From assembly GCF_900109145.1 (NCBI RefSeq), contig NZ_FNYY01000032.1:1-47426 (forward strand): a stretch of DNA of 47,426 nt, in the 5' to 3' direction. Origin of the DNA: Marinovum algicola. GTDB lineage: Bacteria; Pseudomonadota; Alphaproteobacteria; Rhodobacterales; Rhodobacteraceae. The notes under the pieces are model-generated. The model was not told the DNA's origin. It searched no databases and was given only the letters and a program-made list of their open reading frames with translations. Positions within the stretch are counted from its first letter, which is position 1. Each line of letters opens with the position of its first letter. Shown one piece after another: positions 1-47,426 of this stretch. The translations under genes and the position numbers were made by a program.

Positions 1-229
1 AAGGGCTGTAGCGGCCGCAACGGCAGCGATGGCGTAGGAACCGATCCACCGCCGATGCATCGAGGTCTCTGGTCGGGATCTTCCGGGCGCGTGCCCACTT
101 CAGAAAATGCCGGGCGGCACCCACGGCGCCCTTCGAGAGCCGGGGATTGTCTGCGAGATAGGCGCTGACCAGAGCGACGTCGTCAGCGCCGGCACGGCCA
201 CCGAGCGGAGAGTTGGAGGGGGAGTTCAT
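1..229 (-). CDS. Tyrosine recombinase/integrase, N-terminal part, cut by the left window edge
   Basis: Reading leftwards from an ATG at 229, an open frame gives MNSPSNSPLGGRAGADDVAL, then a helical stretch containing SKGAVGAARHFLKWARARK and ending with RHRCRCGRYSP at the edge. This pattern, a helical SAM-like core-binding region followed by a Cys/Arg-rich linker, is what I recall from N-terminal parts of transposon-type tyrosine recombinases. The catalytic domain lies outside the window. An AAGGA-like box sits about 10 bases before the ATG. The gene points away from the broken helicase gene on its right, and inverted repeats lie between them, so it probably belongs to the element that truncated the helicase. 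Family assignment is inferred from only about 76 residues. Confidence 0.5.
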   Translation of the reverse strand, partial: MNSPSNSPLGGRAGADDVALVSAYLADNPRLSKGAVGAARHFLKWARARKIPTRDLDASAVDRFLRHRCRCGRYSP

Positions 230-297
230 GGAGGATGTCCTTCTGCGGATGAGAGCAGAGGCATCATGATTATCCAAAGCGGAAACCCGAAAATGAA

Positions 298-2862
298 TCA
301 GCAGAACAACAGGTTGAAATCCCGAACTCCGCATAACGGTGACGCGGCATATTGGTAGTTATCCGGAGTTCCGGATAAGACGTAGTCGCGGGGCGTCAGC
401 GCGCCTTCGACCAATTCATCGTCCGGGTCCATCATCTCAAGCCGGCGCTTCAGCAGGCTCTCACCCGTCGAGACCACCTGGATGACGCAAGCATAGCCTG
501 CCGACAGATCTTCCTCGATGGCACGGACAATGCTCGGGGCCTTCATGCCCATCAGGAGATGATTGAAGAACCGTTGTTTCGTGCTCTCGAAGCGGGACTT
601 GGCCGAGGCGCGTGCGGCGGAGGCATTGGTCTCGCCAGAGGCGTCGTTGACGCCGGTCGCCGTCAGCGCGGCTTCGAGATTGTGGTGGATCGTTCGAAAC
701 GCACCCGCATAGGCGTCGTAGATCTCGATCTGGGCCGAGGTGAGCGCGTGTTCGAGCACGTCATACTCCACGCCGTCGAAGCTGAGGGCGCGGGCCGTGT
801 AGAGCCCGAGCGTCTTGAGATCGCGGGCAACCACCTCCATGGCGGCGACACCGCCGGCTTCCATCGCCGAGACGAAGCTCTCGCGGCTTGGGAAGGGGTA
901 TTCGGGGCCCTGCCCCCAGAGCCCCAGCCGCGCGGTATAGGCTAGGTTGTGCACGCTCGTGGCACCCGTGGCCGAGATGTAGAAGACGCGGGCGCGGGGT
1001 GCTGCCAGTTGCAGCCGCAGGCCAGCAAGGCCCTGCTGGGAGGGTTTGACCCCCCTGCCCTGCTCGGACCCTGCCGCGTTCTGCATGGCATGGGCCTCAT
1101 CAAAAGCGAGAACGCCTTCAAAGTCTTCGCCCATCCAGTCGAGGATCTGGCTCAGTCGCGTGGTGCCGCATTTGCCCGCGGACCGCAGCGTGGCGTAGGT
1201 GACGAAGAGGATACCGTCGCCCATGGGGATGGGCTGATCCGGTTTCCATTTCGACAGCGGCTGAATGTCGGCGGGCGAGCCGCCGAGATCAGTCCAGTCG
1301 CGGATGGCGTCCTCGATGAGCGTGGCGGACTTCGAGACCCAGACGGCCTTACGGCGTCCGGCGAGCCATCCCGCGAGGATCAGCCCCGCACATTCCCGAC
1401 CCTTGCCGCAGCCGGTGCCGTCGCCAAGAAAGTAGCCGAGGCGATAGGCGCGCGCATCCGGGTCATGATCGGCACGCGTCATCTTGGTCTGGTCGTCATC
1501 GATGGTAAAACGCCCTGGCAGATCGCACCCATGGGCATAATGGGCCATGATGATGGTCTCAAGCTGCGCCTCGGAGAGGTGGCCCTCTTCGATCAGTCGG
1601 GCGGGCAGACGCAATGACTCGCTCGCCTCATGCGATGGCGATGGCGGCGCGACGGCGGCCATTGCGATACTTTCGACCAACGGCGTGGGATGTTCCCGAG
1701 CGCCCGCGATCTCGATCCGCTGCGGGCGGTAGCGGGCATAGATGTCCGAGACCGGCGTGTTGTCCCGTGGGGTCTCGAGACTGGTGAAGGTAAGCGGAAC
1801 GGCGGCGTTGGTTTTGGTCTTGGATGCCGCGACCGCTGCAACAGGCCGCTTGCGCGTGACAGGCACTGGAACGACCCTCCCCGCGTGAGGGCTCGTCGCC
1901 GCCCTTTGGGCGAGACGCGCCTCGGGCCGAATCGCAGCCACGGCGTCGACATATGCCAAAGCGTCGTCCAGATCCCGCACCGTGGCGCGGATGAACTCAC
2001 CACCCTCCGGCACCTTGTCGAAGACCATCAGCTGGGTTTCCACACTCGTGCCAAGCTTGCGATAAACCTGTCCCGGGATCGTCAGCGCCAAGCGCGGCGT
2101 GAAGAGGCCGCAGGCGCGCGACCAATGCGCGGCATCACGGTCGGGTGTGAACCCAGGCGGCATAATCGCCACCAGCCGCCCCCCGGGCGCGAGGCGCTTC
2201 GCGGCAGCGATGAGATGCTTGGCCGCGATGTGCTTATCCCTAGACCGATCGATCGAAGAGGCGAATGGCGGGTTCATCACCACGACTTGGGGCAGGACCA
2301 GTGTCTGCAGCAGATCGTCGATATGCTCACCATCGTGACCTGTCACCTCGCCCCCGAAGACCGCGCACAGGAGGCGCTGGCGAAACGGATCGATCTCGTT
2401 GAGCAGAAGCGTGGCGCCTGCGCGGGTGGCGAAAGCGGCCAGGGCGCCAGTTCCGGCGGATGGTTCGAGCACGGTCTCGCCCTTGCGGACCGCAGCCGCC
2501 CGCACGGCAAAGGCGGCAAATGGCAGTGGCGTGGAAAACTGCTGCAACCGGATCTGCTGCTCGGAGCGGCGGGTTTCCGTCAGGAGCCGCGAGGCGAGCA
2601 GCTTTGCAGCGGCAATACCACCCTCGGCGCCGTCTTGACGCAGCAGCACCTGAACAGCCGCAGCATGCATCATGTCATAGGCCATGCGCCAGTCCCACGC
2701 GCCACTGGCATCGCTGCCGCCGAACGCCTCCCGCATGATACGGGCAAGCGCCGAACTGCGCAGGGGCTGGTGATCAATCTCCGCTCCCATCTGCCTCAGA
2801 GCGGTGGAAAGATCGGGATCGGAGACGGTAAGAACTGGGTTTGTTGGGGTTGGCTTGGCCAT
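298..2862 (-). pseudogene. Methyltransferase / strawberry-notch-type helicase fusion, 3' end lost
   Basis: The N-terminal half is a class I SAM-dependent methyltransferase-like domain: motif I VLEPSAGTGALAAF near residue 130 and the catalytic-type NPPF motif near residue 196. The second half is a superfamily II helicase motor of the strawberry-notch type: Walker A-like GTGCGKG near 478 and DEAH near 586. Plasmid members of this family are about 1,400 residues. This ORF has 854, and its last ~25 residues, after LTPRDYV, are encoded by the palindromic element end at 298-378. The second helicase lobe is therefore missing and the product is probably not functional as a helicase. Start ATG 2862 follows AAAGGACAAACCCC. 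It is the last gene of the minus-strand plasmid backbone block. Confidence 0.85.
321..378. repeat. Inverted repeats at the element/helicase junction
   Basis: A perfect 9-bp inverted repeat with a 2-base centre, TTATCCGGAGTTCCGGATAA, lies at 359-378. An imperfect partner, CCCGAACTCCGCATAAC, lies at 321-337 in inverted orientation to 358-374. These are typical of tyrosine recombinase binding sites or element ends. The helicase reading frame stops resembling its family exactly where the palindrome begins (378/379), so 378 is taken as the element boundary. That boundary is an inference. Confidence 0.55.
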
Positions 2863-2973
2863 GGGGTTTGTCCTTTGGATCAGGGTCTGAGTTCCAAAAG
2901 ACAAAAAGCCCCCTCTACACTTTGTAAGAGCAGAACGCTCGAAGGAAGCGCCGGTGCTTGATGGTCTAGTCGT

Positions 2974-3630
2974 TCAATCCTCCTGCCCCGCCAGGAACTC
3001 TGCCAGCACAGGACTTGCCGCGCCCTTCGCGGAGCTGAGCAGCTCCGAGCCAGCGAGCGTCGCTTTCGACAGGCGCACGAGCGCGCCGGTTTCCTCGATG
3101 CGGTAGCAGCGGCGTTTTTGCCGCCCCCGACTGTAGTGGGTCACGGTGACGATCTGGCAGGTACTGCCATCTGTGAGCGTCACGGGAGCGGCGAGCTTGA
3201 TCCTGTCACCTTCCTGGTAGTCCGGAATCGACGCCCAATCACGACAGCGCTGGCGCCAGGCATGGGCATAGCTCTCTGGGTTCTTCAATTCCGAGAGCAG
3301 CGCCAGAAGGCTGAGCGGAGCGCGCGACTCGACGGGACCAGCGCTTTCCTCCATGTCCTTGTAGCCCCAGCAGCCGTCGTCGTATCGGGCGAGGAATACG
3401 GCACCGAAGGTGACGGAGCCGTCAGGGTCTGTGACATAGGTCGCATCCTCGACCGGAGATCCGTGGAGGTTTGTGACCCTCGCTGCCGCGTACCAGGTCG
3501 AACCCACCTTGCAGGCCTTGAGCAGTTCTGTCTTTCGGTTGTCGGTCTCGAAGGTACAGAGCCGTGTAATTTCCGCCTTCTCATCCGCGTAGGATTTGAT
3601 ACGACGGTCGGTGTAAAAGAGCCATCCCAC
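2974..3630 (-). CDS. DUF6927 family protein
   Basis: The 218-residue product begins (GTG)GWLFYTDRRIKSYADEKAE and contains the conserved-looking stretches TDPDGSVTFGAVFL and DDGCWGYKDMEES. I recognise it as the plasmid family DUF6927, whose function is unknown. The GTG at 3630-3628 shares its first G with the TAG stop of the upstream DUF3085-like gene (TAGTG), so the two are probably translationally coupled. A longer in-frame ATG start at 3711 would overlap the upstream gene by 80 bases and lacks family similarity. The C-terminal half has a small basic GRQKRRCYR patch. Confidence 0.75.
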   Translation of the reverse strand: MGWLFYTDRRIKSYADEKAEITRLCTFETDNRKTELLKACKVGSTWYAAARVTNLHGSPVEDATYVTDPDGSVTFGAVFLARYDDGCWGYKDMEESAGPVESRAPLSLLALLSELKNPESYAHAWRQRCRDWASIPDYQEGDRIKLAAPVTLTDGSTCQIVTVTHYSRGRQKRRCYRIEETGALVRLSKATLAGSELLSSAKGAASPVLAEFLAGQED

Positions 3631-4223
3631 TATGCCGCCCTCCGATCGTCGATCTCCGTGAGCGCATCGAGCGGCACGCGATAGGGCTGCATGGCGTCGA
3701 AATCCTCGCAATTGCCGCAGTTCTGGACGATCGCGAAGGTGTCACAGGCGTCCTTGAGGATGACTCGGAAGGTACCCCCGAGACCAGAGGGCACGTCATA
3801 GGCTCCGCCGATGAGATAATCCGCTGCGCGGCGCACGAAGACGCGGATGCTGTGACCATCAGTGGCGAGCCGGATCGTGCCCTGCCCCCGGTCGATGAGC
3901 ACCTGCACGTCGTCCAGGATGTCCGTGTAGAACTGCCCGGTCAGGTCGCGAAACGCCATGCGGCGCTGCGCCATCCAGTCGGTGTCCCGAAACGGGTTCA
4001 TGCCGTCGGCGAAGGCGAAGGAGGGATCCGCCTGCTCGGTGGTGACGATGCGGGTGGTTGTGCCATCAATGCCGTTCGAGCGCAGATGCACGCCATTGCC
4101 GACGATCAGAATCAGGGCGGGCCTGTCCACGGGTCCGTTCCAGTTGGGCAGGAAGGTCTTGCAGCCGCGCGCATGGGCGATCTGCGCTGCGACAGCGGAC
4201 GCGGAGAACTTGAGAATAGCCAT
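3630..4223 (-). CDS. DUF3085-like protein
   Basis: This 197-residue protein has an N-terminal segment (ILKFSASAVAAQIAHAR) followed by ALILIVGNGVHLRSNGIDG, which matches the DUF3085 pattern as I recall it. Function is unknown. DUF3085, DUF6927, ParB-like, DUF3768, ArdC and the methylase/helicase usually travel together on alphaproteobacterial plasmids, and that is the order here. The start ATG 4223 is followed by GCTATTCTC and preceded by a GACATCCCC leader like those of its neighbours. It ends with TAG overlapping the next gene's GTG. Confidence 0.6.
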   Translation of the reverse strand: MAILKFSASAVAAQIAHARGCKTFLPNWNGPVDRPALILIVGNGVHLRSNGIDGTTTRIVTTEQADPSFAFADGMNPFRDTDWMAQRRMAFRDLTGQFYTDILDDVQVLIDRGQGTIRLATDGHSIRVFVRRAADYLIGGAYDVPSGLGGTFRVILKDACDTFAIVQNCGNCEDFDAMQPYRVPLDALTEIDDRRAA

Positions 4224-4300
4224 GGGGATGTCTTTCTGTTCAGTGTGGGAAAGGGTCGACCCGCGCGGTGTTTGAGCCTTGCGCAGGTCGAGAGGGTCGC

Positions 4301-6274
4301 TCAGGCCGCTTTCGCGACGCCAGTGTCAGGCTCCGAGATTTCTACCGTGGGCGCTTCGTCCGTCGCGCTTCCGGCGGTCTGCATCATCGGCGGGCACCAG
4401 GCGGCTACCGCAGCGCGTTGTGCGTCCGTCAGAGTGGCGAAGGGTTCGGCGAAGAGCTTGTCGCAGAAGGCGACGATCTCCTTCTTGCTGGACGAGGCCA
4501 GCGTCACCGCCTCCTGGGCAAGGCCAAGATCTTCGCCGAGGATTTTCAGGAGCCAGGCCTTCTTGAAGCGGTTGAACAGAGCCGCGTTCGGCGTCCAATG
4601 TGCGCGAATGTCGGGCATGATCTCGATCTCGAAATCATGCATCAGGCTGTCGCGCTGGCGATCCCGCGCAAAGCAGGACTGCGTGGTGCTTGCTGTGGCA
4701 TACGCGACAAGCGTGGCCTTCTCGGCGGCCTCCAGCGCGCGGAACGCGGCGAACTGATCGGCAGGGGACCGGGCCTCATCGAGCCACGAGAGGTCAAGCG
4801 CATCATGCGCCGCCGCCACCTGCTCGAGCGAGGCGCCATCGATCTCGTCCATCTTGGCATGGCTGCGGCATTCCTTGCGGGCATCGATCTTGATCGCCTG
4901 CGTGACACTCATGCCGCTGGCCAGAACGTCACTGACCAGCTTGAAGAGCGTCAGATCCAGCGTGGCCTCAGGGTTCATCGCCATCGCGGCTCCAAGGGCC
5001 ATAGCCCGCTCGGTCTTGAGATCCTCGGCCAGCGAAGCCGGATAGGCGATCTCGCCTGGGTCGGGCTCATCCTTACTGGTCTGGTTACCGGAAGGGCTCT
5101 GAGACGCCTCTTGCTTGTCCTCCGGGCGCACGAGGCCCACATGGAGCGTGACCTGACCGCCCGACCACGACGCAATCACACCGGCGCGGGCAAGGTCCTC
5201 GGCACCGTAGGCCTCCTGCAAATCGCGCGCTTCGTCTTCCAAAGCGTCCACACGTTCGTAGAGCGCCGTGTAGGCGTCGTCCTCGAGCCCCTCATCCTCC
5301 ATCTCGAGCTGCAGTTTCTCGAGTTCGGCGGTGATCTCATCGATGCGCTTCTGGGCGGCCTCATCAGGCTCAATAGGGCCGGGATAGACGCGGCCGTAGT
5401 CGGCCATGGTCGCGTAATCATAGCGCACCATCGCATCGGCCCAGGCAAGACCCAGTTTCGCACGGGCTTCCTCGGCGGCGGCACCGAGCTTCTCCAGCAG
5501 GATGACCTCGACCAGTGCCGCATCCTCGAGCACGGAATGCTCTTCCAGAAGGTCGGCCGCAACGGCGCCACCCCGTGCCTCGTAGTCCGCGCGCACGAAA
5601 GCCCCGATATCGTCGCTGATCTGCACGCCGCGGGATTTGAGAGCCTGACGGACGGTGTAGGCCTGCAGATAGCTGTCTTCCGTCGTGAGCGCCTCGAAGA
5701 CCTCCTTCTGCACGTCCTGGCTCGGATGCTCCGCAAAGGCCTTCATCGTATCGAGCGTGATCGCTTTGGCCCGGGCTGCGGCGCGGATGTCAGGGTGAAT
5801 GAGGCCGTAGCGCAGCCGCCCCTTCACGGCGGCAACGGTGGTACCGAAGGTCTTGGCGATCGTCTCGGGCGTCTGACCATCGACCTTCATCATCCGGGCG
5901 AAGGCCTCGAACTCGTCGATCGCATTCATCGGCGCCTGGGTAATGTTCTCGGCGAGCGACAGGGCCGTGGTTACGTCGCAATCCTCCGGCACGAGGCGGC
6001 ACTCGACCTTGGTCTTCGCCGTGAAGCCCTTCGCGGCCTTCTCCGCGACCAGCTCCTTCAACGCGGCATGACGCCGGCCACCGGCGAGGACAGCGTATTT
6101 GCCGTCGAGCTTCTGGACAAGGAGCGGCTGGAGCAGGCCCAGAACGGCGATGCTGGCCTTCAGATGGGCGATGTTCTCGGGATCATAGGTTTCCGGGGAG
6201 TTACTGCGCACGTTGGCGGGGTGGGCAGTCAGATCGCCAATAGCGACGGAGACGGGTTTGAAGCTTGCGGTCAT
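4301..6274 (-). CDS. ParB/RepB/Spo0J-family protein, large plasmid form
   Basis: Residues 1 to about 110 form a ParB N-terminal nuclease-like domain: IGDLTAHPANVRSN, then LLQPLLVQ and YAVLAGGRRHAALKELV, followed by SLAENITQAPMNAIDEFEAF. A helix-turn-helix region follows (TPETIAKTFGTTVAAVKGRL). The rest, to 657 residues, is acidic and partly coiled-coil (EITAELEKLQLEMEDEGLEDD). This is much longer than the plasmid RepB at 11468-12439 and belongs to the ParB-like family found next to methylase/helicase genes, whose role is unclear (partition, regulation or DNA modification control). Start 6274 was chosen over the upstream ATG because of the AAAAGGACATCCC leader and because family similarity begins there. 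Confidence 0.85.
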   Translation of the reverse strand: MTASFKPVSVAIGDLTAHPANVRSNSPETYDPENIAHLKASIAVLGLLQPLLVQKLDGKYAVLAGGRRHAALKELVAEKAAKGFTAKTKVECRLVPEDCDVTTALSLAENITQAPMNAIDEFEAFARMMKVDGQTPETIAKTFGTTVAAVKGRLRYGLIHPDIRAAARAKAITLDTMKAFAEHPSQDVQKEVFEALTTEDSYLQAYTVRQALKSRGVQISDDIGAFVRADYEARGGAVAADLLEEHSVLEDAALVEVILLEKLGAAAEEARAKLGLAWADAMVRYDYATMADYGRVYPGPIEPDEAAQKRIDEITAELEKLQLEMEDEGLEDDAYTALYERVDALEDEARDLQEAYGAEDLARAGVIASWSGGQVTLHVGLVRPEDKQEASQSPSGNQTSKDEPDPGEIAYPASLAEDLKTERAMALGAAMAMNPEATLDLTLFKLVSDVLASGMSVTQAIKIDARKECRSHAKMDEIDGASLEQVAAAHDALDLSWLDEARSPADQFAAFRALEAAEKATLVAYATASTTQSCFARDRQRDSLMHDFEIEIMPDIRAHWTPNAALFNRFKKAWLLKILGEDLGLAQEAVTLASSSKKEIVAFCDKLFAEPFATLTDAQRAAVAAWCPPMMQTAGSATDEAPTVEISEPDTGVAKAA

Positions 6275-6354
6275 GGGATGTCCTTTTCGATGGGTAGGGT
6301 GCGGCCGGCGCGACCTGCTGCGCGACCAATCCCCGGGTTCGGGGATCAAAAGGA

Positions 6355-6377
6355 CAAAAGGCCCGCTTTGCCTTTTG
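6355..6377 (-). terminator. Hairpin between DUF3768 and ParB-like genes
   Basis: CAAAAGGC at 6355-6362 pairs perfectly with GCCTTTTG at 6370-6377, with a 7-base loop. On the minus strand the stem is followed by T-rich sequence (CCTTTTGTCCTTTTG). It lies downstream of the DUF3768 stop and in the leader of the ParB-like gene, so it may be an intrinsic terminator or a leader attenuator. Confidence 0.5.
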
Positions 6378-6431
6378 AGTGGGCAGCGGGCCTTAGGAGG
6401 CTGAGAAATAGGTTTTGAGGCTACCCCTCGC

Positions 6432-6821
6432 CTACCAGTCGCGCGCCATCATGATGGTCAGCACACGCATGGTGGTTTCCGGGTTATCCGGGGCCTCGGC
6501 ACCGTAGCGAAAATCGGAATCTGCCTCATAGAGATCAATTTTCCAGAATACGGTTTCACCCTGGATCTCGAGCGCCCCGAAATCATGCCAGCCCTCCGGG
6601 TCATTCTCGGGTTCGAATGTGTCGAACGCCCCCGTGACATTCACCGCCTCGGCCATGAAACCGTCCCCCGCCTCCATGAGCGAGCGGGTCACATGCATCC
6701 GGCCTTGGATGGGCGCCTCTGGTGCTATCCCGAGGCAGGCGAGCTTGCGGAAAGCGTCATTCTGAGCGGCGATTACGGCGGGGTCTGGGCGGTCTGTCAG
6801 AGGCTGTGCTGCGTTGGTCAT
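6432..6821 (-). CDS. DUF3768 domain protein
   Basis: The 129-residue product has the family signature: AAQNDAFRKL, then FDTFEPENDPEGWHDFGALE, VFWKIDLYEADSDF and MRVLTIMMARDW. DUF3768 is a small, single-domain plasmid family of unknown function, and the length here is normal. Start ATG 6821 follows a CAAAGGACAGACCC leader. That leader style is shared with the ParB-like and methylase/helicase genes, which suggests common evolution or regulation. Confidence 0.85.
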   Translation of the reverse strand: MTNAAQPLTDRPDPAVIAAQNDAFRKLACLGIAPEAPIQGRMHVTRSLMEAGDGFMAEAVNVTGAFDTFEPENDPEGWHDFGALEIQGETVFWKIDLYEADSDFRYGAEAPDNPETTMRVLTIMMARDW

Positions 6822-6891
6822 GGGTCTGTCCTTTGAGAAGTTTGAAACACCCTTCCCAAAGCCTGCTTTCCCTTTGCCGACACACATCCCC

Positions 6892-7824
6892 TCAAGCGGC
6901 CTGGTCGACCTCCCCTGCCCTGCCCGCCTCCGATCGCGCAATAAGGTAATCACAGGCGCGCTGCGCATCGGCCGCGTGCTTGAAAATCGCCTGCTTGTCC
7001 GAGCGCAGCACCCGCAGCCAGTTGTAGAGGTAAGCGGCATTCATCTCGAGCGTATGCGACGTGAAGCCAAGTTCCTGCCCCAGAAAGCACGACGTGAGCT
7101 CGGCCACGATCTCCTCGCGCGCATAGGCTGTGTTGCCAAACCGCGAAAGACCGTAGTCGCGGTTCAAGCGATGGCGCGCCTTTGTGGCATGGCCCAGTTC
7201 ATGGGCCCAAACCCCATAGAAATTTGGCGAATTTTGAAACCGCGTAATCGGCGGCATGTAGACCTTGTCTACCGGTGGCAGATAATAGGCATCGCTACCC
7301 GTGAAGACGGTGGTGATATCGATGGCATCAAAAAAAGCCTGCATATGGGGAATGGGTTCAGCGGGCGGATGCTCAGGCACCGGGTCCGGCTCGGGATGGA
7401 AGCTATCCGGCAACCCCTCGATCTGGCAGGCGTTGAACACGCGATAGGATTTTTGGAAACGGAAGACGCGGGCCTCATCCCCATCGGCCTCGTCGGCGTC
7501 TCTAGACGCCTTGTCCTGTTTCCGGCTCTGGCCGTAATAGACCACCACGGAGGACTTCTCGCCCTTGCGGACCTTGGCGCCCAGGGCATTGGCCTGTGGG
7601 ATCGTCATCCAGTAGGGCGAGCTGTGGCCAGCCATCACGGTCCGCATGGTCAGCAGGAAGTTGTTGACGCCTTGATATGCCTCGCCGTTGTGACGGAGCG
7701 GGCGGGAACTGCCACCGGCGGTCCAGGGCTTGCGCCACGGCAGGACGCCGCGCTCGATGATACGGATGATTTCGTTTGTGATGACCTCGGAGGCATCGAA
7801 TTTGGGCGTGCGGGAACGGGCCAT
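6892..7824 (-). CDS. ArdC-type antirestriction protein / zincin-like metallopeptidase
   Basis: The 310-residue protein has an N-terminal ssDNA-binding-type ArdC domain (ASEVITNEIIRIIERGVLPW, HNGEAYQGVN) and a C-terminal zincin-like peptidase domain with HELGH at residues 208-212 and a downstream AREEIVAELTSCFLG helix. ArdC proteins are known from conjugative plasmids, where they protect incoming DNA from host restriction. Start ATG 7824 has a strong AGGAGG box seven bases upstream. Family length is about 300, so the gene looks intact. Confidence 0.88.
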   Translation of the reverse strand: MARSRTPKFDASEVITNEIIRIIERGVLPWRKPWTAGGSSRPLRHNGEAYQGVNNFLLTMRTVMAGHSSPYWMTIPQANALGAKVRKGEKSSVVVYYGQSRKQDKASRDADEADGDEARVFRFQKSYRVFNACQIEGLPDSFHPEPDPVPEHPPAEPIPHMQAFFDAIDITTVFTGSDAYYLPPVDKVYMPPITRFQNSPNFYGVWAHELGHATKARHRLNRDYGLSRFGNTAYAREEIVAELTSCFLGQELGFTSHTLEMNAAYLYNWLRVLRSDKQAIFKHAADAQRACDYLIARSEAGRAGEVDQAA

Positions 7825-7864
7825 GGCTGGCCTCCTTTCGAGTGTTGGTGTGAGGGGATAGTGA

Positions 7865-8335
7865 TCAGGCTGGCCGACTGGGGCGTGGATCGTTGACGAT
7901 CCTGGCACCAAGCTCTTCGACCATGTCGATGTAGGCGGTTAGAGAGACAGCCCGGCCAGGACCCCAAGGTTCAGGGTCGACCGATCCGTCTCGGGTCACG
8001 CGGGGCAGGTTCGCGAATGCGATGACATCGGTGACGGGTCGAATATCGATGAACGGCGTGCCTCGTGCGACCGCTAGAGCGGTCAAGGGAAAGCGCTCGA
8101 TTGGCGCGAAAGTCGACACGGTGGTCCAGCCGAGCTGGACAAACGTCCCGCCATCGCCGCAGGTCACATGGGCGTTCGACAATGTCGCCGCCTGCCTGAG
8201 ATGGACGAGATCGCGCAACACGGTCTCGCGTTCGAGCCGCCGTGCCAGTTTCAGCTGGCCAGTTCGGCGCAGTTCCTTGTGCCGCCACCAGGAGGCGGCG
8301 GTCGCGCGCAGCACGCGCAAGACACCTGTTTGCAT
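7865..8335 (-). CDS. Hypothetical protein
   Basis: I do not recognise the family. The 156-residue product starts MQTGVLRVLRATAASWWRHK, has a basic helical N-terminal half (ELRRTGQLKLARRLERETV), and then a sheet-rich region (HVTCGDGGTFVQLGWTT). It lies between ArdC and a long leader with hairpins, and shares the minus direction of the backbone genes. ATG 8335 is preferred over ATG 8350 because a GAAGGGCATTCCC leader like that of the neighbours precedes it. Confidence 0.6.
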   Translation of the reverse strand: MQTGVLRVLRATAASWWRHKELRRTGQLKLARRLERETVLRDLVHLRQAATLSNAHVTCGDGGTFVQLGWTTVSTFAPIERFPLTALAVARGTPFIDIRPVTDVIAFANLPRVTRDGSVDPEPWGPGRAVSLTAYIDMVEELGARIVNDPRPSRPA

Positions 8336-8440
8336 GGGAATGCCCTTCATCAGGAAAGACAGACCGGAACCCGGCCCGGACCCGTCCGAGGAACCCCAAA
8401 GCCCTCATCCGTCAGTCACAAAACCCGAAGGACACTTTCA

Positions 8441-8494
8441 CTTTTCCCGGCCCCACCAGCCCGGGAAAAGAACTTCAGGGGCCGGCACGGCCCC
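8441..8494. other. Two consecutive stem-loops in the 324-bp gap between the Fic gene and the 7865 gene
   Basis: CTTTTCCCGG (8441-8450) pairs perfectly with CCGGGAAAAG (8461-8470). Directly after it, GGGGCCG (8478-8484) pairs with CGGCCCC (8488-8494) and is followed on the plus strand by AGTTTTCTT. On the minus strand they lie in the leader of the gene at 7865-8335 and downstream of fic. They could be a Fic-operon terminator or an attenuator. No gene was seen in the remaining sequence, which is AT-rich around 8560-8620. Confidence 0.5.
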
Positions 8495-8659
8495 AGTTTT
8501 CTTCATTGCACGCAGAAACTCCGGATCGGCAACGAACATCGGCAATGCCAGACCTAAGAGTTCCATTTTTAGAATTTATATCAATAAATAATGGCAAATC
8601 TCAGATCGGCAATTTTTTCTGGCGGTGCTTGTCCTGTGCACCGGATGCGACAAGCCTCT

Positions 8660-9754
8660 TCACTTCGCTGACAGGGAATAGCTGGTACTACGTCCACCAG
8701 CGTCATCTTTCTCAAGTGCTCCCAAGTCGATCAGGTCCAGGATGTCGCGATATGCGGTGTCCTGCGAACACTTCTCGATCTTCGCATATTTCGACGTCGT
8801 GAGTTTTCCTTCGAACCCATCCAGGAGGCGGTTAAGCATGTCCCGCTGGCGGTCGTTTAAGTTGGCCGTTCCGTATTTCTCCCAGAACCGCGCCTTTTGA
8901 AACACGGCCTCCAGAATGATCTCTGCGCCATCAAAAGCACGGTCGAGGCAATTGAGGAACCAATTGAGCCAGGCGGTGACATCAAGCCCGCCCTTCTGCG
9001 TCGTCTCGAGCATATCATAATAGGCGCTCCGCTCCTGCCGGATTTGGGTCGACATGCTGTAAAACCGCTGTGAACGGCGTTCGGATCGAGCCAACGCCAT
9101 ATCCGCGATCGCACGCGCAATGCGCCCGTTGCCATCGTCGAAGGGGTGGATCGTGACGAACCACAGATGTGCAATTGCGGCATGAACAACTGGATCCGTG
9201 TCAGGGACCTGATTGAACCAGGTCAGAAACCGCCCCATCTCTGTATCAAGCCGTGCTGCTCCCGGCGCCTCAAAATGCACGCGTTCACGACCCATAGGTC
9301 CTGAAACAACTTCCATAGGGCCTTCACGCCACTGCCCCACGGTGATCCGGGTCATTCCGCTTCGCCCGGTTGGGAAAAGGGCGGCATGCCAGCCGAACAA
9401 TCGCTCTGCGTCCAGTGGTTGGTCATACGCTTGCGTCGCGTCCAGCATCATCTCGACGACCCCATCGACATGGCGATCAGACGGGATCAGCCCGCCGATT
9501 TCGAGCCCCAGCCGTTTTGCGATAGACGACCGAACCTGATCTTTGTCGAGCGTCTCGCCTTCGATCTCGCTGCTCTTGACGACATCACTGGTGAGAGTTC
9601 GCAACATCGCCTCATTGCGAAGATCAAAGCCAAGGCCTTCCATGCGTCCCAAGAGCTTGCCTTGTCGGTGGCGGACAGCGGCAAGTTGTGAAGACAGCTT
9701 GGCCTTGTCCCAAGAAAACTGCGGCCAGTCAGTGATTTCGTGAATGTAGGTCAT
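8660..9754 (-). CDS. Fic family protein with DUF4172 N-terminus
   Basis: The 364-residue protein opens with MTYIHEITDWPQFSWD, typical of DUF4172. The core motif HPFDDGNGRIAR (His203) matches the active-site consensus HPFx(D/E)GNGRxxR of AMP-transferring Fic enzymes. VKSSEIEGETL near residue 65 fits the (S/T)xxxE(G/N) inhibitory motif placed N-terminal to the fold, so activity is probably self-inhibited. The C-terminus (LTTSKYAKIEKCSQDTAYRD) reads as a winged helix, a likely DNA-binding part. The promoter carries repeated palindromes, which fits autoregulation. No separate antitoxin gene is adjacent. The start ATG 9754 has AAGGA 13 bases upstream; longer starts enter the operator repeats. Confidence 0.85.
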   Translation of the reverse strand: MTYIHEITDWPQFSWDKAKLSSQLAAVRHRQGKLLGRMEGLGFDLRNEAMLRTLTSDVVKSSEIEGETLDKDQVRSSIAKRLGLEIGGLIPSDRHVDGVVEMMLDATQAYDQPLDAERLFGWHAALFPTGRSGMTRITVGQWREGPMEVVSGPMGRERVHFEAPGAARLDTEMGRFLTWFNQVPDTDPVVHAAIAHLWFVTIHPFDDGNGRIARAIADMALARSERRSQRFYSMSTQIRQERSAYYDMLETTQKGGLDVTAWLNWFLNCLDRAFDGAEIILEAVFQKARFWEKYGTANLNDRQRDMLNRLLDGFEGKLTTSKYAKIEKCSQDTAYRDILDLIDLGALEKDDAGGRSTSYSLSAK

Positions 9755-9768
9755 ATTTTGCGCATTCC

Positions 9769-9853
9769 TTGCGGAGATTATACCGCATAATCTCGTCAAG
9801 ACAACAATAACTGCCGCAAAATCTGCGGAGAATACAGGCGGCAATCTCCGCAT
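9769..9853. promoter_or_regulatory. Operator-like repeats in the fic promoter
   Basis: TGCGGAGA is found at 9770 and 9824 on the plus strand and at 9853 on the minus strand. GAGATTAT (9774-9781) and ATAATCTC (9787-9794) form a perfect inverted repeat with a 5-base spacer, and CCGCA/TGCGG repeats around 9814-9828. All lie just upstream of the Fic start and between it and the repC stop. Binding by the Fic winged helix is an inference. Confidence 0.6.
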
Positions 9854-9899
9854 GCCCCACCTGGAACTCTGAACGTGGAAAAACTGCGTCCCCATCCCA

Positions 9900-11261
9900 T
9901 TATGCAGCCTGCCCGCTCAATCGACCATAGAAGCTGCGCTCGAGATGCAGCTCCCCTGCCCCGGCTTTCTCGACCATCCCACGCAGATATCCGCCCGGTG
10001 ACGCCACTTCGCCGGCGCAAAGCTTGTCGAACGTGAGAACCAGCGCCGCAGTTGCGATTTGTGGCCCAAGTCGGTCCTGCGCGAGGTTCCAGGCGTGTTC
10101 AGAAACGCCGATCATCGGCCTCAACTGCCCCACAACACGGTGCAGATCGCCCCAATCCTTCAGATATCCGCCCATATTGCGCGCCCACGACACAAATTCA
10201 GGACAGGCTTGCATGACTGTCGGCAGATCAAGAGCTGCCCCGCGCTTCTTGCGCGTTTCAGCCACCCAATCTTCCAACTCCCTATCAACTCGCTCTTCCG
10301 GTGGCGCATTTGGCACCACGCTCGCCGTTTCCTCTTTTTCTGAGGAATTACAGGTTACAGGATTAAGTTGATTTGTAATTAGTATATGAGGTTCGGAAAT
10401 GACCTCCCTGGGGTCCATTTCTTGAGTCTTCTGAAGTACTTGCTCGGTGGTTTCAGCTGTGTTTTCCACAACCTCATCCGCTCGAACTGCCTTGAGGTAC
10501 GTGGCCTCTACACGTTCCTGGAGCTCTTTGAACCACGCCAAAAGCCGTTCCAGTGCCTCAGAGGCCGTGTTCCTGCGCGGAAGGCGGTCCAAAAGATCCT
10601 CGAAAAGGCCTGTGAGCTGCGTCCACGGGCCTCTCAGCGCGCCGCTGAGCGCAGCCTCGATCCGCGCTCGGATCATCCTGCGGGCCACAGTGATCTGCCG
10701 CTTCAGGCGCTGACAGTGCGCGCGCTCAGCCTGCAGCTCTGCGTGTAGCTGCTGGAACTCTTCTACGCGAGCGGACAGCGGCGACAAATCAAAGCCGTAG
10801 GCCTCAATGATACGGCCCTCTGCGTCCCTGTGGCCCCAACGCTTGCCATTAGGGCTGTCTTTGAAGGCGATTACACCGATCTCGGCCAGGCGACGCGCAT
10901 GGCGCTTGAGCGCAGAGAGTGAAAAGCCCGTTTGCTCCATCAGATAGGCATTGGAGGCCCAGACGATCGGGCGCTGACCCTCTTCCCAATCTTGCGCCTG
11001 CGTGTAGGCCCCAAGTGTATCGAGGAGCATCATATCCCCTGCCTTGAGGCCGATATGCGCACCGACGCGTTTCACGGCGACAAAGGCCTGTGTTTTGGGC
11101 ACGGCTGCTCTTTCACCAGCCTGTGCGTGCTGTTCAGCGACGGCGAGTCCGGCTGTCGCCTTCCGCCACCCCGAGGGTTGGTTGATATTGGACATATCTC
11201 TACTGTTCTGAGGCATGCCTGTCTCAGTCGCTCCATGCGGAGCATTATTGAATTTCGTCAT
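9900..11261 (-). CDS. repC: Plasmid replication initiator RepC
   Basis: The 453-residue protein has the RepC layout. Residues 30-170 form a winged-helix DNA-binding region (LGAYTQAQDWEEGQRPIVWA, MEQTGFSLSALKRHARRLAE), followed by a helical section. A low-complexity acidic linker runs around 300-330, and the conserved C-terminal part has SWARNMGGYLKDWGDL and SPGGYLRGMVEKA. RepC starts replication in cis. In repABC plasmids the origin lies inside repC, usually in its AT-rich middle; here the stretch at 10310-10460 is the most AT-rich part of the gene. The start is uncertain: ATG 11261 or ATG 11216 (with GGAG upstream) would both work. Expression is expected to be limited by the ctRNA just upstream. 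Confidence 0.93.
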   Translation of the reverse strand: MTKFNNAPHGATETGMPQNSRDMSNINQPSGWRKATAGLAVAEQHAQAGERAAVPKTQAFVAVKRVGAHIGLKAGDMMLLDTLGAYTQAQDWEEGQRPIVWASNAYLMEQTGFSLSALKRHARRLAEIGVIAFKDSPNGKRWGHRDAEGRIIEAYGFDLSPLSARVEEFQQLHAELQAERAHCQRLKRQITVARRMIRARIEAALSGALRGPWTQLTGLFEDLLDRLPRRNTASEALERLLAWFKELQERVEATYLKAVRADEVVENTAETTEQVLQKTQEMDPREVISEPHILITNQLNPVTCNSSEKEETASVVPNAPPEERVDRELEDWVAETRKKRGAALDLPTVMQACPEFVSWARNMGGYLKDWGDLHRVVGQLRPMIGVSEHAWNLAQDRLGPQIATAALVLTFDKLCAGEVASPGGYLRGMVEKAGAGELHLERSFYGRLSGQAA

Positions 11262-11306
11262 TTTTAGCTAGGCACAGAAAACCTGTTCGCCCGAAGACGT
11301 TTTTCG

Positions 11307-11405
11307 TTGTTTAGCGATTCGCGGGCTGCTAGGATTGTGATGTGAAAACAAATCGCGCCTTGTGCGCAGCAGCCCTCGGGACTTCGGTTTCGAGGGTTTT
11401 CTTTT
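11307..11405 (+). ncRNA. Counter-transcribed RNA of the repABC locus with its promoter and terminator
   Basis: On the plus strand, antisense to the rep transcript, TTGTTT (11307-11312) and TAGGAT (11330-11335) are separated by exactly 17 bases and form a plausible promoter. CCCTCG (11373-11378) pairs with CGAGGG (11391-11396) and is followed by TTTTCTTTTT, an intrinsic terminator. A transcript of about 60 nt from roughly 11342 would fit the small inc RNA known between repB and repC, which controls RepC. The exact 5' end is inferred. Confidence 0.8.
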
Positions 11406-11442
11406 TGGTGCCGTTCTCCTTTCTGCTCATTGCCTCTGTTTT

Positions 11443-11466
11443 GGCGGTTAACAGCTGTTAACCGCC
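11443..11466. promoter_or_regulatory. parS-like centromere site between repB and repC
   Basis: A perfect palindrome whose core GTTAACAGCTGTTAAC is at 11447-11462, extended by GGCG/CGCC on both sides. The same core occurs upstream of repA and, with one mismatch, inside repB. RepB-binding palindromes of this kind define incompatibility in repABC plasmids. Confidence 0.85.
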
Positions 11467-11467
11467 G

Positions 11468-12439
11468 CTATCCTTCGTGGCTCTCTGATTGGAACCGATC
11501 GAAGGAATCCTGAATGAGCTGGTCCAAATTCTGATCCAGCCAATTCGCGAATCTCGTGTTCTCCCCTGCCCGCTTGACGGTGACCGAGAGCACCGATTTA
11601 CCACTTTTGATCTGCACACCGGGAACGGGCGAGCGCTCCTCGACAGATCGTTCTTGCTTACCTCGTTTGCCAATTTCCTTGAGAACGAGGTCTAGCCGTC
11701 CGTCGGAGGCGAGATCACCAGATTGACCAAGAACACCCAGAACACCCTCCTCCGAGAGTTGTTCTTTCTCAAACGCCGTTGCGAGTGTGGTCCATTTCGG
11801 GCGCCCTGCTCCTGGAGCCGCGCCGATGGCTTCACCGACAGCCAAGGGTACTAGCCGATTGATACGCTCAAGCTGCGAAAGAGTGTTCTTGCTGATAGCC
11901 AAAGCCTGGCACGCCTCCACACGCGAGTAGCCCTGCTCCAGGATCGCTTGCGCGAACCGAACACGTTCATAATAGCTCAGTTCAGCGCGGCCCGCATTTT
12001 CGAGGCCTTTCGCCATCAATGCATCGGTATCATCGAGCGTCCGGATCAGAGCCCGCACTGGTATCCCCAGATGGCGGCACGCAAGTATTCGTCTCTGGCC
12101 GTAGATGACCTCGAAATGCCCGTCACGATCCTTCGAAGGACGTAGAAGCACCGGGACTTGCTGCCCGGCATCAGCGATGCTGGTTGCGAGATCCTTGATC
12201 GATTCACTCGATGCGGCGCTGTTAACAGCTGTTAATTCGATATCCAGCCGGTCCTTGGGTCCCCAAGCTAGGATAAGATTTGTATCGATATCCTGGATGC
12301 CGCCGAGACCCGCACGAACAGAGCCGATGGTTCCTTTCGGCAATGTTCGATGAGCTCTATCAGAAGCCCCATCTTTCGGCGTCTCAGTCGCCGCAGTAAT
12401 CGCAGCCATGATGCCGGTTTTGTTTTTACCCATAGCCAT
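11468..12439 (-). CDS. repB: Plasmid partition protein RepB (ParB family)
   Basis: The 323-residue protein carries a ParB N-terminal domain (SIKDLATSIADAGQQVPVLL, EVIYGQRRILACRHLGIPV, LENAGRAELSYYERVRFA) and a helix-turn-helix (GYSRVEACQALAISKNTLSQ) expected to bind the parS palindromes. The C-terminal part has a RepB-type region (SVLSVTVKRAGENTRFANW). The start ATG 12439 lies two bases after the repA stop. An in-frame ATG at 12454 would overlap repA. The gene itself contains a parS-like site at 12221-12236. Confidence 0.93.
   Translation of the reverse strand: MAMGKNKTGIMAAITAATETPKDGASDRAHRTLPKGTIGSVRAGLGGIQDIDTNLILAWGPKDRLDIELTAVNSAASSESIKDLATSIADAGQQVPVLLRPSKDRDGHFEVIYGQRRILACRHLGIPVRALIRTLDDTDALMAKGLENAGRAELSYYERVRFAQAILEQGYSRVEACQALAISKNTLSQLERINRLVPLAVGEAIGAAPGAGRPKWTTLATAFEKEQLSEEGVLGVLGQSGDLASDGRLDLVLKEIGKRGKQERSVEERSPVPGVQIKSGKSVLSVTVKRAGENTRFANWLDQNLDQLIQDSFDRFQSESHEG
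12221..12236. promoter_or_regulatory. parS-like site inside repB
   Basis: GTTAACAGCTGTTAAT differs from the perfect palindromes at 11447 and 13766 only in the last base. It sits within the N-terminal coding part of repB, which is unusual and could let RepB load on its own gene. Confidence 0.65.
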
Positions 12440-12441
12440 GA

Positions 12442-13623
12442 TTACCGCCCCCAAGCCTGTTGAAGCATTCCCGCAATCTCAGCACCAACCGCATCCATGC
12501 TGTTCTTTGCGCGATCATAGGTCGATCTGGTCATCTCGGATCGCGCAACCTCGTAGATCGACATCTTGAGCATCGATGCGTCGCCAATAGCCGTACTACG
12601 CAGTCCGGTCGCCCCAACAACACGATCCTGAAAAAGAGCGCGCATAAGGCTCACGATCTGCTGACTGGGGATATCGCTCGGATCGTCCCGCGTAATGAGG
12701 AAGGAGAAAAAATCATGATCGAGTTTGACGCCCGTGTCCTCGATCACACCAAGATAAGCAGAAGTCATTTCGACAAACTGCTGGGTGGAAGCAAGGTCGA
12801 GCATGCTCGGCGTCATCGGCACGATGACCGAGGTCGCAGCGTAGAGGCCGGTCAAAGTCAAGAATCCGAGAGCTGGTGGGCTGTCGATAACCACCACGTC
12901 GTAGTCACCCTCAACGGACTGGATCGCCAGGCTGAGCTTCTCAAAGAATGCAACGCCACGACCTGCATTGACCGCAGTTTCTGTTTCAAACTCGCTTAGA
13001 ACAAGCCGGGCAGGAGCCAAATGAAGGCCAGGGAAATAGGTTTCTACGATGGCCTCGGACATCGGCACCGGGTCTTCATAGCGAAGTGCGTCGTAAATCG
13101 ACGCCCCTTCAAACTCCAGTTCAGTCTGAATCCCGCAAAAACCCGTGAGGCTCCCTTGCGGATCCAGGTCAATCGCCAAGACCCGGTAACCGTTCAATGC
13201 AAGGTAGTGACACAGATGAATCGCAGAGGTGGACTTCGCAGATCCACCTTTGAAGTTCATCAGCTGAATAACCTGAAGCTTGTCGCCCTCGCGACGGCCA
13301 GGAAGGTATTTGCCGGATTTACGAGAGCTAGCCTCCAAAAAATGGCGGGCTTGAAGGATCTCTTCACCGGAATAAAATCGCCGTCCGTTCTTGATTACTT
13401 CCGGCTCCGGCAAGGACCCGTCGCTATGGCACTTGCGCAAGAATTGCCCGGTCACCCCTAGAAGATCAGCAGTCTCTGTAGCGCTGAATAGTCTCAAATT
13501 CTTGCGTTGATCGGGCGCGTAGGCTTGCTGAAGATGCGTCGTGAGCGCGGTGTGTAGACGCGCTGCTATCTGGCTTGTAAGCTCGGATTGAGACGCCGCT
13601 TCGATTGGTGCCGTCTGGAACAT
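12442..13623 (-). CDS. repA: Plasmid partition ATPase RepA (ParA family)
   Basis: The 393-residue protein has an N-terminal helix-turn-helix with DLLGVTGQFLRKCH and DGSLPEPEVIKNGRRFYSGE, as expected for RepA autorepressors. A deviant Walker A motif (NFKGGSAKSTSAIHL) follows near residue 130, with later VLAIDLDPQGSL and VVIDSPPALGFLT segments. It powers plasmid segregation with RepB and represses the repABC operon. It is first in the operon, followed two bases later by repB. The N-terminus is preceded by a parS-like palindrome at 13766. Confidence 0.95.
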   Translation of the reverse strand: MFQTAPIEAASQSELTSQIAARLHTALTTHLQQAYAPDQRKNLRLFSATETADLLGVTGQFLRKCHSDGSLPEPEVIKNGRRFYSGEEILQARHFLEASSRKSGKYLPGRREGDKLQVIQLMNFKGGSAKSTSAIHLCHYLALNGYRVLAIDLDPQGSLTGFCGIQTELEFEGASIYDALRYEDPVPMSEAIVETYFPGLHLAPARLVLSEFETETAVNAGRGVAFFEKLSLAIQSVEGDYDVVVIDSPPALGFLTLTGLYAATSVIVPMTPSMLDLASTQQFVEMTSAYLGVIEDTGVKLDHDFFSFLITRDDPSDIPSQQIVSLMRALFQDRVVGATGLRSTAIGDASMLKMSIYEVARSEMTRSTYDRAKNSMDAVGAEIAGMLQQAWGR

Positions 13624-13765
13624 GGTTGCTATTTCTCTGCTCGAACGCGCTTATTTGCGCAACTTGACTCTAATGGCCGTGATTCACCATGTTAAGTCAA
13701 GGATTTTATCCACAAATTGTGCTGTCGGACCAAAGGGCTACTAGGGAAGCCACGCACCCTCTAGA

Positions 13766-13781
13766 GTTAACAGCTGTTAAC
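13766..13781. promoter_or_regulatory. parS-like palindrome upstream of repA
   Basis: A perfect copy of GTTAACAGCTGTTAAC, 143 bases before the repA start. On the minus strand a possible -35 TTGACT (13700-13695) lies between this site and repA, so RepA/RepB binding here could govern both partition and operon repression. Confidence 0.8.
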
Positions 13782-14503
13782 AGCACCCACGAACTAGCGG
13801 TACAGCAAGACATCTGTCGTCGATTGGGCGTCGCTCCCAACCGATCCGATAACGGTCCCTCGACCGAAAATTAGGCTGGCGAGAGAGACAATGCACATAG
13901 GCGGATTGAAACCAAGCACCGACAGATCTACCGCGGAACAAGGGCCCCAATGGGCCAAATGTCGAAGTTACATTGATGCTCAAGAGCCGAGGTTAAACGC
14001 CGAGATCACATTCGCATCGCATCAACAAGGTTGGTTAAGACCCTGACGTCTGGCGCGTCAACGGTGCCCAGCAGGGTAGGGGGGGCGGCACCGTTGCTTT
14101 CCCGGCAGGAACAATATTCGACGTAGAGCACCGCGTAGATAGAACTAGTTCGACTACACCTCGCCGGACCTCAAGACCTGCTAGTTGAGCCCTCGTTGTT
14201 TAGGACGGATGAGTGGCGATCCGTGGCAATTTAAGTTCCCGAGTTTGTCCGTAGAACGAACGGTCCGCACTCCCTACAGCCGATGCGCTCGCTCGGCCGC
14301 TTCGAAAAAGCGCTGGAAATGAAGAGCGGATACCGTGCTTGCCGCCGCCCAAACTACGGCTCAATGACGCAACTCCTTCACCAGCTTTCTGGGGGCAGGT
14401 TGCGCCCAGTTTCGCTGTCCAGATGATCCACGTTGAACATCGATGGCAGTTGCCTTGCGAAGCTCAAAGGTGCAGGAACACCCGCCGACGAAATACTAGG
14501 GCA
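13782..14503. other. Intergenic region upstream of repABC
   Basis: No convincing gene. The clearest structure is AACGGTGCC (14060-14068) pairing with GGCACCGTT (14087-14095) around an 18-base G-rich loop (with a GGGTAGGG octamer at 14074) and followed by GCTTT. It may be a terminator or a structural element. The GGGCAGGG strand polarity changes somewhere between 11581 and 14499, so this region may hold the actual symmetry point. Confidence 0.4.
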
Positions 14504-14809
14504 GGGGCCCCGGATCAATGTCCAGGTCCTGATCGAAGCGCTTATCAATTGCCGGAGGCAAGCGGGTTCAGCTGTGACGACACCGGAGCTTGTCTCGCGG
14601 GCATCCAGTCCTTGTGCCTGGTCGAGGATCTGACGATCCAAACCCATCAGGTGGGTCGCGCCATAACGGAGAAGTATCAGTTCTCGGTCCATGACGCGGT
14701 GATCGTGGCTGCCGCGCTGATCGCCGGATGCACGACACTGTGGTGCGAGGACATGCACGACGGATTACTCGTGGAAGAGCAGTTGCGCATCATCAATCCA
14801 TTCTCCTGA
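14499..14809 (+). pseudogene. PIN-domain (VapC-type) toxin remnant
   Basis: Two frames together give a PIN-domain C-terminal half. One frame carries INVQVLIEALINCRRQAGS. After a shift near 14575-14610, the other frame carries QSLCLVEDLTIQTHQVGRAI, YQFSVHDAVIVAAALIAGCT and TLWCEDMHDGLLVEEQLRI before the TGA at 14807. Acidic residues of the fold (HDA, CEDM) remain, but the N-terminal catalytic part and any antitoxin gene are missing. It is a decayed toxin next to the plasmid maintenance genes. Confidence 0.7.
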
Positions 14810-14870
14810 CCGCAAAACGGGCGGCAACCTCGCAATCGTTCCATCGAATGGAAGAATTGCAAGGTTGTGA

Positions 14871-15764
14871 TTATTGCGCGGGCTTCAGCAAACCCAACTT
14901 CTCCGCCCGTTCCAGCAGCATCCTCACGGACGACGGCTGCCAACTGGCGCGTCCACGCGGGGTGCGTTCGCGCATCGCCTCTAGCCGGTCACATATCGCC
15001 TGAAGCGTGATGTCGGGGTCCGCGCCCTTGATGCCAGCGACGATGGCGGGCAGGCGGTCGTCGGTTTCGCGACGTCCGGCGCGGCCCAGAACCTCGGCGG
15101 GCAGGAACCCGTCGCGCACATAGGCTTTCACGGCGCGCAGAAGGCGGCTCTGAGTCCAGTGCCCATCATGGGGCAGGGGGCCGTTGATGATCCGCAGCAC
15201 ATCTTCCCAGGCCATATCGGGCCGCAGGCGGCGCACATGGGGCACCCAGTCCTGCGCGGTCTCGCTCAAGCGCTCCATATAGCCGTCCTGTCGTGCCAGC
15301 CGTACTTTGCGCAGCGCGGCGGGGTCCTTTGCGCGAAGCCCGGGGTTGCCGCCCACGCGACCCTTGGCGCGCGCAGAGGCAAGCCCGGCCTTGGTACGTT
15401 CGCAGATCAGGGCGCGCTCGAACTCGGCCGCGGCGCCGAGAACCTGCAACGTGAACTTGCCTTGGGGGGAGGACGTGTCGATCGGGTCCTGGAGCGAGCG
15501 GAAGAAGGCACCCTTGGCCTCCAGATGTTCGATCACCTCCAGTAGATGCGAAAGAGACCGCGCGAGCCGGTCGATCCGAACAACAACCAGCGTGTCGCCT
15601 TTGCTGATGCGCTCCAGCACGCGGGCAAGCACCAGCCGCGCTCGATTGCCGCCTGAGGCGTGCTCTTCATGGATCTCGACACATCCCGCAGTTTGCAGGG
15701 CCTCAGACTGGGGCAGGGGGGTCTGATCGTCTGTGGAAACGCGCGCGTAGCCTATCAGGGGCAT
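14871..15764 (-). CDS. Serine recombinase (resolvase/invertase family)
   Basis: The 297-residue product starts MPLIGYARVSTDDQ, with the nucleophilic serine in ARVST. VRIDRLARSLSHLLEVIEHL and FTLQVLGAAAEFERALICER continue the catalytic domain and E-helix to about residue 140. The C-terminal part has repeated helix-turn-helix-like segments (ALRKVRLARQDGY; DITLQAICDRLEAMRER; SSVRMLLERAEKLGLL), longer than in classical resolvases (about 185 residues). It probably resolves plasmid multimers or mobilises an element. Start ATG 15764 was chosen at the family start. A separate tyrosine recombinase lies immediately upstream in the same direction. Confidence 0.85.
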   Translation of the reverse strand: MPLIGYARVSTDDQTPLPQSEALQTAGCVEIHEEHASGGNRARLVLARVLERISKGDTLVVVRIDRLARSLSHLLEVIEHLEAKGAFFRSLQDPIDTSSPQGKFTLQVLGAAAEFERALICERTKAGLASARAKGRVGGNPGLRAKDPAALRKVRLARQDGYMERLSETAQDWVPHVRRLRPDMAWEDVLRIINGPLPHDGHWTQSRLLRAVKAYVRDGFLPAEVLGRAGRRETDDRLPAIVAGIKGADPDITLQAICDRLEAMRERTPRGRASWQPSSVRMLLERAEKLGLLKPAQ

Positions 15765-15821
15765 AAAACGGGCCCTTTGCAATTTAAGATATTACCAATA
15801 AACGACCGAATGAGCGCGCGA

Positions 15822-16931
15822 TCAGAGACCGGCAGCCTTGGTCAGGTTCACCCGGAACCGGTCGCGGCGCCGCTGGTAGCGGCGGGTCATCTCGGCGGAG
15901 GCGTGGCCGAGGTGCTTTTGGACATAGCGTTCATCGACCTCGGCCGAACTGGCGAGACCGGCGCGCAGGCTGTGGCCGGAGAAGAGGGCGAGGCGGTCTT
16001 TCTCGGGCAGGTCGGATCGGATGCCGGCATCCAGGACCGTGCGCTTGATCAGGCGCGCCACATGTTTGTCGTTCAGCCGCGTTTCAGATGCGCGTTTGCC
16101 ATCGCGCGAGATTCCCACAAAGACCGGCCCGAAGTCGATCTTGGCAAAGTGCAGCCATTGCTCGAGCGCATGGACGGGGCAGGTCTGATCCTTGGAGCCG
16201 CGGCCAATCTCGACCTCACGCCAGCCGGTCTTGGCATTGAGGGTGAGCAGGGCACCTTTGTCGAATATCTCGATCCAGCCGCCGGAATCCGGCGTGTCAT
16301 CCTTGTGCACATCAAGGCTGACGATTTCCGACCGACGCAGACCACCTGCATAGCCGAGGAGCAAGATGGCCCGACCCCGCAGCCCGCGCAGGTCGAAAGC
16401 AAGGGTGGCGACCATCGCGAGGATATCCTCGGCCAGGATCGCTGCCTTTTGTACCGGTGGACGGGCATGTTTGCGTTTGATCCCGGCCAGCACGGTGGCG
16501 ATATGCCGATTCTTGCGATCGAGGGCGAATCCCCGCTGCGCATAGTTCCACGCAAGGCCTGACAGGCGGCGATCGATGGTACTGACCGATAGGGCAGGGG
16601 AGGCGCCTGATCCGGACGCCAGATCGGCCAGGTAGAGCCCAATCATCTCGGGTGATGGCGGCAGCGGCTCCGCACCCTTCAACCGGCACCAGCGCGCGAA
16701 ATGCGCCCAGTCCTTGGCATAGGCTTTCAGCGTGTTTTCAGAAGCTGCGGCGCGGGCATAGTCGCGCGCGGTGTCGACCAGGCGATCGAGACTACCGGTT
16801 CCGGCGACATGGGAAGGAAGTGTGAGAGCCTCACCGGGCACAGCGTCGCTCTCGTTGTCCTCGTTGATTGAAGACCAGTTTGCCGCCTCGGAGCTCGATT
16901 TCTCGGTGTTTTCTGACATGTCGCGGAGCAT
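15822..16931 (-). CDS. Tyrosine recombinase/integrase
   Basis: The 369-residue protein has a SAM-like core-binding domain (SENTLKAYAKDWAHFARWCR, STIDRRLSGLAWNYAQRG) and a catalytic domain. The catalytic residues can be seen: Arg in AGGLRRSEIVSL, HSLRAG, LGHASAEMT and the Tyr of RRYQRRRDRF. It resembles plasmid-borne XerC/D-like enzymes that resolve multimers. A loxP-like inverted repeat lies only 7 bases upstream of the start, so this could be both substrate and operator. ATG 16931 was used; ATG 16919 is an alternative with no better ribosome site. Confidence 0.88.
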   Translation of the reverse strand: MLRDMSENTEKSSSEAANWSSINEDNESDAVPGEALTLPSHVAGTGSLDRLVDTARDYARAAASENTLKAYAKDWAHFARWCRLKGAEPLPPSPEMIGLYLADLASGSGASPALSVSTIDRRLSGLAWNYAQRGFALDRKNRHIATVLAGIKRKHARPPVQKAAILAEDILAMVATLAFDLRGLRGRAILLLGYAGGLRRSEIVSLDVHKDDTPDSGGWIEIFDKGALLTLNAKTGWREVEIGRGSKDQTCPVHALEQWLHFAKIDFGPVFVGISRDGKRASETRLNDKHVARLIKRTVLDAGIRSDLPEKDRLALFSGHSLRAGLASSAEVDERYVQKHLGHASAEMTRRYQRRRDRFRVNLTKAAGL

Positions 16932-16937
16932 ATCTTT

Positions 16938-16970
16938 CTATGTCCGATAATGCAAACTTATTGGACATAG
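16938..16970. repeat. 13-7-13 inverted repeat, possible recombination site or operator
   Basis: CTATGTCCGATAA (16938-16950) and TTATTGGACATAG (16958-16970) are inverted with one mismatch and a 7-base spacer TGCAAAC. This is the geometry of tyrosine recombinase core sites (loxP has 13-8-13; dif-like sites 11-6-11). It lies directly upstream of a tyrosine recombinase gene. Function is inferred. Confidence 0.6.
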
Positions 16971-17044
16971 ATGGATTTCACAAGCAGGGGCGGTTATCTT
17001 GCTATTTTCTGGTAGAAAGCGCCGCGCTGATGTAGGTTTCTGGC

Positions 17045-17929
17045 ATGACTTTTGCCCGGCCAGATCACATCAGCGACCTCGATACGTTACCCCGGATGCC
17101 TGCCTGGGTCACCTCCACACGTTCTGAAACCCTTGAAGATGTTGCGTTTTTGTCGGGCGCGGCGCTGAAACACCTGCATCTTGTGTTGGGGTGCGCAGAG
17201 GTGCCCCATGACTTGTTGCGGGATCGGTTGGCGCTGCGCTCGGCCGAGGCCTGTGTCGCGTTTTCCGGTCGTCCGGAGCGGGCGACGGAGCTGCGCGATA
17301 CCGTGCACCTTCTGCGACCAGGAGACCTTCCCGGACCAGCGGGCGAAACCTGCCTCGCCTGGCAGCGCGCGGTGGAGCGGCCGGTGTCGATCAAGGCTAT
17401 GGGTCGAGCCTTGCCGACCTTCGAGCCGGTTCAGATCGCCACGTGGCTGGATGCGGGGAAAGGGTCGTCGGTAACCAGGGCCGCGATGGTGTTGGAGGCG
17501 GTGTTGACGGAGACACCGCGTGCCGAAGTGCCGGCGTTGATCCTCGCGGATGCGGCCCTCGCTCAGGCACTCGGTTGGGATCATCTCGTTCCGCTGCTGG
17601 CCCCAGGCCTGAAACGCGCAGACCTGCGCAAGCATGGGGACGACTTGCGCCTGGCCAGTCATCGGGCACTCATCACGTCGGCGATCGAGGCCGTACGGCA
17701 GGCCGCCGACCTCGCGCGCCGCGCTGCGCATCTGAAGACGGTCGCGCCGAAGCTTCGCGCTAAGGGGGCGGGCGACGCGGTAGCGATGTTCCTGACCCGG
17801 GACGCTGTAGCGCCGTCGGCGTTGCCTTTGCCGGATCGCGCCGCGCGGCGGCTCTGCGACCGGCTGGTCGACCTCGGCGCGGTGCGCGAGCTGACCGGGC
17901 GCGACACGTTCCGGCTCTACGGGGTGTAG
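17045..17929 (+). CDS. DUF1403 family protein
   Basis: The 294-residue product contains VAFLSGAALKHLHLVLG, LLRDRLALRSAEACVAFSGR and WDHLVPLLAPGLKRADLRKH, which match the DUF1403 family known from rhizobial and rhodobacterial plasmids. Function is unknown. It is followed by scpB with a start overlapping its stop region (TAGTGATG), so the two are co-expressed. The close pairing with a condensin accessory gene suggests a role in plasmid maintenance, but this is inferred. Confidence 0.85.
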   Translation: MTFARPDHISDLDTLPRMPAWVTSTRSETLEDVAFLSGAALKHLHLVLGCAEVPHDLLRDRLALRSAEACVAFSGRPERATELRDTVHLLRPGDLPGPAGETCLAWQRAVERPVSIKAMGRALPTFEPVQIATWLDAGKGSSVTRAAMVLEAVLTETPRAEVPALILADAALAQALGWDHLVPLLAPGLKRADLRKHGDDLRLASHRALITSAIEAVRQAADLARRAAHLKTVAPKLRAKGAGDAVAMFLTRDAVAPSALPLPDRAARRLCDRLVDLGAVRELTGRDTFRLYGV

Positions 17930-17931
17930 TG

Positions 17932-18558
17932 ATGGCGAAGGATCGCTCTCACCCCGAACTGGATCGCGAGTTGCCCGACTTGCCGCCAGAGCTGCGCTGG
18001 CGGGAATGGATGCGGCGGATCGAGGCGGTGCTCTTTGCCTCTGCCTCTCCCGCGCCGCGCGAAGACCTGGCCCGCGTGGTGGGGCAGGGGGCCTCGGTCG
18101 ATCTGCTGATCGAGGACCTTGCCGCCGATCTGGAGGGGCGGGCTTTTGAAGTTGCGCAGGTCGCTGGCGGCTGGATATTTCGGACGCGGACGGCCTATGC
18201 GCCCGCGATCCGGGCTTCGGCAGACGTCGGGGACCAACTGCTGGACCTGAGCGAGTTCGACGTCGCGGTCCTAGCGGCTATCGCCTACCACCAACCGATC
18301 ACGCGCGACGGACTCAAGGACATCTTCGGCAAGGAGATCAGCCGTGACCTAATCGGTCGACTGCATGCGCGCGACCTGATCGGGACCGGACCAAGGTCGC
18401 CCAGGCGAGGGTCCCCCTATACCTTCGTCACCACCGAGCAGTTCCTTGTCGCGTTCGGGTTGGAGAGCCTGCGCGATCTTCCCGATCGGGAGCAGTTGGA
18501 GGATGCGGGGGTTGTGGCGGAAGCACTGACCTGCCCCCCGAAACTTCCCTCGTTGTGA
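17932..18558 (+). CDS. scpB: SMC-Scp complex subunit ScpB-like protein, last residues replaced by an IS
   Basis: The 208-residue protein has two winged-helix parts: RIEAVLFASASPAPREDLAR and LSEFDVAVLAAIAYHQPITR, with DLIGTGPRSPRRGSPYTFV and FGLESLRDLPDREQLEDAG. This is typical of ScpB, which bridges kleisin and SMC in condensin. The plasmid copy has no scpA or smc beside it in this window. The frame runs into the IS at 18527, so the final residues LTCPPKLPSL are IS-encoded. Joining the flanks across the 4-bp duplication restores a natural end PQVDFG then TAA, so only six residues were exchanged and the protein may still work. Confidence 0.85.
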   Translation: MAKDRSHPELDRELPDLPPELRWREWMRRIEAVLFASASPAPREDLARVVGQGASVDLLIEDLAADLEGRAFEVAQVAGGWIFRTRTAYAPAIRASADVGDQLLDLSEFDVAVLAAIAYHQPITRDGLKDIFGKEISRDLIGRLHARDLIGTGPRSPRRGSPYTFVTTEQFLVAFGLESLRDLPDREQLEDAGVVAEALTCPPKLPSL

Positions 18559-18594
18559 TGTAGAGTTTGCTCAACCTTTCGAAGGAGCAAACAG

Positions 18595-18858
18595 ATGCGA
18601 AAGAGCCGTTTCACCGAGGCGCAGATCATCGGGATGATCAAGGAACAAGAAGCCGGAATGCCTACGGCGGAGGTGTGCCGTAAGCACGGCCTCAGCCAAG
18701 GCACGTTCTACAAATTCAAATCCAAGTATGGCGGCATGGAGGTGTCTGACGCCGCCAAGCTGAGGGCGCTGGAAGACGAGAATGCCAAGCTCAAGCGCCT
18801 GCTGGCGGACAGCATGCTGGACAATGTCGTGTTGAAGGACTTGCTGGGAAAGAGTTGA
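18595..18858 (+). CDS. IS3-family transposase OrfA
   Basis: The 87-residue protein begins MRKSRFTEAQIIGMIKEQEA and has the helix-turn-helix AEVCRKHGLSQGTFYKFKSK followed by a leucine-rich coiled segment (LRALEDENAKLKRLLADSML) used for dimerisation. It is complete. The stop overlaps the TTG start of orfB by four bases, the usual arrangement for programmed -1 frameshifting in this family. GAAGGAG lies just before the start. Confidence 0.93.
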   Translation: MRKSRFTEAQIIGMIKEQEAGMPTAEVCRKHGLSQGTFYKFKSKYGGMEVSDAAKLRALEDENAKLKRLLADSMLDNVVLKDLLGKS

Positions 18859-19400
18859 CGACGCCGAATGAGCGGCGAGAGGCAGCGCTGATGGCGATGC
18901 GGGATCATGACATCTCGCAGCGCCGGGCCTGCCGACTTGTCGGTGTCGATCCGAAGACGGTCCGGCGTGAACGCCCGCCGGACAATCCCGAGATACGCAG
19001 GGAGATGAAAGCCGTCGCGGCCAAGCGGCGCCGGTTTGGCTATCGGCGGATCGGGGTGATGCTGGAACGCAAGGGTATGATCATGAACCACAAGAAGCTG
19101 TATCGGCTTTACAAGGAGGAGAAGCTTGGGGTCCGGCGACGCCGAGGGCGCAAACGGGCGCGTGGTTCGCGAACACCGATGCCAGAGGCTCTGAGGCCTG
19201 GCGAGCGTTGGTCCTTGGACTTCCTGTCTGACACGTTCGGGACATCGCGCAGGTTCCGTATTCTGGCCGTGAATGATGATTGCTGTCGCGAGAACCTCTG
19301 CCTGATGGCCGACACAAGCATCTCTGGTGCGCGGGTTGCTCGGGAACTGGATGCCCTTGTCCGCATCTATGGAAAGCCCGCCAGCATTGTCAGTGACAAC

Positions 19401-19636
19401 GTCCTATGTCGGGAAAATCTGGCTGCTTAGGTCAGCAGGTCATGGGGCATCCGGCGAACCGGATACCTTGATAAGGTTGCCCAGACGGGCTCTGCCGTCA
19501 AGAAATGATCTCATCCATAGCAAACACAGGGTACGCGCGCTGGCGGCCCTCACCGTCCTTAATACGAGATCCCAAATCCCAAGCAGAAGGCCCGAACATT
19601 ATCTACGAGGTCAGATGCCTGCCTCCACGGCTCATG
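19401..19636 (-). ncRNA. Candidate bridge/seeker RNA region of the IS110-family element
   Basis: In IS1111-type elements the guide RNA is encoded in the long non-coding end downstream of the transposase. Here that end is 236 bp with no other gene. I did not fold it, so the RNA limits and guide loops are not shown; only position and length support the call. Confidence 0.35.
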
Positions 19637-20893
19637 TCAGAGAGAGGTCCTTCCGCCTGGGCTCACCCCCTCGTAGAAGGGGCGATAGGGTTCGCCGTGA
19701 TTGACCACGGCGTGTACGGTGCGCGCCATCTTGGCCGCGATCGCGGTGTAGGCCTTGCGGCGCAGATGAGCGTTGTGTCGGTCTTTCGAGATGTAGCGTT
19801 CGAACTTGTCCCGGAAGCTGTTGGTCTTTGTCAGGACCGCCGTCTGGCCGGCCATCCAGAGCGTGCGGCGTAACCGGGCATTGCCATACTTCGAGATCCG
19901 GCTCTGGCCGCGGAACATGCCAAACTGGACCGTGGCTAGGTCCATGCCGCAGAACTTCAGAAACTGCCGATGGTGACGGAACCGGCGCAGGTCCCCGGCC
20001 TCCGCCAGGATGGTCATGGCATTGATCGGGCCGATGCCAGGAATGGTTGTCAGCAGCTGGTAGTCCGGCAGATCGGAAAGCAGTTCGACCGCCCGGGCTT
20101 CGATCTCGTTGCGCTGGCGGACAAGGCTTCTGCCTTCGGCAAGGACGAGGCGGAACATGCGAACCGCGTCGGAATCCGGGCTGACGGGTAAACCAACCGA
20201 GTCGACTGCTGTGGCGTAAATATCTGAAAGCAGGCGTTCTTTGGAAACCTTCTTCCCCACCACCTGCCAGGCATCTTCGATGAAAGCTTCTCGGCTCATA
20301 GCGGTGATCATCGTCGGTGTCGGATACTTCTCGAGGAAGGCCAGGAACCAGTCGGTTCGGGAGCTTCGATGAAACCGTTCGGCCTCGGGGAAGTAGAGCG
20401 GCAGGTAATGCGTCAGGATACGGTGCCAGAGCTCGGTCTTCGAACGCGAGACGATCTCATGCGTCTTCGACAGCTCTTGGATGTCTGCGGTGCCGACGAC
20501 CAAAGGGTCGTGGAAGAACTGTACGGCGCCGATCTCCAGCATATGCAGGATGACCTGGGCATCCTTCGGGTCGTTCTTGTCCCAGCTGTTGTGCAGGGCT
20601 TCGCGGGTCCGGGCGAGGCCGACTGAGGAGATGAGCTTCAAGTCGAACCCGGCCTGTCCAAGATGATGCGCCAGCGGCCTGTGATAGTTGCCAGTCGCTT
20701 CAAATCCGATCTGAACCGGCAGATCGTAGCTGATCAGCGCCGCAGACAAGCGCTGGAAGTCGTCCAACGTGTTCATGACCGTCATCCGGCGACGGCGCTT
20801 CTTGCCCGGCACCCCGATCAGGACCTCGTGGCGGTGTTTGGAAATGTCGATGGCGACCAGCACGGTCGAAGCCATAGAATGGGTGGCGGTCAT
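19637..20893 (-). CDS. IS110-family transposase (DEDD, RNA-guided type)
   Basis: The 418-residue protein has an N-terminal RuvC-like DEDD domain (VAIDISKHRHEVLIGV, FEATGNYHRPLAHHLGQAG, NDPKDAQVILHMLE) and a C-terminal Tnp20 domain (LTTIPGIGPINAMTILAEAG, FCGMD, RISKYGNARLRRTLWMAGQT) with the catalytic serine expected in the latter. It appears complete. TGAGGAGACC precedes the ATG at 20893. Members of this family are now known to be guided by an element-encoded bridge/seeker RNA. Confidence 0.93.
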   Translation of the reverse strand: MTATHSMASTVLVAIDISKHRHEVLIGVPGKKRRRRMTVMNTLDDFQRLSAALISYDLPVQIGFEATGNYHRPLAHHLGQAGFDLKLISSVGLARTREALHNSWDKNDPKDAQVILHMLEIGAVQFFHDPLVVGTADIQELSKTHEIVSRSKTELWHRILTHYLPLYFPEAERFHRSSRTDWFLAFLEKYPTPTMITAMSREAFIEDAWQVVGKKVSKERLLSDIYATAVDSVGLPVSPDSDAVRMFRLVLAEGRSLVRQRNEIEARAVELLSDLPDYQLLTTIPGIGPINAMTILAEAGDLRRFRHHRQFLKFCGMDLATVQFGMFRGQSRISKYGNARLRRTLWMAGQTAVLTKTNSFRDKFERYISKDRHNAHLRRKAYTAIAAKMARTVHAVVNHGEPYRPFYEGVSPGGRTSL

Positions 20894-21550
20894 AGCCGGT
20901 CTCCTCAGCGGTGTGGTTCAACAAAACCACTGTTGAGACCTGAGACCCGGTTATGGCCACCCGCTGCGCTATTTGGGGGCTGCGCGCGTGGCCATAACCT
21001 GTCGGCGGCGCTTTTTCCCGACGTGCTACGGGACGGAGTTCACCAGCCGGGCGATCCTGACATGGACGAACGAGAACGATGTGGATTGGCACTACATCGA
21101 CCCGGGTAAACCACAGCAGAATGCCTTCATCGAGTCCTTCAACGGCAGCCTGCGCGATGAACTCCTGAACGAAGAGATGTTCGACAGCCTGGACGATGCC
21201 CGGCACAAGCTGGCCCTTTGGCGATACGATTACAACAATGTCAGGCCGCACTCATCGTTCGGGAACCAAGCACCCGCAGAAGCGCGCCGGGCGCTTGAGC
21301 AATTTGAGGGCTCCACGCCCCGCGCGCTTGCCCAAACCGGCGACCAGAACTATGAAAACCAGACCCGCAAACTCTCGTTATGAATGAGGGAGCCTCGGGG
21401 GGCAGGTCAGCACCACAAGTTGATTTCGGCTAAGCTGTTGCCGATGTAGTTGGGTGCTAAGACTATGTGATAGCAATGTTTTCTCCCCAGTGGTTTCGAG
21501 TCGTGCCGATTTCCGTTGCCGATACCTGATTTAGACTCTGCTGTTCCGCT

Positions 21551-21760
21551 TATCGTTTCATCTGCAGTGCAACAATTCATGCGTGGGCCCATAAATACTC
21601 ACAATTTCAAAGTGATAATCGTTTCGTCCTTTTGACGAAGTTGGTTCTTGCCTCCCGAGACCGAAATCGTTGCAAAATGCGTGAAACGAAAACTTGCGGC
21701 GAGGAAAAATATAGGTGTATCAATATCCTAATCGTTTCACACTTGCGGGATATCGTTTCA
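21551..21760 (+). promoter_or_regulatory. Repeated ATCGTTTCA boxes upstream of the second Fic gene
   Basis: Copies of the box ATCGTTTC(A/G) occur at 21552, 21618, 21731 and 21752 on the plus strand, and the inverted form GTGAAACGA at 21681. The last one runs into the ATG. The 350-bp gap from the IS to the gene has no other feature. The encoded protein starts with a winged helix, so autoregulation at these boxes is likely but inferred. Confidence 0.6.
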
Positions 21761-23046
21761 TGGCCTTGTCGGATCAAGACATTCTCGACTTTGTCGGCGA
21801 GAACCCGGGTGCCGGACGCGATGCCATCCGGAAGGGCGTTGCAACGGATGTGAGCGAAACCACTGTATGGCGCCTCTTGAAGCGCATGGTGGAGGAAGGT
21901 CGCCTCGAGGTATCTGGCAAGGGTAGGGCCACGGGATACAGGATCGCCGGTGGTGCGGTCGTCCGGGCGCACCTGTCGACGCCGTACAACAGGCGAGCAC
22001 CGGTGTCCTATCGACCGGAGTTTCTCGATGCGTACGTTCCGGGAAAGACCTGGTATCTGTCTGCACCTAACCGCGAAAGACTGTTGGAGGCTGGCCGTCC
22101 GCAGGGAGGCGCAATTCCGGCCGGAACATACGCGCGCCGGATCCTTGAACAGCTTCTGGTCGATCTCAGTTGGGCGTCGTCCAGGATGGAGGGGAACACC
22201 TACGATATTTTGCAGACCGAGCGATTGATCAGGTTTGGTGAGGAAGCTGCGGGAAAGGATCGGAAAGAAGCCCTGATGATCCTAAACCATAAGGAAGCTA
22301 TCCAGTATGTGGTCGACAATCTCGATGAGATCGGGCTTCGGCGTCCTGATCTGTTCGCGATTCATGCGCTGCTCTCGGATGGTCTTCTGGCGGACCCGGC
22401 GATGTCGGGCCGATTGCGAGCGATGCCGGTCGGCATCTCGCACTCGAGCTATCGACCGCTCGACGATGCGGTCACGATCGCAGAGGAGTTCGACATCCTG
22501 CTCCACAAGGCTGCGCAGATCACCGATCCGTTCGAGCAGTCCTTTTTCCTCTTGGTGCACATCCCGTACCTCCAGCCCTTTGCCGACGTCAACAAGCGAA
22601 CCTCGCGCGTGGCCTCGAACATCCCACTTCTAAAGTCGGATCTTGCGCCGATGTCGTTCACGACGATGGACGACAGCGACTATATCGATGGGCTCATCGG
22701 GGTTTATGAATTGAACAATGTCGCGCTGCTGCGTGAGGTCTACATGGACGCGTACTTGGCGTCTGCGGAGAAATACCGAATTCTTCGCGCTGAGGTGGAG
22801 AGCCCGGAAAAGGCTGCGCTTGCCTATCGGGAATTCGTTCGCGCTGCGGTCCGGCGTTGCGTTCTCGAATTCAAGGAGTTCCGAAACGACGCGGTTGATG
22901 AGATGGCTTTGGCTGCTGGCGTGCCCGATGCTGATCGAGCGGATGTTGTCGCTTACGTTCGTGAGCAGATCGCTGGGCTCCATGAAGGCAACGTAATCCG
23001 CTATCGGCTGAAACCAGACGACCTGAAAGGAGTGAACCTGCGCTAG
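21760..23046 (+). CDS. Fic family protein with N-terminal winged helix and non-canonical active site
   Basis: The 428-residue protein begins MALSDQDILDFVGENPGAGR, a winged-helix DNA-binding domain to about residue 65 (SETTVWRLLKRMVEEGRLEV). The Fic fold follows: an inhibitory-type motif SSRMEGNTYDIL near residue 145, then the core LQPFADVNKRTSRVA. In the core the catalytic His of HPFxxGNxR is replaced by Gln272 and the Gly by Val. The remaining Asn, Lys and Arg match a subgroup with NKRTSR. AMP transfer by the normal mechanism is therefore doubtful; a regulator or another chemistry is possible. It lies just before the TerB/BrxD/helicase operon in the same direction. ATG 21760 was chosen over the GTG at 21715, which would read through a regulatory box. 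Confidence 0.8.
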   Translation: MALSDQDILDFVGENPGAGRDAIRKGVATDVSETTVWRLLKRMVEEGRLEVSGKGRATGYRIAGGAVVRAHLSTPYNRRAPVSYRPEFLDAYVPGKTWYLSAPNRERLLEAGRPQGGAIPAGTYARRILEQLLVDLSWASSRMEGNTYDILQTERLIRFGEEAAGKDRKEALMILNHKEAIQYVVDNLDEIGLRRPDLFAIHALLSDGLLADPAMSGRLRAMPVGISHSSYRPLDDAVTIAEEFDILLHKAAQITDPFEQSFFLLVHIPYLQPFADVNKRTSRVASNIPLLKSDLAPMSFTTMDDSDYIDGLIGVYELNNVALLREVYMDAYLASAEKYRILRAEVESPEKAALAYREFVRAAVRRCVLEFKEFRNDAVDEMALAAGVPDADRADVVAYVREQIAGLHEGNVIRYRLKPDDLKGVNLR

Positions 23047-23162
23047 ATCGTTGATCGAACCCGACCGAAGAACGTCTACGCATCAAAAGCGCATTCAATC
23101 ATTGCGATAGTCGTTGCAATGATGGGCATCCAAAATAGTGTGGTTCGGAGAGGGTTCCGATA

Positions 23163-25691
23163 ATGTCTTCAATACTCAAGTTTTTCCGAATTACATTCTT
23201 TCTCGCCCTGTATTTTTTCTTATGCATGGTCGTGGTGACCATAATGCTTCAGGGTTGGCCGGTTGGTGGCCAGATGCTGTTTGCATTTGGTGTTCCCGTC
23301 ATTCTGGTCTGGTGGCAAGAAAAACGGAGATCGCGGAAAGTCGCTGCAAAGGCGCAAGCTGAGGGGAGTTCCGAAACCCACCCCCCCCGACCTGAGCCGG
23401 TGCCGCGCCCAAGTGCCTACGACAAGCGTATCGAGCGTGAGCGCGAACGTACTCGCCAAGCCAATGCGCCCAAAGCGCCGGCGACCGTTCAGGGCTATTC
23501 CCCACCAAAGAAGGACTACGCCGATGTCGTTCGGGCTGGAAAGTCTGCGGCGCCGGCACTTGCAGTGGTCGCTGAACGAAACCAACCAACGCGAGTGGCA
23601 TCGAGCGCATCGGCCCGATCATCGAAAAGCGGGTGGGTCCCGTCTAATGAAACAGCTAGCGTCGCCGGCCGCAACATCGGCGGGATGGTCTATGTCGGCA
23701 CGCCTCCCTTGCTGAACACCTACGGGTATCGTGACAAGTGCCGAGCCTATATCGATCCATCCCTGTCTGTCGCGCGCTCTGGAGCCGACAAAGCTGGTGA
23801 AGGTATGCCCTACTGGCCCGGATACTCGGATATCTCACCTCAGTGCCGGGCGACCTACCTCGACTGGCTGGCCAGCGGGCGAAACGATGCCTCCTACAAC
23901 CCCGGCTACATGTTCCTGTACTTCTATGGGCTGGAGCGTCGCTTCTTCGTTGATCAGTCCAACGAAGACGCAAAGGATATCGTCCAAGAAGTTCGGCGAC
24001 TGCAGGCACTTTACCCTGACAACCACTCCGTCAGGCGCTATTTGGGTGAGTTCCTCGACATAGCGATGCTTGCCGAAACCGACCTCGACGCTATCGAGCC
24101 GATGTTCGAGAAGCAGGGCTGGGAACTTCCGTTCTCACTCAAATACGCAATCGGAGCTCGGATCGACAAAGGCGAGAACCTGACAGCTGACTGGTTGCTG
24201 AGTTGGTTCATCTGCCATCCGGAAACAAATCTGAGAACTCCCGCGACGCGGTGCCGTGACGAGTTCGTCGCTCTTTTCCGTATGCGGTTTGATCGGCGTT
24301 TCCCTGATGGGATCAAAGTGACCAAACCCCGGAAATCACTCACGGCTTCTTATAGGGCCGCCTCGAGCGAGTTTCAGGGGTCTGCCAACCCAACCGTGGA
24401 TGGCAAGCCTGTCCCGGATATCTCCGGGTTGCGCAAACCGGTCGAGATTGCCCAGGAGTTGGCTGACGAGGTGATGAACGACCTCGACAAGCTCAGTCGC
24501 TTCCTGGGCCGAAACCCTGACGGTCGCGGAAGCGTGGAAGCGCACGCCTTGCTGCCCTCAGAACTTTGGGATGCTTTCCCATCAGAGGAAATGGACCGCT
24601 TGAAATCTTGGGCTGCCGATATCGTCGATCGGGGGGGATTGGTGCCGCTTGAAGAGGTGATCGGACGTCTGGAGGGAGAAACGAACGAGAAGATCGGGAA
24701 ACGGCAAATGACAGGAGCGGCCGACGCGCTCGCGCGCCTCGGTTTCGGTCTGGCGCCCGACCCTCGGTTTGCGCTCCGGTCGCCCAAGGCGGAAGAGCCT
24801 GTTGTGCTGTTTCGTCTGGGCGAGCCTATCGAGCGACTGGAGGACGTTTCCGACAGCTATCGAAGCGCCTTAATCGAATTGGCACTTGGGTCGTTCGTTG
24901 CTCATGCGGATGGTCGCATCGCGGAGCCTGAACGCAGGGCGTTGGAAGAGCAAGTTGCTGCCGCGGCCCTCAGCGATCAGGAACGCCGCAGGCTGCGTGC
25001 AAACCTTGAATGGTTCCTGGCCGTGCCACCGGACATGACGCTTCTGCGGCGCAAATTGAAGGAGGTGGGCCAAGACAGCCAAGCCGCTATGCGGGCAGCG
25101 CTGGTCGGTGCAGCACATGCCGATGGCATTATTCACTCCGACGAAGTCGCAAGCATCGAGAAGATCTACAAGGCCTTGGGCCTTGATCCTGCGCTGGCCT
25201 ACTCGGACCTGCATGCTGGCGAAGTTGCGGATGGTCCACGCACCGTTCGTGCCTCGCAACCGGGTCGCCCGGGCGAAGCTACACCCGCGCTTGAAAAAGC
25301 CAGCGGACCGAAGCTCGACGCTTCGCGGATCGCGACAATCCGTTCGGACACCGAGCGCGTGTCGTCCGTCCTCGGTCAGATTTTCGATGTTGAAGAGGAA
25401 GAAAGTGGTGCCTCCGGGCCTGCCAGCCAAAGCCAGCTATCAGGGCTTGACCCGAAACACGGCGCCCTTGTTCTCGAACTGGTTACTCGGGAGCATTGGT
25501 CTGAGACCGAGTTTGAGACGATCTGCGCCTCGCATGGCTTAATGGCGTCCGGGGCTTTGGAAGCCGTGAATGAATGGGCTTTTGAGACCTACGATGAAGC
25601 GCTTCTCGACGAGTATGATGGATATGACGTGTCTCCGGAGATTGCGGAGGCGTTAAGAGAAAAGATGAGTGCGGAGGGCAGGGATGTCTAA
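23163..25691 (+). CDS. Membrane-anchored TerB-N/TerB/TerB-C domain protein
   Basis: The 842-residue protein starts with two hydrophobic segments (about residues 8-30 and 36-52) and a proline- and charge-rich linker to about 170. Then comes a TerB-N-like region (YRDKCRAYIDPSLSVARSG, YNPGYMFLYFYGLERRFFVD). A TerB helical domain follows near 575-690 with two AHADG motifs (SFVAHADGRIAEPERRALEE; GAAHADGIIHSDEVASIEKI). A TerB-C-like end closes with WSETEFETICASHGLMASGA. TerB domains are linked to membrane-associated stress and phage-defence complexes. It overlaps the next gene by eight bases and is first of a four-gene operon. Role inferred: membrane sensor or scaffold. Confidence 0.82.
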   Translation: MSSILKFFRITFFLALYFFLCMVVVTIMLQGWPVGGQMLFAFGVPVILVWWQEKRRSRKVAAKAQAEGSSETHPPRPEPVPRPSAYDKRIERERERTRQANAPKAPATVQGYSPPKKDYADVVRAGKSAAPALAVVAERNQPTRVASSASARSSKSGWVPSNETASVAGRNIGGMVYVGTPPLLNTYGYRDKCRAYIDPSLSVARSGADKAGEGMPYWPGYSDISPQCRATYLDWLASGRNDASYNPGYMFLYFYGLERRFFVDQSNEDAKDIVQEVRRLQALYPDNHSVRRYLGEFLDIAMLAETDLDAIEPMFEKQGWELPFSLKYAIGARIDKGENLTADWLLSWFICHPETNLRTPATRCRDEFVALFRMRFDRRFPDGIKVTKPRKSLTASYRAASSEFQGSANPTVDGKPVPDISGLRKPVEIAQELADEVMNDLDKLSRFLGRNPDGRGSVEAHALLPSELWDAFPSEEMDRLKSWAADIVDRGGLVPLEEVIGRLEGETNEKIGKRQMTGAADALARLGFGLAPDPRFALRSPKAEEPVVLFRLGEPIERLEDVSDSYRSALIELALGSFVAHADGRIAEPERRALEEQVAAAALSDQERRRLRANLEWFLAVPPDMTLLRRKLKEVGQDSQAAMRAALVGAAHADGIIHSDEVASIEKIYKALGLDPALAYSDLHAGEVADGPRTVRASQPGRPGEATPALEKASGPKLDASRIATIRSDTERVSSVLGQIFDVEEEESGASGPASQSQLSGLDPKHGALVLELVTREHWSETEFETICASHGLMASGALEAVNEWAFETYDEALLDEYDGYDVSPEIAEALREKMSAEGRDV

Positions 25692-26991
25692 GTTGAAACC
25701 ACGTGAACGCGATGCAATCGTACAGGCGCTTCGGGCCGGGGTCGTGCCCAAGCTCGGTTTACGCCATATTCAGGTTGGCCGCGTCCGAGAGATTGAAGAG
25801 CTCGTCAAGGACATGGACCGGATATCCGATGGCGGATCGGCGATCCGGTTCATCATCGGGGAATACGGATCGGGCAAGACGTTTTTCATGAACCTGATCC
25901 GCCTCGTGGCTCTGGAGAAAGGCCTGGTCGTGATGTTCGCGGATTTAGCGCCAGATCGGCGCATTCACGCGACCGGCGGACAAGCTCGGGGGCTGTATGC
26001 CGAGATGGCCCGAAACCTCTCGACGCGGACAAAACCCGATGGCGGGGCATTGGCCAGCGTGGTGGAACGGTTTGTCAGCCAGGCTCACCGAGATGCTGAA
26101 GAACGGGATTTGCCCACGGGGATCGTCATTCGTGAACGCCTTGGCCACTTCGAAGAACTCACCGGAGGGTTTGAGTTCGCCGAAGTCATCCGTCGATATT
26201 GGGAAGGCCATGAAACAGGCGACGACGAGCTGAAATCCGCAGCCCTGAGATGGCTGCGCGGTGAATTCGCGACACGTACCGACGCGCGCAAGGCGCTTGG
26301 CGTGCGAACGATCATCGACGATGCCAGTGTCTACGACCATCTGAAGCTGATGTCGGCATTCGTGTGTGAAGCCGGTTACAAAGGCCTGCTCGTCGGCCTC
26401 GACGAGATGGTGAACCTCTACAAGCTCACATCGTCGCAGGCCCGCAATGCAAACTACGAACAGATCCTACGGATCCTGAATGATGTGCTGCAGGGCAGTG
26501 CCGAGAACCTCGGATTTCTGATGGGCGGGACCCCGGAGTTTCTGATGAACACCCGTCGAGGGCTCTACAGCTACGAAGCCCTTCAATCGCGTTTGGCCGA
26601 GAACACCTTCGCGCGAGACGGATTGGTCGACCTTTCAGGACCCGTTGTCCGGCTGGCCAGCCTGACCCCTGAAGATCTCTTCGTTCTTCTGGCCAATGTC
26701 CGGCGGATCATGCAGGACGATGCCGGTGCTCTGCCGGACGACGCGCTCGAAGCCTTTATGGCGCATTGCTCGGACCGGATCGGTGAAGCTTACTTCCGCA
26801 CCCCGCGCAATACGGTGACGGCATTCGTGAACCTGCTTTCCGTGCTTGAGCAAAACCCCGGTGTCGAGTGGAGCGATCTGATCGAAAAGATCGAGGTGTC
26901 CGAAGACCTCGGCGAAGACATGACCGAGGTAGACGAGGCGACTGGCACCCAAGACGCCGGTGACGATGACCTGATCAGCTTCAAGCTCTGA
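25684..26991 (+). CDS. BrxD-like P-loop ATPase (DUF2791/BREX ATP-binding family)
   Basis: The 435-residue protein has Walker A IIGEYGSGKTFFMNL near residues 58-72 and Walker B LLVGLDEMVNLYK with Asp240/Glu241. It shows other family stretches: VPKLGLRHIQVGR, PDRRIHATGGQARGLYAEMA, NANYEQILRILNDVLQGSAE and GGTPEFLMNTRRGLYSYEAL. BrxD occurs with the helicase BrxHI in some BREX systems. Here no PglX, PglZ or BrxC is present. ATG 25684 follows GGAGGGCAGGG, a strong ribosome site inside the end of the TerB gene. The helicase follows after five bases. Confidence 0.88.
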   Translation: MSKLKPRERDAIVQALRAGVVPKLGLRHIQVGRVREIEELVKDMDRISDGGSAIRFIIGEYGSGKTFFMNLIRLVALEKGLVVMFADLAPDRRIHATGGQARGLYAEMARNLSTRTKPDGGALASVVERFVSQAHRDAEERDLPTGIVIRERLGHFEELTGGFEFAEVIRRYWEGHETGDDELKSAALRWLRGEFATRTDARKALGVRTIIDDASVYDHLKLMSAFVCEAGYKGLLVGLDEMVNLYKLTSSQARNANYEQILRILNDVLQGSAENLGFLMGGTPEFLMNTRRGLYSYEALQSRLAENTFARDGLVDLSGPVVRLASLTPEDLFVLLANVRRIMQDDAGALPDDALEAFMAHCSDRIGEAYFRTPRNTVTAFVNLLSVLEQNPGVEWSDLIEKIEVSEDLGEDMTEVDEATGTQDAGDDDLISFKL

Positions 26992-26996
26992 CGCCG

Positions 26997-29174
26997 ATGA
27001 GCAGTGCGTTCGACAAACTGGCGAGGCCTGTGCAGAAATGGATACGCCAGAAAGGATGGCGCGAACTTCGCGACATCCAGGCGCGATCCATCCGGACGAT
27101 CTACGAGACCAACGCCGATTTGATCGTTGCGGCGTCCACGGCGGGCGGAAAGACCGAGGCGGCGTTCCTGCCGTTGATTTCACAGGTGCTTGACGAGCCG
27201 TCGGGCGGCACCGGTTTCGACCTGCTCTACATCGGTCCGCTGAAAGCCTTGATCACGGACCAGGCCATGCGGCTGGAGGGCATCTGCCAGGAAGCAGAGC
27301 TTCCGGTTGTTCCCTGGCACGGGGATGTCTCGCAATCGATCAAGACGCGCGCGTTGAAATCTCCAAAAGGGATCCTCCTGATAACCCCAGAGTCCCTTGA
27401 AGCGCTTTTCATTCGTCGCGGTTTGGAAATTGCCCGCCTATTTGGGGCCACGCGGGCGGTCGTGATCGACGAACTGCATACGGTTCTGGATAGCGAACGC
27501 GGTGTCCAGCTTCGTTCACTGCTCACAAGGCTCGAGCTCGCGATAAAGCGCCCAATCCGTCGGATAGGTCTGTCAGCTACGCTAGGCGACATGGACCTCG
27601 CCAAGGCCTATCTTCGCCCTGACGCAGCAAGCTCTGTCCAGCTGATCGAAGCAGATGGCGGCGAGGCAGAATTGAGGCTTCAGCTTCGCGGCTACCTCTC
27701 AGGCGATGAGGATGAAAACAGTCCATCCGCAACGGATGCCATAGCAGCCCATCTTTTCAAACACCTTCGAGGCAGTGACAACCTGGTCTTCGCTGGAGCG
27801 CGCCAACGGGTCGAGATTTACGCAGATCGGTTGCGGGAGCTTTGCGAACGGGAGCACCTGCCACAGGAATTCTATCCCCACCACGCGAGCCTCTCCCGAG
27901 AACACCGTGACTTCGTTGAGCGGCGCTTGAAGGATCCTGCGAAACCGACGACGGCCGTTTGCACGTCGACGCTCGAGCTTGGAATCGACATCGGTGACGT
28001 GACCTGCGTGGCTCAAATCGGTGCGCCATTCAGCGTCGCGGCGTTGCGACAACGGCTTGGCCGGTCAGGCCGACGTGAAGGACAACCGGCCATTCTCAGG
28101 CAGTACGCTATCGAAGCCCAACTGACGCCGGAGAGCAGTTTCGTGGATCGTCTTCGCCTCGGCCTGATCAGGTCCATCGCGATGATAGACCTCCTGCTTG
28201 AAGGCTGGTGCGAACCGCCAAAACCTCAGGCGCTTCGTCTCTCGACGCTCGTCCATCAGATTCTGTCTGTCATAGCGCAGCGCGGCGGCGCGTCTGCAAG
28301 CGTGGTCTACAACGTGGTCTGCCGCGAAGGCCCCTTTCGAAAGGTCACAACCCAAGTATTCGCAGATGTTTTGCGTGCGATCGGCCATCCAGAAACCGGC
28401 TTGATTGAACAGACCGGCAGCGGGCTGTTGCTTTTGGGACCGACTGGCGAAAAGCTGGTTGAGCATTACAGCTTTTATGCGGTGTTCCAGACACCTGAAG
28501 AATTCCGTTTGGTTGCAGAGGGGCGGGATCTTGGAACCCTGCCAATCGACAATATTCTTGCTCCGGGGATGCTGCTGATTTTTTCTGGGCGGCGTTGGGT
28601 GGTTCAAGAAATCCATGATCGTGAAAAGGTTATCGTCGTCAGGCCCGCGAAGGCTGGTGTGCCTCCCGTCTTCGGCGGCGATGCAGGGGACATTCATGAC
28701 AAGGTAATTGACCGAATGTTCGCCGTGCTCGAGGGGGATTCCAGCCCAGCTTACATGGACACAGTCTCTTTGATGATGCTCAAGGAAGCGCGTGCTCACT
28801 TTGAACAGCTGGGGTTTAGGGACAATAACATACACAGCATCGGCGAGCATACATCAGTCATTGCGACGCGGGTCGGGACGGTGAAGACATCAACCCTCGC
28901 GCTAGCACTGAGAAACGAGGGGTTTTCGGTCGAACAGCATGACGGATTTCTGATTGTAGAGGCTGGGGACGAAACGCCCGATCTTCGATCGGCGCTGGAC
29001 GATATTCGATCTGGCGCACCCATCGATTTGTTCGCAGGCGCTGGCAATCTGATATCAGAGAAGTTCCATCAATTTCTTACTATCGAACTTTTGGTTCGGG
29101 ACGCTGAATCCTCAAAGCTTTCGACACAAGCACTTCCCGATTTGGTCAAAGCTATTCTTCAAAAAGGAACTTAA
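26997..29174 (+). CDS. DEAD/DEAH-box helicase, BrxHI/Lhr-like
   Basis: The 725-residue protein has the superfamily II motor in order: Walker A ASTAGGKTEAAF near residue 50, motif II VVIDELHTV near 158, LSATLGD near 192, then in the second lobe STLELGIDIGDV and motif VI RLGRSGRREGQP near 355. A C-terminal region with winged-helix and beta-barrel features follows (LIFSGRRWVVQEIHDREKVI), as in Lhr-type helicases. It fits BrxHI of BREX systems, expected to unwind or translocate on DNA together with BrxD. The stop is two bases before the next start, so all four genes are one transcript. Confidence 0.88.
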   Translation: MSSAFDKLARPVQKWIRQKGWRELRDIQARSIRTIYETNADLIVAASTAGGKTEAAFLPLISQVLDEPSGGTGFDLLYIGPLKALITDQAMRLEGICQEAELPVVPWHGDVSQSIKTRALKSPKGILLITPESLEALFIRRGLEIARLFGATRAVVIDELHTVLDSERGVQLRSLLTRLELAIKRPIRRIGLSATLGDMDLAKAYLRPDAASSVQLIEADGGEAELRLQLRGYLSGDEDENSPSATDAIAAHLFKHLRGSDNLVFAGARQRVEIYADRLRELCEREHLPQEFYPHHASLSREHRDFVERRLKDPAKPTTAVCTSTLELGIDIGDVTCVAQIGAPFSVAALRQRLGRSGRREGQPAILRQYAIEAQLTPESSFVDRLRLGLIRSIAMIDLLLEGWCEPPKPQALRLSTLVHQILSVIAQRGGASASVVYNVVCREGPFRKVTTQVFADVLRAIGHPETGLIEQTGSGLLLLGPTGEKLVEHYSFYAVFQTPEEFRLVAEGRDLGTLPIDNILAPGMLLIFSGRRWVVQEIHDREKVIVVRPAKAGVPPVFGGDAGDIHDKVIDRMFAVLEGDSSPAYMDTVSLMMLKEARAHFEQLGFRDNNIHSIGEHTSVIATRVGTVKTSTLALALRNEGFSVEQHDGFLIVEAGDETPDLRSALDDIRSGAPIDLFAGAGNLISEKFHQFLTIELLVRDAESSKLSTQALPDLVKAILQKGT

Positions 29175-29176
29175 AG

Positions 29177-30181
29177 ATGTCCACGACGAGCCGGTCCACG
29201 CTTATTGTCTATGGACGACACGCAATGCGGGAGGCCCGCCTTGCGGCGGCCCGCGGTGGTCAACATGGCCTCCAGATCATGTCGTTCGAACAAGCCGCTG
29301 TGCGGCTCGCGGGCGGCTTCGCACGCGCGATAGACGAAGAAAGCCTGCGCGCGGCGATCCAAACGGTCCTCCCCGAAACACCGATGGGCGAACTGGAAGA
29401 TATCAAGATGCTGCCGGGCATGATCGGCGCGGCCGCCGACACACTGCACAAGGCGTGGCGAGCCGGTATCGATCTCGCTTCCCGGTCAGATGATCATCCA
29501 AGGCTTGAAGCCATCGCTCGCCTGGAGGCCGCTGTCCTTGCCGAACTTCCGAGCGGAATGATGCGTTCGGTCGATATTGTAGCCGTAGCCATCAGCCGGA
29601 TCACCCATGCGCCCGCTATATTCGGCTCGATGGAAATCGTCGGGCTGACCGAACTGTCTCCCTGCTGGCGGCCTCTCTTGAAGGCGCTCGCCGAGCACAT
29701 CCCCATGCAATGGTCTTCAGGTCCTCGCCCTGTCCCGGCCTGGCTCAAGGAATGCGGCGTCTCCGTCGCTCGTGGCGATGCTGAGGCGCCGGCCATTCGA
29801 TCCGTCAGTGCCGCGACCGCTTACCATGAGGCAGTAGAGACGCTGCGTTGGGTCCGGGCGCTGCTCGCGTCGGGCGTATCTCCAGCTGACATTGCCATCG
29901 CCACCGCGTCGCCGGCCGACTACGACGATCACTTTCTCGCGCTGCGCGCCGATGCCAATATCGATTTGCATTTCGTCCATGGCGTTCCGGCCATCACCAC
30001 ACGTGACGGACAAGTGGCAGCGGCACTCGCCGACATCGTCGTGCGCGGGCTCTCGCAGTCGCGCTTGCGCCGTCTCGCCGCACTGTGCCGGGATTCTGCG
30101 CCTCTGGCGGTCAGGAGGTACTGGCTCATACATCCTGGATTTCATTGCGCGAACCCACCTCGCCGAGATCATCCTATTTGA
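29177..30181 (+). pseudogene. AddB/RexB-like helicase-nuclease subunit, truncated by recombination
   Basis: The first ~310 residues read as an inactivated UvrD/AddB-like protein: STLIVYGRHAMREARLAAAR at the start, then AAYHEAVETLRWVRALLASG-type helices, GVSPADIAIATASPADYDDH and DLHFVHGVPAITTRDGQVAA. Intact relatives, as I recall them, are far longer and end in a PD-(D/E)XK nuclease. After CRDSAPL near 30105 the sequence stops matching and the frame ends at 30181 (LIHPGFHCANPPRRDHPI), while ThiF coding begins in another frame. The nuclease part has thus been lost. It starts two bases after the helicase gene, so it was the fourth gene of the TerB/BrxD/BrxHI operon. Confidence 0.7.
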
Positions 30182-30737
30182 CGACGACAAGGTGCATGTT
30201 CATACGATCTTTCGGTTTCCGGGGTTTATTCCCCGCGCGATCGGAACTCCAAAAGTGGACGCGTTGGCGCATCAGTATGGAAATTGGCATTCGAGAATCA
30301 TACCGAATCCGGAACGGGTTACGAAGGAAAATATTGAGCAACTTCGCGGATTGGATTTTGTGTTTGTGTCGATCGACAACGGCCCGGCACGTATCACAAT
30401 TACGGACTGGCTCAGTTCGAACGACGTGCACTTCGTGGACTGCGGAATGGGCTTGAACAGAGTAGCTACGGGCTTGAATGGTGTTGTGAGAGTGACAGGT
30501 GTGGATCGCACTGCTTTCGAGGGAACGGCAGGTACTGTCTTCCTTCCAGGCGAGGACCCAAAAGAAGGCGAGTACCGGCGACAAGGTCAGATTGCCGAGT
30601 TGAATGCACTTAATGCAGCTCTGGCCGTCCTTCGCTTCAAGCAGCACTTTGGGATTTACGACCGCGAAGATGCGGCGATGTCATGCGTCTTGGAGACTAC
30701 GTCGCTGGAGATCGACCGTAGGATGCCCGTCGAATGA
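30109..30737 (+). pseudogene. ThiF/E1-like adenylyltransferase fragment
   Basis: The fragment starts inside the nucleotide-binding glycine motif (GGTGSYILDFIARTHL) and continues EIILFDDDKVHVHTIFRFPG, LRGLDFVFVSIDNGPAR and VHFVDCGMGLN (a possible E1 cysteine) to MPVE. The ATP-binding Rossmann start and any N-terminal E2-like or DUF6791 domain are missing because of the junction with the AddB-like gene. It has no start of its own. The stop overlaps the DUF6527 ATG (ATGA), so the pair was an operon. E1-like proteins of this type activate ubiquitin-like proteins in bacterial cassettes that include DUF6527. Codon use and GC are lower than upstream. Confidence 0.75.
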
Positions 30738-31153
30738 GGTTTCGCTATCAGCTTGTGGATCGGATCCCGAAACAGATGGAGGAGGGCGTCGTCTACCACA
30801 CCGAGGAATTTGAACTCGCAGGGCTACTTTGTGCATGTGGATGCGGCCACCGCATCACGCTCATCGTTCCAGATAGCCACAGGGTATGGGATGAAGGTGG
30901 ATATGCCACCATTCAACCGTCAGTCGGCGTCTTCGATGCGCCATGCAAGTCCCACTATGTAATTCGCGCTGGAAACGTCCAGTGGCTCCCGGCCTTTTCG
31001 GGTGCTCAGGCAAGCAGGATCATGCACGCGCAGATTGCGCGCCACGCTTCTCAAGATACAAAACCTGCGTCCTGGCTGCGTCGAACTGCGGCCGTTCTGT
31101 CCGGTTTCGTAAGGAAGTTGCTGGTGGCATTGGTTGGTGGACGCTCGGATTGA
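30734..31153 (+). CDS. DUF6527 family protein (ubiquitin-like cassette component)
   Basis: The 139-residue protein opens MRFRYQLVDRIPKQMEEGVV and has a metal-site-like LLCACGCGHRITLIVPDSHR with three cysteines and a histidine, then SVGVFDAPCKSHYVIRAGNV with another Cys and His. This is the pattern of DUF6527, found next to multiubiquitin, ThiF/E1 and E2-like genes. The C-terminus is hydrophobic/basic. It appears complete, but its partner upstream is broken and no ubiquitin-like gene remains here, so it is probably a relic. Confidence 0.75.
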   Translation: MRFRYQLVDRIPKQMEEGVVYHTEEFELAGLLCACGCGHRITLIVPDSHRVWDEGGYATIQPSVGVFDAPCKSHYVIRAGNVQWLPAFSGAQASRIMHAQIARHASQDTKPASWLRRTAAVLSGFVRKLLVALVGGRSD

Positions 31154-31512
31154 TCGTCGATTGTTGGCGATAAACACATGCCTTGTCCGCTCGGCCGGTA
31201 ACGATAATGGCCCGTCCTATTGTCACCTATCTCCCTCAGGTCGGCTCGAGCGGTTGATCTTCCGCGTTCTTGAAGCTGTGGGGGCCCGCCATGAAGACAT
31301 TGTCGATCAGGCGTACGCCGTCGATCCAGGCGGCCCCAGCTGCCGCGACCCAGACTGACGTTGCGGCAATTGCGCGACTTCATTGGCGGAACCGTTTCCG
31401 CGCGCGATTGGGAATGCCCATCCTTCTCTCATGAAGTCCAACTCTGCCCGGCGAGCGGCCGCGAAGCGCCGGGTGCTCGCCGCGCTACCCCTATATACAG
31501 AAAGGCTCCGCC
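31154..31512. other. Intergenic region
   Basis: No convincing gene. Just before the next start are a GC-rich inverted repeat (CGGCGAGC pairing with GCTCGCCG, near 31456-31486) and TATATAC, which could be a promoter -10 region for the gene at 31513. Confidence 0.35.
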
Positions 31513-32127
31513 ATGACGTTCGATCTCCTGCACGATCTTCCGGACTACGCTCCCGAACAGATGTCGGCCGACGCGGTCTTCACGCGTGCCACGCAGGATG
31601 TGCTCCTGGCCAGTCTCGGCGATATCGAGGGATTACGCCGGCCGGCCGCTCCGGTGGCGCTCTGGCTGAAGCACTCTCTCGGCAATGCGTGGTATGATTC
31701 TTACTCCCGCCTGATAACGGTTCTCAGCCATCACGGCCCATGGATAGACAGGACTCGGATGAAGGAGCTTGATCCGGTGAGCCGGGCGCAGGTGTCGGAG
31801 GTTCTCGCCACATTCTTCCAGCAAGAGCACCTGTTCAGCATGGTATACGGCGACGTCGGGTTCGAAAGCCATGAGGTGATCGAATCCGTTCACTTCGCGA
31901 GCTTCAGCATGTTCTGGATTTCCGGCAGTTTCGACGACCTCGAGGAACACTGGGAGGGGAAAGATCGGCGCGAGGACTTCGAAATTCCTCACCACGCGCT
32001 CCTGAAAATCTGCGCCCGGTCCATAGCCAACGAAAAGGACGCGTGCCTGCAGCGTATGGAGATCCGCCGTGGCCTCCGCCTTGTCCAGGGTTTCGGCGTG
32101 CTCGGGCAGGGAGACTTCGTCTTGTAG
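31513..32127 (+). CDS. Hypothetical protein
   Basis: I do not recognise this 204-residue protein. It is soluble and acidic, with aromatic-rich helices (LATFFQQEHLFSMVYGDVGF; FASFSMFWISGSFDDLEEHW) and a basic C-terminal stretch. Start ATG 31513 has AGAAAGG eight bases upstream. It is followed by a strong hairpin at 32196-32228 and then by convergent genes, so it is probably transcribed alone. Confidence 0.6.
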   Translation: MTFDLLHDLPDYAPEQMSADAVFTRATQDVLLASLGDIEGLRRPAAPVALWLKHSLGNAWYDSYSRLITVLSHHGPWIDRTRMKELDPVSRAQVSEVLATFFQQEHLFSMVYGDVGFESHEVIESVHFASFSMFWISGSFDDLEEHWEGKDRREDFEIPHHALLKICARSIANEKDACLQRMEIRRGLRLVQGFGVLGQGDFVL

Positions 32128-32195
32128 TGGGCCAGGCGCGGCGCATTTGTCGGGCCGGACCGGGTGCAACTGATGGCCGGCGGCCTACGGGAATT

Positions 32196-32228
32196 GCTCC
32201 ATTGCCGCCGTCACGGCGGCGATGGAGC
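32196..32228. terminator. 15-bp stem-loop between convergent genes
   Basis: GCTCCATTGCCGCCG (32196-32210) pairs with CGGCGGCGATGGAGC (32214-32228) with a single G-U pair and a TCA loop. There is no T tract on either side. It sits in the 234-bp gap between the plus gene ending at 32127 and the minus pseudogene ending at 32362, where a bidirectional termination or RNA-protecting structure would make sense. Confidence 0.5.
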
Positions 32229-32361
32229 GATTGGCAGGGGTCCGAGATAGGCGAAGCGGCTGAGCGATCGATGGCCGCTGACACGCATCCAGAAAGGCAC
32301 GCGAGGGACCCCGGATACATCAGTGAGACGCGGAGGAAGGCGCCGCCCCCGGGACGCGGGC

Positions 32362-32789
32362 TCACTGGCCCCAGTTGAAGGCGATCTCAGCGAGGATACG
32401 GGTGCCCGGGCCGTGATCTTCCGTGTGGAAGTCGTGCAGCATCTCGTCGCCTCCGTCGCTGAAACTCGCACGGTCCAGGACGCCCGGTAGGCCGCACTCG
32501 CCGGGACTGGCGAGGGCGGAGTGCAGGTTGTCCGCGGCGCCGTCCTCGCCGGCCATGACATGCTTGCAGATCAGGGCACGGAGACGCGGTTCGATCAGGC
32601 CCTGCGCCGTGTCCGCCATGTCTAAAAGCGCCTCGGGATCGGGGAGCCGAGGCGACGACATTCGGCGAGGAGGGCGCAGTGGACTTCGCCGGTCGCCTCG
32701 ATCCACTGCGGCCGGGCGTCCTCGAAGGGGAAGCAGTGCGTGGCGCCGAAGCGCTCCGAGGCGACGCCCAGGATCTCGAGCAGGACCAT
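32362..32789 (-). pseudogene. Frameshifted paralogue of the 33503-34066 gene
   Basis: One frame from ATG 32789 gives VLLEILGVASERFGATHCFP and then RPQWIEATGEVHCALLAEC, which aligns with EIIGVVSEGLGQTT in the paralogue. After a frameshift near 32640, another frame continues DPEALLDMADTAQGLIEPRL to GPGTRILAEIAFNWGQ. The paralogue ends GPGRRILAEIAFNWGQ. About 50 N-terminal residues are also missing. The similarity is visible in the DNA at the two 3' ends (CTGGCCCCAGTTGAA). Function of the family is unknown. Confidence 0.7.
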
Positions 32790-32877
32790 CAGCGGGCATT
32801 CGTTTTATTCCGCGCTGGCTTCGAACCGACGTAGAACATAATGGAAACATCGGGGCCCACCTGATATTGTGGTCGTC

Positions 32878-33162
32878 ATGAAACTGACTCCCAATATGTT
32901 CCCTACCGCCGAGGAATTTAACACAAGACCGCCAAGTGTCGATCTCAGGCGAATTGATCCGTCGCTCAACATGCGGCGGTTCTACCGCATGAGCCTGCAG
33001 CCGGATCTCTTCGGCGGTGTCGACGTGGTGCGTGAGTGGGGCCGGATCGGGTCGCGGGGCCAATCCCTCATCGAGCGTCATTCTTGCGAGGACGAAGCCG
33101 TATCGTCGATGCTTGCGCTCGAAACGGCGAAGCGACGGAGAGGCTACCGGCCAGCAGGCTGA
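32878..33162 (+). CDS. WGR domain protein
   Basis: The 94-residue protein is nearly all one WGR domain: MRRFYRMSLQPDLFGGVDVV, then REWGRIGSRGQ with the diagnostic WGR triplet, and EDEAVSSMLALETAKRRRGY. WGR domains occur in PARP proteins and in the MolR family, where they bind nucleic acid. Stand-alone plasmid copies of this length are common in Rhodobacteraceae, with unknown role. It lies between the two paralogues and on the opposite strand to both. ATG 32878 is used; a GTG nine bases earlier is possible. Confidence 0.82.
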   Translation: MKLTPNMFPTAEEFNTRPPSVDLRRIDPSLNMRRFYRMSLQPDLFGGVDVVREWGRIGSRGQSLIERHSCEDEAVSSMLALETAKRRRGYRPAG

Positions 33163-33347
33163 AGCAGGTATTCCATCTGTCTCACCAGATCAGACGCAGT
33201 TGTGTGTTGCCCTTTGCTCACGTGAACACGCTCAAATCACCTTGTCCGATGGCCAGGAGCTTGCAGATTACATGCTCGGTGCATACATCGGGCTTGGGTG
33301 CAAGAGGCGGATCATGGCCAACGGCATCCATCCTCCCTGTTGGACTT

Positions 33348-33376
33348 TGGCCGAGCTTGTCTCGGCCATTTTTTTT
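33348..33376 (+). terminator. Intrinsic terminator
   Basis: TGGCCGAG (33348-33355), loop CTTGT, CTCGGCCA (33361-33368), then eight T (33369-33376): a textbook Rho-independent terminator on the plus strand. The only plus gene before it is the WGR gene, 185 bases upstream. The 340-bp gap holds no other feature I can support, though a small transcript ending here is possible. Confidence 0.85.
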
Positions 33377-33502
33377 CGCCCGTTGTGGGTGCCTGCCATC
33401 TGGATGGAGGGCCGTACAGCCGATCGCGACGGCCGTGATCCCTTCGGACTGCGGCCGAACACCAACGACGCGCATCTGTTTCCAGGGATTTGCGTGCTTG
33501 CC

Positions 33503-34066
33503 CTACTGGCCCCAGTTGAACGCGATCTCGGCGAGGATGCGTCGGCCCGGCCCGTAGTTGTTGACCCGGAAGTCCACGATCTCATCCTCGCCACGCGTGT
33601 CGAAGCTGCTGGCCTCTATCACGCCCGGAATGCCACTCGACCGGAGGCCTGACAGATGCTCCATCAGCATCCGGGCGCCGTCATAGTCGCGGTCCTCGAC
33701 AAGTGCCCTGATCCGGTTTTCGAGATGCGCCTCGATGCCATCCGTGCGGCCCGTCTCCAAGGTGGTGATCGCCAAGGGTTCGGGAAAGCCAAGCCCGATT
33801 GCGATCCCGAGAACAATATCCCGGAACTCAATGTCGGGTTTGACCCATGTGGGTCGCACATGGTCTGAGCTGCAGGCCGTCGTCTGACCTAACCCTTCCG
33901 AGACCACGCCGATGATCTCGAGGGAAGGGCGGTCGAACTCGTCGCTGAACTCTGGCACGAGATAGCCTTCCACGGCTTCGGTCAGAGCCTCCATGTCGCA
34001 GTTGCGTGGCAGGGCGAAATCGGCTTCGTCGAGCAGGAGGCCCTTGTATCTGCGGTCGTTTCCCAT
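33503..34066 (-). CDS. Hypothetical protein (paralogous family with the 32362 pseudogene)
   Basis: The 187-residue protein begins MGNDRRYKGLLLDEADFALP and ends DFRVNNYGPGRRILAEIAFN-WGQ. It includes a DNRI-like central helix (AHLENRIRALVEDRDYDGAR). I do not recognise a family outside this plasmid. Its length and intact frame make it the functional member of the pair. ATG 34066 is preceded by AAGGAACAGACC, like the backbone genes on the left. It is in line with three further minus genes upstream. Confidence 0.65.
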   Translation of the reverse strand: MGNDRRYKGLLLDEADFALPRNCDMEALTEAVEGYLVPEFSDEFDRPSLEIIGVVSEGLGQTTACSSDHVRPTWVKPDIEFRDIVLGIAIGLGFPEPLAITTLETGRTDGIEAHLENRIRALVEDRDYDGARMLMEHLSGLRSSGIPGVIEASSFDTRGEDEIVDFRVNNYGPGRRILAEIAFNWGQ

Positions 34067-34132
34067 GGTCTGTTCCTTGGCGTGTTTCTCTGGGGGAAGG
34101 CGCCTACCCGGCAATTCCCGATGTTGTTTGGT

Positions 34133-34726
34133 TCAATCTGCGATCGGCGCAAGCTCGAGCGGGTCCGCCGTGGCGGCGCGCGCGAGGTGCTCGATCCTTG
34201 GCAGCTTCAGGCCCTTGCAGCAGACGGACGCGGCATGCAGGTGGTCGAGCCAGCGCCACACGGTTCTTTCGAACGGATCATTGCGACGCAGGAAGTCCCG
34301 AGGGCGATCAATGTCCCGCGTCACGAGACACATTCTCGCCTCGGCCGGCGGCAACCTGTCTTCACCGCTGGTCCCTCCGTCGCCATGGTGCAGGATGCCG
34401 ATGGCGTCCGGGAAATAGACAACTTCGACAGGTCCCGGATTGTAACTTGCCTGGCACATGCTCCGGGCGCGGGACAGCACGACGGTCGGGAGGTAACGAT
34501 CATACGCGAGCGCGTGGGCGAAGGCCCAAGCCGTCTCCGCCTTGATATTCCCGGAGAGCATCAGCGGCCCCTTGTGCATGGAGCGCCAGGCCTCCGGGTC
34601 GAGGAACTGGCTGGCCAGCGGATCGCTGGCCTGGTCGAACGGGCCGCCACCGATCAGAGCTTCGATGACCTCGAGGGTGTGGTCTTCGTAGAGTCGTCGG
34701 ACCGTATGGATGGGCAGCAGGGTCAT
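34133..34726 (-). CDS. Hypothetical protein
   Basis: The 197-residue product starts MTLLPIHTVRRLYEDHTLEV and contains AETAWAFAHALAYDRYLPTV and VEVVYFPDAIGILHHGDGGT. No family recognised. ATG 34726 lies 66 bases downstream of the gene at 34795-35169. A longer start at 34822 would overlap that gene. It seems to be part of a minus-strand run of small accessory genes (33503-36021). Confidence 0.55.
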   Translation of the reverse strand: MTLLPIHTVRRLYEDHTLEVIEALIGGGPFDQASDPLASQFLDPEAWRSMHKGPLMLSGNIKAETAWAFAHALAYDRYLPTVVLSRARSMCQASYNPGPVEVVYFPDAIGILHHGDGGTSGEDRLPPAEARMCLVTRDIDRPRDFLRRNDPFERTVWRWLDHLHAASVCCKGLKLPRIEHLARAATADPLELAPIAD

Positions 34727-34794
34727 TGCACAGGTTTCTCTTTGAACGTGGGCCGGGTCGGTGTTTTCGGGGCGACGCGGTTCGGCGACATGGG

Positions 34795-35169
34795 TCATGC
34801 GTCCCAACCACACACCAGGCACCCGTCAGCGCGCACATCCTCGAGCAGTATGTAGAGAAGCACGCGGTAGTAGGGCAGGGCGGCCACCCAATCTTCCGGT
34901 TCGGACCAGTAAAAGTCCTCCGGAACCGCGTATTCGAGTTCTGCGAATTCCTCGGAATCGTTCGGCGGCATTGGCAGCCCGTGCTGCGCCATTTCCCGTT
35001 CGATCTTCTCGATGATGGCGCTCACCATGCGGCGCGTGACGTAGAAATCGTGAACGGTCTCGAGTTGGACCAGGGGCTCCGCCGTGAACATGTCGAGGAA
35101 CTCGGAGTGATTGCGAAACCGGAGAACCTCTATCTCGTCCTGGCGATAGAATGCGTAATCAAGGCTCAC
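34795..35169 (-). CDS. Hypothetical acidic protein
   Basis: The 124-residue product, MSLDYAFYRQDEIEVLRFRN at its start, is rich in Glu and aromatic residues (MPPNDSEEFAELEYAVPEDF, WSEPEDWVAALPYYRVLLYI). No family recognised; a small acidic protein could be a DNA mimic, but nothing else supports that. ATG 35169 has GGAGG-like sequence (AAGGAGGCCCCC) upstream, a good ribosome site. Confidence 0.6.
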   Translation of the reverse strand: MSLDYAFYRQDEIEVLRFRNHSEFLDMFTAEPLVQLETVHDFYVTRRMVSAIIEKIEREMAQHGLPMPPNDSEEFAELEYAVPEDFYWSEPEDWVAALPYYRVLLYILLEDVRADGCLVCGWDA

Positions 35170-35373
35170 GTGGGGGCCTCCTTATTAGGTGAACGCGGTC
35201 CTTGAATGGCCGCTGCATTGGACATGGGTTCCGATCGAGAGCCGCGGAAATGAAATCCGGCGGAACCTCCTCGTCCTGAGAGCCGCCAGCGCCCTGCGGT
35301 GCCGGCCAATGGATTGGCCGGGCGAGGAAGGCACCGGGCGGGGTCGGAACCTCGCGCCCGGCGGGGCAGCAGG

Positions 35374-36021
35374 TTACCGCACGAAGGTATGGTCCGATCC
35401 GCCTCTGGCGAGAAAGTCATCTACCCTCGGCAGTTCGAGGCGCCGGTTCAGGCTCTTGCGGACTGCCGGCGGAAGAGCCGAACGGAACAGTTTCATGTAC
35501 CGCTTGGTTTTCTCGAGGCGCTGCGCCGCCTCCGCCCGCGATCTTGCGCCTTCCAGCATTATCATGAGGGGACGGGACGCTCTGTGGCCGGGCTGGCGGC
35601 CCCAGTTGCCGTGCAGCCAGTCCGGATGCACGTAAAGGATGGCATCGGCGAACTGGACCAGGTGGATCTGGAAGGGCTGCCCCGGCTCGATCATCTTCGC
35701 CTGACGGACGATCAGGTGATGATCGATGCCGCAGAACGGGACCGCGGTAATCTCCTTGAAAACTGCGGCATCTGCGTCCGGCATCTCGTCGATGAAGGCG
35801 TTCTCCGGTTCCAGCACGCCCTTCCTGTAGGCCACTTCGCAGTGAACCTGCTTCGCGGAGGCTGAGTCCGGCTGGTTGGTGATGCCGCCGAAGACGCCGA
35901 TGATATCTCCGATGCTCGCGCGTTCGGGGGCGACGAGGTGGGGTACCTGGGGCAGGGGGCCTGTCAGCGGTGCAACGGACATGCGGGCGGCGGCGGAGCT
36001 GGCGTGCAGCGAGATGGTCAT
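35374..36021 (-). CDS. Hypothetical protein
   Basis: The 215-residue product has an N-terminal part with ERASIGDIIGVFGGITNQPD, a central FKEITAVPFCGIDHHLIVRQ and IHLVQFADAILYVHPDWLHG, then a basic helical C-terminus (SRAEAAQRLEKTKRYMKLFR). No family recognised. The start ATG 36021 is preceded by AAGAGGACTTCACC. It lies first in the minus-strand run and faces away from the large ATPase gene at 36464. Confidence 0.6.
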   Translation of the reverse strand: MTISLHASSAAARMSVAPLTGPLPQVPHLVAPERASIGDIIGVFGGITNQPDSASAKQVHCEVAYRKGVLEPENAFIDEMPDADAAVFKEITAVPFCGIDHHLIVRQAKMIEPGQPFQIHLVQFADAILYVHPDWLHGNWGRQPGHRASRPLMIMLEGARSRAEAAQRLEKTKRYMKLFRSALPPAVRKSLNRRLELPRVDDFLARGGSDHTFVR

Positions 36022-36463
36022 GGTGAAGTCCTCTTCGGTTGGGGTCGTGAAGAGGAATTCGGATCGTTCATTTCAGCCGGAAGCGATTTTCGGTCGATCT
36101 GAGAATTTTTTTCGCAGGACCTGCGGACGGCGGCGTCAGCCGTCGTTCCGATCTCGGCATGTCCAGGCCTTTGACAGACCCCGATGGGGCCACGACACGC
36201 GGCCGGTCCGAACGCGACGCCGGCGCGAGGCAAATGCGATCCCGACTACTCTGCGCCCTGACCGGGAAGGTCGCTTCGGCATGTTGCAGGAGCGCGTCGG
36301 AGGTGGTGAGCGGCCCGAGGTGCGCAACTCCGATCGCGTGCCAACTTTGGTGTCATGCCGGTCTCAAACCTTAATTACCGGTGTGACACTCATCTTGCCC
36401 GGGAAATTTCCCTGCCGGATTTGATCGACCGACTTCCTCGAAACATCACTTCGAGGACCGATC
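36022..36463. other. Divergent intergenic region (442 bp)
   Basis: It separates the minus gene at 35374 from the plus gene at 36464, so it must hold promoters for both. The AT-rich part near 36365-36420 contains an imperfect inverted repeat around TAATTACCGG and CCCGGG. No gene with convincing features was found in it. Confidence 0.35.
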
Positions 36464-38761
36464 ATGTCGACCATCATACCTCCCCGCGATCCTGCCGGCC
36501 GGTTCGGCGGGCAGGGGGCCTACCCGGCCGGAGCGACTGCGCCCGCCACGATGTTCACCAGGCTGCAGGATGCCGAGCCCAACCTTCGGGCGGCGCTGTC
36601 CGTGGCCATCACGCAGCTGACAGGGATAGAAGCCGCCGAGGAGGAGGCCCCGGTCCCGGCGGCCGTGATCGCGGCCAGCCCCGGGGCTGGCAAGAGCCGG
36701 CTCGCGCGGGAGCTGCTCGAAAGCTGTGCCGGGGACAAGCCGGTGGTGTTTCACGCGCCGACCCTGGCGCTCTGCGAAGAGGCCGCCGATCATGCGCGTG
36801 AGATCGGCGGGGCGGCGCATGTGATCCGCGGACGTTTCGCGACGGATCCGGCAGAGCCGGACCAGCAGATGTGCCGGAAACCGGCGCTGGTCGCGCGCGG
36901 GATCAGCCTGGGGCTCAATATCCGGGAAAGCTTCTGTTTCAATGACGATGCACGGTGCGAGTTTGCCGGCAGTTGCGCCTGGCTGCGCCAGTTCGAGCCG
37001 GACCAAACCATCGGCCATCGATACATGGCGACAAGCTACCTCGGGTACCCCGATCCCGACGCGTACGATGGCGTTCTGCGCGTGGTCGACGAAACGTTTT
37101 GGGCGCAGCAGCTGTCGTTCGTGACGATCGGCATCGATGAATTTCGCCTGCCGCGCACCTTCATGAAGCACTTCACGCGGCGCGGCCGGAAAGAGGAATC
37201 GCGCGTCAAGGCGCATGCGGACCTGATCGGGGCCGCGCATGCGCTTGTCGATGCGCTGATCGCCGGCCGACCGCCGCTGGATCTACCTTACAGCGCCGCG
37301 GACTACCGGGGCTTTGCCCGCCTCGAATACGCGGCCCAGGCGGATATACCCGCGCCGACGCCGGACCAGACGGAAACGGAGCAATCGCAGCTTCTCACGC
37401 GCGCCGAGGATGCGCTTCGGCATGTGTCCTGGTACGCCTCGGTCTGGACCTGTCTTGCCGCGGCGAAGGAGGCCGGGCGGACGACGATCGAGCGCCTGCG
37501 CCTCATACGTGGCAATGGCAGGATGGTCATCCGGGTCTGCCGGAAGCATCCCCCAAAGCATCGACAACCGATGCTTATCCTCGACGCGGATGCCGATCCG
37601 GAAATCGTCGGTGCGCTCGATATCGACCTCCAACGCACCGCGCACATGGTGCTGCGACCCAATGCCGAGGTCGTGCAGGTCCATGACCGGCGCATGACGC
37701 ATGGAAGCCTGCTGCAGGGCACGGACCTGCGCGAGACCTGGCGTCGCGTGATCCGTCGCGAGGTGCTGAGCGACCGGGTCGAGAAGGGCCGCGGCGTGCT
37801 CGTCGGCGCCAGCCGCAAGGTGGTACTGCGGTTTTTCGAAGATGCCGGCCACGACTTCGACGGGCTGTCGGACGACGAAGCGTCCCGTTTCATGCTGGAG
37901 ACACCGCTGCACGGGGCGCATTGGCTGTGGTTTGGCGGCAGGTCGCTCGGGACCAACCGGTATCGCGATTTTTCGACGGTGATTGTCATCGGACGCGAGG
38001 AACTGCCGGTCGAGGCGCTCGAGGACCATGGGCGGGCCCTCTGGGGTGATCGTGCGGGGGTCGATCTGGAGTTCGTCGCGCCCGGTGAAGATGGGGCGCT
38101 GCGCCTGCCTGATCGGGAAGTTCTCTACGAGATGTCGGATGGCAGCGCGAAAGCCGTGCGCCTGCCCTGCCACCCGGATCCGCTGATCCGCCGGGTTCAG
38201 GTGCAGACGCGGGAGCTGGCGACACGGCAATTGGTCGAACGTCTGCGGCTTGCGCGTTCGGAGACCCGCAAACGGGTCATCCTCGGCTGCAACATGCCGG
38301 TCCCCGGGCTGCCAGTGGATGAGCTGGTCTCCTGGCAGGCGTTTTGTCCGACCCGACCCGTCGCCGCACTGACTGATGCCGTCCTCGAGAAAGGCGGGAT
38401 CCGTCTGTCGGACGCGGGGCTCGTAGAGGATGCGCCGACGGTCTTCCCGACACTCGATTCCATCAAATCTTTCCGAAAACGGGAGGGGGTCGACGCCCGC
38501 GCCATCCTTGGGGCTCTGAGTCCTCGCCTGCGCGGTCAGCTGCACGTCATGCATCTCAAGGAGGATCGTCCCCACGCCCGCCTTTGTGAGGCTCTGGTCT
38601 TGGCCGGATCCGGCGAGGAGGCGCTTCGCAGCGCGGAAACGATCTGGGGACCTCTCAAGCAGTGCGTCGGAGCCGGGGAGGGCGACAGGGCCGGCGCGCG
38701 TGCCGATGCGGTGCTGGGGGGCCACCGCATCGGCACGTCGCCGGTGTCGCCTTCTTCATAG
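36464..38761 (+). CDS. P-loop ATPase/helicase-like protein with cysteine cluster
   Basis: The 765-residue protein has Walker A AASPGAGKSRLARELL near residues 69-84 and a Walker B/DEAD-like LRVVDETFWAQQ near 205. Between them are four cysteines with spacing C137-x20-C158-x6-C165-x5-C171, like iron-sulphur clusters in DinG/XPD-type helicases. A second-lobe-like part follows (MLILDADADPEIVG; GRGVLVGASRKVVLRFF; RDFSTVIVIGREELP). I suspect a plasmid-encoded helicase or primase-linked ATPase, but I cannot name the family. The start follows CGAGGACCGATC. It heads a plus-strand set of four genes. Confidence 0.6.
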   Translation: MSTIIPPRDPAGRFGGQGAYPAGATAPATMFTRLQDAEPNLRAALSVAITQLTGIEAAEEEAPVPAAVIAASPGAGKSRLARELLESCAGDKPVVFHAPTLALCEEAADHAREIGGAAHVIRGRFATDPAEPDQQMCRKPALVARGISLGLNIRESFCFNDDARCEFAGSCAWLRQFEPDQTIGHRYMATSYLGYPDPDAYDGVLRVVDETFWAQQLSFVTIGIDEFRLPRTFMKHFTRRGRKEESRVKAHADLIGAAHALVDALIAGRPPLDLPYSAADYRGFARLEYAAQADIPAPTPDQTETEQSQLLTRAEDALRHVSWYASVWTCLAAAKEAGRTTIERLRLIRGNGRMVIRVCRKHPPKHRQPMLILDADADPEIVGALDIDLQRTAHMVLRPNAEVVQVHDRRMTHGSLLQGTDLRETWRRVIRREVLSDRVEKGRGVLVGASRKVVLRFFEDAGHDFDGLSDDEASRFMLETPLHGAHWLWFGGRSLGTNRYRDFSTVIVIGREELPVEALEDHGRALWGDRAGVDLEFVAPGEDGALRLPDREVLYEMSDGSAKAVRLPCHPDPLIRRVQVQTRELATRQLVERLRLARSETRKRVILGCNMPVPGLPVDELVSWQAFCPTRPVAALTDAVLEKGGIRLSDAGLVEDAPTVFPTLDSIKSFRKREGVDARAILGALSPRLRGQLHVMHLKEDRPHARLCEALVLAGSGEEALRSAETIWGPLKQCVGAGEGDRAGARADAVLGGHRIGTSPVSPSS

Positions 38762-38770
38762 GAATTTGTC

Positions 38771-39238
38771 ATGTCTCATGCTGCCACCGACCCTGTTTAT
38801 CCGGGCGATATCGTTTCGTTCAGGTTTCCGTATTCAGAGGGGATGGCGCCCTATGCGCGCCCCTGCGTCGTTCTTGACGCCACGGAGGACGAACTCCTGC
38901 TCGCGTACGGTACCTCGTCGCGGGAGCGTGCCAACGTGGGCTTCGAGCTCCGCGTGAATGCCGAGTTCGCCGAGTGCGGCCTCGACCGGGCGAGCCGTTT
39001 CGTTCTGGCGCGGCGGATCCGGATCGCGCGGTCCGATCCGAGACTTGAAACAAACGCCTCGGGAACACCGGTTCTCGGACGCCTGACAGAGGCTCTGCGC
39101 CTGCGGAAGGCGGATCTCTTCGCGCGGATCAAGGCGAGTTGGCCGGAGGAGGCGGCCCGGCTCGAGGCGGAACGCCGCGGTCTGCATCCGCGCAAGGGTG
39201 ATCGCCGCCGCAGGGCAGGGGCCCCGTACCGGATCTGA
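38771..39238 (+). CDS. PemK/MazF-like fold protein
   Basis: The 155-residue protein begins with a MazF-like barrel: PVYPGDIVSFRFPYSEGMAP, then YARPCVVLDATEDELLLAYG. A basic C-terminal helix follows (RKADLFARIKASWPEEAARL). In MazF toxins the Arg after the second strand (here ARPCVVL) is part of the RNase site. No antitoxin gene is adjacent: the preceding gene is the ATPase, nine bases upstream, suggesting one transcript. So it may be a non-toxin relative. Confidence 0.6.
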   Translation: MSHAATDPVYPGDIVSFRFPYSEGMAPYARPCVVLDATEDELLLAYGTSSRERANVGFELRVNAEFAECGLDRASRFVLARRIRIARSDPRLETNASGTPVLGRLTEALRLRKADLFARIKASWPEEAARLEAERRGLHPRKGDRRRRAGAPYRI

Positions 39239-39294
39239 GGGTCGCGGCCGCTGAAACCCGGGCGCCAGGCCACTCAAAAAACAAGGTGAACCAA

Positions 39295-39708
39295 ATGCAT
39301 GATCCCCAGACACTCGAGTCTCTTCGAGACTTCGGGCAAAAACATCTCTCTGCCCTCGAGACCCTGCTCTCCGCTAACGATAGCGGAACATGGGGCGAGC
39401 GCCTTCGCGGCTGGCTGACAAGCTGCATGCTCTCCCCGGATGCCGCACTCCGACAAGACCTTCTCGAGAGCGCGGTGGTCGATCTCGTCACCCTCGAACT
39501 GGCCTGCCAGGCCTACGCGCCCGAGGAGGGCGGTCTTCGACTGACGGACCGGGGCGGCACGGTCCGGGCACGGCAGGTTCTCGCAGAGCTGCTCCTGGTT
39601 CTCGGCGAACGGAAACCCAAAATGGCGCGAAAGCTCGCGTCCCTGGCCCGGAGCAGTCGGAATGAACGCCTCGGGCAGATCAGGTCCCTGATCGCTGCTC
39701 GGACGTGA
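39295..39708 (+). CDS. Hypothetical helical protein
   Basis: The 137-residue product starts MHDPQTLESLRDFGQKHLSA and is almost wholly helical (LQEDLLESAVVDL-like repeats, VRARQVLAELLLVLGERKPK, KLASLARSSRN). Family not recognised. ATG 39295 is preferred to the GTG nine bases earlier because CAAGGTGAACC is a usable ribosome site for it. It is in line with the MazF-like gene and the next gene. Confidence 0.55.
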   Translation: MHDPQTLESLRDFGQKHLSALETLLSANDSGTWGERLRGWLTSCMLSPDAALRQDLLESAVVDLVTLELACQAYAPEEGGLRLTDRGGTVRARQVLAELLLVLGERKPKMARKLASLARSSRNERLGQIRSLIAART

Positions 39709-39769
39709 TCGTCGCGTCGGCCGCCGCCCAGGCGGTGGCCGGCGCCTTCGCACATGACAGGAATGACCC

Positions 39770-40138
39770 ATGAGGACGTCCGACCCGGACCTCGACCTCC
39801 ATGCAGGCGCAGTCGCGACGGCCCTCCGGCTGGTGCGGGCCTATCTCGAACACGATCACCCGACCCTCGCACCGGTCTTTCTCGTCGCGTCCGTGTTGCG
39901 CGGGCGCTGTGGCGCGGTCGCCGTGGACGTGGGCTTCGAGAATGACTGGTCCGCGGAGACCAGGGACCACTTGAAATCAGCTGCCCGGGTCCTTCTGAGC
40001 GATCTCGGGTTCGAAACAAGGCCCGCCAACTGGGTGCCGGCGCTGCCATATGTGCTCGTATTCGGGGCGCCGCCGACAAACCACGAGCGACTGAAGGCGA
40101 TCCGACGTCGTCGGTCGCGTGGCGAGAATGGCCCGTGA
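39770..40138 (+). CDS. Hypothetical protein
   Basis: The 122-residue product reads MRTSDPDLDLHAGAVATALR, then FLVASVLRGRCGAVAVDVGF and VPALPYVLVFGAPPTNHERL, with a basic end (AIRRRRSRGENG). Family not recognised. It is the last of the plus-strand run that starts at 36464, and it converges with the zinc-ribbon gene at 40333. Confidence 0.5.
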   Translation: MRTSDPDLDLHAGAVATALRLVRAYLEHDHPTLAPVFLVASVLRGRCGAVAVDVGFENDWSAETRDHLKSAARVLLSDLGFETRPANWVPALPYVLVFGAPPTNHERLKAIRRRRSRGENGP

Positions 40139-40332
40139 CGCCTCCGTAACGATGCCCATCGTCGGTTTCAAGAACGGGCGCTTTCGGGGTGGTCGGACAG
40201 TGTCATGGCGCCTGCGGTATGCGGAGGTCCCCACCTCGCTGCATCACAAGCACGCGTTGAACCTCGGTCCTCCCGCAGGTCCGGCGGCATCCCGACCTGA
40301 CGGGAAGGCGCCGGCAAACCTGGCGTTCGGCA

Positions 40333-40623
40333 TCAGGCCTGCGCGTGTTCCGCCCTGTTCTCCGCCTTATCGCGTGCCGCCATCTTGAGCCGAAGGTGCT
40401 GGCTGAAGACTTCGCCCTCGAAGAGGTCCCGTTCGCTCAACGGCAGGCCATCTTCCGTGCGTACCACGGCATCGACCTCGGTTTCGCACTCCCAGCAGTC
40501 TGCGATGCGGTCGTGAATGCCATACTCCAGCACCATGTCCTGAGCCTCCCAGCACCAGACGGCCTTGGCATAGAAATTCACGTCCTGGCTGCGGCACTGC
40601 TTGCAGTGGTAAGTCTTGTTCAT
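40333..40623 (-). CDS. Small zinc-ribbon-like protein
   Basis: The 96-residue protein starts MNKTYHCKQCRSQDVNFYAK, a CxxC knuckle, and has a second pair in ADCWECETEVDAVV, so a four-cysteine zinc ribbon of about 45 residues is likely. The C-terminus is helical and charged. Function unknown; such small ribbon proteins are common on alphaproteobacterial plasmids. ATG 40623 follows AGGATCCACCCG. A longer start would add 30 residues without similarity. Confidence 0.6.
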   Translation of the reverse strand: MNKTYHCKQCRSQDVNFYAKAVWCWEAQDMVLEYGIHDRIADCWECETEVDAVVRTEDGLPLSERDLFEGEVFSQHLRLKMAARDKAENRAEHAQA

Positions 40624-40975
40624 CGGGTGGATCCTTTCCTCGGAAGTTGTCTCCTGCCGAGGAAATGGAACGTTTTCCAAGGGCCCAAAAACGCGATTCC
40701 GCTTTTTTGGCATACCGGTCGGAGCGGCATTTGCTTGCCGCCCGGATCAGTTTCCGGGACCGGCAAGGGACTGCCGGGAAGCGCGAATCGCCTTGATCGC
40801 GAGTGCCGCCTAATAGGGTGGTCAGCGGTCTTTCGCTGTGACACCGCCCAAGGACCGCTTTTGGCTTGCTTCGCCATCAGGTCGGCGAAGAAGGATTTTG
40901 AAAAGCTACCTGTCAGCGGCCTATTCAAGTCAAGCCTGCTAAGCTGCGCCGCGGTGCGGGCTGCTACAGAGAGCA
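40624..40975. other. Intergenic region between the zinc-ribbon gene and hipA
   Basis: Contains CCTCGG/CCGAGG (near 40634-40658) and some further GC-rich inverted repeats. No gene was found. The part next to hipA has no clear terminator. Confidence 0.3.
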
Positions 40976-42268
40976 TCAGCCTACCGAATCGAGGCGCGCC
41001 CGCGCCCATGTGGTCGCCTCCGGGTCCTGCTCGGCAAGGCCTTTGATCAGGAAGGTCGCGCGTTCCGTTATGTATTTTTCCACTTCACGCACCCAATGCT
41101 CGGCGTCGGGGTCCATCTCAATGACCTCCTCCACCGCCTGTGGCAAATGCTTCATGGTCGCCTTGCAAAGTATCTCGACGCGACGCAGCGCGGACGTGGG
41201 GTTCAGGCCACGGAGTGCGGCCTCTCGCTGCCAGTGGCGGCCCTTGAAGTAATCGCCTTCCCACTTCGTCGCGAGCGACATCGCCTGCTTGCTGGTGATG
41301 TCCGGCCAAAGCTTGGCGCACATCACGTCATAGATCGGCGCCAGACGGGCGCCGGAGGCCGTGACCATGACCGAATAGTTCTTCGCATGGGCGTCGGTAT
41401 TGCAGGCGATGGCGTTGAAAATCACGTAGTCGAAAATCGACAACACGCCGCGCAGCGGATCTAGCGAGCGCATCAGGCCGACAATATCGCGGACCGTGGG
41501 GCCGCGCTGCCCGGTCTCGTTGCGCTCATACTTCGCACTCGGCAGACGCCCCAGGGCTTGGCACATGTCTTCCTGATGCAGGCGGCGCCAATTCTCACCC
41601 TGCTGCCGCCGGTCGTAGCGTTTTACCAGAAGATACCGCCGCTCGCCGGCGCGCCCCAAGCGCACCTCCGGCGCGGCGAGCCCCACGAGGTGCGCCAAGC
41701 GCAGGCACAGCGCCTCGTTATAGACCCTGCCAGGCAGGCTCCCCGAATCCGGCTTCAGGATCCAGGTCGACGGCGCGCCTTCGACGGGGATCGAGATCAT
41801 GCCCTCCTCGCCGACGTGCACGCCGATCTTGGACTGGACACCGGCCAGGGACATGGAGACACCATCCTCACCGACGAGGAATGGCTTCTGCGGCAAGTCC
41901 TGGATGATCCGTTCGAGTGCCGCCTCGTCGGGCACCTCCCGGGTGGTCATTCGCGTGAAGCCCCGCTCGGAGAAGGATATTGCTCCGGAAGTATCCCGCC
42001 CGATGCTGGCAAGCAGCGCGAGGGGGTCGGCCTGAGAGGCTCCGGTGGCGCGGGCCACCATTTCGAGCTGTCGGCTTTCCGGCAGCAGGTTCGCCACCCA
42101 CGGCAGCACCTCGCCAGCCCCATGGCGCGCTACCTCGAGAGGCATCCTTGTCGACACCGGGAAGGCGCCCTGGGTCCCTTGCCAGTCCGTGTTATAGGTC
42201 AGCGTCGCCGCCCCGTCCTTGCCCGGCGCGATTTCGGCTACTTCCCGGCTTTCGTAAAAGATCTTCAT
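40976..42268 (-). CDS. hipA: HipA-family serine/threonine kinase toxin
   Basis: The 430-residue protein has the N-terminal HipA domain (MKIFYESREVAEIAPGKDGA, GAFPVSTRMPLEVARHGAGE, LPWVANLLPESRQLEM) and a HipA-like kinase core (SLAGVQSKIGVHV, STWILKPDSGSLPGRVYNEA, LLVKRYDR). The catalytic loop NTDAHAKNYSVM and DFG-equivalent APIYDVMCA are all present. HipA kinases phosphorylate glutamyl-tRNA synthetase and induce persistence in E. coli; the target here is unknown. It starts one base after the hipB stop. Length and motifs are normal, so it is probably functional. Confidence 0.92.
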   Translation of the reverse strand: MKIFYESREVAEIAPGKDGAATLTYNTDWQGTQGAFPVSTRMPLEVARHGAGEVLPWVANLLPESRQLEMVARATGASQADPLALLASIGRDTSGAISFSERGFTRMTTREVPDEAALERIIQDLPQKPFLVGEDGVSMSLAGVQSKIGVHVGEEGMISIPVEGAPSTWILKPDSGSLPGRVYNEALCLRLAHLVGLAAPEVRLGRAGERRYLLVKRYDRRQQGENWRRLHQEDMCQALGRLPSAKYERNETGQRGPTVRDIVGLMRSLDPLRGVLSIFDYVIFNAIACNTDAHAKNYSVMVTASGARLAPIYDVMCAKLWPDITSKQAMSLATKWEGDYFKGRHWQREAALRGLNPTSALRRVEILCKATMKHLPQAVEEVIEMDPDAEHWVREVEKYITERATFLIKGLAEQDPEATTWARARLDSVG

Positions 42269-42269
42269 C

Positions 42270-42602
42270 TCAGTCCTCCAACGGCGGCAAGTCGTCGGGC
42301 AGATCTTCGGGGATGATGTCGGGAAGATTACTGTCTTGCGGCGCCCTCAACGCGTGCTCAACCATCGGCACGATACCGAGGAAGCGCGCAATCATCAGGG
42401 CCGGGCCAATCCTCAGGGTCGGCTTCCCGTTTTCCATGTCCACGATGTAACGTCGGCCCACGCCGGTCGCGCTGGCCAAATCCTCCTGGCGCAGCCCTTG
42501 TGCCTTGCGCCTGGCACGGACCATCAGACCGAAACGGCGCGCATCATCGGCACCGGGCTGATCCGGTTGCGATATGGCGGACGACTGATCGTTGTTGCTC
42601 AT
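42270..42602 (-). CDS. hipB: HipB-like antitoxin, XRE-family repressor
   Basis: The 110-residue protein has a helix-turn-helix: GLMVRARRKAQGLRQEDLAS, then TGVGRRYIVDMENGKPTLRI. Flanking tails are acidic and disordered-looking (IIPEDLPDDLPPLED at the end), and a flexible C-terminus is typical for HipB. It represses hipBA by binding palindromes and neutralises HipA. Four palindromes stand directly upstream. The start ATG 42602 fits the family; longer starts would enter the operators. Confidence 0.9.
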   Translation of the reverse strand: MSNNDQSSAISQPDQPGADDARRFGLMVRARRKAQGLRQEDLASATGVGRRYIVDMENGKPTLRIGPALMIARFLGIVPMVEHALRAPQDSNLPDIIPEDLPDDLPPLED

Positions 42603-42635
42603 GGCAGGACCTCGCCTGATTGGCCAGAGAGACTG

Positions 42636-42804
42636 ATGTTCCCGCTCGGGAACATATGGTTTTGTCGCATCAATACAAGGTCGAATGTTCCCGGTCGGGA
42701 ACATATACGGAGTTGGTGCGATATTTTGGCGATATGTTCCTGCTCAGGAACATATGTGCGAAGCAGGCGAACCATCCCCCCATAAAGATCCCGCTCGGTA
42801 ACAT
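42636..42804. promoter_or_regulatory. Four evenly spaced hipBA operators
   Basis: ATGTTCCCGCTCGGGAACAT occurs at 42636-42655, with near-identical palindromes at 42685-42704 (centre CGGTCG), 42734-42753 (TGCTCA) and a degenerate one at 42785-42804. Start-to-start distances are 49, 49 and 51 bases. This recalls the four operators of E. coli hipBA and supports cooperative HipB binding. Confidence 0.9.
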
Positions 42805-43032
42805 CAGGTAAGGCGCAGCTGAAGGAAATTGGCTACGACTCCTCGACCAGCCTAACTGGGTACCCGACCTCGGTCTCGTACACGATGCTGCGCGATGCCT
42901 GGGAAGTCCGGTGTGGGGAAGCCGCGCTGTAGCAATGGGCGTGTTGCGAGATCCGAGAGTTACGGCAAGCGCGGACTTTCGCGGCGAACCGCCAGGCGTG
43001 TGCGGCAATGGCACCGGCAACCAAGCGACCAC

Positions 43033-43446
43033 TCACATGTGGCTACGCGGCTTCGGGCGCCATTTCTCCAACGCACCCTCGATCCGACCATAGGCTTTCA
43101 ACACTTCGTGTCTCGAATGCTGCCCGTCGCAGTTCTGATGAGCATAAGTGTCGGCCCCGGTGTCGGCGATTTCGTAGCCCAGGGCCAGGAACGCATCTGT
43201 TGCGTACGGGGTCAGGCGATCTGGCTGCTTGTCCCAGGTCATTGCTTGAAGAGACGCAATCTGGCGACCCTGATGGGTGTAGTGGCGATCAATCCAGAGA
43301 TGGACGAAGCGGGTGCGAAACTTCGTGACGAGCCACATGGTGACGTCGCAGATATCCTGCTCCATGCCGAACGCATCGGGATAGACACTGAGACGACGTT
43401 GTCGCGCGAACTGCAGCCTGCAGCGCGGCGGGGCTTCAGCACCCAT
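43033..43446 (-). CDS. Hypothetical protein
   Basis: The 137-residue ORF contains DVTMWLVTKFRTRFVHLWID, ALGYEIADTGADTYAHQNCD and SRHEVLKAYGRIEGALEKWR, with plausible folded-protein composition. I do not recognise a family. Its ATG overlaps the end of a decayed ORF upstream by 11 bases, like a normal operon joint. ATG 43365 is an alternative. The opposite-strand ORFs here lack such composition. It is moderately likely to be real. Confidence 0.45.
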   Translation of the reverse strand: MGAEAPPRCRLQFARQRRLSVYPDAFGMEQDICDVTMWLVTKFRTRFVHLWIDRHYTHQGRQIASLQAMTWDKQPDRLTPYATDAFLALGYEIADTGADTYAHQNCDGQHSRHEVLKAYGRIEGALEKWRPKPRSHM

Positions 43447-43830
43447 TGGACCAGCTCTCGCGGCTTTGTTCTGTTACAGGGTTCGAGGGTTCCCGGCCGA
43501 TGATAAGCGGCGCACCGAGAAGGTCCTCCATGGCAATGCCGGTTCCGATGTCGTGCACCCGAGATCTCCACGCCGTTTGTGTCGATGCCGCCGACATTGG
43601 CTCTTGGCGGCCGAGACGAAGAAGAAACCCTCGAAATAGTTCCGCGTCCCTATGGCGGGGGTCTGAACGTCCTCAGAGCCTGTCGCGACCACATCTGATG
43701 TGAAACGGAGAGTCGACGAGACCCGCGCAACCGGCGTTGAGGTCGATGTTCGGTTTCACGTGTCGATCCGCCGAGGTTCCCGGGACCTTGCCCGATAGAG
43801 GGTGCTCCTCATGGAAGAGCGCGACGCGAC
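43436..43830 (-). pseudogene. Decayed coding region
   Basis: Successive minus frames give protein-like stretches: VKPNIDLNAGCAGLVDSPFH, then DVVATGSEDVQTPAIGTRNY with FEGFFFVSAAKSQ, then VHDIGTGIAMEDLLGAPLII with GREPSNPVTE up to a TGA at 43436. They look like one gene broken by at least two frameshifts. A 53-residue ORF starts at 43597. Family unknown. Confidence 0.4.
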
Positions 43831-44057
43831 GCATCTCGCCCGTTCCGGGCCAGCAATCCGATGGCCCCTCAGGATCGCCAGAGAGCAGGATCCGTCTGGT
43901 CTGCTTTGCCTTTCACAAGAAAGAGGATGGAAAGAACATATCCATATCAACGCGTTGAGAAGAAATTAGCCATTCCGATTTCCGCGAGACCGCCTGCATG
44001 TCGATGTTCTGTGCAGAAGCGGAGCCGCAGTGGTCCCGCAGACGCAAGGAGGCCACC

Positions 44058-44366
44058 ATGGCATATTACATCTCCAGCTTCATAAGCCCCTTCGGCATGA
44101 TCCTCATCAACATTCTCGACGGCGGAGAGGAGCCGGCCCTGAAGCTGACCACCGAAGTGCTGACCGGGCATGTCGCGGTCTATCATGGCGATCAGATCTG
44201 GCGGGTCGAAGCCAACCCGGACTGGTCCCTCGGCGAGACAGCACAGGCGCTGAGCGATCTGGCATTCGAGGCCGAAATCCCCGAGGAGCTGCGCACGCTC
44301 GGGATCGCGGCGCTCCAGAACTGCGTTTCCGATCTGTATCGTCGGCAGCCATTCGTTACCGCCTGA
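44058..44366 (+). CDS. Hypothetical small protein
   Basis: The 102-residue protein starts MAYYISSFISPFGMILINIL and continues EVLTGHVAVYHGDQIWRVEA and ETAQALSDLAFEAEIPEELR. A hydrophobic N-terminal stretch of about 18 residues could be a membrane or buried segment. Family not recognised. It has a very strong ribosome site (AAGGAGG, six bases before the ATG). The recombinase genes follow after a hairpin. Confidence 0.65.
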   Translation: MAYYISSFISPFGMILINILDGGEEPALKLTTEVLTGHVAVYHGDQIWRVEANPDWSLGETAQALSDLAFEAEIPEELRTLGIAALQNCVSDLYRRQPFVTA

Positions 44367-44434
44367 CGTATCGCGCCGCGATCGCCACGCGCACCGGTTT
44401 CAGGTGTGGGCGGACGTTTCCCTATCTCCAGTTC

Positions 44435-44478
44435 GGCCACCCTCCGGCCCCCTCATCATGAGGGGCCGCAGGGTGGCC
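44435..44478 (+). terminator. Long two-part hairpin before the recombinase pair
   Basis: GGCCACCCT (44435-44443) pairs with AGGGTGGCC (44470-44478), enclosing GGCCCC...GGGGCC (44446-44467). It ends five bases before the ribosome site of the next gene, so it may terminate the small gene at 44058 or block translation of the recombinase. Confidence 0.55.
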
Positions 44479-44494
44479 CGACAAGGAGATGGAC

Positions 44495-46441
44495 ATGACC
44501 CAACATACATTCCGGGACCTGCTGGATTGGGCCGTCGTACACGAAGAGGGAACCGACACGGTCCGGGCCATCCGTTATGTCCCGGCACGGCTCGGCATGC
44601 TCGATCACGATATCGCCACGCTGCCGGCCGACATGCGGTTCTTCGAGACCACCGTCGCCGGGCAGGGCTATGCGTTGGTCAGCCGGGCTCGGAACATGAA
44701 GAGCAACGGACGCCGGGCGGATTCCCGGATCCGGTCCGCTCTCCGGCGGTTCCTGCAATCGAAGGCGCTCCTTCCGCCGCCCACGCCCGCGCATCGACAG
44801 CGGTACACGCAGCTGATGGCACTGATCGAGGCCGAGGAGGGCGTTCCGGGCTCAGGCGCGCTCTGGAACACGGGCCGGCACCGCAGCCTGGCCATCCTGC
44901 GGGCCCGGGCAAACTGCGCGCCGGAGGCGCTGACACAGGCCGAGATCGACCGGATCGGGCGCGAGATCTCCGCGGATGATCGCAAGAGCCTGCGCAAGAC
45001 GGTCGCGTTCGTGAACGCGCTGAAGGGCGTCTCGAATACCCTGCCGGCGATCCGGGAGTTTCTTCCCGAGATCGATCTGATGCCGCCGGCCGGATCCGCC
45101 AGGGCGCGGCGGATGGACTGGGACGCCCTGCCGGCGCCGTTCCGGGCCTCCTTCGAGGCGCTGGCCGATGCCTGTCTCGCCGACAGTGAGGACCTGGCTG
45201 ACAGGATGCTCGCGCGGATCGAGGCTGGAGAAGACCCTGAAGCGGTCGCGGCCGAAGCCGATATCCAGGCCCTGCAGGAGGGGCGGGACATCGGCAAGCC
45301 GACGGCGGCGCGAAACGGGTATCGCCAGGCTGTCACCTGGTTGGTGCGGGCCTGGGAAGACAGTGGCCGGGATGCGCAGCACCTGAAGGACGTGCGTGAG
45401 CTCTTCGATCTCGAGATCGTAAAGGCCGCCATCGCACAGCAGCTCGCGCGATCCGATTCCGGGGCTGACCTGAAGGCCGGGCTGGAGTCGACGACGTTGA
45501 AGACGCGACTGACGCGGCTCATCACCCTGGCGCGGCACGGGTTCGAGGACGCCGGTCTCACGGCGGTGATCACGCTCCTGAAGACCAAGCATTACGACGC
45601 CCCTCGCACGAAGCGGAAGGCTTCGAAGTCCAGTGCCGTCATCATGGAAGTGGACCGGATCGCCGGGAAGCTGCGGCAATGCCCCGACCTCGCCTCGGTC
45701 TGGGCCAATGCGCCGACGCGGATCGCGGAGACCGCACAGCGGGCCCTCGACGCCGCGGTCAGCTCGAAGAAGGAGGCCCGGGAAGTGACGGCGTTGCGCC
45801 TCTTCGCGGGTGCCGCAGCCTACGCGCTCCAGATGTCGCGGCCGCTGCGGACGACCTGCCTGCGCCACACCCGGATCGCCTCCTCAGGCGAGGCGCATGC
45901 GAACCTGCTGCGAACGTCGCCGAACGAGACCCTCCTGACGTTCCGGTTCGCGCCCTGGGAAATCAAAAACGATGCCTGGGTCAACGTGGATGTGGTCGGC
46001 GCCGATGCGGAGATCCTCCGAGCCTGGCTCGACCACGGACGGCCGAGGCTGATCGACCTGCAAGGTCTCGACCCGGACAACATCTACCTCTTCCCGGGAA
46101 ACGCCCTGCCGTCGCAGGACGAAGGCGATCCTGTTGTGCTGCTGCGCGGAAGCTACTCGCCAAGCGCGTTCCTGGATCTGTGGCGGGACGCATCGGAAGC
46201 GCTCGGCGTGCATGAGACGCCGCATCGCATGCGCCACGTGGTTGCGCTGCTCTGCCTTGCGCTCCGGCCGGGCGATCATGCGTTCACCTCCTCGATCCTG
46301 GGGATCCTCGAAAGCACGGCGCGCAAGCACTACGGGCGCGATGATGGGCAGGCGGCGGCGCGGGAGGCGCGCGCGGCGATCCTCGCCGAGCACCCGGACC
46401 TCTTCAAGACACTGACAAGGAGATTGCGCGATGCGCGATGA
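44495..46441 (+). CDS. Large tyrosine recombinase-like protein
   Basis: The 648-residue protein has a C-terminal catalytic-type domain: first Arg region QMSRPLRTTCLRHTRI near residue 450, HRMRH near 577-581 (H-x-x-R), then ILESTARKHYGRDDGQ with the candidate nucleophile Tyr613. The long N-terminal ~400 residues are helical and not recognised. Large recombinases in groups of two or three occur in RIT elements, Tn554-like transposons and GInt (ginABCD) islands; which applies here is open. ATG 44495 was chosen six bases after AAGGAG. The next gene overlaps its end by 11 bases. Confidence 0.7.
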   Translation: MTQHTFRDLLDWAVVHEEGTDTVRAIRYVPARLGMLDHDIATLPADMRFFETTVAGQGYALVSRARNMKSNGRRADSRIRSALRRFLQSKALLPPPTPAHRQRYTQLMALIEAEEGVPGSGALWNTGRHRSLAILRARANCAPEALTQAEIDRIGREISADDRKSLRKTVAFVNALKGVSNTLPAIREFLPEIDLMPPAGSARARRMDWDALPAPFRASFEALADACLADSEDLADRMLARIEAGEDPEAVAAEADIQALQEGRDIGKPTAARNGYRQAVTWLVRAWEDSGRDAQHLKDVRELFDLEIVKAAIAQQLARSDSGADLKAGLESTTLKTRLTRLITLARHGFEDAGLTAVITLLKTKHYDAPRTKRKASKSSAVIMEVDRIAGKLRQCPDLASVWANAPTRIAETAQRALDAAVSSKKEAREVTALRLFAGAAAYALQMSRPLRTTCLRHTRIASSGEAHANLLRTSPNETLLTFRFAPWEIKNDAWVNVDVVGADAEILRAWLDHGRPRLIDLQGLDPDNIYLFPGNALPSQDEGDPVVLLRGSYSPSAFLDLWRDASEALGVHETPHRMRHVVALLCLALRPGDHAFTSSILGILESTARKHYGRDDGQAAAREARAAILAEHPDLFKTLTRRLRDAR

Positions 46442-47426
46442 TATTGCCCGGGCGCGGCTGAAACGCGTCCCTGTTCCCGTGCGCGACCGGATGATGGCGG
46501 CCCGGGCCGACCTGCCCCCCGGCGCGATCACCGCGGTCGCGCGGTTCTTCGATGTGCTGGCGGACCGCGAGGAGGATCCGGACCTGCCCTCGCGGGCGAG
46601 TTTCGTGGCGGCCTGCGGCAACGAGTCCGCCCTGGGCCTGCTCCTGAGAATGCTCGAGCGCCACGCGCCGGGGATCTGCCTTGCCGAGGGCCGGGGACTG
46701 CGCAAGGGCTATTATCGTGCCCGGTCCTCGGGGACCGGGGCGAAAGGCTCTGCGCACCCTAATCGCGGCACCGAACCGCGCAACTGGCCGGCACACTGGG
46801 CCGCCCTGCTGCCCGCGCTCCAGGAGGCCCCGATCGGCGACAGCACGCTGCGCCGGCATGTGGCCTCCGTCAATCGCTGTGCGGTGCTGCTGCCCGGCCT
46901 GACCTGTCCGCCGCGTATCGGCTGGCTGCTGGGCTGGGAGATGGCGCGGAGCTTCCGTGACGAGGGCTTGAGGCCCGCGACGATCGCCGGCTACCTCGGG
47001 GGCCTGGTGAGCCTTGCGGCGCATGGCGGCGTCGATCCGGATGCCGTCGCGGGGTTGCGGTCGGTCCAGATGAGCTGTCTGCGGGAGGCGCGGCGCACGC
47101 CCAAACTCAAGCAGTCGCGCATCGAGGCGCTCTACGCGAAGGGCGGCTATGCGGAGGTGGTCCGGGCCATCGTTCGGGAACTCGACCGGGCCGACGACCA
47201 TGCCGACTGGCGGGCCAAGGCGGAAACCGCCCGCGCGACGGCGGCCATTCTCGCGGTGACGCTCAACGTGCCGCCGCGGAGTGGCGACATCTCCTCCTGG
47301 CGCCTCGGGGAGGAGTTGGTGCGCGAGCCCTGGTGTCGCGTAGCCCTTAATTGGGTTCTGCCTCATTCTGTGTGGCGGAGAGGCAGCATTCGGGCTCTGA
47401 GCAGCTCTGGACCTGCTCGACCGTAC
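46431..47426 (+). CDS. Second recombinase-like protein, cut by the right window edge
   Basis: An open frame from ATG 46431 (MRDDIARARLKRVPVPVRDR) runs to the end of the window with no stop. It contains a core-binding-like region (AHWAALLPALQEAPIGDSTL, GLRPATIAGYLGGLVSLAAH) and the beginning of a catalytic-like domain (ATAAILAVTLNVPPRSGDIS), where PPRSGDI matches the first Arg region of tyrosine recombinases. It overlaps the upstream gene and is surely co-translated. After about 47330 the sequence composition changes and may belong to an inserted element. Confidence 0.6.
   Translation, partial: MRDDIARARLKRVPVPVRDRMMAARADLPPGAITAVARFFDVLADREEDPDLPSRASFVAACGNESALGLLLRMLERHAPGICLAEGRGLRKGYYRARSSGTGAKGSAHPNRGTEPRNWPAHWAALLPALQEAPIGDSTLRRHVASVNRCAVLLPGLTCPPRIGWLLGWEMARSFRDEGLRPATIAGYLGGLVSLAAHGGVDPDAVAGLRSVQMSCLREARRTPKLKQSRIEALYAKGGYAEVVRAIVRELDRADDHADWRAKAETARATAAILAVTLNVPPRSGDISSWRLGEELVREPWCRVALNWVLPHSVWRRGSIRALSSSGPARPY

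Follow-up and report, generated by a model that had tools for sequence, protein, structure and literature searches.

Results

The window analyzed herein is the entire contig NZ_FNYY01000032.1 (47,426 nt) of the Marinovum algicola draft assembly GCF_900109145.1, and its replicon is probably a marine bacterial plasmid. A repABC locus lies on the minus strand, comprising the replication initiator gene repC (9900 to 11261; Pfam RP-C, 1.8e-60, and RP-C_C, 3.4e-29), the partition protein gene repB (11468 to 12454; ParB_N, 1.1e-7), and the partition ATPase gene repA (12442 to 13623; AAA_31, 1.4e-33). Adjoining it, on the same strand, are genes for a serine resolvase (14871 to 15782; Resolvase, 1.9e-39), possibly a plasmid-encoded resolution system, and a tyrosine recombinase (15822 to 16931; Phage_integrase, 8e-14). 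Both genes also sit beside rep on NZ_CP069005.1, pDSHI01, and pDSHI03.

Superimposed on these genes is the octamer GGGCAGGG, which, as the earlier note on this DNA had proposed, matches the FtsK KOPS consensus GGGNAGGG printed in excerpts of PMC13342612 and PMC11724359. The window holds 19 exact matches on its two strands, against a mean of 2.73 (standard deviation, 1.60; maximum, 8) in 100 dinucleotide shuffles. All seven matches of the left arm, from 908 to 11564, lie on the minus strand (908 to 915, 1053 to 1060, 3880 to 3887, 6913 to 6920, 6918 to 6925, 9954 to 9961 within repC, and 11564 to 11571 within repB), and all 12 of the right arm, from 14499 to 44660, lie on the plus strand (14499 to 14506, 15171 to 15178, 15711 to 15718, 16592 to 16599, 18082 to 18089, 25676 to 25683, 32104 to 32111, 34873 to 34880, 35950 to 35957, 36509 to 36516, 39213 to 39220, and 44660 to 44667). 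Our recount thus reproduced the flip at repABC described in the earlier note, as well as 18 of its 19 coordinates; the remaining site, given there as 11574, is at 11564. The switch interval (11572 to 14498) contains the whole of repA and most of repB, and a switch 1300 to 1750 bp past the repA start, in the 5' part of repB, fits 16 of the 18 replicons compared, the window's included. The sites at 6913 and 6918 overlap, leaving 18 separate places, for which the chance of this polarity is about 2^-18 if the switch is preset at rep and the direction is taken as outward. Control octamers were few and of mixed strand in the window (GGGACGGG, 1; GGGAAGGG, 3; GGGTAGGG, 3; GGGGAGGG, 2).

Plus-strand motifs within minus-strand genes had been put forward as a sign that gene direction does not set the polarity. 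Such placement holds for 15171 and 15711, in the serine resolvase gene, and for 16592, in the tyrosine recombinase gene, but is not supported for 34873, where the sole open reading frame (ORF) of at least 150 amino acids is on the plus strand (34726 to 35205). The motif at 35950 is covered by ORFs of both strands, and the minus-strand ORF there (35374 to 36021) has no Pfam match.

The window ends before any second switch, and the remaining evidence comes from complete relatives. A search with a 5-kb rep query, of which the best 40 of 497 records were considered, returned NZ_CP069005.1 as its best match (95.5% identical over the query), the closest complete plasmid among the matches listed. A first set consisted of this plasmid, 11 more among the 40 matches listed, and pDSHI03 from a separate search; a second set added 5 more among those matches and 4 D. 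shibae plasmids taken by accession. Of the 22 records counted, 21 were analyzed, NZ_CP047170.1 (531 kb; 65 plus-strand and 65 minus-strand sites) being omitted for its size. The choice of plasmids was nonrandom, and those that are related do not count as independent.

The octamer layout is not special to the window's plasmid. On NZ_CP069005.1, all 24 GGGCAGGG sites agree with a layout that switches at repABC and again at 122955 to 133317, and a two-switch fit accommodated 10/10, 14/15, 15/15, 18/18, and 18/18 motifs on five repABC plasmids of only 31.6 to 73.5 kb. Across 12 Rhodobacterales plasmids, GGGCAGGG ranked first of 21,216 octamers for origin-to-antipode strand bias (267:53, i.e., 267/320; p 8e-36), and the words ranked near it mostly overlap it. 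Two other GGGNAGGG words showed slight bias or none on these plasmids (GGGAAGGG, 28/47 concordant; GGGTAGGG, 25/38), while a third, GGGGAGGG, was polar and rarer than GGGCAGGG (51/59).

One alternative is that leading-strand mutation or a skewed base composition produces the bias, with no function behind it, and GC skew is indeed positive (0.004 to 0.049) in the arms of 16 plasmids whose direction is undisputed. We regard this as extremely unlikely, since the leading-strand GC skew of the 12 plasmids is merely 0.013, set against 267:53 for the octamer, and since correction for base skew, on which that cause was rejected, left a p of 4e-29. Further, the same letters reversed (GGGACGGG) were unbiased on these plasmids (30/59 concordant), and GGGCAGGG also ranked first of the 21,216 octamers for over-representation (z 12). 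Gene strand was likewise rejected as the cause: polar and antipolar sites numbered 124:10 in leading-strand genes, 132:17 in lagging-strand genes, and 34:3 outside ORFs, where genes were long ORFs (100 amino acids or more) picked greedily rather than annotated ones, and the terminus was dif in 10 plasmids and the antipode in 2. This coding-strand control bears out the earlier claim that gene direction is not responsible.

Dif-like sites of 28 bp, in which 6 bp separate two 11-bp arms, were scored with a weight matrix built from 10 first-set sites and 3 host contigs, with W14 to W22 held out. Strong sites (scores of 23.9 to 40.9, the cut of 23.9 being the lowest score kept and chosen after the scores were known) were present in 16 of the 21 plasmids, the 16 spanning 31.6 to 190.5 kb; the maximum in 24 shuffled sequences was 15.9. 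In 15 of these 16, the strong site lies inside the gap on which the motifs converge; a second switch near such a site had been the test proposed earlier. Specifically, the site fell in the fitted gap on 9 of 10 first-set plasmids (P 7.7e-9), with W05 having it outside, and on 6 of 6 held-out plasmids, where the gap is 1.46 kb on W21 and 2.3 kb on W18. On three plasmids (W14, W16, and W17), rep was placed by annotation consulted after the motif fit. Plasmids usually carry one strong dif each, at the convergence. Five of the 21 (W02, W13, W15, W16, and W17) lack one; W02 (19.5), W13 (20.1), W15 (20.8), and W16 (16.7) have weaker candidates that score above the shuffled maximum and fall beyond the fitted gaps, and a laxer cut that counts them places dif in the gap on 15 of 20. 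W15 (pDSHI02) is a misfit, with its fitted divergence at a place without an annotated rep gene. In the 47-kb window itself, the best score was 9.6, and no dif-like site is present.

The absence of a strong dif from 5 of 21 plasmids is in keeping with an alternative in which the KOPS are real and aid only segregation or decatenation, dimers being resolved by the plasmid's own serine or tyrosine recombinase and the dif-like sites being relics or exchange points. The two recombinase genes adjoining rep in the window and on three other plasmids lend themselves to this, and R27, which has both xrs and its own recombinase gene, is described in the excerpted text of PMC11724359 as stable in the wild type minus either. 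The dif-like sites nonetheless keep their form and, where strong, sit almost without exception at the polarity switch, and we judge this alternative unlikely, though deserving of serious weight.

The second switch had been sought about half-way round. It exists on complete relatives near a dif-like site, but often at an off-centre dif (that of pDSHI01, for example) rather than half-way; of the motifs in the arcs between an off-centre dif and the antipode, 34 point as expected for a terminus at dif and 2 as expected for one at the antipode, and the antipode was accordingly rejected as the second switch. With dif as the terminus, 342 of 371 GGGCAGGG sites on the 16 plasmids are polar, as are all 39 within 10 kb of dif. 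Density peaks at 4.84 per 10 kb near rep and falls to a low of 1.27 near dif. Because GC skew also leans toward dif in 14 of 16 arcs, replication ending at dif is not separated here from guidance of FtsK.

That skew bears on a further alternative, namely, that GGGCAGGG is a signal of the Chi type for recombination or repair (AddAB/RecBCD); such signals likewise tend toward the leading strand. In E. coli, Chi is typically an over-represented octamer of that strand, and a replication-linked signal would flip at dif too. Chi strand polarity, however, is roughly 75%, and that near dif is stricter. The KOPS match (PMC13342612 and PMC11724359, in the parts noted above), the switch at dif-like sites, and the host FtsK-gamma domain all point instead to FtsK, making a Chi-like role very improbable.

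The host draft genome encodes that domain on contig C24 (PF09397, 8.8e-28), and it matches FtsK chains of solved structure (2j5p, 2ve8/2ve9, and others). A XerD model gave 16 matches, the best of 311.5 and 228.6 bits, all under the curated cut-off of 329.6. Elsewhere in the draft, three contigs have a dif-like site by the strict pattern and C15 has a variant. A dif-like site is the point of motif convergence on C34 and C49 and, more weakly, on C50, and five of the seven host RepC loci lie in, or at most 0.7 kb from, a motif divergence. A weak RepC locus on C15 is near a convergence, and C28 has GGGCAGGG on the plus strand only, with one site on the wrong side of repC. A site at C15:48742 was rejected as a chromosomal dif: at up to one mismatch, the host was the sole genome of 61 to contain it, and genes for conjugation and RepC lie on C15. 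No host chromosomal dif was found with the patterns used, including one that followed the sites given for Rhodobacter sphaeroides in the portion of PMC2731167 drawn upon here.

Discussion

The octamer shows enrichment and an outward polarity on either side of repABC, and most of the complete relatives tested display its convergence on a 28-bp dif-like site. Judging from these sequence patterns, GGGCAGGG very probably serves as the KOPS of this group, guiding FtsK to a dif-type XerCD site on plasmids arranged like small chromosomes. The proposal that a KOPS- or AIMS-type motif guides a translocase to a resolution site is thus strengthened by the second switch of the relatives and the dif within it. 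Specifically, septal FtsK of the host would load on GGGCAGGG through its gamma domain, move each plasmid arm toward the terminus, and switch on XerCD recombination at dif, by which dimeric plasmids would be resolved to monomers as the cell divides. The window would then be the origin part of its plasmid, with dif expected on another contig, C34 and C49 being candidates. This suggests that small plasmids of the group use the chromosome-type DNA pump of cell division.

KOPS-FtsK-dif systems have already been described on chromosomes and chromids and also on large plasmids. The chromosomes of E. coli and Vibrio cholerae likewise have GGGNAGGG words running outward from the origin and converging on a 28-bp 11-6-11 site, together with FtsK-gamma; unlike them, the replicons herein are plasmids down to 31.6 kb, have mainly C at the N of the consensus, and carry the motif most densely near rep. 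On chromosomes, the trend is for KOPS to be densest near the terminus.

Closer in kind are R27 and other large enterobacterial plasmids, which, in the excerpted text of Fournes et al. 2025 (PMC11724359), share a KOPS bias from origin to xrs and a Y-recombinase gene of their own; R27 without that recombinase is reported there to be lost from xerC, xerD, or ftsK mutants. In the same excerpts, xrs is the rule above 250 kb and KOPS clustering is significant in 41% of plasmids above 75 kb, in contrast to the near-complete polarity at 31.6 to 73.5 kb seen herein. Large extrachromosomal replicons whose KOPS invert at dif (Nat Commun 2026, PMC13342612, in part) include those of Paracoccus and Cereibacter strains, which also belong to Rhodobacterales and share the architecture, whereas the present plasmids are smaller and several are typed as conjugative by PLSDB. 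Among the papers listed, from a collection without most subscription papers, there was no published KOPS/dif account for Rhodobacterales plasmids this small, and neither plasmid dif nor KOPS in Rhodobacterales came up in the parts of PMC10913375 and PMC4148982 covered.

If Rhodobacterales plasmids of 31 to 150 kb, some of them conjugative, use FtsK, KOPS, and dif, the size rule of >250 kb (PMC11724359, in part) would not be general, plasmid origin and terminus would often be predictable from sequence alone, and the junction of gene-block exchange between these plasmids would be known and testable. A broader proposal, which we advance tentatively and rate somewhat below an even chance, is that KOPS polarity with a single dif is a general plasmid standard in Rhodobacterales down to about 30 kb, that dif doubles as an XerCD coupling for whole-arm swaps, and that the FtsK system both maintains these plasmids and favours where they recombine. 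A swap at dif would leave the KOPS polarity of both partners intact, unlike one at most other places, and the FtsK system would therefore favour recombination there. Xer sites are also junctions of module exchange in the pdif modules of Acinetobacter plasmids (PMC13141974 and PMC6449649, in the passages at hand), which often carry multiple pdif where the present plasmids usually have one strong dif. The sole trace of recombination at dif herein is a natural footprint: 17 plasmid pairs lose their homology at dif, against 1 pair in which it continues across, and 34 homology ends cluster there, against 1.36 expected.

Octamer polarity in the window and on complete plasmids

The octamer GGGCAGGG occurs 19 times in the window, which is the entire contig C52 (47,426 bp) of the host draft (5.40 Mb, 62 contigs), against 2.7 expected from dinucleotide shuffling. 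All 7 sites left of 11572 lie on the minus strand and all 12 right of 14498 on the plus strand, bearing out the perfect polarity, flipping at the repABC locus, that an earlier note had described; its coordinates were correct save one, which was off by ten and belongs at 11564. The switch interval spans repA and most of repB of the repABC operon. Across the whole draft, GGGCAGGG was found 913 times vs 228 for the reversed control.

Among the matches listed, the closest complete plasmid is NZ_CP069005.1 (152,756 bp, typed as conjugative), on which 24 of 24 octamers are consistent with two switches, at 51126-54490 and 122955-133317. Its repABC occupies 52678-56402, the second switch includes the antipode (the point opposite rep), and placing the origin midway along the rep operon leaves 1 of the 24 octamers discordant. 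Of the 320 GGGCAGGG sites on 12 complete plasmids of Rhodobacterales, 267 were concordant with a terminus fixed at the antipode, vs 30 of 59 for the reversed octamer. When the 21,216 octamers with at least 20 occurrences in these plasmids were ranked with no prior choice, GGGCAGGG came first for both strand bias and over-representation. Gene direction, as had been argued from the window, fails to account for the polarity: polar-to-antipolar counts were 124:10 and 132:17 in ORFs of the two strand classes and 34:3 outside ORFs.

By its sequence and arrangement, GGGCAGGG is a putative FtsK-orienting polar sequence (KOPS). Published work describes inversion of KOPS polarity at dif in chromosomes, chromids, and large replicons, including those of Paracoccus and Cereibacter strains (PMC13342612), and in large enterobacterial plasmids, where FtsK-dependent xrs sites are the rule above 250 kb (PMC11724359); the chromosomal dif of Dinoroseobacter shibae is known from vesicle DNA (PMC7901474). 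Among the literature matches listed, none dealt with KOPS or dif on small plasmids of Rhodobacterales. The arrangement would thus represent a known KOPS/dif system, but one new in form because the plasmids are small.

The origin-type switch and the rep genes

A single switch point located upstream of repC, in the 5' part of repB and 1300-1750 bp past the start of repA, is compatible with 16 of 18 replicons (17 plasmids and the window), a comparison that is non-independent because motif positions are conserved in related operons; pDSHI03 and pDSHI04 are incompatible with it. In a partly blind test, the origins of four D. shibae plasmids were predicted from the motifs and the annotation was read afterwards, giving two hits, one near hit, and one miss. 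Specifically, the predicted gap is mostly filled by repABC on pDSHI01 and contains parB with part of parA on pDSHI05 (an initiator gene lies 1.2 kb beyond); on pDSHI04, repABC starts 0.7 kb from the gap. For pDSHI02 (NC_009956.1), the gene table, which is known to be incomplete, shows no rep gene at the fitted divergence or anywhere in the 49.9 kb that were read. The motif signs of this plasmid form two divergences, neither with an annotated rep gene, and two convergences, each at most one motif from a weak dif-like site (83184 and 18874); pDSHI02 is possibly a fused plasmid.

The second switch and dif-like sites

The earlier note had suggested looking for a second switch about half-way round, near a dif or res-like site. 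The association with dif stood (9/10 and 6/6 sites in the gap, the fitted interval of convergence), and the half-way position often did not, as the fitted switch in the 12 plasmids was frequently away from the point opposite rep. A pattern drawn from general dif anatomy matched 10 of the 12 plasmids at 11 sites (plasmid W08 has two), and in 9 of these 10 the site lay within the convergence interval (P 7.7e-9). Taking dif as the terminus made 244 of 267 GGGCAGGG sites concordant vs 221 with the antipode, while 2000 draws of random termini averaged 197 and reached at most 228.

Nine further plasmids played no part in building the dif matrix; six carried a strong site (score at least 23.9, a cut chosen after the scores had been seen), in all six inside the fitted gap. 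These were NZ_CP012161.1 (31.6 kb, 15/15 motifs in the fit, gap 2.3 kb), NZ_CP102414.1 (38 kb, 10/10, a wide gap of 24 kb), NC_020907.1 (62.9 kb, 14/15), NZ_CP045363.1 (65.9 kb, 18/18, gap 1.46 kb; a second candidate scores 22.2), NZ_CP045388.1 (73.5 kb, 18/18), and pDSHI01 (27/28). In a comparison with 300 strand shuffles, the two-switch fit was weak for NZ_CP102414.1 (0.033), NC_020907.1 (0.050), and pDSHI04 (0.067) and was equalled by none for the remaining six. The best score among 24 shuffled sequences was 15.9. Between this and 23.9 fall the best sites of plasmids W02 (19.5), W13 (20.1), pDSHI02 (20.8), and W16 (16.7), all outside the fitted gaps, and their inclusion brings dif in the gap to 15/20; the strong site of W05, scoring 35.6, lies outside the gap fitted for that plasmid, and the best score on W17 was 13.1.

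In the 16 plasmids carrying a strong dif, 34 motifs in the arcs between dif and antipode follow dif and 2 do not, and polarity holds for all 39 motifs that lie 10 kb or less from dif. GC skew leans toward dif too in 14 of 16 arcs, barely so in two of them; therefore, replication may also end near dif, and geometry alone does not discriminate between a signal for replication and one for FtsK. Octamer density in these plasmids peaks close to rep (4.84 per 10 kb at distances up to 10 kb) and reaches its minimum close to dif (1.27 over the equivalent range), the opposite of the chromosomal trend. On NZ_CP015092.1, a Mu-type transposase/TniB/TniQ gene set (49042-52963) terminates approximately 0.6 kb away from the dif-like site; Tn402-type elements are resolution-site hunters.

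A putative recombination footprint at dif

When 21 plasmids and three host contigs were aligned all against all, 34 ends of alignments lay in the 58-bp windows placed at the 19 dif sites vs 1.36 expected, and 2000 random site sets averaged 1.65 with a maximum of 25. The 34 ends are 17 pairs, each counted from both sides; these pairs belong to few shared blocks and so represent a small number of separate events. A single pair, pDSHI03 with pDSHI01, aligns through dif. NZ_CP069005.1 and NZ_CP068999.1 have 14 kb in common at 98.5% identity, ending one base past dif, and on Salipiger abyssi pPABY3, a block ending at dif on host contig C49 adjoins one starting at dif on contig C34, with a dif site at the join. 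Ends of this kind are the expected trace of XerCD exchange between plasmids; for homologous recombination, repeated stops at one and the same 28 bp would be unexpected.

Other contigs of the host draft

The strict dif pattern found sites on contigs C34, C49, and C50. Motifs converge on the site on C34 (22+/1- then 0+/5-), on that on C49 (2+/0- then 0+/5-), and, more weakly, on that on C50 (16+/7- then 2+/3- over the first 180 kb). C50 also carries a candidate scoring 20.8, and its minus run at 26-31 kb stops 0.6 kb from the end of a RepC match, an origin-type switch. A 20-kb piece of this contig matches a plasmid of Marinovum algicola DG 898 with 98.8% identity across 85% of the piece, which makes the host probably a Marinovum or a close relative. 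Of the seven RepC loci, three (C58, C47, and C36, each read over a 20-kb stretch) lie inside a divergence and two (the window and C50) within 0.7 kb of one; C28 has plus-strand sites only, including one that is on the wrong side relative to repC. On C15 (80 of its 89 kb read), a weak RepC locus is close to a convergence, with 8+/0- followed by 1+/3- around a dif variant. That weak match (C15:47097-48763) ends 1.2 kb from the variant, where a terminus, not an origin, would be expected. At C18:56667-59984, a divergence without a RepC match adjoins a ParB_N gene and is probably a plasmid origin of a different replicon type.

Contig C24 encodes an FtsK-gamma domain resembling FtsK chains with solved structures, including 2ve9, a KOPS complex, and C32 and C35 encode XerD-family recombinases that score under the model cut-off. 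The window itself holds a HipA-like gene (40976-42268, minus strand) and a gene for a TerB_N/TerB_C protein (23163-25691), the latter in a stretch with matches in 42 plasmid records, at 90-95% identity in 30 of these.
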